34,195 nt of DNA from Candidatus Vecturithrix granuli (GCA_000739535.1 DF820483.1:1-34195); one strand, 5' to 3'; positions 1-34,195 are shown, counted from the stretch's first letter. The notes: generated by a model from the letters alone, not told the origin. Numbers and translations are program-made.

Positions 1-174
1 TTCAACCCCGAAGTTGCTGGCATTGGCATTAACAGTAAGACCCCTGTGGTAGCCGGATACGGTATGAGCGCGTCTGGTGCTACAATCAGTATGCCGATCT
101 ACACGCAGGAAATTGATCCTGTAAAGCACGCTGCCGATCTTGGTTATGAAGTTTCTCAGAGGTTAGGGTTGTAA
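1..174 (+). CDS. Tape measure protein, C-terminal end (partial)
   Basis: Frame 1 is open from the first base and ends with TAA at 172-174, giving the last 57 residues of a larger protein (ends YEVSQRLGL). The next gene starts at 174 in a TAATG overlap. Its place directly before the distal tail and hub genes is the usual place of the tape measure protein, which sets tail length and lines the tube. Only position and this short tail support the call. A copy of the dispersed word CCCTGTGGTA lies inside at 42-51. Confidence 0.6.
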   Translation, partial: FNPEVAGIGINSKTPVVAGYGMSASGATISMPIYTQEIDPVKHAADLGYEVSQRLGL

Positions 175-1418
175 TGGCTGCGCCAACACTCAACACCTAC
201 GAATACCAGTTTATGGATAGCGGAGTGCTGCTCAATAGGAGTGGCACTCCGCCATTCGTAGATGTGACTAGTATCAAAGGGTTAGATTTACCTACAATTG
301 ATGATTACGAAGCTGACTTTGATGGTAGGCACGGCGGTTACATTTATGCTCGCTATGTCAAGAGTCGTACTATCGTTATCGATGGCATCTTATATGCGTC
401 GGCTGCTACAGCTGACGTAGCAATTGAAGCACTTATTGCTAATTTTGTGCCCCGCGAAAATGATGCGCCATTCTACTATCGCGGAGCAGGAATTGCACAG
501 CGCTATATCATGTGCAAACCAATTGGGTTCAATTTCAATATTGACAATCTAAGGAACTATGGCGCGTGTCAGATTCAGATTCAATTAAAAGCTGGCGATC
601 CGTTAAAGTACGCAGACAACGCGGACGTAGTGGTAACGTCTGGTACTACAGGAACAGTGACAAACGACGGAAATGCCGAAACTTTCGGTGTGTTCGACCT
701 ATCAGGCGCAGCTTCCAAAGTGTCAATCGTAAAAGTCTCGACTGGTGAAACAGTAACTGTTACTTATACAACTGATGCAGACGACGCTATCACTGTTGAT
801 TTTAAAAATCGAGCCTGCTATATCAACGGTGTCAGAAATTCCACATATCTAACATCACTTGGTTGGTGGTCCTTTAATCCAGCAAGCTCAACTGATTTCA
901 AAATCCTATCTGTTGGCGTAGACACCATGGTAAATGGTAACTGCGAAGCTAACTTCGGCGCTGGATATGCTGTTGGTGCTAACTGGACTGGATTACAACA
1001 GTTTACGGGCGATAAGCATAGTGGTTCTAAGTCACTGAAAATGACGCGCAAGAACAAGACTGCCGGTGGCGGTACAGTCACTGTCCCCACAGGCATCACA
1101 GGGCAGGCAGCAGGCACCTACACAGCCTCAGTGTGGCTCAAAGGCACCATGCCTCACGCTAACATTGAAGTGTATAACGGCGCTGCACAGGTTGCTTCTC
1201 TTGTATTAGTTCCTGTTAGTTCGACAACTTGGCAAAAATTTCAGCTTACCTATACCTTAGCCGCCACTGGTGGCGCTATTACATTCGTAATTAGTGATAC
1301 GGGCGAGGCAGCAAGTAAACTTGCTAAGAATAAGGTGCTGTTGATGGATGATTTTAGTATTCGTTCCGTGAATAGTGGTGTCACATGTACTGCTCATACT
1401 AAGGATGGATGGTTATAA
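174..1418 (+). CDS. Distal tail protein (Dit-like) with carbohydrate-binding-like C-terminal domain
   Basis: 414 residues. The N-terminal half (about 1-150) has the pattern of siphovirus distal tail or minor tail proteins, including the VDVTSIKGLDLP and YIYARYVKSRTIVIDG stretches, which form the ring joining the tube to the tip. From about residue 255 (NGNCEANF...) to 385 a jelly-roll-like segment resembles carbohydrate-binding modules (SGSKSLKMTRKN; TYTASVWLKGT; WQKFQLTYTL). Such inserts are known in Dit proteins and may help to bind the cell wall. The start follows the tape measure end by a one-base TAATG overlap, and the same junction recurs at its own end. Family by pattern; sugar binding inferred. 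Confidence 0.75.
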   Translation: MAAPTLNTYEYQFMDSGVLLNRSGTPPFVDVTSIKGLDLPTIDDYEADFDGRHGGYIYARYVKSRTIVIDGILYASAATADVAIEALIANFVPRENDAPFYYRGAGIAQRYIMCKPIGFNFNIDNLRNYGACQIQIQLKAGDPLKYADNADVVVTSGTTGTVTNDGNAETFGVFDLSGAASKVSIVKVSTGETVTVTYTTDADDAITVDFKNRACYINGVRNSTYLTSLGWWSFNPASSTDFKILSVGVDTMVNGNCEANFGAGYAVGANWTGLQQFTGDKHSGSKSLKMTRKNKTAGGGTVTVPTGITGQAAGTYTASVWLKGTMPHANIEVYNGAAQVASLVLVPVSSTTWQKFQLTYTLAATGGAITFVISDTGEAASKLAKNKVLLMDDFSIRSVNSGVTCTAHTKDGWL

Positions 1419-2464
1419 TGGCCGATTATGTCATGCGATTACAGAATCGTGATGGCAGTTACATCGGTGAGATCCCTTTTTATGAGCTGCAAGGCGAATT
1501 TCGTATGAATGAGCCGGATGAGATTAGGTTTAAAACGAGTTCTGCGAACTTAAAGACCTACGTTGATCCCGTTACGCAGCTTAAAGAAGGGTTAACTGAG
1601 GTTAATCTGCTGCGTAATGGGAACAGCATCTTTCTTGGACCTATCTGGGATATCACTGTATCAAGTGAAGCTCATGTAATGACCATTATGGCACAAGATG
1701 TTTCCAGTTATCTTGGTCAGCGCTACATTATGGCTGATACGAAGTTCACAAAAAAGCGTTTTGCATATGCGGCATGGAAGCTTATTCAAGATACACAGGC
1801 ATTAACCTACGGCGATCTTGGAATTACACTTGGTCAGGATGCACCTACTAGTCCTACAGGTAGTTTTAGCTTCACTAAAAAGTCTGGAACTTCAATTCTG
1901 AAAGCGCTCGATAAGCTTTCAGCTGGTACCACAGGGTTCGATTGGGAGATTAATCCGAGTCGGCAGTTGATGTTATACTACCCGCGAATCCAAATCCCGT
2001 CATTAATTACACTAGAGTATCCAACTGTAATTAAACGGTACTCTGTGCAGGGCATGGGCAAGTATGTAGCTAACAGTGTCTTTGCTAAAGGTGCTAATAA
2101 AGAGATTTCAAACGTTTACTCTGATGCTGCATCACAGCAATTGTTTGGTTTAAGGCAGTATGTAGCATCTGATTCGTCTATCAAATCGAAAACAAAGCTT
2201 GATGCATATGCTCGAAGCGTGCTTAATCTACGGAAAAACCCTCGTTTAATTCCGCAGTTGACACTCGACGTCGAAAAAATGAACCCATTTGAAGGCGATG
2301 TTGGCTATGGATGGCTTATCAATACCATCATTGATGATGGGTGGGTGCAGTTTAACGGTATAATGCGTTGTTCTGGGTATCAATTAACACTCGGAAAGCA
2401 CGGAAATGAAACTTTCGTGCTGTACATCAACGACACTAGAGAGATTGAGGACACTAGCTCATGA
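1418..2464 (+). CDS. Tail hub / minor tail protein, ReqiPepy6 Gp37-like
   Basis: 348 residues if started at the ATG in the TAATG overlap at 1418. An ATG nine bases upstream (1409) is in frame but lies inside the previous gene, and the previous junction uses the same TAATG arrangement, so 1418 is preferred. The opening (YVMRLQNRDGSYIGEIPFYE) and the LLRNGNSIFLGPIWDI stretch match Gp37-like actinophage proteins, which relate to the gp27/Tal hub at the tail tip. This protein should connect the distal tail ring to the fibre encoded next, whose start overlaps it by ATGA. Confidence 0.75.
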   Translation: MADYVMRLQNRDGSYIGEIPFYELQGEFRMNEPDEIRFKTSSANLKTYVDPVTQLKEGLTEVNLLRNGNSIFLGPIWDITVSSEAHVMTIMAQDVSSYLGQRYIMADTKFTKKRFAYAAWKLIQDTQALTYGDLGITLGQDAPTSPTGSFSFTKKSGTSILKALDKLSAGTTGFDWEINPSRQLMLYYPRIQIPSLITLEYPTVIKRYSVQGMGKYVANSVFAKGANKEISNVYSDAASQQLFGLRQYVASDSSIKSKTKLDAYARSVLNLRKNPRLIPQLTLDVEKMNPFEGDVGYGWLINTIIDDGWVQFNGIMRCSGYQLTLGKHGNETFVLYINDTREIEDTSS

Positions 2465-5463
2465 GAACTCCTACATTAACTGACATCATTAAGGATCTTC
2501 GTGAAACTAGTGAGGCCCTTGATGCTACAGATGTTGACTTTGGCGATGAAGAAAACGCCAATGTTGAAGTTCCTACAATTACATCAATGACACCTACCGT
2601 CACATACTACGCTTCTCCGGTAACTAAGACTCCGTATGCGCGTATTCAGTGGACCTGGGTGGCTCCTGTTATGCATGATGAAGATGGCAACGTTATTAGT
2701 CCGACAGATCCTGATATTCTTGACGATGTAACCTTTGACCCTGTGGTAGATTACATGTTCGGGACCGCGCTAAACGGTGCTACTCCCACAACATTCGCGT
2801 CTACGAAAGGATCTACATCTGTAATTACGCAGGAACATCCTCTCGGATCAAATGTTACAGGTACAGTTTATGCTGTGCTCAAGAGTGGCATTAAAGGACC
2901 TGCGTATTCTGTTGAGGCAACAGTCAGTAAGGATACGACAGCACCTAATCGGCCGTCTACACCTACGCTAACGTCTAGTGCGTCTATTATCTCAGTAATT
3001 TGGGATGGGTTAGATTATCTTGGCAATGCACAACCGAGCGACTACAATAACACTGTGGTATATGCCGACGCATCAAACCCGCCGACTACTCCTGTTGGTA
3101 TTTTAACTGGCCGTGGCGTTTGTGCATTTCATGCCACAGCAGGTTCTACGATTTATGTGCAATTAGTCTCGCAAGATATGTCGTATAATCAGAGTGTTGG
3201 TAGTACGGTAGTCAGTATTGTTTCGCAGTCTGTTCTTGACGATACTGGTTTGGCAGATGCTCTTGCAAATAAGGCTGTTATTTACACACAGACCGCTGAT
3301 CCTACTACAACTCTCCCTGTTGGAACTGTTAAAAATGGCGATTGGTGGTTTAAAACTAACGCAACAGTAACATCGCAGATCGATATGATCTACAAGCGTG
3401 TATCTGGCGCATGGGTAACTGATACTATTAATGCAGCTGATGTTATTGCGGCTCAAAGTATTGTTTCAAATAACATCGCTGCGAATGCAATTACAGCTAA
3501 TAAGATCCTGGCTGGTGAGTTAGCAGCTAGGTTAGCTACTACTGGTGAATTACATGCTGACATTATTAATGGTGGCATTATTAATGCTGCGATTACTATT
3601 TCCGCTGCTTTACAGACAGCAGCTGTCGGCACACGTTGTACTCTTGATTACTCCGGTTTCAAGATGTACGTACATAATACTGTGACAGGAAATGATGACA
3701 TTGTTATCAATTTCGATGCTGTTACAGGATTGGCATCATTCTTCGGCAATGTTGTGTCGAACAACTTGATTGCTAATGGTGTTGTAACCCTCAACTCTCC
3801 GACGAATATTATGAATCCTAACACAGCATTGATTTTGTACTCAGGCATTCAGCCTCCGTCGTCCGGCCCGATTGTCACAAATAAATGGGATAGTGTACAA
3901 TTAAAGAACTCCGACGGGTCGAATGCGTCTCCGACATTTGTTAGTCGAATGTCTGATGGTAAATTTGTTGGAATGTCTGGCATTTTTCAGACAGTCCGAT
4001 ACACTGTTTACAATGCAAATGGTACTTGGAATCGTACGATTACTCCGTCTAATTTTGGTCCTAATCGTGATTATGGATTTGGCCCTGGCCTGCATTTACT
4101 AGTTGTTATTGCTGATTATGCGTATTCAATTGGCGTTAGTGGTGATGATGGTACTACAAACTATTACTTTGATATCCTAGCTACTAATTTAACAACCGGG
4201 GCAACTGTTGTATTCTACGGTCCTGGTGGTACTAAATGGAAATTCCCGATGAGCGCATCTCCGAGATTAGGAACCGATGGGTCTAATCTGATTTTGTCGT
4301 TCGGTACCACAATTCGTATGTACAGTGTTTCTCGTACTGGTGAAACATATACTGTTACTTATACAGCCACAAAGTCGAATATTATGTCTAATCCTGATGC
4401 TATTATGCGCGGTACATTAGATACCGGTACTGATAGCTTCTTGATGAGTAGCGGCAGTTCTAATATGCGTATGTGTTTGTATTCAACTATGGTTGAGAAT
4501 ACGAATGGCGCTATTCCACAGGCTGCTTCTGGAACTAATATTGGTCTTGGATATTATTCGAGTGTTTATTGGTGTGCGAAATCTGGCGGTGCAGTTTACT
4601 TCTACAATGGAGTTTCTCTGAGCACGCCTACAGCAACTCGAGATTTTGGAATTACTTACTATAACACGGCTCCGTATGAGTCGAAAATGTCTCCGCGGAC
4701 GACTGCGACAATCAAACGACTCGCTAAGATCAACTTGTCTGCTTCTGGTTGGTCTCCCGGTGTTCCCGATGCAAACGTTACACAGCTTCGTTATTACGGT
4801 GGCGCAGTTGCTGGAACTGTATATGCTCAGGGTAATAACGCAAGTGGTCAGATCGTACTGACTTCGCTTGCTACGTCTGGTGGTACACCCCCTACTAGTT
4901 CAAGTTTCCCTGAATCTGCTCCTGCTGTAATCAGAAACAGTGATTCGTCACTCATTATTTCTGGCGATGGGACAGTTAAAGTTCCTCCGACAAAATTGCG
5001 TGGATTCCCAATTAAATGGACAGGATATTTAGCTTCTAGTGTGTCTTGTTCAACAAATGTGTATCGATCATTAAAACCAAGTTCTCGTATTAATTATACG
5101 GGAGAGTGGGAACCCACATGGGCTTCCGGGGAAGACCGTTTCACAATTGGTTATCATTGTTGGGTTCGTATTGTTTGGAAAGTGCATTTTGACAATACAA
5201 GTACGGCTGGTAACAGGCTTGCTGCTATTTATAAGAATCCTGCATCCGGAACAAATACAAGTTCTAGTGAGCCAGCTGGCCGACTTGTGTGGGCAAAATC
5301 CGCACCCTCTTCTGACTATACTGCATGTTTAGCAATTTGGGAGGGTGAGGTTCAAGCAACTGACACTATCATGTTAGTTGCCAGAACTTCATCTACAACC
5401 AATGCGCAACATGGTATTAGTCATACAACAGTCAGTATTACAATTGAGCGTATGCTGGATTGA
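2461..5463 (+). CDS. Large tail fibre / receptor-binding protein
   Basis: 1000 residues, starting in an ATGA overlap with the hub gene. In order: an N-terminal attachment part; a fibronectin-III-like segment around 155-250 (APNRPSTPTLTSS...); a segment around 270-400 with GDWWFKTN, YKRVSGAWV and IAANAITANKILAGELAARL typical of trimeric tail-tip fibres; a long Ser/Thr/Gly-rich beta region (about 450-850) that could be a propeller, with recurring short motifs such as LGTDGSNLILSFG; and a C-terminal head (about 880-1000) with C1q-like alternation ending VSITIERMLD. It is the main candidate for host recognition. Domain folds beyond the fibre assignment are inferred. Confidence 0.75.
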   Translation: MRTPTLTDIIKDLRETSEALDATDVDFGDEENANVEVPTITSMTPTVTYYASPVTKTPYARIQWTWVAPVMHDEDGNVISPTDPDILDDVTFDPVVDYMFGTALNGATPTTFASTKGSTSVITQEHPLGSNVTGTVYAVLKSGIKGPAYSVEATVSKDTTAPNRPSTPTLTSSASIISVIWDGLDYLGNAQPSDYNNTVVYADASNPPTTPVGILTGRGVCAFHATAGSTIYVQLVSQDMSYNQSVGSTVVSIVSQSVLDDTGLADALANKAVIYTQTADPTTTLPVGTVKNGDWWFKTNATVTSQIDMIYKRVSGAWVTDTINAADVIAAQSIVSNNIAANAITANKILAGELAARLATTGELHADIINGGIINAAITISAALQTAAVGTRCTLDYSGFKMYVHNTVTGNDDIVINFDAVTGLASFFGNVVSNNLIANGVVTLNSPTNIMNPNTALILYSGIQPPSSGPIVTNKWDSVQLKNSDGSNASPTFVSRMSDGKFVGMSGIFQTVRYTVYNANGTWNRTITPSNFGPNRDYGFGPGLHLLVVIADYAYSIGVSGDDGTTNYYFDILATNLTTGATVVFYGPGGTKWKFPMSASPRLGTDGSNLILSFGTTIRMYSVSRTGETYTVTYTATKSNIMSNPDAIMRGTLDTGTDSFLMSSGSSNMRMCLYSTMVENTNGAIPQAASGTNIGLGYYSSVYWCAKSGGAVYFYNGVSLSTPTATRDFGITYYNTAPYESKMSPRTTATIKRLAKINLSASGWSPGVPDANVTQLRYYGGAVAGTVYAQGNNASGQIVLTSLATSGGTPPTSSSFPESAPAVIRNSDSSLIISGDGTVKVPPTKLRGFPIKWTGYLASSVSCSTNVYRSLKPSSRINYTGEWEPTWASGEDRFTIGYHCWVRIVWKVHFDNTSTAGNRLAAIYKNPASGTNTSSSEPAGRLVWAKSAPSSDYTACLAIWEGEVQATDTIMLVARTSSTTNAQHGISHTTVSITIERMLD

Positions 5464-5469
5464 GAAATT

Positions 5470-5886
5470 ATGAAAGAACGACGATTAACTCCGTGGTCCT
5501 TGCTTAAAGAACCAAAATTCGTGAGTGCTATGATGGCGTTAGCTTATTCATTATTCGCACTTACCGGATTAATTATCATCTTCGCTCCGCCAGACGAAGT
5601 TGTTTCACGTACATGGGTACTAGTTGGGTATCTAGTCGGTAGCTTCTTTATCATTGGGGGTCTGCTTGGAGCGCTAAGTTTGCATGGCGGCGAATGGTGG
5701 ATTGAAAGAGCAGGGCTGATGTTTGAAGTCGGAGCCATGCTCGGATATGTTTTTACATTTTGGAGTCTAAATGGTAATTCGACTACTGAAGTGTATGTTA
5801 GAACATCACTATCGTTTGTAGTTATTTCCTTGCTTGCTATGCGTTTCTACAAGATTCGGGGTTTGACTTTAGACCCGACCAAGTAA
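5470..5886 (+). CDS. Small membrane protein, about four transmembrane segments
   Basis: 138 residues with four hydrophobic stretches: about 17-39 (FVSAMMALAYSLFALTGLII), 50-70 (LVGYLVGSFFIIGGLLGALS), 83-100 and 110-125. The start ATG follows the fibre stop by six bases. The location between fibre and lysis genes fits membrane proteins of many actinophage lysis cassettes, and it could act as a holin or holin accessory, but no family was recognised. Confidence 0.7.
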   Translation: MKERRLTPWSLLKEPKFVSAMMALAYSLFALTGLIIIFAPPDEVVSRTWVLVGYLVGSFFIIGGLLGALSLHGGEWWIERAGLMFEVGAMLGYVFTFWSLNGNSTTEVYVRTSLSFVVISLLAMRFYKIRGLTLDPTK

Positions 5887-5900
5887 AGGACCACTGCAAA

Positions 5901-6185
5901 ATGGTAGATTGGCCGGTATTAATTACAGCAGTATCAACCCTCGCAGGAACTCTAGGGCTTAGGGAGATTCTGCGAGGGTGGGCTGCTAAGCGATCTGGAT
6001 ATGCTCAGGAGGAAAAAGAACGATATAAAAACCTCCTACGCGAAAACGACCAAAAGGATGCGCGTATTGACAGACTCCTAGAGGACAATCGTAAGCAGCG
6101 AGAATACTCATCCGAGTTAAGACGTATGTTAATCGAGAATGGCATTAAGAATATTCCAGATTGGCCGAAAGATATTGCATACTAG
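5901..6185 (+). CDS. Membrane-anchored coiled-coil protein, possible lysis accessory
   Basis: 94 residues. One N-terminal hydrophobic segment (about 5-22, WPVLITAVSTLAGTLGLREI) precedes a strongly charged, probably coiled-coil region (about 35-80, EEKERYKNLLRENDQKD and on). The arrangement resembles small holin-like or spanin-like proteins found beside endolysins, but the function is not established. It starts 14 bases after the previous stop with AAAGGA upstream. Confidence 0.65.
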   Translation: MVDWPVLITAVSTLAGTLGLREILRGWAAKRSGYAQEEKERYKNLLRENDQKDARIDRLLEDNRKQREYSSELRRMLIENGIKNIPDWPKDIAY

Positions 6186-6205
6186 GTTGAAATACGAGGA
6201 GAAAA

Positions 6206-6361
6206 ATGTCTGATGAAATTGATCTTGAGGATCATGAAGTAGACGACGTTGCATATGACACGTTTGAAGATACAGAAACCGTGTCTGATGTAGAGGTATT
6301 TGGGACAGAGCCTGTTCCTGCATACGAATATGAGGGAACGGAGGGTCTCAATGACAATTAA
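6206..6361 (+). CDS. Small acidic protein overlapping the endolysin start
   Basis: 51 residues (MSDEIDLEDHEVDDVAYDTF...). ACGAGGAGAAAA is a good ribosome site just ahead of the ATG. The protein is very acidic, with Asp and Glu making up more than a third of residues and almost no basic residue. Its last eleven bases overlap the endolysin ATG at 6351, so the two may be translationally coupled. It could bind a basic partner or restrain the lysin, but that is a guess; no family was recognised. Confidence 0.6.
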   Translation: MSDEIDLEDHEVDDVAYDTFEDTETVSDVEVFGTEPVPAYEYEGTEGLNDN

Positions 6362-7544
6362 GGCTATGCAGAAAGTCGCTGATTTACTTGTATATTCTAA
6401 TATCGGCTACGATCAGAGTCAGCGCTGGACTTTCTTAGACAAGAAAAATAAAAGGATCGTTAAGAATGGCGAATGTGATTGCTCTACGTCAAGTGGAGCT
6501 ATTGCATGGCTTGGTGGTTATCCTGTCGATCTATCTGGAACGTTCTATACTGGTAATTTTGCAAAGCGTCTGGCTGCGGCCGGATTCATTGTAATCCCGT
6601 TCAAGAGTCTGTCACAGGTTAAGGCTGGCGATTTCTTGTTAACTCCTGGCCGTCACGTTGTATTTGCTCGCACAGCTAAGAAGTTCTTCTCAGCAGAGGT
6701 TGATGAGCGTGGACGATCGGCAGGTGGCAAGGCAGGCAACCAGAACGCCCGTGAGACGCGCTACCGGCTCGCCTACGTGCGTCCGGGCGGCTGGCGCTAC
6801 ATTGTGCGACCCGTACCGGCTGTCACCTACAAAGGCCGTTCACTGAAATACTTCTCCACAAAGAGTAGCAAGTTTAGTGAAGCTATGCGAATGCTGACGT
6901 ATACAGCACCGTTTGATGGCCCGCTTTACAACGAGTTTTACAATGTGTGGACTGTTCGTAATAAAGGGATGCAGCATATTTATGACGCAACTGCCGTTGC
7001 GGTACCACAGGAATCTCACGCTTTCGTAGTGCTCGGGTCCGCGCTTAATACTGATGGTTCTCTTCGATCTAAGTATAAGCGTCGTCTTGATTTGGCTGTC
7101 ACAGCACTCAATAGCAATCCGAACTCTGTGGTAATCGTATCTGGAGGTGCCGCGAGGAACGGTAAGACAGAAGCTGAAGTTGGTATGACGTATCTTGTTA
7201 ATGCTGGCATCGATGGGAAGCGTATTATCCTTGAAGAGGCATCGAATAGCACAGTCGGAAACGCTAAATACTCTGTTCCCCTCATGTTAAAGAAGGGTTT
7301 CGAGAGTTACACGCTTATTTCCGATGCAAGTCACCTTCGACGTGCTGCTATGCTATTTGATGCGGCTAAACTTCGCATCGAAACAGATAGTAATCGACGA
7401 TTTACTCTTCAGTTAGTCAATACTGTCGCATTTAAAGACTCGGATTCTACAGAAAAACCTGTGGCATCTGATGCTTTGTTTGAGATTGGTAAGGAAGTCG
7501 CTTATCTTCTCGGTATTTCCGCGCAGTTCAACGCTGCTAAGTAA
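6351..7544 (+). CDS. Endolysin: NlpC/P60-type (Amidase_5-like) peptidase fused to a DUF218 (YdcF/SanA/ElyC-like) domain
   Basis: 397 residues. The ATG at 6351 is chosen because GGAGGG precedes it; an in-frame start at 6300 would lie inside the acidic gene without a ribosome site. Residues 1-153 form a cysteine peptidase-like domain: catalytic pattern D43-C44-S45 (GECDCSTSS) and His102 (PGRHVVFA), with ending GWRYIVRP, as in phage peptidoglycan hydrolases. Residues about 223-345 are a DUF218 domain: FVVLGS, VVIVSGGAAR, EAEVG, EEASNSTVGNA, SDASHLRRA. Cellular DUF218 proteins such as ElyC and SanA act in envelope homeostasis, so this is an uncommon partner for a lysin. A GC-rich patch (about 6716-6835) sits exactly where the peptidase domain ends, suggesting a recombination joint. 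Confidence 0.8.
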   Translation: MTIKAMQKVADLLVYSNIGYDQSQRWTFLDKKNKRIVKNGECDCSTSSGAIAWLGGYPVDLSGTFYTGNFAKRLAAAGFIVIPFKSLSQVKAGDFLLTPGRHVVFARTAKKFFSAEVDERGRSAGGKAGNQNARETRYRLAYVRPGGWRYIVRPVPAVTYKGRSLKYFSTKSSKFSEAMRMLTYTAPFDGPLYNEFYNVWTVRNKGMQHIYDATAVAVPQESHAFVVLGSALNTDGSLRSKYKRRLDLAVTALNSNPNSVVIVSGGAARNGKTEAEVGMTYLVNAGIDGKRIILEEASNSTVGNAKYSVPLMLKKGFESYTLISDASHLRRAAMLFDAAKLRIETDSNRRFTLQLVNTVAFKDSDSTEKPVASDALFEIGKEVAYLLGISAQFNAAK

Positions 7545-7554
7545 GGAATTCACT

Positions 7555-7788
7555 ATGAAAATCTTCACTGTTAAGCCTGAATGGATTACAGATTCCACAT
7601 GGCGTGCTCTGCGCACATTTTGGCAGACGTTCTGGGCTTCGTTTACAGTCACATTAGTTGCTGTGCTGTTATCATATGCAAACTCTGGCACATTCAACTG
7701 GAACGTTCTGTGGTTACAGGGTGCAATTGTGGCATTTGCTGCTGCTATTGCTAAGGTTATGAATAAGGATCAGGATACCACAGAATAA
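7555..7788 (+). CDS. Holin, r1t-like
   Basis: 77 residues. A longer frame to 7471 exists but lies inside the lysin; the ATG at 7555 follows TAAGGAATTCACT and is preferred. There are two hydrophobic segments (about 25-43, FWASFTVTLVAVLLSYA, and 50-67, LWLQGAIVAFAAAIAKV) separated by a short turn, with a charged tail (NKDQDTTE). The sequence and its place right after the endolysin match the r1t holin family, which makes the pore that releases the lysin. Last gene of the rightward operon. Confidence 0.8.
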   Translation: MKIFTVKPEWITDSTWRALRTFWQTFWASFTVTLVAVLLSYANSGTFNWNVLWLQGAIVAFAAAIAKVMNKDQDTTE

Positions 7789-7854
7789 TGACAGCTACTG
7801 AAAAAGGAGCTACGTTTAAGCTAGTCATTTAACTTGTATTCCGAATCGACAGTT

Positions 7855-7886
7855 TCTCACCATAAAACCTACCCCCTGTGGTGAGA
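7855..7886 (+). promoter_or_regulatory. Hairpin formed with a copy of the dispersed CCTGTGGT word
   Basis: TCTCACCA (7855-7862) and TGGTGAGA (7879-7886) form a perfect 8-bp stem around a 16-base loop. The right arm includes the dispersed word at 7875-7883. It lies between the holin and the main terminator. Whether it acts as RNA or as a protein-binding site is not known. Confidence 0.4.
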
Positions 7887-7893
7887 TAAATAA

Positions 7894-7941
7894 GAAAGCC
7901 CCGGTTAGTCATTTTCTCCTTGGTGACTAACCGGGGCTTTC
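7894..7941. terminator. Bidirectional rho-independent terminator between convergent operons
   Basis: A perfect 18-bp inverted repeat (arms 7894-7911 and 7924-7941, core AAAGCCCCGGTTAGTC) encloses a 12-base loop. T-rich sequence follows on the + strand (CGTTTGTTTA) and also on the - strand (TTATTTATCT). It sits where the rightward late operon meets the leftward early operon, so it should stop transcription from both sides. Confidence 0.92.
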
Positions 7942-7947
7942 GTTTGT

Positions 7948-8121
7948 TTACTTGTCGTTTTTAACTTGTGTTACGTACGACCACTCAGATCGAGCGAAGA
8001 TTGCTACGTACTCACTGTCTCTTTCGCAGAAGAACAATGTTCCATCAATTTCCGTAATATATTCTGCATCAACTTCAACAGGAGATATTACATTAGGCCG
8101 TGTAATTTGCCACTTTGTCAT
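7948..8121 (-). CDS. Hypothetical protein, 57 residues, last gene of the leftward operon
   Basis: MTKWQITRPN...VKNDK. The ATG overlaps the stop of the RuvC-like gene by ATGA, with AGGATACCGAA upstream, so the two are probably coupled. The composition is that of a small soluble beta-rich protein (EVDAEYITEIDGTLFFCERD). No family recognised. Confidence 0.7.
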   Translation of the reverse strand: MTKWQITRPNVISPVEVDAEYITEIDGTLFFCERDSEYVAIFARSEWSYVTQVKNDK

Positions 8122-8618
8122 TTTCGGTATCCTAGATCAAGTAGTTGTTTTCTAAATTCAATTTCGTATGGCAATCCTCGAAGTTTAAACTCGTCATTGT
8201 TTACAACGAAGTAAATCAGGTGTCGCATTCCGTCGTTTGCGTGCCTGTATGCTTTGGTGTATAAATTGAGTTCTTTGAGAATATTGTCCGATACGAAACC
8301 TTTCGCTTGTGCAGGAGTTTGCTGGAAAAGAGCGATTCCCCTTCTTCTACACCAACCTTTGATCGTTCCAATATACTCACGAGAATCGAGCCTGAGTCCT
8401 GCCCGAGAGGTATTCCGGTAATCGAAAGTTTCGTACACAACAAACAATCGATCGACGTCTCTGGAGTGCTTGTCAAGAAAATCCTCGAGTTCTATGTGGT
8501 GTTCTTGTGGCCCAAGCTGTTTGACCTTAAATTCAGGCACTACAGTTGTATCATTAACCGTCGCCATAGCTACCCCTGTGGTACCACCTGGGTCAAATGC
8601 GATGATTCTAGTTTTCAC
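8118..8618 (-). CDS. RuvC-like Holliday junction resolvase
   Basis: 166 residues with an RNase H-like fold pattern: Asp9 in AFDPGGTTG, Glu63 in FVVYETF, the QTPAQAKG stretch (100-107), and the His/Asp cluster HANDGMRH (126-133). These are the acidic metal ligands and C-terminal motif of phage RuvC-like nucleases, which cut branched DNA during recombination or before packaging. It overlaps both neighbours by ATGA, inside the replication operon. Confidence 0.8.
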   Translation of the reverse strand: MKTRIIAFDPGGTTGVAMATVNDTTVVPEFKVKQLGPQEHHIELEDFLDKHSRDVDRLFVVYETFDYRNTSRAGLRLDSREYIGTIKGWCRRRGIALFQQTPAQAKGFVSDNILKELNLYTKAYRHANDGMRHLIYFVVNNDEFKLRGLPYEIEFRKQLLDLGYRK

Positions 8619-8932
8619 TGGAATAACTCATACGTAGCTTCGAAAATATCAGGCTTACACGGATAGAATTCACCTTTAATACCTCTGATGATGTAATCAC
8701 CGACATTAACGTGATGGAATCCTTCTAGTGTAGCAATCATCATCCGTCCGTCGCGCGGATCAATACTTACCCCACTTTTAGGACACGGAACTTTGCCTTC
8801 AATTACCGCTAACGGCTCAAATGATCCGGCAGTATTCTGCTCAATCCATTGATAGATGGAATATAGATTTGCATTGTCTCCAACAAATTGACGAGCTTCG
8901 ATAACAACAGGCTTCTTTTTATATAAACTCAT
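8615..8932 (-). CDS. Conserved phage protein (GDYIIRGIKGEFYPCKPDIF family)
   Basis: 105 residues. The C-terminal motif GDYIIRGIKGEFYPCKPDIF (about 78-97) followed by ATYE is widely conserved in otherwise uncharacterised phage proteins, as is the N-terminal KPVVIEARQF. It overlaps the polymerase stop and the RuvC start by ATGA on both sides, so it is translated with the replication genes. Function unknown. Confidence 0.75.
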   Translation of the reverse strand: MSLYKKKPVVIEARQFVGDNANLYSIYQWIEQNTAGSFEPLAVIEGKVPCPKSGVSIDPRDGRMMIATLEGFHHVNVGDYIIRGIKGEFYPCKPDIFEATYELFQ

Positions 8933-11340
8933 GATAGCTTACCCCATGACTTTCCAACAGACGCGTCAACAGCAAATTTCACATAACCTTCAACAGCTTC
9001 ATCAGCAGACTGTAGCATAAAATTGCTAACCACATCCGTAATGTGTTCGACCTCATCATCGTGACATTCCACCATAATAGCATCATGCACAAGATTAAAG
9101 ATGCGAGGATGATTTTCGTAATCACAATTCTGCTCAATCCACTGATTAAATCGTGTTGCTGCACGGAGACAGATATCAGAAGCAGTAGACTGAGGCATAA
9201 ATGCAAGAGCCTCATTCATAATGTTCTTGATATTCTCATCAGTCAATAGAGTGTACCGACGGTGACGACCGAATGGCGTAACTAAATCTTCGCCATCCTT
9301 GACCATCTTACGGATTGACTTCTGCCAATTGACAATCTCAGGAATAACAGAGAAGAACTTCTGCATATGCCCACGAGCTACTTCTACAGGAATTCCGAAT
9401 CCGTGCGCGATACCGAACTCCGTGCGCCCATAGTTAAGACCATAGACATACGTCTTAACCATAGTACGTTCTTCTTTCCAGAGACGGCACTCATCACACT
9501 TGCATTTATCAACATGATTCTGCGGCTTTACTGCTCCGGGATATAGAACAGGAACAAGTTCATCGAACACATCACGATCACTGTCATTGAAGATTTCAGT
9601 GAAGTAGTGATCGCCAGCAAAGTATGCTAATGTACGAAGTTCCGCCTGTGAATAGTCGATGTTGATGAATGAGTTATCCGATCGACTAGGAATGTACATC
9701 GTTTTGATCGGAGAATCTCGCGGAATATTCTGCAAGTTTGGATTTCGACTAGAGAGTCGTCCTGTAGTTGTCCCATGCAGAAGATACGAACTATTGATCC
9801 GGCCCTTGTAAAGACGATCTTTGACACCTGTAATATATGTGCCATTGAGCTTTGTTTCCTTACGATACTCTAAGAGCATCGTAGCAAACTTGCGAACAAG
9901 TTCGTCATTATTTGGGAAAGGCTTCTCGTACGCAAGTACGTTAAGCATCGTATCTTCGTCAGTAGAATCTAACCGAATTCCAAGATCCATAAAGAGCTTC
10001 TTGATCTGCAATGGTGATGCAGGATTAATTCCATCACCACGAGTATAGCCTTTAGGATTGACCTCATAAGCCATCAGAGACATAAAATGCTCTTTGCGCA
10101 TAATTGAAAGATCAAACTCAGCAGCTAAATTATCAAGATACTCTTTGTCGATAGTAATACCTTCGTATTCAACGTCCATCAACATATCAGACGCTTCACA
10201 CAAGAATCTATGAAGTTCAGTTAATCCATGCTCTTCAAGAAGAACTTCAAAGTACTTCTTTAAGAGATAAGTACATTCTACGTCGTAGGCATTGTATCTG
10301 TACAGAATCTCCCGAGGAATCTTTGAGAAATCTCGCTGAGGCCCAATGAATTTCTTAACCTCGTCGTCGTATGCAGGTGCTCCGAGGAACTCCTGAGCCA
10401 TATATTTAAGTCCATGAGTTCCAGTCCGTTCGTCGAGACAATACGAGGCGAGCATTGTGTCAAACCCAAGTTTCTGCTTACCAACATATGGACGCATTCC
10501 ATTGAGGTCAAACTTTCCATTCTGAGCTACAACGTTACATCGCAACATCATCTGTTTAATGATGAGCCAGACTTCTGCATTAAGCGCATTGTCAGTAATA
10601 ACGCGCGGCATACCATCATCAAATTTCATACCAACACAAAGCATAACGTGACGCTCTGGGTGTCCGAAACTCTCATCTTTGTCAATGGTACATTCAATGT
10701 CCATCGTAAGATCAGGAACATGCAGACGCGTAGTTGAACCTTCTGCATACAGCCAAGCTAATGCATCTTCGGGTGTATCCAGTACTTCAAAATCAGGCTC
10801 AACAAACTCTTTACCGTTGCTGAAAATCTTTCCGATATCTGTCACAAGATCAGGGAAACGAGCTTCCTGCATCATGCATACATATGGGTTTACAGTCGGA
10901 ATGACTTTATTCGGAATCCAATCTGAGCGCTTGAAGGGACCGACCCTCAACGCAGTCACACCCGTCCGCCCGAGGACGCTAGTGGCCGCCTCGTTGCCGA
11001 ACGTGACCACAGGGCCATCAGTAGCGGCAGCAATCTCGGCCAGCACACGTGGACGACAGGCAACTACTGCTTTAGCCGGAACTTTCTTATCTTCGGGACG
11101 GCAGAGAACGGCTGTAGTGTAGTAGTATGTAGGATTCTTCCCGTGATGCTTGAACACTTTAGAAAGCAGTTTTCCAGAGGTAGTGTTACAAAAACCACCG
11201 TTGTACTTTTCTGTTGCGCTCGGCATACCTCCCACGATTACTAAATCTGCCCTGTGGTCAGGAGAATCGTACCCCATAAATTCCGCATTGTTGTAAAGCG
11301 GGCAGTTCTCACAATCAGTTAACGGGTGTAGCGGTTCCAC
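8929..11340 (-). CDS. DNA polymerase, family A, with N-terminal uracil-DNA-glycosylase-like domain
   Basis: 803 residues from a GTG at 11340. An ATG 81 bases upstream (11421) is possible, but the GTG is preceded by AGGAGAGAATTTCA and overlaps the upstream gene far less. Domains: UDG-like with four cysteines in the Fe-S pattern (CENC at 10-13; the pair in VLCRP and VACRP); 3'-5' exonuclease (DIECT; NGKFDLNG; YNAYDVEC); polymerase palm with motif A DYSQAELR, motif B RTMVKTYVYGLNYG and motif C VHDAIMVE. The O-helix position is Tyr, as in T7. The usual UDG catalytic motifs are altered (GGMPSATE for GEAPG-type, NPY for HPS-type), so that domain may only bind. A CKCDEC insertion precedes motif B. 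It is the replicative polymerase. Confidence 0.88.
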   Translation of the reverse strand: MEPLHPLTDCENCPLYNNAEFMGYDSPDHRADLVIVGGMPSATEKYNGGFCNTTSGKLLSKVFKHHGKNPTYYYTTAVLCRPEDKKVPAKAVVACRPRVLAEIAAATDGPVVTFGNEAATSVLGRTGVTALRVGPFKRSDWIPNKVIPTVNPYVCMMQEARFPDLVTDIGKIFSNGKEFVEPDFEVLDTPEDALAWLYAEGSTTRLHVPDLTMDIECTIDKDESFGHPERHVMLCVGMKFDDGMPRVITDNALNAEVWLIIKQMMLRCNVVAQNGKFDLNGMRPYVGKQKLGFDTMLASYCLDERTGTHGLKYMAQEFLGAPAYDDEVKKFIGPQRDFSKIPREILYRYNAYDVECTYLLKKYFEVLLEEHGLTELHRFLCEASDMLMDVEYEGITIDKEYLDNLAAEFDLSIMRKEHFMSLMAYEVNPKGYTRGDGINPASPLQIKKLFMDLGIRLDSTDEDTMLNVLAYEKPFPNNDELVRKFATMLLEYRKETKLNGTYITGVKDRLYKGRINSSYLLHGTTTGRLSSRNPNLQNIPRDSPIKTMYIPSRSDNSFINIDYSQAELRTLAYFAGDHYFTEIFNDSDRDVFDELVPVLYPGAVKPQNHVDKCKCDECRLWKEERTMVKTYVYGLNYGRTEFGIAHGFGIPVEVARGHMQKFFSVIPEIVNWQKSIRKMVKDGEDLVTPFGRHRRYTLLTDENIKNIMNEALAFMPQSTASDICLRAATRFNQWIEQNCDYENHPRIFNLVHDAIMVECHDDEVEHITDVVSNFMLQSADEAVEGYVKFAVDASVGKSWGKLS

Positions 11341-11599
11341 TGAAATTCTCTCCTGACTTCCTAAAGCCTGTGGTACTACCTTGCGCAGCAAGGTACGATT
11401 CAATCGCGTCAACAAGAACAAATGTTCGTTGAATATGAAGGTTAGCCTGAGCTAACTGCCACTTCAATAATTCTAATGCTGTCTTAAGATCGCCTTCACC
11501 TGCCAATGCTGGAAGTTCGTCATTTAACGTCTCCATCATATTCATCATCAATACGATCGACGATTGCTGCGTTTCTTCACTCAATGCAATTTTCATCAT
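11315..11599 (-). CDS. Small helical protein between polymerase and primase-helicase
   Basis: 94 residues, mostly helical (ALELLKWQLAQANLHIQRTFVLVDAIESYL). It starts in a TAATG overlap with the primase-helicase stop and overlaps the GTG start of the polymerase by 26 bases. Its place between two replisome genes suggests a replication accessory, but no family was recognised. Confidence 0.65.
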   Translation of the reverse strand: MMKIALSEETQQSSIVLMMNMMETLNDELPALAGEGDLKTALELLKWQLAQANLHIQRTFVLVDAIESYLAAQGSTTGFRKSGENFSGTATPVN

Positions 11600-13809
11600 T
11601 AATCCCTCGCATAATAAACGAATCCGTCTCCATGTGCTTTCTTTTCAATGAGGCCGCGGTCCAGTAGTGTATCAAAAAGTGAACTAGCCTCGCGCGACGA
11701 AAGCTTAAATGTGCGCATAATCCGACTACGGGAAGCACCATCAGAATGACGCCGACGAATTGAGTCCATAATCAAATCAAGCTTACGCTCACTTGTAGTC
11801 TTTCCAACATTGTCAATGATTTCTTGAGAATATGCACGCCAATGTTCGCCGTAAGAGATAGCTCTAAGAATGTCGTGTAAATCTACGACAACCTTATCCG
11901 TCTCTCTTTGTCTCGCTGCTGCAATCAAAACTGCAGCTTTAAGAATCGACTTTGCTAGCCTATCCCCCACAGGTGTGTAAATATCAGGAAGCGACGATTG
12001 TGTTCCCAACTCCACTAGACGAAATTCGAGCTTGTTATATCGTGCCCATGCATCATCAGTAAGTTCTGCATCAAATTCTTTAATCGCCTCTACTTCCGTA
12101 TCCGCTCCTGCAAAGTGCAAGAGACGCACACCGTTGTAATGGTTATACATTTCCTTAAGCTCCTGAATAATGTTCAGACGCTCATTGGAAATCTTAGATG
12201 TTGGGGGACCGAGCGGTTTGATTCTGGTTACATCAGATTCAGCTGTGATAAAGATGAACCTAGGCAAGAATCCAGACGCAACATGCTCAAACGTTACGGC
12301 ACTAGTTACACGGTTCTTAATTCCTCCACCGAAAATGATGAGACGCGGATCACGGACTTCAATGACCTCTTTTCTCAACAGGCGCTTCTGTAATTTTCCA
12401 TCGTACAGCTTAGTAAGCATTTCTGGCATACCAGCCATATAGTCTTTCTTTGCCATAGACTCAATGAGTCCAGAGAACTCATCACGAAGGAAAATAGACG
12501 GTTTCTTCGGCCGCAACGACAAACTAGTAAACATACCTTCAATGGAACCATCCGTCGCTAGAATCGTAGAAGGATCAACTTCCTCTAAAATATCCATCGC
12601 AATATCCATTGAAGTAGTCTTACGGGTAAGCGTTGTGTCTGCAAGAATCATGAACCAAAGATTAGGAATAATAGTTCCGAAAGATGTAGGCAGGCCAACA
12701 GAACCGCAAAGAATAGCAGAAAGAAGCACAAACGCTCCCGCTTGGTGGTATTGATATGCAGCGTCGCCAAGACCGCTAGCCCACTCAATATAACGCTCAA
12801 CAAAACCAGGAGGATCATTTGCAATTAACGCTTTCTCTTCTCTGCTCATCAAAGACTCGATATTAGAGAAGTCCTCGATCGGTAGCTTTTTCTTAATTTC
12901 TGCTGTTTCCTGCGCACGACAAACCTCTTTCCAAAGTTGCGTTAAACTTCGGCGGTCACGGTCGTACTTATTACAGGCTGCATCGCGCGCAATAACAAAC
13001 ACTTTCTCACGTGAGAAACCTGCTTCAAACAACATAAGTTCAAGCTGCCAGAGTTTCTCACTCCACTTGTGCTCCATCGGAGTTTCAGTAAAGAGTTTGA
13101 GAATAAGAGGGCTAACTTCACGTCGAACCTTTTCAAGAATCTGCTCTCCTGATTCCTGTGGTAGCTCTTCCGGAAATTCCGCGTTAACGTACGTATAATC
13201 TGGCATTAACGGATAGTCGTCAAAGTCAGACATTCGATAGTAGCGCTTTTTGATCTCCCTGATCTTTACCACAGGGTAACCCATGTTATCAACATCTGGG
13301 TACTTGAAGTTAAATGTATCAGGAATCCGCAAAAGTTGAGTGATATCCCAGCCGCTAATATCTGCGCCATCGCTCTTGTGATAGTACGCGATTCTGCGAC
13401 TTAAATCCTCAGCGTCCTTCGGATCGACTTCTGTACTCGGATCAAAAATCCAGTATGCTTGATACCTATCAGGCGATGATTCAATCGTGATCGACGGAGG
13501 CTGTAGCATTTTGTCAGGATTACATCGGTCAAGGTCAGACCACGCATTTGTGGTGATTGACACATAATCACGAGAACGCTTTTTCTGGCTGAAAAGCTGC
13601 GGGCAGAAATACGCATGATTCATCATACCATACTGCTCTACGGCATCTAGAGCTTGATCCAATTCATCAGGATAAGTGAACCAAAGCTCTGTCATTTTGC
13701 GCTTATCAGATGTATCGAGAAAAGCAAGACATAGGTAGCCCCTGTTCCTTCCGAACAGAAGCTTGAAAAACATCTCGCGCTTGAACTTTGAGTTAACCTC
13801 TTCTACCAC
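11599..13809 (-). CDS. Primase-helicase fusion: AEP-like primase plus DUF3987-like ATPase
   Basis: 736 residues from a GTG at 13809. The N-terminal part carries an archaeo-eukaryotic primase-like pattern: acidic pair SDLD (91-94), SSPDRYQAYWIFD (111-123), WDITQLLRIPDTFN (154-167). The C-terminal part is a DUF3987/SF3-like ATPase with a Walker A-like loop at about 390-400 (ADTTLTRKTTS) and an acidic B-like motif RDEFSG (442-447). Residues about 680-736 look like a winged helix (ASRSRIMRTFKLSSREASSLF). The loop lacks the canonical GxxxxGK glycines. The protein should prime and unwind at the fork with the polymerase downstream. The start has only a weak ribosome site; Met13 is an alternative. 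Confidence 0.75.
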   Translation of the reverse strand: MVEEVNSKFKREMFFKLLFGRNRGYLCLAFLDTSDKRKMTELWFTYPDELDQALDAVEQYGMMNHAYFCPQLFSQKKRSRDYVSITTNAWSDLDRCNPDKMLQPPSITIESSPDRYQAYWIFDPSTEVDPKDAEDLSRRIAYYHKSDGADISGWDITQLLRIPDTFNFKYPDVDNMGYPVVKIREIKKRYYRMSDFDDYPLMPDYTYVNAEFPEELPQESGEQILEKVRREVSPLILKLFTETPMEHKWSEKLWQLELMLFEAGFSREKVFVIARDAACNKYDRDRRSLTQLWKEVCRAQETAEIKKKLPIEDFSNIESLMSREEKALIANDPPGFVERYIEWASGLGDAAYQYHQAGAFVLLSAILCGSVGLPTSFGTIIPNLWFMILADTTLTRKTTSMDIAMDILEEVDPSTILATDGSIEGMFTSLSLRPKKPSIFLRDEFSGLIESMAKKDYMAGMPEMLTKLYDGKLQKRLLRKEVIEVRDPRLIIFGGGIKNRVTSAVTFEHVASGFLPRFIFITAESDVTRIKPLGPPTSKISNERLNIIQELKEMYNHYNGVRLLHFAGADTEVEAIKEFDAELTDDAWARYNKLEFRLVELGTQSSLPDIYTPVGDRLAKSILKAAVLIAAARQRETDKVVVDLHDILRAISYGEHWRAYSQEIIDNVGKTTSERKLDLIMDSIRRRHSDGASRSRIMRTFKLSSREASSLFDTLLDRGLIEKKAHGDGFVYYARD

Positions 13810-13840
13810 TTCACAGCTTTCTTGATAGTTAGCGATTTAG

Positions 13841-13912
13841 GAGTGTTGAGGGCACAATTTCTTTGTCGTTTAATATCACGCAGCAACGTTATGGGTGCGG
13901 ATACCCTCAGCA
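13841..13912. other. Imperfect inverted repeat in the gap before the primase-helicase gene
   Basis: AGTGTTGAGGG (13841-13851) and CCCTCAGCACT (near 13902-13912) can pair with one G-U, enclosing about 50 bases, in the only sizeable gap of this operon part. It may fold in the leader RNA of the primase-helicase gene or attenuate read-through from the ssDNA-binding gene. Weak evidence. Confidence 0.3.
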
Positions 13913-13921
13913 CTTTATTGA

Positions 13922-14437
13922 TTACGGAAGCAGCTTATTGGTCCGCTTCGCCTTCCCAGCCGCAACAGTCTCGTCGTTAAGAGGCTGGAAACCCTTAACG
14001 CTGTTCTCGTACTCCGCGGGCGCCCCGGGGTCAACGCCGTAACTCTTCTTCTTACGAAGAACGTTGGCGATGAGCTTCTTGCCCTTGAACTCTTCCGGCT
14101 CAGGAACAATGCCAGTTTCCAGAGCACCAGCAAAGCCAGTAGCCTTAAGCCACTGAGCCATGTAGAAGTTATTCGGCTTACCAGTCTGCTTGTCGTAGAC
14201 TGTGAAGAGCATGATGTTCGGGAAGAACTTACGGTTGTTGAACGGGTTAGCCTCGTCCTCAACAGTAAGCTGCACCTTAAGCATCAGCTTGCCCTTATTA
14301 TCGCCGTTCTTGACCTCAGCGATTTCCGCGTCAGACACAACACAGATGTAGTCCCCAGCAGGAACCGGGTCATACTTAGCAGAACTACCCTCAGCCTTAA
14401 GATCCTCTTCAGAGAAATCGATCTTGAATCCAGCCAT
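13922..14437 (-). CDS. Single-stranded DNA-binding protein, DUF669-like
   Basis: 171 residues (MAGFKIDFSEEDLKAEG...). The PAGDYICVVSDAEIAEVKNGDNKGKL opening, followed by NRKFFPNIMLFTV and LKATGFAG, matches DUF669-type proteins, which occur next to Sak4-like recombinases and act as phage SSB. Codons are strongly C/G-ending compared with neighbours, a mark of high expression, which fits an SSB. AAAGGCAAGAAA precedes the ATG. The next gene upstream in the operon is the RecA-like ATPase. Confidence 0.75.
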   Translation of the reverse strand: MAGFKIDFSEEDLKAEGSSAKYDPVPAGDYICVVSDAEIAEVKNGDNKGKLMLKVQLTVEDEANPFNNRKFFPNIMLFTVYDKQTGKPNNFYMAQWLKATGFAGALETGIVPEPEEFKGKKLIANVLRKKKSYGVDPGAPAEYENSVKGFQPLNDETVAAGKAKRTNKLLP

Positions 14438-14471
14438 TTTCTTGCCTTTCGTTGTTTACTTACTTACTTGC

Positions 14472-15227
14472 TTATGCTGACATTAAACTGTACAGCTTTT
14501 CCATCGTAGGATTCATAATGATCTGATCTAACTTACCAGATCGATCCTTAGCGATGGTTGTTTCTGTCTTGCCAGTGAGAAGCATCCGAAGCTGTTCCTC
14601 ATCACCTGTTTCCTCGTTAACGCCTTCCTTCATATACATGAAGAAAACTTCATCGAGGAAGCCAGCGATTTCACCGGCAAGTTTGCCAGAGAGCGCAGGT
14701 CCATATGTGAACTTTCCAGTTCTAATGTCCTTGTCTTTGGCTGCTAAACATGTGAAGATGGTGTTGACTTCCAAATCACGGAAGCCACGAACGAACTTAC
14801 GCATCTGTTCGAGGTTAATTCCCCACTCACGCATGGACGGAACTTCCTCAATCATCTTCGCATTATTCGCTGCAACATCTGCCATAATGTGTAGCATGTT
14901 GAACTTCTGAGCTTCAGACAACGAATCAATAACGATTGTCTGATACCCATGATCCGAGTCAGCGAGCGCATTGTAAAGTGCCTGCATTTCTCGCCAGTTC
15001 TTGACTCGTACAACCTCAACATCTGGATAAGTATGACGGAGTGATTCTGTCCCACCTTCCATATCGATGAAGAGGACCGGTCGCATTTCGGCTACCGCAT
15101 CCGCGGAACCAGCTAGCACCGTTTTGCCAATACCTGGCTCTCCATATAACATGAAGTTAAAGTATTGGCTTCTTTGCGCAACCTTAGCTACGTCAAAGCC
15201 TAATTTTTCGAGTGAGAATGTACTAAT
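14472..15227 (-). CDS. RecA/Sak4-like recombinase ATPase, probable ATT start
   Basis: 251 residues if begun at an ATT (15227); the first ATG (15152) lies only three residues before Walker A (GEPGIGKT) and would remove the first beta strand (SQYFNFMLY). Upstream the frame is open only to a TGA and contains no ATG, GTG or TTG, while CACGGAGGTCAAGCAG places GGAGG eight bases before the ATT. Walker B is TIVIDSLSE. The sequence fits Sak4-like single-strand annealing ATPases that work with DUF669-type SSB and a PD-(D/E)XK nuclease, both encoded alongside. Confidence in the family is high, in the start moderate. Confidence 0.75.
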   Translation of the reverse strand: MSTFSLEKLGFDVAKVAQRSQYFNFMLYGEPGIGKTVLAGSADAVAEMRPVLFIDMEGGTESLRHTYPDVEVVRVKNWREMQALYNALADSDHGYQTIVIDSLSEAQKFNMLHIMADVAANNAKMIEEVPSMREWGINLEQMRKFVRGFRDLEVNTIFTCLAAKDKDIRTGKFTYGPALSGKLAGEIAGFLDEVFFMYMKEGVNEETGDEEQLRMLLTGKTETTIAKDRSGKLDQIIMNPTMEKLYSLMSA

Positions 15228-15460
15228 CTGCTTGACCTCCGTGCTTCATTGTTATAACCAAATTGCTTGACTAAACGTGTCCAATGCTCTTGATGCGTGG
15301 CACACCACTGTAGCACGTCAGGATCATTCTGCCAAATAATTTGAAGTTCTCGATAATGCCGAGACTTGGTACGTAACAGCATTTCGAGTTCACGATCAAA
15401 ACGACGTCTGCCGTTCTTATCACGAATCGGATTGAACTCTAAGATTTTACCGGCGCTCAT
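15200..15460 (-). CDS. Small basic protein of the recombination cluster
   Basis: 86 residues from ATG 15460 (MSAGKILEFNPIRDKNGRRR...). A longer frame to 15550 lies inside the nuclease gene and is not needed. Rich in Arg and aromatic residues (RELEMLLRTKSRHYRELQIIW), so possibly nucleic-acid binding. It overlaps the nuclease gene by 14 bases and the RecA-like gene by 28 bases. No family recognised. Confidence 0.65.
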   Translation of the reverse strand: MSAGKILEFNPIRDKNGRRRFDRELEMLLRTKSRHYRELQIIWQNDPDVLQWCATHQEHWTRLVKQFGYNNEARRSSRLVHSHSKN

Positions 15461-16613
15461 AGTACGGTGCTTTCTGCTCAAACATTGTGTCGATAGTGTA
15501 TTGATAATCTGCGCCAGTAGCGCGACCGATGCAAACTTGAAGAAACTCACAGTACGTACAGTTGAACTTGCCCGGCGACGGATAGATCACCTTTAGAGGA
15601 TTTACCATTTCTCGCGCAGTATCGTACAAGTCTTTATACGCAATTGCAAGCTGCTCATTATTGCGTCTGATTGTCTCCCTGTGGTAGAACGGCTTGCCGT
15701 TATCGCGGAGCCAGTCTAAGAACTCATCATACGCACCAGATTCAAGACCTTCCGCGTCACCGAGAGAAATCTCATCAACGTACATATCGTAATCAGTATC
15801 CTGATTCTTGTCTACAGAATACCAACGACCCATACGCTTGGATTTATTTCGACTCGGCGGTTTCGGGAAAGTCTTAAGAGCCTCGTGGTAGATAAATCCG
15901 GCTACGTCTTTACCGAGCAACCACAGGGCAACAGCGTAGTTTGTGACCTGCTCATCAAGTTCAAGCCATTCCCACTTATCCATCAGACGTGCCGTAGTTT
16001 TCCAGTCAAGAATCCAAATCTTATTTGTGCGCTTATCACGCAAGATCAAGTCGATTTGACCTTCAAGATGAACAGGTAGACCATCCCAATAATTTCGGCG
16101 TGCTGCTTCTGTACGAAGCTCGTCCTCGTCAAAATCTGTTTGATCAATTTTTGCCCAACAACGATCGCACTTACACATCAAAGGCTCTTTAGTGTCAGGG
16201 TTCACAATCGGCACAGAGAATGTCTGTTCAACAGCGAGAGATTCGTAGTTAATATCCTCCACAGGAGCAACAGTACCGAAGTAATACTCTAGCATTCCCA
16301 TGCCGAGTTCAATTCGTTCCTGATAATCCATGCGCTGTTCGATTGTGATTCCAGAACCAAGTTCCTCTTCCTGAGCTTTGCAAACCTCCACAAATTTCAG
16401 GATTGCGAGTTCTTTACGCGCGTCAGCAGGATAACCATTTGTCTGCGGATCATAGAAAACCTGCTTTGCCGCGTGGAATGCCGTACCAAATTCGAGCGGC
16501 TTTGCCGTAATCTTAGGATACAACATTCCAACGAACTTCATCTGATGCGCAAAGCGGCACTTTTTAAATAGCCGAATCTCAGAGACGTGAATCTCATGGA
16601 CTAGTTGTTTCAT
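15447..16613 (-). CDS. PD-(D/E)XK exonuclease, RecB/Cas4/AddB-like, with Fe-S cluster cysteines
   Basis: 388 residues. Nuclease motifs: His47 (FGTAFH), Asp188 (GQIDLI), Asp203 and Lys205 (LDWKTT), Gln222 and Tyr226 (QVTNYA). Cys19 plus Cys352, Cys355 and Cys361 (CTYCEFLQVC) form the split four-cysteine pattern of Fe-S nucleases of the Cas4/AddB type. A second Cys cluster (CKCDRC, 147-152) may bind zinc. The enzyme probably resects DNA ends for the Sak4-like ATPase and SSB. GGAGACGTACT precedes the ATG. Confidence 0.85.
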   Translation of the reverse strand: MKQLVHEIHVSEIRLFKKCRFAHQMKFVGMLYPKITAKPLEFGTAFHAAKQVFYDPQTNGYPADARKELAILKFVEVCKAQEEELGSGITIEQRMDYQERIELGMGMLEYYFGTVAPVEDINYESLAVEQTFSVPIVNPDTKEPLMCKCDRCWAKIDQTDFDEDELRTEAARRNYWDGLPVHLEGQIDLILRDKRTNKIWILDWKTTARLMDKWEWLELDEQVTNYAVALWLLGKDVAGFIYHEALKTFPKPPSRNKSKRMGRWYSVDKNQDTDYDMYVDEISLGDAEGLESGAYDEFLDWLRDNGKPFYHRETIRRNNEQLAIAYKDLYDTAREMVNPLKVIYPSPGKFNCTYCEFLQVCIGRATGADYQYTIDTMFEQKAPYYERR

Positions 16614-16936
16614 AGTACGTCTCCGATGTTAGCTTTCATAATCTTGTCCTTAATATCGAAGCCGTAGTTGCTCAGTTTAAAGCTGGCGACTTCTGGATTA
16701 GGTTTGCCCGGCCTTTTGCAGATAGGACATACCCACCAACCGCGCTTTTGAAGTTGAGTCCATCCATCCCTTTTGTGATAGAAAGGATGTTCTTCATCAC
16801 AAAATCGAGTAGGAAGCTTATACGACCCAGCTAGTATACCATACCCTGTCAACTCTTTTGTAACTGGATCAACTAGTTCTTGATGGAATCTAATAGCATC
16901 GTCCTCATCCTCAAACACTACGTAGGAGATAATCAT
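16610..16936 (-). CDS. Hypothetical protein with a CPIC half zinc-ribbon
   Basis: 108 residues (MIISYVVFEDEDDAIRFHQEL...). The first half has a beta-alpha-beta feel; later Cys48 (RFCDEEH) and CPIC (about 70-73, WWVCPICKRPGK) could bind a metal. It overlaps the nuclease start and the upstream gene's stop by four bases each. Function unknown. Confidence 0.7.
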   Translation of the reverse strand: MIISYVVFEDEDDAIRFHQELVDPVTKELTGYGILAGSYKLPTRFCDEEHPFYHKRDGWTQLQKRGWWVCPICKRPGKPNPEVASFKLSNYGFDIKDKIMKANIGDVL

Positions 16937-17163
16937 GACATTTCTTTAACTGCAGATTCGGCCATTTTATTGAGAAAGACTACCACAGCAGTAGCTCTAT
17001 CATGACTGAAATAGGTCAGTAGAATCTTACCATTTTTATCAAGAACGTCATAAACATACTCACGTTTCTCCCACTTAGAAACACCTTGATCACCGTATGT
17101 TAATACGTGGCGTTCTTCGTGTTCAGGCAGTTTTGGATATCTCTTTTGGCCCACCCGGAACAA
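16933..17163 (-). CDS. Hypothetical protein, TTG start
   Basis: 76 residues (MFRVGQKRYPKLPEHEER...). The start codon is TTG at 17163, with AAGGGAG about nine bases ahead, which makes the TTG credible despite a 41-base overlap with the preceding gene. No recognised family; the central KNGKILLTYFSHDRATAVVVFLN looks like strand-turn-strand-helix. Confidence 0.6.
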   Translation of the reverse strand: MFRVGQKRYPKLPEHEERHVLTYGDQGVSKWEKREYVYDVLDKNGKILLTYFSHDRATAVVVFLNKMAESAVKEMS

Positions 17164-17311
17164 CTAAGTACTCCCTTGTTACTAGAACCCTATCATTGGA
17201 AATATCGACATTGACGATATTTTGATTCTCCAGTAGATCCGTGTTCAGCCCTAGAAGCTTAAGAGCCTCTAGGACCGAATCACGATACATTGCCGCAGGC
17301 TGGTTAGACAA
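17123..17311 (-). CDS. Hypothetical protein, probable TTG start
   Basis: 62 residues (MSNQPAAMYRDSVLEALKLLG...). The first start is TTG at 17311, overlapping the end of the 280-residue gene by eight bases, with AAGGATAAGG upstream. An ATG at 17290 has no ribosome site. Its 3' end overlaps the next gene by 41 bases in another frame. No family recognised. Confidence 0.5.
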   Translation of the reverse strand: MSNQPAAMYRDSVLEALKLLGLNTDLLENQNIVNVDISNDRVLVTREYLVVPGGPKEISKTA

Positions 17312-18146
17312 CTACCTTATCCTTACGGACTCGTGCCTTCTGACGAGTGACACCGCCGAAACGAACAAGATAGCGCTGGCTCAGGAAATTAACCAACTGG
17401 TCCCAAGTAAACATCACACCACTAGAACGCGGCCCGCTGGAATACCAAGAACCACCAGACTTGATGAAAGCATACTTGTAGATACGCTGGCGCTTAAATG
17501 CAGACTCAGAAACTGAATCTTCACGCTTGCACCACTTCACATCGGCGTAGAGAATATCGCCATCGTTGTAAATATCCTCGCCAAACTTCTTGTCACGCTC
17601 GTTAACAATTTCCAGAGCCTTAGCGGCCTGAGCCGCAAGAGCCTCAGCCTGTGCCCTGCTGATTGTTCCATTCATGATTTCTTCCTCCGTACAAATTTGA
17701 TTATTGTTGTCGTCGTAGTATGAATTTCTTGAAAGATCGTATCCGACATTTACTTGATTTGCCGAATTCGTGGTGGTGATTCCGTTGTTAGTCAACAGTA
17801 CGTTAACAACTCCGTTAGTGTCTGCATTATCAAGCGCGACTCCATAAGTTGACTCGCTCTTCATAATAACGTCACCAGCCTTGGGTGATGTTGGATCAGT
17901 AGTAGGAATCATAAATGTCTTACCGTACTGACCTTTGTAACGTGCGATACCTACCGGAGTGCGATTGAATTGATTCTCATACCGAATCAGATCACTATTT
18001 ACCGTTCCCGACTCTAATAGTTCGCGTGATCCATCATCGTAAATCAGAATCTTCTTCCCATCTAAACAGTAGTTTACATACTGTAACGTACGAAACCTCT
18101 TCGCAACTAGACTGGTAAGTAAATCATTGTAGGGAATTTCTGCCAT
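17304..18146 (-). CDS. Hypothetical protein of 280 residues in the replication cluster
   Basis: MAEIPYNDLLTSLVAKRF... The middle (about 95-150) is rich in Asn and Thr (DTNGVVNVLLTNNGITTTNS), followed by an Ala/Glu helix (SRAQAEALAAQAAKALEIV, about 163-181) and an aromatic-rich C-terminal part ending in a basic tail (RQKARVRKDKVVV). It directly follows the SNF2 helicase gene. No family was recognised; a DNA-bound role is only a guess from context and the basic tail. Confidence 0.7.
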   Translation of the reverse strand: MAEIPYNDLLTSLVAKRFRTLQYVNYCLDGKKILIYDDGSRELLESGTVNSDLIRYENQFNRTPVGIARYKGQYGKTFMIPTTDPTSPKAGDVIMKSESTYGVALDNADTNGVVNVLLTNNGITTTNSANQVNVGYDLSRNSYYDDNNNQICTEEEIMNGTISRAQAEALAAQAAKALEIVNERDKKFGEDIYNDGDILYADVKWCKREDSVSESAFKRQRIYKYAFIKSGGSWYSSGPRSSGVMFTWDQLVNFLSQRYLVRFGGVTRQKARVRKDKVVV

Positions 18147-18147
18147 G

Positions 18148-19614
18148 TTACTCGATTCCTAGAATTTTCTTGATTGATGCCCAACTTCCATCTAGCTTTT
18201 CTAAACGTTCTCCATCAATTGTGTCGCGGGCAATAATGTCAACAATTGTGACGTTACTATGTTGTCCTCCACGATGCAGTCGATCTTCAGCCTGCATATT
18301 CTTATACGCGGACAGAGAACGATTTAGGAAAATCGCTGTCGAACACACATCCTGTAGTCCGTCCATACCCTCTGCCGCTGCTGCAATAACAGCAATGAAT
18401 ACTCTAAATTGACGATCACGAAACTGCCGTTGAAGATGCTCACGCTCAACCTTTGGAGTATCGCCAGACAAAACTCTACTATCAACTCCGCGGTCGTTGA
18501 GGTACTTATGAAACAGATACGCTGCCTTTTTGAATGAAGTAAAGACGATAACTGGCTCATCAAGGTCTTGAATAACCTCATAAGCAGCATCCATCTTACT
18601 TGATGGAAGCGCTAGATTAACCACTTCTTTCGGCTCATCATACCGCTCATCTGTCTCTTTATCAATCTTTGTTACATATTCAACGTTAATGATGGGAGTA
18701 GCTGTCGTGATCTGCATGAGGCGCGATAACTTGGAAGCAGCAATCTTTGCCACCAATGGTTGATCTTGGTGCTCTCCGACCCAAGCCACCATCTTCTCGA
18801 ACATTTCATCATAGATTCGCTTCTGTTCCTTGTTAAGATCAACATAAAGCTTTTCATATGTCTTATCAGGAAGATAAGGCATAACGCCCTCGGGATGATG
18901 CTCACAACACTGACGCTTTTTAAGATGCTTTGAATAGTAGTCCTCCATAATATGATGAAGAACAGCCACGTTTTTCACACCTACAAACTTACGATACGAC
19001 CCAGAATAATGCTGCTCTTGCTCACTTACTGCGTACTTCCCGCAGAACTTCCAGTAATCCGAGAATTGTGTAGGATAAAGCCAGTTTAAGACAGACCACA
19101 GGTTCCAAGGTACAGAACCCGATGCCGTGCCAGAGGCTGCATACTTCCTGAAACACCGTAACCTCTTAAAAGCTGTGGAGACACCTGAGTTTCTATTGGC
19201 GATATTATGAATCTCGTCACCGATAACGACTGAAAACATGATATCATCATGAATAATCTCGTCGATAACAAGACGAACTGCGGCCCAATGCATGATGTAA
19301 ACATCATACTTTAGGTTATAGAGATCAGTCATAAACCACTTACGATGTAGACGATCAATGACTGTGTACTTAAGTTGCGGTGCCTGCTCGCTAAGCTTTT
19401 GTGCCCATGACTCAAACGTATTAATTGGAGCCACAACTAGAATTGGCAAGAGCAAGCCAGTTTCTTTTCTGACTTGCTCTCGCCACTCAATAGCTGTAGC
19501 AATTGCTGTATGGGTCTTACCTGTGCCCATATCACTACCGTTGAGAAAGGCTTTCACTTTTAGAGCTTTTTGAACATCTTCCTGCTGATACTCATAGAGT
19601 TCTTTGAAAGCCAT
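18148..19614 (-). CDS. SNF2-family DNA helicase
   Basis: 488 residues. Motif I GTGKT (30-34), Ia VVAPINTF (60-67), motif II DEIH (133-136), motif III AASGTASG, motif V near AAEGMDGLQ, motif VI QAEDRLHRGGQ (441-451). The RLHRxGQ form and the order of motifs match phage SNF2-like superfamily 2 helicases, which remodel or unwind DNA at replication and recombination sites. GAGAGGATAATTC precedes the ATG. A Cys/His pair (QCCEHH, about 237-242) may be structural. Confidence 0.88.
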   Translation of the reverse strand: MAFKELYEYQQEDVQKALKVKAFLNGSDMGTGKTHTAIATAIEWREQVRKETGLLLPILVVAPINTFESWAQKLSEQAPQLKYTVIDRLHRKWFMTDLYNLKYDVYIMHWAAVRLVIDEIIHDDIMFSVVIGDEIHNIANRNSGVSTAFKRLRCFRKYAASGTASGSVPWNLWSVLNWLYPTQFSDYWKFCGKYAVSEQEQHYSGSYRKFVGVKNVAVLHHIMEDYYSKHLKKRQCCEHHPEGVMPYLPDKTYEKLYVDLNKEQKRIYDEMFEKMVAWVGEHQDQPLVAKIAASKLSRLMQITTATPIINVEYVTKIDKETDERYDEPKEVVNLALPSSKMDAAYEVIQDLDEPVIVFTSFKKAAYLFHKYLNDRGVDSRVLSGDTPKVEREHLQRQFRDRQFRVFIAVIAAAAEGMDGLQDVCSTAIFLNRSLSAYKNMQAEDRLHRGGQHSNVTIVDIIARDTIDGERLEKLDGSWASIKKILGIE

Positions 19615-19625
19615 GAATTATCCTC

Positions 19626-19772
19626 TCAGAAGGTATGCCTTGTTGTAGGCTTGTCGAATTCTTTCAATCCTTTTGCTGCTTTGCCTCCGACTACAACAGC
19701 TAATGCTGCAATAATCAATAGGCTGATGCAGACTGCGATAACAATCACTACTGCTGCTGTCGGCCAATCCAT
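19626..19772 (-). CDS. Small single-pass membrane protein (48 residues)
   Basis: MDWPTAAVVIVIAVCISLLI then a short basic tail (KAAKGLKEFDKPTTRHTF). One transmembrane helix spans about 6-30. The start is in a TAATG overlap with the thyX stop, and the gene ends just before the ribosome site of the SNF2 helicase. Function unknown. Confidence 0.6.
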   Translation of the reverse strand: MDWPTAAVVIVIAVCISLLIIAALAVVVGGKAAKGLKEFDKPTTRHTF

Positions 19773-20503
19773 TACGGAGCAACCCTTCCATTTTTGATAA
19801 ACATCGCATATGTGATCGGGAACTGGTTTTTGAATAATTCCTCCATCTTCAACGCGACTTGCTGAATTTCATAGAGCGGATGAGATGGATAACGTGCGGA
19901 TAAATCCTCAATCCTGAGCGATAAGAAATGCATTAAGGATCGAGCATTGCAGGTCACGTACATCTGGCTATAAATTCCCACAGGAAGAACATCGCGGGCA
20001 ACCTCCTTGGCGATGCCCTCGCTCAACATATGCTTATATTTCTCCCAAGCGAATGTATAAACGTCAATGAAGTCTGTATTCACAATCATGTGCAATCGCG
20101 CGTGCTCATTAATCTCCTCTTCTCCCTGTGGTAGCCGGTACTCGGGACGAGCCGATGTGCCGAAATTAACCAACGGGCGCTTCAATGAAGGAACATAAAA
20201 ATCAGCAGGAAGCTCTGTGTAGCGACCACTCATTTCGTTATAGCTGAAACCGATGCGGTGCCTGTGAAACTCACGGAACACAAAGATAGGAGCCTTGACA
20301 TAGAACTTCATCGAATTATGCTCAAACGGAGAACCATGCTTATGCTCCATCAAATAATTGATGAGTCCGCGATCCTTAGCTATATCCGAGATTGTGACAT
20401 TCGCATTAGTGGATACCCGCGCAGCATCACAAATATCAGCGTCTGTTCCCATGTAGTCGATCAAATCAACCTCTGGTTCATCCAAAATTGTAATGTCACT
20501 CAC
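19772..20503 (-). CDS. thyX: Flavin-dependent thymidylate synthase
   Basis: 243 residues from GTG 20503 (MSDITILDEPEVDLIDYMG...); a GTG nine bases upstream (20512) is an alternative, and the open frame to 20632 lies inside the upstream gene. The ThyX signature is at 81-95 (RHRIGFSYNEMSGRY), with eight residues rather than the classical seven between RHR and the serine. C-terminal QMYVTCNARSLMHFLSLR is also typical. The enzyme makes dTMP from dUMP with FAD, NADPH and methylene-tetrahydrofolate, feeding phage replication. A copy of the dispersed word lies inside at 20125. Confidence 0.9.
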   Translation of the reverse strand: MSDITILDEPEVDLIDYMGTDADICDAARVSTNANVTISDIAKDRGLINYLMEHKHGSPFEHNSMKFYVKAPIFVFREFHRHRIGFSYNEMSGRYTELPADFYVPSLKRPLVNFGTSARPEYRLPQGEEEINEHARLHMIVNTDFIDVYTFAWEKYKHMLSEGIAKEVARDVLPVGIYSQMYVTCNARSLMHFLSLRIEDLSARYPSHPLYEIQQVALKMEELFKNQFPITYAMFIKNGRVAP

Positions 20504-20732
20504 AGTCTGCACACACTTCCTTTCCAGTTTCTTTCTCAGCAATTGAAAGTTCCATGTAGCATTTCTTACAGAACTTATTACTGTAGATTGTCTCTTTGTG
20601 CTTATGATATGTTGTGAAATCAGGGCAAGCAACGCATAAAATGAGTCCCTGATCCGTAAAAGCGATGTATTCGCCGACTACGATAGGATGCCCATTCGCG
20701 CACTTGCTTGCGTATTTAGCTGGAAAGCTCAT
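20496..20732 (-). CDS. Zinc-ribbon protein
   Basis: 78 residues (MSFPAKYASKCANGHPIVVGEY...). Cysteines occur as CANGH (11-15), CVAC (33-36), CKKC (55-58) and a terminal CADC, enough for two zinc sites. It starts in an ATGA overlap and its last bases overlap the thyX start. Likely DNA, RNA or protein binding; no specific family. Confidence 0.7.
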   Translation of the reverse strand: MSFPAKYASKCANGHPIVVGEYIAFTDQGLILCVACPDFTTYHKHKETIYSNKFCKKCYMELSIAEKETGKEVCADCE

Positions 20733-21055
20733 GGAAGGTGCAATCCTGTACGCGGATCAACACGCCCCTTTAGAGATTCCTCATTTAATTCTTCCAACTG
20801 CTTAATCAACCGCTTAGCTTCTGCATCATCAGCGTCAAATCCCACATACGTCTTTTCAGTCGGATGTAAGTTAGGATCAGGAACTGTGCCATCAGAACGA
20901 ACACTCACATTCCACGGTGTATCATACCATTCACATCGATTATTCGTACAGTAATACGTCAGAAGCTTTGACTTATCAGGCATAGGACGAGTGATACGCA
21001 GATCACCCGGCTCCTTACACATATAACATCTACTTGCTTCATCAATCGTCGCCAT
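20729..21055 (-). CDS. Zinc-ribbon protein with acidic C-terminal helix
   Basis: 108 residues (MATIDEASRCYMCKEPGDLRIT...). CYMC (10-13) and CTNNRC (36-41) give a four-cysteine ribbon; then a spacer and a charged helix (DDAEAKRLIKQLEELNEESL). It overlaps the winged-helix gene by 14 bases and the next gene by ATGA. Function unknown. Confidence 0.7.
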   Translation of the reverse strand: MATIDEASRCYMCKEPGDLRITRPMPDKSKLLTYYCTNNRCEWYDTPWNVSVRSDGTVPDPNLHPTEKTYVGFDADDAEAKRLIKQLEELNEESLKGRVDPRTGLHLP

Positions 21056-21572
21056 CAGTCAGATCCTTAAAATCAAAATCGTCGGCCTCTTGCTGAGGTA
21101 CCACAGGGGTGAACTGTTTGAGCAAATCATTACCAACACCGTTGCTCTGATTGTTCAGTGAGATAAGTCCAGCCTGTAATGTCACCAGAATCTTAGTGTG
21201 CTGCTCTACAATGCCAGCCAGCCTAGAGACTTCCTGACGCATAGCTGCAACTGATTGCAGAGCTTTAGATGCTTTTGTATTCTGTGCGCCTGTTTTGGTG
21301 AGAAGCTCATCAAAATCATCAGGATCAGGACGTCCATTCAACTGGTAAATTGAAGTTGCGCCACCACCACCGCGACGAATCTGAGTCACATAATTCCCGC
21401 CAGTTAAATACCTAAAGATAGGAGTGTAGTAATTATTACTTAGTCCTAAGACTCGAATAATCTCTGTCGTCTTACCTTCATAAATAGGATCACCATTCTT
21501 GTCAATTGAATGTTCGTCCATATAATCATAGACTGCAAGAATGTGATCTAACATTCTAGGCTGATCTGCCAT
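21042..21572 (-). CDS. Winged-helix DNA-binding-like protein with coiled coil
   Basis: 176 residues. The first 80 residues read as a winged helix (ILAVYDYMDEH; EIIRVLGLSNNYYTPIFRYL; YVTQIRRGGGGATSIYQL), with the GGGG wing. A helical coiled-coil-like region follows (ALQSVAAMRQEVSRLAGIVEQHTKIL, about 105-130), then an acidic tail (DDFDFKDLTDGDD). It is one candidate for a regulator or replication accessory in this window. The word TACCACAGG occurs inside at 21099. Confidence 0.6.
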   Translation of the reverse strand: MADQPRMLDHILAVYDYMDEHSIDKNGDPIYEGKTTEIIRVLGLSNNYYTPIFRYLTGGNYVTQIRRGGGGATSIYQLNGRPDPDDFDELLTKTGAQNTKASKALQSVAAMRQEVSRLAGIVEQHTKILVTLQAGLISLNNQSNGVGNDLLKQFTPVVPQQEADDFDFKDLTDGDD

Positions 21573-21581
21573 TAATATTCC

Positions 21582-21722
21582 TTAATCAGTATAGCCGCTT
21601 GCCAACCTTTGTGCTCCGTACAATACCATCGGGATTCCGATGATTGCAAATACCATTGTGAGAGTTAAGATCAGCCCAACGACGCTAAAACTATACCACC
21701 ATATCTTAGTGGCTACGCTCAT
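21582..21722 (-). CDS. Small membrane protein (46 residues)
   Basis: MSVATKIWWYSFSVVGLILT, a central hydrophobic stretch (about 8-36) that could be one long or two short helices, and GAQRLASGYTD at the end. The ATG at 21722 is preferred to an in-frame upstream start at 21767 that lies inside the DUF6378 gene; the two genes overlap by 17 bases. Ribosome site weak. Function unknown. Confidence 0.5.
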   Translation of the reverse strand: MSVATKIWWYSFSVVGLILTLTMVFAIIGIPMVLYGAQRLASGYTD

Positions 21723-22080
21723 CCTGCATCTTTTCAACGCAACCAGAGTAACCAGCAATATCGACATAACTGTCGCGGTGGAAACCGTTCTGTGCCCGAG
21801 ACGTTTTCATCAGAATCATCATGTTAGCAACGTCCTCGCCAGAGAGAGACACAAGAGGGACAGGAGGAACAATCGCCGCAGTATAATCACGCCTCTCGTT
21901 GTAGTTCGCAATGAATTTACGAACATGACGTTCAATATATGTGCTCCAAAAATCAGCAACCTGCTGGAAGCTTTCAAGAACTGCGCCATACTGCTGTCGG
22001 CGCTCACCGTTGATGATATTCTCAGCTTCCATTAGAACTGTCTTGGAAGGCTTAATTTCCGTATTGCTTACATCTGTCAT
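21706..22080 (-). CDS. DUF6378-family protein
   Basis: 124 residues. The pattern AENIINGERRQQYGAVLESF (about 19-38), then ADFWSTYI, LSGEDVANMMILMKTSR and HRDSYVDIAGYSGCVEKM is that of DUF6378, a small all-helical family common in phages of actinobacteria and others. Its role is not established; a MazG-like nucleotide function has been suggested by fold only. GAGGTTTGTA precedes the ATG. Confidence 0.75.
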   Translation of the reverse strand: MTDVSNTEIKPSKTVLMEAENIINGERRQQYGAVLESFQQVADFWSTYIERHVRKFIANYNERRDYTAAIVPPVPLVSLSGEDVANMMILMKTSRAQNGFHRDSYVDIAGYSGCVEKMQDERSH

Positions 22081-22216
22081 TACAAACCTCGTACCGTTGA
22101 TGATCGTGAACCTTTACTGTGCTATTTGGATGAACCCGAACCCATTTTTCTGCTGCTTCTTGCTGTGCTGCCAGATCAGTAATTCCCGGCAGATGATACA
22201 TTTCCCTAATTCTCAT
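22052..22216 (-). CDS. Hypothetical protein (54 residues)
   Basis: MRIREMYHLPGITDLAAQQE... ending CNDRCKQYGN. The start at 22216 has GAAGG about 12 bases upstream, and the end overlaps the DUF6378 start by 29 bases. The frame has ordinary protein composition with a final C-x3-C. No family recognised. Confidence 0.45.
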   Translation of the reverse strand: MRIREMYHLPGITDLAAQQEAAEKWVRVHPNSTVKVHDHQRYEVCNDRCKQYGN

Positions 22217-22463
22217 TTATATGTGTACCTTCTAAAGCAATGAAGCGCTTAGCTCTAATAGAATATATCAACTTTTCATTTTCTCGCCCAACTGTAATAT
22301 CATCAAGTTCAAGAATTTTCAACACACGCAACGCTGAAATTTTCTCCAAACACGAGTAATGAAAATCGCTTCCGTACACACTAGCATCAACATGGTCGTG
22401 TAAATCGTTAATTTCATTTCCACATTGATTGCACAGAATTGTAGTTCTCTTTGATATTAGAAT
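22206..22463 (-). CDS. Probable zinc-finger protein lacking a standard start codon
   Basis: An open frame of 85 codons runs from an ATT at 22463 to TAG at 22206-22208. It reads like a real protein: CNQCGNEIND near the start, then FHYSC, LEKISALRVLKILEL and a charged end. The Cys/His pattern suggests a zinc finger. There is no ATG, GTG or TTG before the first cysteine. Overlaps with both neighbours (7 and 11 bases) fit the packing of the operon. Either ATT (or ATA) starts it, or it is a gene that has lost its start. Confidence 0.45.
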   Translation of the reverse strand: MLISKRTTILCNQCGNEINDLHDHVDASVYGSDFHYSCLEKISALRVLKILELDDITVGRENEKLIYSIRAKRFIALEGTHINEN

Positions 22464-22810
22464 GGACTCGTTTCTTGAACAGAATTATATGCCATAAACA
22501 AATCCGCTTTCGAGAATGAGACCTGAATTAGATCATTAAATCTGTACGATGCAGGATTGAACAAGCCCATCAGGAACTCTTTAAGAGTCAAATCTTCAGG
22601 AACATCAAGTGCTGTGATTCTGGTTTCACCATGATCGCCAAGATTAACATCGCGCATCATAAGTGTGGCGATGTTAACTAACTGCTTTCCTGTGCCAGAA
22701 CAAACGTGACACGGAATAAGATTAGGCTCTTTGTCTTTCCAATAGCGGTTAGTATTGATCTGTCCATTTTCGCAACTAGTGTTTGTGCATTTAAATTCGA
22801 GCGTAATCAT
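22457..22810 (-). CDS. DnaJ-type zinc-finger-like protein
   Basis: 117 residues from ATG 22810 (MITLEFKCTNTSCENGQINT...), preceded by AAAGGGGGTGTAAAA; an in-frame ATG at 22852 lies inside a tRNA gene and is rejected. CTNTSC, then CHVCSGTGKQ gives a CxxCxGxG-like knuckle. The second half is not recognised. It lies just downstream of the tRNA-Leu gene. Confidence 0.7.
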   Translation of the reverse strand: MITLEFKCTNTSCENGQINTNRYWKDKEPNLIPCHVCSGTGKQLVNIATLMMRDVNLGDHGETRITALDVPEDLTLKEFLMGLFNPASYRFNDLIQVSFSKADLFMAYNSVQETSPF

Positions 22811-22827
22811 TTTTACACCCCCTTTCG

Positions 22828-22901
22828 TGGCGCTAGTGGGATTCGAACCCACACTGAATCGGGTTTAAGCCGACTTCCTCTGCCGTTTGGGATACAGCGC
22901 C
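22828..22901 (-). tRNA. tRNA with UAA anticodon (Leu, UUA codon), short variable loop
   Basis: A 74-base cloverleaf: acceptor GGCGCTG with TAGCGCC (one G-U), T arm GTGGG-TTCGAAT-CCCAC, anticodon stem GTCGG/CCGAT with loop CTTAAAC, anticodon TAA. The D stem is three pairs. The variable loop has five bases, whereas bacterial tRNA-Leu normally has a long extra arm. Late genes here use TTA often, so a UUA reader would help in a GC-rich host. Confidence 0.8.
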
Positions 22902-23002
22902 ATATAGGTGTGTAGTGCTTGCCCTCGGGACTACACGTTTCCATCACAGCCCGGAATCGATAGCTTATCTGTGAAACCTGTTAGAGTGAAGTAATCACTC
23001 CG

Positions 23003-23075
23003 TAGCGTAGACGGGACTCGAACCCGCACAACTCTGATTGAAAGTCAGAGAGACTAACCATTATCCTACTACGCC
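23003..23075 (-). tRNA. tRNA-Glu (UUC anticodon)
   Basis: A complete 73-base cloverleaf: acceptor GGCGTAG with CTACGCT (first pair G-U), anticodon stem TCTGA/TCAGA with loop CTTTCAA (anticodon TTC), T arm GCGGG-TTCGAGT-CCCGT. No CCA is encoded. Confidence 0.93.
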
Positions 23076-23305
23076 AAGCGCACGGAGATTCTAGTAGGTA
23101 TCCGTGACTAACTCCAACAATTACCTAGTTGGTTTCGGGCTATGTGTGCTCGCCCAAACATAGCGCAACTAGCTAGTATCTACTTTAACTAGCAATCGCT
23201 TGGCTCGACTAGACCGGCCAAGATTAAGGGAATAGTAGGTGGGTTTTTATGGCAGTCGCACATTAAGTCAGGTGACTGTAGCTGACGCCTACTATTCCGG
23301 CTTTA
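23076..23305. other. Non-coding, highly structured interval after tRNA-Glu
   Basis: No reading frame is convincing here. Several stems are visible: CCAAC/GTTGG (23114-23133), CTATGT/ACATAG (23140-23163), TTGGC/GCCAA (near 23201-23222), and the longest, 23229-23241 with 23286-23298 (13 pairs, one G-U), enclosing an inner CAGTC/GACTG stem. The last hairpin lies just downstream of the gene ending at 23306 and could end its transcript or be a small RNA. Confidence 0.45.
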
Positions 23306-23728
23306 TCAATCCTCGAACTCTTCCTTGGTATGAGCATCCATATCATCGGCATCGCTAACGTCCATAACCTGAACGTCACCGGACTCAATAAGCTGAGCAA
23401 TAATATCTTGCAGACTACTGCCCATTGCCTGCTGTTCCTCGGCATAACGCTTTGCATTATCACCAGCATTATACACAACTTCGCCCTCATTAATGATGGG
23501 CTTATTAGTGAAGTCAGAAAGATCAGCAAGCGTAGTGTTGATAGTACGTGTAATGTAAGTCTTCACATTCTCGCTGATAGCGAAGAAACTGAGGAAGTTA
23601 TTCGCGTTAACCCATTCCTCAATCTCAGCACGCTTATCAGCATCCTCTTCGATCATCGACCATTCCTTAGCAATAAGGCGGTCAACATCAATCACACGAA
23701 GAACAGCATCATTGCAACAACCTTCCAT
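23306..23728 (-). CDS. Hypothetical protein, downstream part of a possible frameshifted gene
   Basis: 140 residues if started at ATG 23728 (MEGCCNDAVLRVIDVDRLIA...). No good ribosome site precedes that ATG. The protein is acidic and helical (EEDADKRAEIEEWVNANNFL; DVSDADDMDAHTKEEFED). The short frame just upstream (23709-23843) has a strong ribosome site and ends inside this one; a +1 shift would join them. No family recognised. Confidence 0.6.
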   Translation of the reverse strand: MEGCCNDAVLRVIDVDRLIAKEWSMIEEDADKRAEIEEWVNANNFLSFFAISENVKTYITRTINTTLADLSDFTNKPIINEGEVVYNAGDNAKRYAEEQQAMGSSLQDIIAQLIESGDVQVMDVSDADDMDAHTKEEFED

Positions 23729-23843
23729 CAGTATCAGTGACGAATGTTCCAGCAGGGACCATGTAGGAAATGTACATTTCCACGATAGCCTTAAGATCAC
23801 GCTCTGCAACTTCCTCAGTCGTCTCGGCAGTTGTCTCAGTCAC
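23709..23843 (-). CDS. Short frame, probable N-terminal part of the following gene
   Basis: 44 residues (MTETTAETTEEVAERDLKAI then VEMYISYMVPAGTFVTDTDG) from GTG 23843, preceded by AAGGAGATTTAA, ending at TGA 23709-23711. The sequence looks like the beginning of a domain, and its end overlaps the next frame, which continues with protein-like sequence offset by one base. It may be a frameshift-coded N terminus, a separate small protein, or the product of an indel. Confidence 0.5.
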   Translation of the reverse strand: MTETTAETTEEVAERDLKAIVEMYISYMVPAGTFVTDTDGRLLQ

Positions 23844-24075
23844 TTAAATCTCCTTGAATTAAATCTTCCATTGCTTGACTTGCTTCTTCGTAACAGTCAC
23901 CACACAAACCAGTGTCAATGACTCGTAAATCTTCCTCGGTAGCTTCTGGCCAATAGTCTCTGACCTTGCCTATTGCAGCTAAAATCTTAGTGAAATGCTG
24001 GGATGGTACGCGGACAAATACAGTCAACCCACAACCCGGGCATACACGTACGTACGGTGTAGTTTTATTAGCCAT
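23836..24075 (-). CDS. Small zinc-ribbon protein
   Basis: 79 residues (MANKTTPYVRVCPGCGLTVF...). CPGC (12-15) and CGDC (58-61) make a treble-clef or ribbon; the rest is helical and acidic (EEASQAMEDLIQGDLSD). AAGGAGTTACG precedes the ATG. Its end overlaps the next gene's GTG by eight bases. Confidence 0.75.
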   Translation of the reverse strand: MANKTTPYVRVCPGCGLTVFVRVPSQHFTKILAAIGKVRDYWPEATEEDLRVIDTGLCGDCYEEASQAMEDLIQGDLSD

Positions 24076-24115
24076 ACGCCATCGTAACTCCTTATGTATA
24101 ATTGGACGATTTTCG

Positions 24116-24188
24116 AGCCTCCTGTGGGAATTGAACCCACGACCTTTCGCTTACAAGGCGAATGCTCTGCCAACTGAGCTAAAGAGGC
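24116..24188 (-). tRNA. tRNA-Thr (UGU anticodon)
   Basis: A complete 73-base cloverleaf: acceptor GCCTCTT/AGGAGGC (one G-U), D arm GCTC...GAGC, anticodon stem TTCGC/GCGAA with loop CTTGTAA (anticodon TGT, codon ACA), T arm GTGGG-TTCAATT-CCCAC. No CCA encoded. Confidence 0.95.
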
Positions 24189-24265
24189 AATCGCTGGCGG
24201 TGGGAGAACTTTGTTACCTAGAGCCTCGTATCCACACTTACCCGTAACATTGACCAGCATTCATA

Positions 24266-24769
24266 TCAAGCTTCGTGCTTGCCCTTATAACGATGCGAGA
24301 CCCAAAGTAGAATTGAGCCAGCAATAAGAACAGCGCCAAGCGTATACCAAACCCAAAGCGGATAATCAAAGCCAGTCTTAGCTAGTGAATCTCCGCCGAT
24401 ATAGACCTGCTTAGTTGCAGTTACCTTAACTGTAGCCTTTTCAGTCGCGGTCTCTGTAGCTGTCGCAGTTACCACAGGGGCAGTAGCTGTAACAGTTTCA
24501 GCAGGAAGCGTAGCTGTTTCAGTAACTACTGATGTGGCAGTTGCTGTAATTGTAGCGGTAGCTGTAGGTTGTGGGGCACATGGACAAGCACCTAGCTTAT
24601 CTCCATGAGCTTTATGTGCTGGCCAAGCACTTTCATCAATAGCAATCGTATGATTGTTATGACAAATCACTATCGGAGTATGACCTCCACCACCGCCTGT
24701 TGCAAATGCCGGTACTGTGAACAGCATCAACCCTGTGGTAGCAAATAAAATGCTAACCAGACGTCTCAC
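24266..24769 (-). CDS. Secreted cell-wall-anchored surface protein with LAXTG sorting signal
   Basis: 167 residues. A signal peptide (1-23, MRRLVSILFATTGLMLFTVP then AFA) is followed by a Gly run, a Cys/His head (ICHNNHTIAID, AHKAHGDKLGACPC, about 36-64), a Thr/Ala-rich stalk (about 67-120, many TAT repeats), then LAKTG at 129-133, a hydrophobic helix (137-157) and a basic tail (HRYKGKHEA). LPXTG-type signals with alanine second are recognised by class E sortases of GC-rich Gram-positive bacteria. A phage protein displayed on the host wall could alter adsorption by other phages, but this is inferred. It contains two copies of the dispersed word (24470, 24733). Confidence 0.8.
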   Translation of the reverse strand: MRRLVSILFATTGLMLFTVPAFATGGGGGHTPIVICHNNHTIAIDESAWPAHKAHGDKLGACPCAPQPTATATITATATSVVTETATLPAETVTATAPVVTATATETATEKATVKVTATKQVYIGGDSLAKTGFDYPLWVWYTLGAVLIAGSILLWVSHRYKGKHEA

Positions 24770-24795
24770 TAAATCCCCCTTTCATTAAACTTGCG

Positions 24796-24861
24796 TGCGC
24801 CCACAGAGACTCGAACTCTGGACCCGCGGATTAAGCGAGTAACCATTAACGCTTTATAACG
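24796..24861 (-). other. tRNA-like element, incomplete
   Basis: A good T arm (CAGAG-TTCGAGT-CTCTG) is followed by acceptor-like TGGGCGCA, and an anticodon-like hairpin CTCGC/GCGGG with loop TTAATCC lies upstream. The expected 5' acceptor strand (GCGCCCA) is absent: the sequence runs instead into the 3' end of the tRNA-Lys gene. It could be a decayed or recombined tRNA, or a tRNA mimic. Confidence 0.5.
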
Positions 24862-24933
24862 TGCCCCCGGGGAATTACGATATCCCGACCCTCCGCTTAA
24901 AAGGCGGATGCTCTTCCTCTGAGCTACGGAGGC
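24862..24933 (-). tRNA. tRNA-Lys (UUU anticodon), atypical T arm
   Basis: 72 bases: acceptor GCCTCCG/CGGGGGC (one G-U), D arm GCTC...GAGC, anticodon stem TCCGC/GCGGA with loop CTTTTAA (anticodon TTT), variable GGGTC. The T loop is ATCGTAA instead of TTCGAAT and the innermost T-stem pair is T-T. It may still function or be decaying. Confidence 0.75.
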
Positions 24934-24949
24934 GTAGGCGCCATTCTAA

Positions 24950-25168
24950 CTACGGAATGTCGATAGAAATTCTACCACATGTAGTCTGAGAATTAACTGT
25001 CACAACTGACAGTCCACGAGCGTAACAGTTATCTTGAAGCTTCTGATATGCGTCATGCCCGCGCAGAATCGAAATGGTAATCCATGACAACACACTGAAT
25101 GTAATTGCGATAATCACCGTCCAAGCAACCCAATAACTCCCTGGGTTTGAAAACATCTTGCTACTCAT
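24950..25168 (-). CDS. Small membrane protein (72 residues)
   Basis: MSSKMFSNPGSYWVAWTVII... One transmembrane helix (about 12-35), then a probably extracytoplasmic domain with two cysteines (NCYARG; TTCGRI), which could pair. The ATG at 25168 follows GGAAGGATCATTTCA and is preferred to in-frame 25219. Function unknown. Confidence 0.65.
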   Translation of the reverse strand: MSSKMFSNPGSYWVAWTVIIAITFSVLSWITISILRGHDAYQKLQDNCYARGLSVVTVNSQTTCGRISIDIP

Positions 25169-25224
25169 TGAAATGATCCTTCCAATTGTATACTTATAGA
25201 TATCATGTTTTTGGGGCAAAGAAA

Positions 25225-25258
25225 TCCCTTACTAGTTCCTGCTGAAACTAGTAAGGGA
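25225..25258. terminator. Perfect 13-bp hairpin, probable bidirectional terminator
   Basis: TCCCTTACTAGTT (25225-25237) pairs fully with AACTAGTAAGGGA (25246-25258) around an 8-base loop. T-rich sequence follows on the + strand (CTCTTTTGG) and on the - strand (TTTCTTTG). It lies upstream of the 72-residue membrane protein gene and would end transcripts coming from the right. Confidence 0.6.
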
Positions 25259-25511
25259 CTCTTTTGGATTATATATGGTGGAGCCGATGCCACCGCTAAA
25301 ATGCATCTGCTGCCAATAGCTACGCCGCCAAGCGCTAATGCTATCCAGCTACGGTTATCCTCATTAGTTGGCGCTAACGAGTCCGGGCCTAATAAAAGCC
25401 TAGGAAGTCCTAGGAGCAATGTTGTAACCAGCGTAGGTTGCCGGTCCGAAAGTTCAGTTAGTTTAGTGCAAGCACAGAGCGTCTAACGAACTTACAATAA
25501 AGCTCTAGTGA

Positions 25512-25551
25512 ATTGGTGAGGGTCGAACTCACTAGCACATCGGAGACCAAT
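25512..25551 (-). other. tRNA-like minihelix 1
   Basis: On the - strand, ATTGG...CCAAT ends bring together an acceptor-like stem, stacked on a T arm GTGAG-TTCGACC-CTCAC. D and anticodon arms are missing; only 13 bases lie between the 5' strand and the T arm. Confidence 0.4.
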
Positions 25552-25693
25552 CGCCCAAGCATCCGAACAAAAGTGCCAACAGCCTGTGGTGAGTAGTATT
25601 ACGTTGCCGCGTAATTTAACTACTCCTGTCAATTCAACCAGTTTGCTACTACATCGCCGGGAAGGACAGTCAGCAATGGAGCAAACAAACTGA

Positions 25694-25738
25694 GAACTAA
25701 TCTATTGACCGCTTACCAGATTCAAAATAGATTAGTTC
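25694..25738. other. Perfect 13-bp inverted repeat
   Basis: GAACTAATCTATT (25694-25706) pairs fully with 25726-25738 around a 19-base loop. No U tract follows, so it is not an obvious terminator. It may be a small structured RNA. Confidence 0.5.
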
Positions 25739-25740
25739 AG

Positions 25741-25782
25741 TGGGTGCTCAGGACTCGAACCTGAGAGTATGCCATTCACCCA
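25741..25782 (-). other. tRNA-like minihelix 2
   Basis: On the - strand TGGGTG pairs with CACCCA as a 6-bp acceptor-like stem, stacked on a canonical T arm TCAGG-TTCGAGT-CCTGA. Ten bases replace the D and anticodon arms. It looks like the acceptor/T half of a tRNA. Confidence 0.5.
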
Positions 25783-25886
25783 ACCATTCAGTTGTATCTG
25801 GACTACCTGCTCATACAGCGAGAGAGGAGGAATCACGATGAGTTACGGTAGTTTTTTCCAGATACTACCAAACTGATTAGCCGATA

Positions 25887-26213
25887 TTACTCGGCAGCCT
25901 CATCGGAAATCTTCTCAACAGCGTAACCAAGCTTCTCAGCACGCTTCAGGAAAGCCTCGCGGGACTTCTCAGCACGCTCCGCAGCCTTATTAGCAGCCTC
26001 AGCCTTACGCTCAGCAATAGCCGCAGCAGCAGCAGGAGTTGTCAGGAACTCATTATAAAGCTTCTGAGCGAGAATGACACTTCGCTCATCAACCCACAGA
26101 CCAGTGGATTCCTTCAGCCAGCCGATAAAATCGGACTGAGCCTTAGTAACCTCAGCAGTCTTTGCATTCTCGATCTTCTGTTCGAGAGTCATAGCCTTAC
26201 GACCACGAGCCAT
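25887..26213 (-). CDS. Ala/Lys/Glu-rich helical protein, first gene after a strong promoter
   Basis: 108 residues (MARGRKAMTLEQKIENAKTA...), nearly all helical with runs such as AAAAAIAERKAEAANKAAER. It begins with ARGRK, an AT-hook-like basic patch. Codons are GC-rich and biased, a sign of strong expression, and AGGAGAAGTAAA is an ideal ribosome site. It lies downstream of the best promoter in the window (26344-26371) with a 5' leader of about 120 bases. It may be an abundant DNA-binding protein; this is inferred. Confidence 0.7.
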   Translation of the reverse strand: MARGRKAMTLEQKIENAKTAEVTKAQSDFIGWLKESTGLWVDERSVILAQKLYNEFLTTPAAAAAIAERKAEAANKAAERAEKSREAFLKRAEKLGYAVEKISDEAAE

Positions 26214-26343
26214 TTTACTTCTCCTTGTGTTTTGGGCGATTGATTTTGTTTCGCCATTAACTGTTGTTGTACTGGTTTGAACCAGCTAATTAAGTTTTGC
26301 GGATTTCGGGGGCCTCCCGGCCAGACCTCCATCCCTCACTACG

Positions 26344-26371
26344 ATCATAGCATAGGTTTGGTCCGTGTCAA
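26344..26371 (-). promoter_or_regulatory. Near-consensus sigma-70-type promoter, leftward
   Basis: On the - strand TTGACA (26366-26371) and TATGAT (26344-26349) are separated by 16 bases. Transcription would begin near 26337 and read the 108-residue helical gene and possibly the tRNA region. A CTGGTT/AACCAG hairpin lies in the leader near 26274-26287. Confidence 0.75.
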
Positions 26372-26418
26372 GTTTTTGGTTTGAACGCGGATCAGATGCG
26401 CGATGGTTGAACGTTGAA

Positions 26419-26556
26419 CTACATGGTCCACTCTGGTGCCGAGAGGCACCGACCACAGGGTAGGTGGCTGGTGCGAGGCTTGGCGGTGACAGCCTGCCAG
26501 CCCGTGCCGGGACACTGGCCTAGGGTCAGTCTGTCGCGTGGCTCAGATCGGCACAC
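26419..26556 (-). CDS. Probable small GC-rich zinc-ribbon protein (45 residues)
   Basis: A frame from GTG 26556 to TAG 26419 encodes MCRSEPRDRLTLGQCPGTGW...LPCGRCLSAPEWTM. CPGTG followed by CGRC is typical of tiny actinobacterial and actinophage zinc ribbons. GC content is far above the neighbours, suggesting recent transfer. The ribosome site is weak. It contains a copy of the dispersed word (26451) and a GGTGCC/GGCACC hairpin (26434-26450). Confidence 0.45.
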   Translation of the reverse strand: MCRSEPRDRLTLGQCPGTGWQAVTAKPRTSHLPCGRCLSAPEWTM

Positions 26557-26564
26557 AGGGCCGC

Positions 26565-26735
26565 TCAATAATGGTTCTTACTATTCGAGATATGATAAAT
26601 CACAGTAAGAACTACAATTGTGAGAATCATAACCAGAGCATAGAGCCACCGAATTGATGGATCAGAATCCTTAGCTACTAGAGCTAGGAATGTAATTGAT
26701 GCGCCTGACAAGAACGCGTAAACTAGTCCGTTCAT
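26565..26735 (-). CDS. Two-helix membrane protein (56 residues)
   Basis: MNGLVYAFLSGASITFLALV, then a polar loop (AKDSDPSIRW) and a second helix (LYALVMILTIVVLTVIYHI), ending SNSKNHY. GAGGAATAAAATTGCT precedes the ATG, which lies a few bases after the upstream stop. Function unknown. Confidence 0.65.
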   Translation of the reverse strand: MNGLVYAFLSGASITFLALVAKDSDPSIRWLYALVMILTIVVLTVIYHISNSKNHY

Positions 26736-26742
26736 AGCAATT

Positions 26743-27018
26743 TTATTCCTCTTCCTGCTCCCGCAATGCTAGGACTCTTGCTGCGTCCATACGCGTGAGA
26801 ATCTCGAACAGAATCTCCTGAATGTCCTTATCCTCATTCGGGTAGCGCGTAATCCTAGGATCATTTGCATCCTGCGCTGCATCAATGAGGAACTTCAAAA
26901 GCGTATCGTCAGAGAGTCCACGAAGAATACGCTTCTTCTGTGACTGTGTAGACACGTTCCTCAGTTTTGAGCGCGGCTCAACTGGCCTCGGTTTTGGTAG
27001 CATCTTTTCGTCAATCAT
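26743..27018 (-). CDS. Hypothetical helical protein (91 residues)
   Basis: MIDEKMLPKPRPVEPRSKLR... A basic, proline-rich start precedes helices (LSDDTLLKFLIDAAQDAND; DIQEILFEILTRMDAARVLA) and an acidic end. Start at ATG 27018, overlapping the upstream stop by eight bases. No family recognised. Confidence 0.65.
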   Translation of the reverse strand: MIDEKMLPKPRPVEPRSKLRNVSTQSQKKRILRGLSDDTLLKFLIDAAQDANDPRITRYPNEDKDIQEILFEILTRMDAARVLALREQEEE

Positions 27019-27214
27019 TTTCCATCGCCTTAAACTCCATGTTAGTTGTCCATGCTCTATATGTTGCTGAACCATCAGTTATTGTGACCCACTGACCGGG
27101 TTTCCATGCTAACCCGTTAGGGCCACACCAGATACATTCATCTCGCTCGGCATTCATCATGTGGAGATTCAATGCGCCTATAGGACACCACTGACTTTGC
27201 TTTTTTCTAGCCAT
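27011..27214 (-). CDS. Small protein with CxxC motif (67 residues)
   Basis: MARKKQSQWCPIGALNLHMM... Cys10, His18 and CIWC (27-30) could form a zinc knuckle; a beta-rich end follows (WVTITDGSATYRAWTTNME). The ATG is directly adjacent to the upstream TAA. Confidence 0.65.
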   Translation of the reverse strand: MARKKQSQWCPIGALNLHMMNAERDECIWCGPNGLAWKPGQWVTITDGSATYRAWTTNMEFKAMEND

Positions 27215-27475
27215 TTATCGAAACGTCCTCTTCACTCGTTCCTTTACAGGATGCCAGCATCCACGTTCAATACGCTTTTGAATCTCTTCAAACGCTGTGT
27301 ACAGATTGTTCTCTGCTTCCTTGTCGTCGGAGTATGAATTACCAAGCACAGTCTTAAGTCTAGCTTTTGCTAGTGCTCCATACTCTGCGAGCAGATCCTT
27401 ATCACAAAGGCTCGATACTTTCTCGGCAAAGTCAAGACAGTCTGTGTCAACTGGAATGGCAAGTACAGCAGTCAT
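27215..27475 (-). CDS. Hypothetical helical protein (86 residues)
   Basis: MTAVLAIPVDTDCLDFAEKV... Predominantly helical (LLAEYGALAKARLKTVL; AENNLYTAFEEIQKRIERG) with a basic end. It starts four bases after the upstream stop. No family recognised. Confidence 0.65.
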   Translation of the reverse strand: MTAVLAIPVDTDCLDFAEKVSSLCDKDLLAEYGALAKARLKTVLGNSYSDDKEAENNLYTAFEEIQKRIERGCWHPVKERVKRTFR

Positions 27476-27478
27476 TTG

Positions 27479-27703
27479 TCAGACTCCTAGATTGATGAGA
27501 CGGATTTTGTCAGTAAGAAGCAGCGGGACTACGGATAGGTCACCATCCATATCCAAGAAAACAAACGTCACCTTGCGATAATACTCTGGTCCACCCTTGG
27601 GAAAGATGTACCCTTGATAGACTGAGCCACTTTCCATTGTGACTTCAACCCATGCCCTGTGGTAAGCTTCTGGATTAGCCAGAATCCTGTCAAGTTCCAG
27701 CAT
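27479..27703 (-). CDS. Small beta-rich protein (74 residues)
   Basis: MLELDRILANPEAYHRAWVE... Strand-rich pattern (VEVTMESGSVYQGYIFP; KVTFVFLDMDGDLSVVPLLL) resembling Sm- or SH3-like barrels. CGGAGCAGTAAT precedes the ATG. A copy of the dispersed word (27656) lies inside. No family recognised. Confidence 0.65.
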   Translation of the reverse strand: MLELDRILANPEAYHRAWVEVTMESGSVYQGYIFPKGGPEYYRKVTFVFLDMDGDLSVVPLLLTDKIRLINLGV

Positions 27704-27704
27704 A

Positions 27705-28136
27705 TTACTGCTCCGTCCAGTACGTCGTGTAATTTGTAGATGCAAGACTTCGTTTGTTAATCGATGCCAGAGCTTTCCTAAGCGTATTCTGATGCCTACT
27801 CGTAACTGTGCTATACTTCACATTTGGGACTACCCAAATATACGGATGAGTTTCAGTAGCAGGAGCAGCAAGCCACGCAATAGGCGTATCGTAATCATAC
27901 ACCATAAATGCAACACGGTGACTTTTACATGCATCGATAACAAACTGCGGCAATCTGCTGTCAATACGCATAGCAAAATCTTCACCGATAGTAGGCAACC
28001 CATGAGTCAGCCCGGGATAGAAAGCTACGCCACGCATAGCTCCGTTAGTGTAGAAATTATCTCTCGCAGAAAGCTTTGCTGCAATTGCTTCAACATCACG
28101 CACGCTGATCTTATTGCGGCTTTGCGACTTACTCAT
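27705..28136 (-). CDS. Hypothetical protein (143 residues)
   Basis: MSKSQSRNKISVRDVEAIAA... from ATG 28136, overlapping the upstream stop by eight bases; the longer in-frame start at 28241 is inside the upstream gene. Mixed alpha/beta (RVAFMVYDYDTPIAWLAAP; HPYIWVVPNVKYSTVTSRHQ), possibly related to phage-encoded nuclease or acyl-transfer folds, but I do not recognise it. Confidence 0.65.
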   Translation of the reverse strand: MSKSQSRNKISVRDVEAIAAKLSARDNFYTNGAMRGVAFYPGLTHGLPTIGEDFAMRIDSRLPQFVIDACKSHRVAFMVYDYDTPIAWLAAPATETHPYIWVVPNVKYSTVTSRHQNTLRKALASINKRSLASTNYTTYWTEQ

Positions 28137-28401
28137 TCCAATCACGTTCCTCTGCGATCTTCTGAACCTGCTTCTGAAACTCGAGAAATTCGTAGTAACT
28201 GAACGTGAACGTAATTGGCTCCTGATTTCCATCATTGTCAATTGTCACAAGATCCACGTTCATCCATTGCCGGATATTCTCAGGATCTGATCCGACAGAA
28301 TCATCGAGCTTTACCTGAGGATCATTAACACGATTCCGGTACGGACTCGGAGTGAAATGCGGGTCAAAGAACAGCTTCTTGTTCTCGTTAGAATTCGCCA
28401 T
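28129..28401 (-). CDS. Hypothetical protein (90 residues)
   Basis: MANSNENKKLFFDPHFTPSP... followed by a beta stretch (VDLVTIDNDGNQEPITFTFS) and a helix (YEFLEFQKQVQKIAEERDW). GGAGGCAGAGAATC precedes ATG 28401. No family recognised. Confidence 0.65.
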   Translation of the reverse strand: MANSNENKKLFFDPHFTPSPYRNRVNDPQVKLDDSVGSDPENIRQWMNVDLVTIDNDGNQEPITFTFSYYEFLEFQKQVQKIAEERDWNE

Positions 28402-28561
28402 GATTCTCTGCCTCCGTGTTAAGAATTGAGATTGAGTTGTTGATGTTCTTGATTTCCTTGCGAACAAGTTCGCATGACATTCCGGGCATCACTCTAACCA
28501 GTTCCTGCATTGTGCGTGCGAGATTATCGAGTAGTTCCTGAGCCTTAGCTAGATCCTTCAT
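28388..28561 (-). CDS. Small helical protein (57 residues)
   Basis: MKDLAKAQELLDNLARTMQE... two helices with leucine/isoleucine spacing suggestive of a coiled coil. Start ATG 28561 in an ATGA overlap with the upstream stop, with GGAAGGACG ahead; the TTG at 28576 is less likely. Confidence 0.65.
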   Translation of the reverse strand: MKDLAKAQELLDNLARTMQELVRVMPGMSCELVRKEIKNINNSISILNTEAENHGEF

Positions 28562-28995
28562 TTTACGTCCTTCCAAAGTCCGGGCATTGAATCGAGTTCA
28601 TCCTGAGTGTACTTACAGCCTGCATAAGCAGGACGTGTATAACGAGCCGCATAAGTGAGCAGAGACGTACGCAGAAGGTCATAAGCGCTACGCTTAAAGC
28701 TGTAATCACTGAGAATTCCATCTTTGGCAGGGAACACATCGATGTTTCCAGTGTTGTAATCAACCTTGCCCTTATAGGTTTCCCAGCATAGCGCACGCTT
28801 ATATTCAGTACGTGAATACCAACCTCCATATTCACGTTCATCAAAATACACGTACGTCAGTCGATCAATTCCGTCACGCCATCTGTAAACCAGACGGAAC
28901 ATGTGGGTTTCATTGTCCCAACTGATACGAGCAATGAAATTTTCCTTCGCAATCAAGTCACGAATGCGCTGCACAGTCGTGTGTTGATTAGCCAT
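28558..28995 (-). CDS. Hypothetical protein (145 residues), aromatic-rich
   Basis: MANQHTTVQRIRDLIAKENF... then a strand-rich core full of Tyr, Trp and Arg (FRLVYRWRDGIDRLTYVYFD; YGGWYSRTEYKRALCWETYK). It shares its first base with the upstream TAA. No family recognised. Confidence 0.65.
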   Translation of the reverse strand: MANQHTTVQRIRDLIAKENFIARISWDNETHMFRLVYRWRDGIDRLTYVYFDEREYGGWYSRTEYKRALCWETYKGKVDYNTGNIDVFPAKDGILSDYSFKRSAYDLLRTSLLTYAARYTRPAYAGCKYTQDELDSMPGLWKDVK

Positions 28996-29336
28996 TAGAA
29001 TTCCTCTCCATTAAGTTCTGCGATTGCCTTGTATGTTTCAACTTCGGCAATACAATTTTCGTGGGAATGCTGTCCGGTGCGTTCCAGCGTTGCACGCGCC
29101 AGACTAGCGCTTTTCATAACACTAACCAATGACAGCAGAGCATCACCGATAAGATTAAACTGAGCACAAGTCAACTCATCGAGCATCATTGTAGTCAGAA
29201 TATCAGGAATCTTTTCCCTACGCTCTTCGTCATTGGTCAGGGCAGATTCACAGTAAAGACTAATCATCCGCGAGATTTGCCGTTGCAAAACATCTGCTCT
29301 TGCTTCCGCAATGCAATGCGGCAGTTCATTTTCCAT
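28995..29336 (-). CDS. Helical hypothetical protein (113 residues)
   Basis: MENELPHCIAEARADVLQRQ... all-helical, acidic, with a hydrophobic core segment (FNLIGDALLSLVSVMKSASL). It starts in a TAATG overlap with the upstream stop. No family recognised. Confidence 0.65.
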   Translation of the reverse strand: MENELPHCIAEARADVLQRQISRMISLYCESALTNDEERREKIPDILTTMMLDELTCAQFNLIGDALLSLVSVMKSASLARATLERTGQHSHENCIAEVETYKAIAELNGEEF

Positions 29337-29902
29337 TAGAAGTACACCTTTTCATACTTTCTGATCCAGTTTTCATAACAAACTGAATCGTACTGTTCCG
29401 TAATCCACTGGTTTTCAAGTGTATCAGCGAACTGTTTTGCAGTCCACTGACGAACCTTATCCTCACGCCACAATTTCTCCGCGTAACGAATGCGTGCCAC
29501 CCTGCCATTAATCAGCCTAGCCAGTTGTTTAGCAAGCTTTTCCTGCTTGATCTGCGCCTCAGACTTCTTGAATCTGAAAACACACTGAGATTTAGTTACC
29601 ACCCTGATTTCTACTGCACAGGTATCGTAACGGCGCAGACGATAGCCGCTGTTAAACAGAATAAGTTGCTCACACGGCTTGAACCAGCGATTCATCTGCT
29701 CAATCGAAACAAAGCCAAACAGATCGACGTCATGATTGATTGAATAGCTAGAGTTTTCTGCCTCGATCGAAGGATGCTCACTACCCGGACCAATGTATGC
29801 ACAATGACTGCGCAGCATCTTCTCACACTCACGAGTATGAATGTCACGGTAACGGTACGGACCTTTGTTGTCCGTAATATGCTCAAAGCGGTAAACAGGC
29901 AT
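29336..29902 (-). CDS. Conserved phage-type hypothetical protein (188 residues)
   Basis: MPVYRFEHITDNKGPYRYRD... The YRFEHxxDNKGPYRY opening is of a kind seen at the start of uncharacterised actinophage proteins. A second, basic half (QIKQEKLAKQLARLINGRVA; LWREDKVRQWTAKQFADTLE) is helical. ATG 29902 follows GGAAGGAATCGG; the TTG at 29920 is less likely. Confidence 0.65.
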   Translation of the reverse strand: MPVYRFEHITDNKGPYRYRDIHTRECEKMLRSHCAYIGPGSEHPSIEAENSSYSINHDVDLFGFVSIEQMNRWFKPCEQLILFNSGYRLRRYDTCAVEIRVVTKSQCVFRFKKSEAQIKQEKLAKQLARLINGRVARIRYAEKLWREDKVRQWTAKQFADTLENQWITEQYDSVCYENWIRKYEKVYF

Positions 29903-29920
29903 TGATCCGATTCCTTCCAA

Positions 29921-30391
29921 TCAGAGCGATTCAAGAATTTCGTGGATTCCGAACTCATAGGCATCATAGAGTTCAGACAAAACCGAGTAGTTTGTGTAAT
30001 TACCTGCTGGCGAATCACGTTCGGTGTTGTTCCAATCGCAGCAATCGCCGGGAGTGGAGTAAGGAACATACATCTTCACTGGAATTTCTTCAATTCCACA
30101 GAATGCTGCTGCAATAAGCCTGTGGTGCCCATTACCCATCTGGAAACTGCCGTTATGGTAGTTTACATTGATAGGACACACAAATCCGTAGCGAAGCAGC
30201 GAGTCAATCAAGTACCCCATCTGGTCGTCCATGATCTTTTCTTGAATTGCCACAGTGAACCAATGCTCGCCGTTCCATGGCACAACATCAACGGACGTAT
30301 CGATAGTCTTGATTAGCTTTGCAAGAGGAACTGTAACAACTACATCGTCCCGGAGTGCTTTGCGGAGTTTCTTGGCGATTTTCTTTGACAT
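29921..30391 (-). CDS. ParB/Srx-like nuclease-domain protein
   Basis: 156 residues from ATG 30391 (MSKKIAKKLRKALRDDVVVT...). The central FQMGNGHHRLIAAAFCGIEE followed by IPVKMYV is the ParB N-terminal signature (GxxRxxAA with an acidic/hydrophobic strand after it), preceded by a helix (QMGYLIDSLLRYGFVCPINV). ParB-like phage proteins range from DNA partitioning to nucleases and CTP-dependent clamps; this one lacks a clear HTH. Function inferred from the fold only. Confidence 0.6.
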   Translation of the reverse strand: MSKKIAKKLRKALRDDVVVTVPLAKLIKTIDTSVDVVPWNGEHWFTVAIQEKIMDDQMGYLIDSLLRYGFVCPINVNYHNGSFQMGNGHHRLIAAAFCGIEEIPVKMYVPYSTPGDCCDWNNTERDSPAGNYTNYSVLSELYDAYEFGIHEILESL

Positions 30392-30393
30392 AG

Positions 30394-30552
30394 CTAAACA
30401 GCCCATTCTGACAGCAGCGCATTGCGCCGACGATTCTGCTCCTTATTGATACGTCGCAGTTGACGACGCACCTTCTTTGTCTGTGGCATACTGAGAAGCT
30501 CAGTTACCATGAGAGTGAGTTCCCAATCAGGAACACGGCGATAACTCAACAT
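30394..30552 (-). CDS. Small very basic protein (52 residues)
   Basis: MLSYRRVPDWELTLMVTELL... then an Arg-rich helix (KKVRRQLRRINKEQNRRRNA). TAGGAGCAATAA is a strong ribosome site. The basic helix suggests nucleic-acid binding. It ends three bases before the ParB-like gene. Confidence 0.65.
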   Translation of the reverse strand: MLSYRRVPDWELTLMVTELLSMPQTKKVRRQLRRINKEQNRRRNALLSEWAV

Positions 30553-30723
30553 TTATTGCTCCTAAAAATCGGGGTTTCCCCAATGACTACCACAGGGGTA
30601 TGTAACAATCAAACGCACAAACCAAACCAGAACTATTGAGCCCATTGCTCGCCCGATTAATGTATTCGTCGTTTGTAGTTGGTTGTTTACACACCCTGTG
30701 GTAATCAATGGCCGAGACACCGA
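30553..30723. other. Intergenic leader with two copies of the dispersed word
   Basis: No gene. It holds the word on opposite strands at 30588-30596 (TACCACAGG) and 30695-30703 (CCTGTGGTA), 107 bases apart, and a small GGGG/CCCC hairpin just before the basic gene's ribosome site. The paired, inverted arrangement in a leader is the most operator-like context of the word. Confidence 0.45.
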
Positions 30724-30888
30724 TCAGTTGGACCGTTTCGGGTGAACTTCGCGCACGATGTAACGAATGGCCTCATTCAGTGTTGCGAATGTTGCGGACT
30801 CGAATTCGTACATCATTCCGTAGCTGTCAGATGCTACGTAAATGCGGTACGTGGTGCCGTCCAACATCGTGACAGTTACCATCTTCAT
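30724..30888 (-). CDS. Hypothetical protein (54 residues)
   Basis: MKMVTVTMLDGTTYRIYVAS... strand-rich start then a helix (TLNEAIRYIVREVHPKR). GC-leaning codons. AAAGAGAATGAAAA precedes the ATG. No family recognised. Confidence 0.65.
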   Translation of the reverse strand: MKMVTVTMLDGTTYRIYVASDSYGMMYEFESATFATLNEAIRYIVREVHPKRSN

Positions 30889-30918
30889 TTTTCATTCTCT
30901 TTCTTTTGGTTGGCTAGA

Positions 30919-31197
30919 TTAGTAGACCAGAACGAATCTATCTGCCTTGTAGAGGATAGCGTTCATCATCTTCGTTTTGGTCGGATCGAAGTAATGCTTT
31001 GCTCTGTACCTGACTGTAAGTGGCGAGTAGATACTCGGCCTCGGATTACTGCTATTGTTTCCGTAGGCATTAAAGTGAACGATGTTCGGCGTGTCGAATG
31101 TGAGATATCCGACAATTGGCTTGTCAGATCCGTCACACGCAACGCCTACATTTCCCATGATGAACTTGTGCTTGACTCCGTGATTAGCAGGATGCAT
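30919..31197 (-). CDS. Hypothetical beta-rich protein (92 residues)
   Basis: MHPANHGVKHKFIMGNVGVA... from ATG 31197 with TAAGGAAATTGAA ahead; the longer in-frame start lies in the upstream gene. Contains YLTFDTPNIVHFNAY and a basic YRAKHYFDPTKTK stretch. No family recognised. Confidence 0.65.
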   Translation of the reverse strand: MHPANHGVKHKFIMGNVGVACDGSDKPIVGYLTFDTPNIVHFNAYGNNSSNPRPSIYSPLTVRYRAKHYFDPTKTKMMNAILYKADRFVLVY

Positions 31198-31207
31198 TTC
31201 AATTTCC

Positions 31208-31645
31208 TTACTTTGCTTGATTAACAGTGTGCCACATTTCGAGGATCTGCTTGTTGATGTACGCATTTGATGGGTTGAATTCGTTCTTTTCCGAGGACGT
31301 TTCTTCGGTCAGAACACATGAGGCGAGATAGAAATTGCTTTCAAGACGCGCGCCAAACTCACGAATCCAATCAGCAAGATCGACTTCAGACTCTGCATCG
31401 AAATCGACCATATCCAGAATCTGCCACATGTTGTAGAACTGAGCAGACGCATTGTTGTCGTTGAATCGGAACGGCCGATTGTGATGGACGCGATAAGAGA
31501 CTCCTTCAGAATGAACGAGGAAAATCTCTCCCGTGTTTTCGTTGATACCACAGGCATAGTGGTCAAAAGGCGCGTATTTCTGCAGTACCTCGCGGCCCGT
31601 GTCATTCAGCTTGTGGAGCTTGATCCCTCGTTTGCGTTCACTCAT
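31208..31645 (-). CDS. Hypothetical protein (145 residues)
   Basis: MSERKRGIKLHKLNDTGREV... A basic beginning, a strand region (YACGINENTGEIFLVHSEGV) and an acidic helical half (QILDMVDFDAESEVDLADWI). AGGAGAGAAAG lies ahead of the ATG. The word occurs inside at 31546. No family recognised. Confidence 0.65.
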   Translation of the reverse strand: MSERKRGIKLHKLNDTGREVLQKYAPFDHYACGINENTGEIFLVHSEGVSYRVHHNRPFRFNDNNASAQFYNMWQILDMVDFDAESEVDLADWIREFGARLESNFYLASCVLTEETSSEKNEFNPSNAYINKQILEMWHTVNQAK

Positions 31646-31663
31646 TGTTTGTTTCTTTCTCTC

Positions 31664-31846
31664 CTAGAAAGGTTCGACTTGCTCAACGCGGCGATAACAA
31701 TCCCTGTTACCTTGCTTATCAGTGTGATGGCATTCCCAATAACCAGTAATGAGTTGCCCCTTGAACTTGAAAGCATAGAACCAATAGTTTGACCGAGCGT
31801 GACCACAGGGGGCACGCCCGATCAACTTAAGCCACCAGTTTTTCAT
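31664..31846 (-). CDS. Small Cys/His/aromatic protein (60 residues)
   Basis: MKNWWLKLIGRAPCGHARSN... C14-H16 and ECHH (about 38-41) plus Cys50 may bind zinc. Starts in an ATGA overlap with the upstream stop. A copy of the dispersed word (31801) lies inside. Confidence 0.6.
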   Translation of the reverse strand: MKNWWLKLIGRAPCGHARSNYWFYAFKFKGQLITGYWECHHTDKQGNRDCYRRVEQVEPF

Positions 31847-32130
31847 CTGGATCTTTTCAGCGGAATGAATTCGAGATGAATATCGTCCGGGATGAATCCT
31901 TCAGTCAAACCTCCGTTCGTTTCGGTGACGACGACACGAAGGAGGTTCTTCTTCATGAAGATGAAACTTGCAGGCGCGTATTGTTTGCTAGCATCACGCC
32001 AAATCATGACGATCTTTTCGCCGCGGCTCTTGTCGAATTCGACGCGCTCGATATTGGTACGAACATACGATCCCGGGATCAACTTGCCATCGACTTGCTT
32101 GTGTCCTTTGTAGACAACCGTGAACGACAT
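31843..32130 (-). CDS. Hypothetical beta-rich protein (95 residues)
   Basis: MSFTVVYKGHKQVDGKLIPG... from ATG 32130, with AAAGGAAACTGAA upstream; a longer frame to 32508 overlaps the Asn-rich gene and is rejected. Alternating strands (IERVEFDKSRGEKIVMIWRD; KKNLLRVVVTETNGG). No family recognised. Confidence 0.7.
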   Translation of the reverse strand: MSFTVVYKGHKQVDGKLIPGSYVRTNIERVEFDKSRGEKIVMIWRDASKQYAPASFIFMKKNLLRVVVTETNGGLTEGFIPDDIHLEFIPLKRSR

Positions 32131-32144
32131 TTCAGTTTCCTTTG

Positions 32145-32477
32145 TTAGTTCTTGTTGTTCTGGTTGTTCATGATCGTCGTGAACGAGTGGCCGATCAAGG
32201 TCATGTTGCGAACCTGATCGTCGGTCAGATTGTGGGAAGTGTTCTTGCCGGTCAGAATGCGACGGACCTCGCGCTGGCCGAGACCGAAGTTCTCGACCTT
32301 CAGATCGTGCAGCTTGTTGTTCTTGTTCAGGTTGTTCTGGTTGGAACGGCCGACGTTTCCATCGTGCTTGTTCTTGTTCGAGTTCTTCGCGGAATTGCGC
32401 ACGCGACGAAGCTTGTTGTTCGGATTGCTCATCCGGTGGGACGCGGGGTTGCCCTTTGCGGAGTTTGCGTTTGCCAT
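32145..32477 (-). CDS. Asn/Lys-rich basic protein (110 residues)
   Basis: MANANSAKGNPASHRMSNPN... Residues about 17-60 are low-complexity and dominated by Asn, Lys, Ser and Arg (NSAKNSNKNKHDGNVGRSNQ; NNLNKNNKLHDLK). A more ordered helical part follows (VENFGLGQREVRRILTGKNT; TDDQVRNMTLIGHSF). AAC and AAG codons dominate, a high-expression sign. GGAAAGGATCTACA precedes the ATG. Possibly a nucleic-acid condensing or binding protein; inferred. Confidence 0.65.
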   Translation of the reverse strand: MANANSAKGNPASHRMSNPNNKLRRVRNSAKNSNKNKHDGNVGRSNQNNLNKNNKLHDLKVENFGLGQREVRRILTGKNTSHNLTDDQVRNMTLIGHSFTTIMNNQNNKN

Positions 32478-32568
32478 GATTGTAGATCCTTTCCAGTAAA
32501 CAAGTCACGGTGTTGTGATCTTGTGCATCTACAGTTTGTTGCGTTTGTTGCGTTTATTACGTACTGCC

Positions 32569-32620
32569 GTGAGTTGCTGGGAATCGAACCCGACCTAGTT
32601 TCTAGGCCAGAAAGACTCAC
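32569..32620 (-). other. tRNA-like element 3
   Basis: On the - strand GTGAGT pairs with ACTCAC (6 bp) around a T-arm-like GGG-TTCGATT-CCC and a CCTAG-AAA-CTAGG hairpin that resembles the long variable arm of class II tRNAs. Farther 5' (to about 32690) AGAGTTG could pair with CAACTC as an alternative acceptor, giving an oversized tRNA-like RNA of about 115 bases. Confidence 0.4.
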
Positions 32621-33209
32621 ATCTTTCTAGTTCATTGGGAGCTAGTTGTTAGCTTTACTCCTATGATTATCCATTCAACTCTACCACTAATCAGATTAAC
32701 ATAACTAGCTAATCTGACTAGATTAACTGGTTAATCTGACTAGATGGGTATATCACTACAATTGTTATAAAGGTTCTAGAAAGTTCCCCACATTACTCTA
32801 TCTCTCTCTCTATTGTATATATAGTGTATTTGTGTGTTAGAGTGTATAGAGAGGTATGTTGTAGTAGGTACCTTGTTGTGTTCTATGTACACCTAGAGAG
32901 ACGCATTTCGATAATGGCCATATCTTTAAGATAGTTGAATACCAATTGGTATTGAACCCAAAACCAAAGGTATCCTAAGCGCCTACCGTAAGATATAGTT
33001 ACTACTTTTGTATATCTATCCAATACCATGTTATCCTGCCTGGTATTGACCCTCTACCCAAAGATATACAATCACTGCCCCCGGCTGGCTTGCCCCCCCC
33101 CCTGTGGTACTAGCGAGCGTAGCGAGCGGCCCCGGAAATTAAATCCGGCGCTGGGCTCTCGATTTTTTCATGATGGAAACTTCATACAGTGTCCCGTCCC
33201 CGCCCTTTT

Positions 33210-33239
33210 AAATTGAGCGCTATTTCTAGCGCTCAATTT
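33210..33239. terminator. Perfect 13-bp hairpin downstream of the 67-residue gene
   Basis: AAATTGAGCGCTA (33210-33222) pairs with TAGCGCTCAATTT (33227-33239) around TTTC. It starts one base after the stop codon of the gene at 33241 and should end the short leftward operon 33241-33879. The T tract is short. Confidence 0.7.
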
Positions 33240-33240
33240 G

Positions 33241-33444
33241 TCAGAACTTATACGTGGTGGATTCAGCGCGCTTTGGTTTCGTGCGCCAAATTTCGGCCTG
33301 CCGTCTGCTCACCCGCCCGGACCGCTTGCGATTCTCCGCTTTGGTCGGAATTTCCAAAGCGGCGTCCGTTTCCGCGACCAATTGAGCGGTGAGAATGGCG
33401 AGAGAGTCTAGGTTGATCCTCTCGCCATTCACACGGACGAACAT
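33241..33444 (-). CDS. Hypothetical basic protein (67 residues)
   Basis: MFVRVNGERINLDSLAILTA... a helical core (AILTAQLVAETDAALEI) and a basic C-terminal half (KAENRKRSGRVSRRQAEIWR; KPKRAE). GC-rich codons. It starts three bases after the upstream stop, so it is co-transcribed with the AT-hook-like protein. No family recognised. Confidence 0.65.
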   Translation of the reverse strand: MFVRVNGERINLDSLAILTAQLVAETDAALEIPTKAENRKRSGRVSRRQAEIWRTKPKRAESTTYKF

Positions 33445-33447
33445 CGC

Positions 33448-33879
33448 TTAGGCGTTGATCTTAGCCGCAAGCGCGACGATCGCGGCCAACTGCTCAGGAG
33501 TGAGAGCGGAAACAAGCGTTTCCGCAGTGAGCGACGCGGTCACGTTCTGCACGGCCGCGCGGACCTTGTTTGCCTCAGCCTCGGCCTCAAGTTCGGCGAT
33601 ACGCGCGGTCGCGTTCCTGTATTCGTCCGATTCCGTCCAGAACTTGTTGACCGGCGACATGTGCGCGAGGATCATAACGCGCATGGCGTTATCGTCGAAC
33701 GTCACGCCGTAGACCTTGGACAGGAATTCGGCCTTTGCCTTATCCATGATTCCGGCATTCTGGGAACGCGTCATGATCTTGTCATGCGTCCAAATGACAG
33801 ACCCCGGCTTGCGTCCGCGCTTGCCCTTGGTCTCAGGGGCATCCTGAGTCTGGACAGACTTGTCCTGTGAAACGGCCAT
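33448..33879 (-). CDS. AT-hook-like basic/helical protein (143 residues)
   Basis: MAVSQDKSVQTQDAPETKGK then RGRKPGS (21-27), a good AT-hook-like core, and a helical body with FLSKVYGVTFDDNAMRVMIL and a coiled-coil-like ARIAELEAEAEANKVRAAVQ. Codons are GC-rich and biased, suggesting high expression. ATG 33879 follows AGGAAGGATGG; an in-frame start at 33972 lies in the leader. As the first leftward gene near the end, it may be an early DNA-binding protein. Confidence 0.7.
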   Translation of the reverse strand: MAVSQDKSVQTQDAPETKGKRGRKPGSVIWTHDKIMTRSQNAGIMDKAKAEFLSKVYGVTFDDNAMRVMILAHMSPVNKFWTESDEYRNATARIAELEAEAEANKVRAAVQNVTASLTAETLVSALTPEQLAAIVALAAKINA

Positions 33880-34045
33880 GATTAAACCATCCTTCCTATT
33901 AGGTTTGGGCATAGAGGTATCCCGTTGATCCCTCCGTCCCTTTTTTCTGTTGTGAGATAAGTGTAACAGCAAAAAGGGGTTCAGAACCTAAATATAAGGT
34001 ACATGTTTTCTCAGGAAACCGTATATATCTGAGAGTTTACTGAGA

Positions 34046-34081
34046 ATGTTCGATTTTTTAGCTATAATATGTTCGATTTTT
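34046..34081. repeat. Tandem direct repeat ATGTTCGATTTTT around a TATAAT box
   Basis: ATGTTCGATTTTT occurs at 34046-34058 and 34069-34081, 23 bases apart (about two helical turns). TATAAT lies between them at 34063-34068. GTTCGA is also the half-site of the actinobacterial LexA box (TCGAAC-N4-GTTCGA), but here the half-sites are in direct order. Probably operator sites at a promoter. Confidence 0.55.
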
Positions 34082-34132
34082 GATCGATTCGACGGGCGGT
34101 ATATCCCCGTACAAATTTTTTGTCATTTGGAA

Positions 34133-34160
34133 GTTATACAATGTTATACAGTTTTGTCAG
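34133..34160 (-). promoter_or_regulatory. Probable leftward early promoter with tandem -10-like repeats
   Basis: On the - strand CTGACA (34155-34160), 16 bases, then TATAAC (34133-34138). GTTATACA is repeated in + orientation at 34133-34140 and 34143-34150, exactly ten bases apart, so two -10-like boxes face the same side of the helix. It would feed the AT-hook-like gene. Confidence 0.55.
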
Positions 34161-34172
34161 TGTCTACTGCAC

Positions 34173-34184
34173 GCGCGTACGCGC
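34173..34184. repeat. 12-bp palindrome GCGCGTACGCGC near the right edge
   Basis: A perfect palindrome in a GC-rich 30-base edge that contrasts with the AT-rich 200 bases before it. It could belong to a genome end or packaging site, but this cannot be shown here. Confidence 0.35.
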
Positions 34185-34195
34185 ACACACCCGCG

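Follow-up and report, generated by a model that had tools for sequence, protein, structure and literature searches.

Primase recognition sites usually comprise 3–5 bases and far outnumber the sites actually used, which raises the question of what determines where Okazaki fragments start. Short, dispersed and asymmetric words are also known from other systems: Chi is read by the host, and the stoperators of cluster A phages are repressor sites with a 13-bp consensus of the GGTGGMTGTCAAG type in which mismatches are tolerated. The start-associated sequences (SAS) of actinophages, a further example of such words, are found ahead of genes, at ribosome binding sites (PMC7302621). The primase of the small plasmid pRN1 needs GTG and begins its primers with ATP, opposite the bases that adjoin GTG on its 5' side (PMC8076596). 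For NrS-1 PrimPol, a replicative phage enzyme, GTGA and GTGG are the preferred sites, and synthesis begins at the first upstream base; TTTGGTTA is a further site, which GTG is noted to outnumber by far (PMC8718748). In 2025 GTG was described as the strong site of both enzymes (PMC12205980). The primase RepB' of RSF1010 (3h20, 3h25) starts at specific sites in single-stranded DNA, ssiA and ssiB, of which the plasmid has two (PMC4538821). In phage T7 the (G/T)2GTC sites of gp4, an unrelated TOPRIM primase, are spread over the genome and far outnumber those used; about 14–26 priming sites, 1–6 kb apart, are proposed to be in use (PMC12839067).

The window analysed here covers bases 1–34,195 of contig C1 (47,441 bp). 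The ends of C1 overlap by 67 bp, so that the contig most likely represents an entire phage with a circular genome of 47,374 bp. Its sequence is identical to IMGVR_UViG_2619619283_000001. The assembly shows 10.75% contamination; a search for WhiB in the assembly found none, and its CRISPR spacers gave no full-length match to the phage.

An earlier note on this DNA had described a dispersed 8-base word, CCTGTGGT, with 26 copies, 17 of them continuing with A. The word is real, but we counted 27 copies in the window (15 on the plus and 12 on the minus strand), 18 of them followed by A. CCCTGTGGTA is present in 14 exact copies, and the commonest unrelated 8-mer reaches 10. Throughout C1, CCTGTGGT occurs 32 times against 0.93 expected from an order-2 Markov model; on the same basis CCTGTGG is found 41 times against 3.4, with 34 of these copies in the window, and CCCTGTGGTA 16 times against 0.04. 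We also ran the randomised-genome comparison proposed in the note: in 300 codon-preserving shuffles CCTGTGGT averaged 2.0 copies and peaked at 8, and CCCTGTGGTA averaged 0.19 with a maximum of 3. Sites occur on both strands, in coding and non-coding DNA and in all frames, in agreement with the note, which had also rightly placed selection at the level of the DNA. This selection depends neither on reading frame nor on transcription. Unlike SAS, the majority of sites fall within predicted genes, on either strand, and intergenic sites are in modest excess (99 vs 65 expected). The proposed 8-base core is enriched but slightly too long: the essential core is the strict 7-mer CCTGTGG, which is invariant across phages. 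In C1 this core is preferentially preceded by C and followed by TA.

On the plus strand of the window CCTGTGG is located at 43–49 (ACCCCTGTGGTAG), 2740–2746, 7458–7464 (then CA), 7875–7881, 8575–8581, 11251–11257, 11367–11373, 13155–13161, 15678–15684, 20125–20131 (CTCCCTGTGGTAG), 24121–24127 (then GA, overlapping tRNA-Thr antisense), 24732–24738, 25583–25589, 27656–27662, 30119–30125, 30695–30701 and 33101–33107. On the minus strand it is located at 1087–1093 (then GG), 1929–1935 (AACCCTGTGGTAC), 4516–4522 (then AA), 7005–7011, 11007–11013, 11967–11973 (then GG), 13269–13275, 15921–15927, 16259–16265 (then AG), 19096–19102, 19978–19984 (then GA), 21101–21107, 24472–24478, 26453–26459, 30590–30596, 31548–31554 and 31803–31809. 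Site numbers in C1 are similar on both strands, and no fork polarity is therefore seen in this phage. Strand polarity as proof of a replication fork was discarded, the polarity in Muddy and others being mostly a matter of composition.

A relative, G002, is 64% identical to C1 over the alignment and about 70% identical in blastn segments. Six of 13 C1 sites are found at the same aligned position in G002 (2740, 8575, 11007, 13155 together with its partner 13269, and 15678), compared with 6.9% of random 8-mers, so the conservation of sites in a close relative that the note had asked for is indeed observed. Site 7875 falls within a local alignment to G002 site 11118 and is probably a seventh conserved site. 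A similar number of sites has newly arisen elsewhere in G002.

A scan with the terminase yielded 80 loci from a broad environmental clade, of which the 71 new ones were tested for 7-mers. CCTGTGG ranked second among 8,192 canonical 7-mers in these loci (353 vs 130). Relatives are of common descent, which leaves their word counts not fully independent. Summed over 30 whole records, CCCTGTGG occurs 327 times and the reversed word 44 times. In many whole records, with GC contents from 32% to 57%, CCTGTGG ranks first among the 7-mers, and none of its one-mismatch variants is clearly enriched across the clade.

We analysed the distances between sites separately for pairs on the same strand and on opposite strands. 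In the terminase-picked set, restricted to word-bearing genomes, only 3 same-strand pairs lie within 100 bp of each other where 21 are expected, while opposite-strand pairs are as frequent as expected (23 vs 21). Below 1.5 kb the same set contains 220 same-strand pairs vs 313 expected. The primase-picked set shows 60 vs 126 same-strand and 138 vs 141 opposite-strand pairs below 1.5 kb. A weaker effect is seen in ten named phages, each analysed with its own words (40 same-strand pairs vs 87 expected at 0–250 bp). With eight control words, close pairs on opposite strands showed no comparable surplus. We rejected paired inverted sites as the functional unit, since same-strand depletion accounts for the surplus of close pairs in inverted orientation. 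In C1 alone the same-strand repulsion is not significant (19 vs 25.3, P 0.10), and the sites of C1 taken together are not regularly spaced (gap CV 0.82, P 0.18); spacing is 2.1 and 2.6 kb per strand, similar to that proposed for T7. Since repulsion acts within a strand and opposite-strand positions are random, the word is read one strand at a time. Each strand is tiled independently, a pattern that suits a reader which is directional or acts on single strands but does not suit an ordinary operator. No tiling of the genome is described in the accessible part of the pRN1 report, and the corresponding texts on NrS-1 (PMC8718748) and T7 (PMC12839067) report neither an over-represented strand-tiled word for the former nor over-representation or same-strand repulsion for the latter. 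C1 differs from pRN1 in having a 7-mer in dozens of selected copies, and from RSF1010 in having dozens of sites.

Homologues of the C1 primase in named phages were identified by tblastn. Muddy and GTE2 have GGTGTGG as top word, Tlacuache GTGTGGC, Yappy and Jojan60 CCTGTGC, ctfzr933 CCTGTGG, Strzyga both CCTGTGG and CCTGTGC, Amigo GTGTGCC/GGTGTGC, Nonagon CCTGTGCT and CMP1 TGTGCCT. Taking named and control records together at one threshold, a strong TGTG word is present in 10 of the 13 records with the PrimPol N-terminal domain and in 0 of the 13 without it (Fisher P 1e-4); this threshold was chosen after the data had been seen, though the two groups are well separated (lowest positive 8.7, highest control 6.2), and the control phages, PAK_P5 included, are few and mostly GC-rich. 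The N-terminal PrimPol part is the only replication gene of C1 that is found in all ten word phages and in no word-less control. Wollypog and Karate share the terminase, Sak4 (a RecA-like ATPase), the nuclease and the SNF2 helicase with C1, lack PrimPol and are word-less. Likewise Pioneer3, which has only the helicase half of the primase, shows no word. PolA was not detected in the word-bearing CMP1 and Nonagon. The 7-mer rank test, which replaced an underpowered 6-mer rank test on 20-kb loci, was also applied to previously unused contigs picked by the PrimPol domain alone: here CCTGTGG ranks first of 8,192 (414 vs 134), whereas in control contigs with a TOPRIM-type primase it ranks 6,178th (41 vs 52). 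One phage seemingly without the word, G038, has GTGTGGG instead (39 vs 11). Five PrimPol phages in which no TGTG word was found are exceptions (Frankenweenie, EhyElimayoE, UFV02, G034 and G025).

The primase gene is located at 11599–13809 on the minus strand. Its product matches the PHROG DNA primase family (3e-95) and Pfam RepB_primase, DUF3987 and HTH_45, and the domains follow the order AEP (residues ~6–207), helix bundle (~211–310), DUF3987 helicase-like (415–656) and a weak C-terminal winged helix. The N-terminal 340 residues were modelled by AlphaFold with a pLDDT of 91.7. For the AEP model (6–207) the Z-score is 18.5 to both 6zp9 (S-2L PrimPol) and 3h20, with 171–180 residues, which places RSF1010 RepB' among its best fold matches; the catalytic acidic residues D92, D94 (DxD) and D150 are invariant in 14 and in 36 sequences. 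When residues 211–310 were modelled alone, the best match was pRN1 (Z 8.4, 95 residues aligned, 3.5 A), a value near 8 that calls for caution with helical bundles. The top 11 rows were all helix bundles of AEP primases, including DNA-bound pRN1 9rtj (Z 7.8), RepB' (7.1) and NrS-1 (6.3), and the first unrelated row had Z 5.3. Foldseek alone gave no significant matches for the helix bundle, and a sequence profile search of solved structures found only RepB' (E 0.1). Judged by predicted fold, 11599–13809 thus appears to encode an AEP/PrimPol primase with a pRN1-type helix-bundle domain. This protein and pRN1 ORF904 (3m1m, 6gt7, 9rtj) are alike in domain order and predicted folds, and the words carry a T directly 5' of GTG, at the position from which pRN1 primers begin with ATP (PMC8076596).

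Taking word and gene together we infer, with good though not full confidence, that CCTGTGG is the template site at which the phage's own PrimPol-type primase starts its primers. The helix-bundle domain would grip GTGG in the single-stranded template, a sequence also preferred by NrS-1 PrimPol, and the AEP active site would pair the initial nucleotide with the T that immediately precedes GTGG on the 5' side. Primers would then begin 5'-AGG(G), the site being read as CCCT followed directly by GTGGTA. Selection would keep one site per ~2–2.6 kb on each strand, irrespective of genes and frame, and lagging-strand (Okazaki) synthesis could thereby resume at even intervals during the copying of either strand. 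The core of 7 bases exceeds the 3–5 bases known for most primases, which counts against the priming reading, as do the PrimPol phages in which no word was found, the non-significant repulsion within C1, the lack of fork polarity there and flank preferences that do not follow PrimPol divergence. In a wider sense it seems likely that phages replicating with a PrimPol primase of their own have organised their entire genomes as arrays of strand-specific priming sites, spaced 1.5–2.5 kb on each strand, in which every clade uses its own word built on an invariant TGTG. The genome sequence alone would then reveal both the specificity of the primase and the start points of Okazaki fragments. This virus family seems to encode its Okazaki start points as rare, strict and spaced words under selection. 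If this is true, word statistics predict primase specificity for hundreds of uncharacterised phages, and the laboratory phages Muddy, GTE2 and Amigo offer direct tests of genome-encoded priming. In the literature we found nothing matching on CCTGTGG phage words, over-represented primase sites or dispersed actinophage repeats.

The priming reading has to be weighed against a Chi-like function, which had been among the alternatives of the earlier note. Here the word would be a directional signal at which a recombination nuclease-helicase stops or switches; it would be needed in both orientations and would be read by the phage RecB/Cas4-like exonuclease (15447–16613) with the SNF2 helicase and Sak4 or by the AddAB/RecBCD of the host. 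A strict, asymmetric 7-mer tiled by strand with a density like that of Chi is close in kind to such a site, and C1 encodes a PD-(D/E)XK nuclease, a Sak4-like ATPase and an SNF2-type helicase. However, homologues of all three are present in the word-less Wollypog and Karate, so the distribution of genes is fitted less well than by a primase site. Moreover, the word phages infect Mycobacterium, Gordonia, Arthrobacter, Curtobacterium, Clavibacter, Serratia, Brevundimonas and Stenotrophomonas, hosts from several phyla, with words that vary around one core; a reader supplied by the host is therefore improbable. The assembly chromosome, which may not be that of the host, is unenriched for CCTGTGGT (179 copies in 8.34 Mb, one per 47 kb), and so is a SAR202 MAG for CCCTGTGG (61 vs 64 for the reversed word), which may likewise not be the host. 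We regard a Chi-like function as unlikely.

Considerably more doubtful is a reader elsewhere in the replication module, for which the SSB-like protein, the RuvC-like resolvase, the DUF3987 helicase or the C-terminal winged helix of the primase come into consideration. These proteins travel with PrimPol in most relatives, and the divergence of RuvC correlates best with flank preference (rho 0.41). Against them, searches detected no RuvC in Muddy, GTE2, Tlacuache, Strzyga and ctfzr933, all five of which carry a word, and no SSB-like protein in Nonagon, CMP1 and Muddy. For DUF3987 and the winged helix, four word phages (Muddy, GTE2, Tlacuache and Strzyga) match the N-terminal PrimPol part only, and Pioneer3 with its helicase half is word-less.

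Further readings are stoperator-like repressor sites, of which the layout of the word had reminded the earlier note, and sites of a nucleoid-type protein coating or silencing the genome, among the alternatives in that note. A scatter of asymmetric sites through genes and non-coding DNA with a modest intergenic excess would agree with them, yet the repulsion is confined to the same strand, which a double-stranded operator readable either way would not give; a repressor is rejected for this reason and for the lack of a mismatch gradient. The word and its length differ from those of cluster A stoperators, and a gradient of one-mismatch variants is missing. Family searches among the phage genes tested found neither integrase nor repressor, and the candidate DNA-binding proteins are not common to the word phages. 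This holds for the readers suggested previously: for the winged-helix protein (21042–21572) no relatives were detected in the named word-bearing phages, and the AT-hook-like proteins (25887, 33448) were detected in fewer than three relatives. Such a role is very improbable. None of Chi, stoperators and SAS fits strand-wise tiling together with the association to a primase.

A DNA modification, restriction-related or uptake-type word, which an asymmetric over-represented 7-mer with a density resembling that of DNA uptake sequences might recall, is extremely improbable, as restriction would not predict over-representation, uptake would not predict strand-wise spacing, and no linked methyltransferase was found among the phage genes tested, which leaves the modification site of the earlier note unsupported.

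Flank preference does not track PrimPol divergence (rho 0.16–0.19), and co-evolution of the flanks with a single protein was set aside as uninformative. The terminal TA is a preference of the C1 phage and lies outside the shared core. Flanks vary by phage, with CCCTGTGGTA in C1 and CCCTGTGGGT in three other phages (G043, G045 and G046).

In the 132,904-bp record G014 (DNA loci L032, L052, L053 and L217–L221), AAAGGGA/TCCCTTT was observed 65 times versus 11.6 expected, and CCTGTG was also enriched where the next base is C, T or G. Repeats of CGATNCCCA are located close to the terminase in the same record. A second word, TATGTCCGATT / AATCGGACATA, is very abundant in part of the relatives (L087, L080/G029, L085, L079/G028, L077/G026, L105/G038 and L106); L087 contains 28 copies of ATGTCCGA within 9.6 kb. 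The GC-rich relatives G007, G012, G021, G025, G042 and others show strong enrichment of TATATAATA-type words, which are possibly phage promoters.

Contig C4 of the window's assembly carries a CRISPR array with at least 97 repeats of GTGAAAACCCTAATAAAACCCTGGAAGGGATTAAAAC (L016 13031–20000), none of whose spacers matched the phage along the whole spacer. The small secreted protein at 24266–24769 of the window (minus strand) combines a signal-like start, a Thr/Ala-rich linker, a LAKTG sortase-like signal and a membrane anchor, and these features hint at a Gram-positive-type host.

Also on the minus strand, the Family A DNA polymerase (8929–11421) contains, N-terminally and in the same frame, a domain of the uracil-DNA glycosylase superfamily (PF03167 in Pfam, residues 55–183). 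The stretch 22827–24933 of this strand carries four tRNA genes of the phage, namely Leu-TAA, Glu-TTC, Thr-TGT and Lys-TTT. The ParB-N-like protein of 161 aa (29921–30406, minus strand), not shared with most relatives, has weak PHROG matches.
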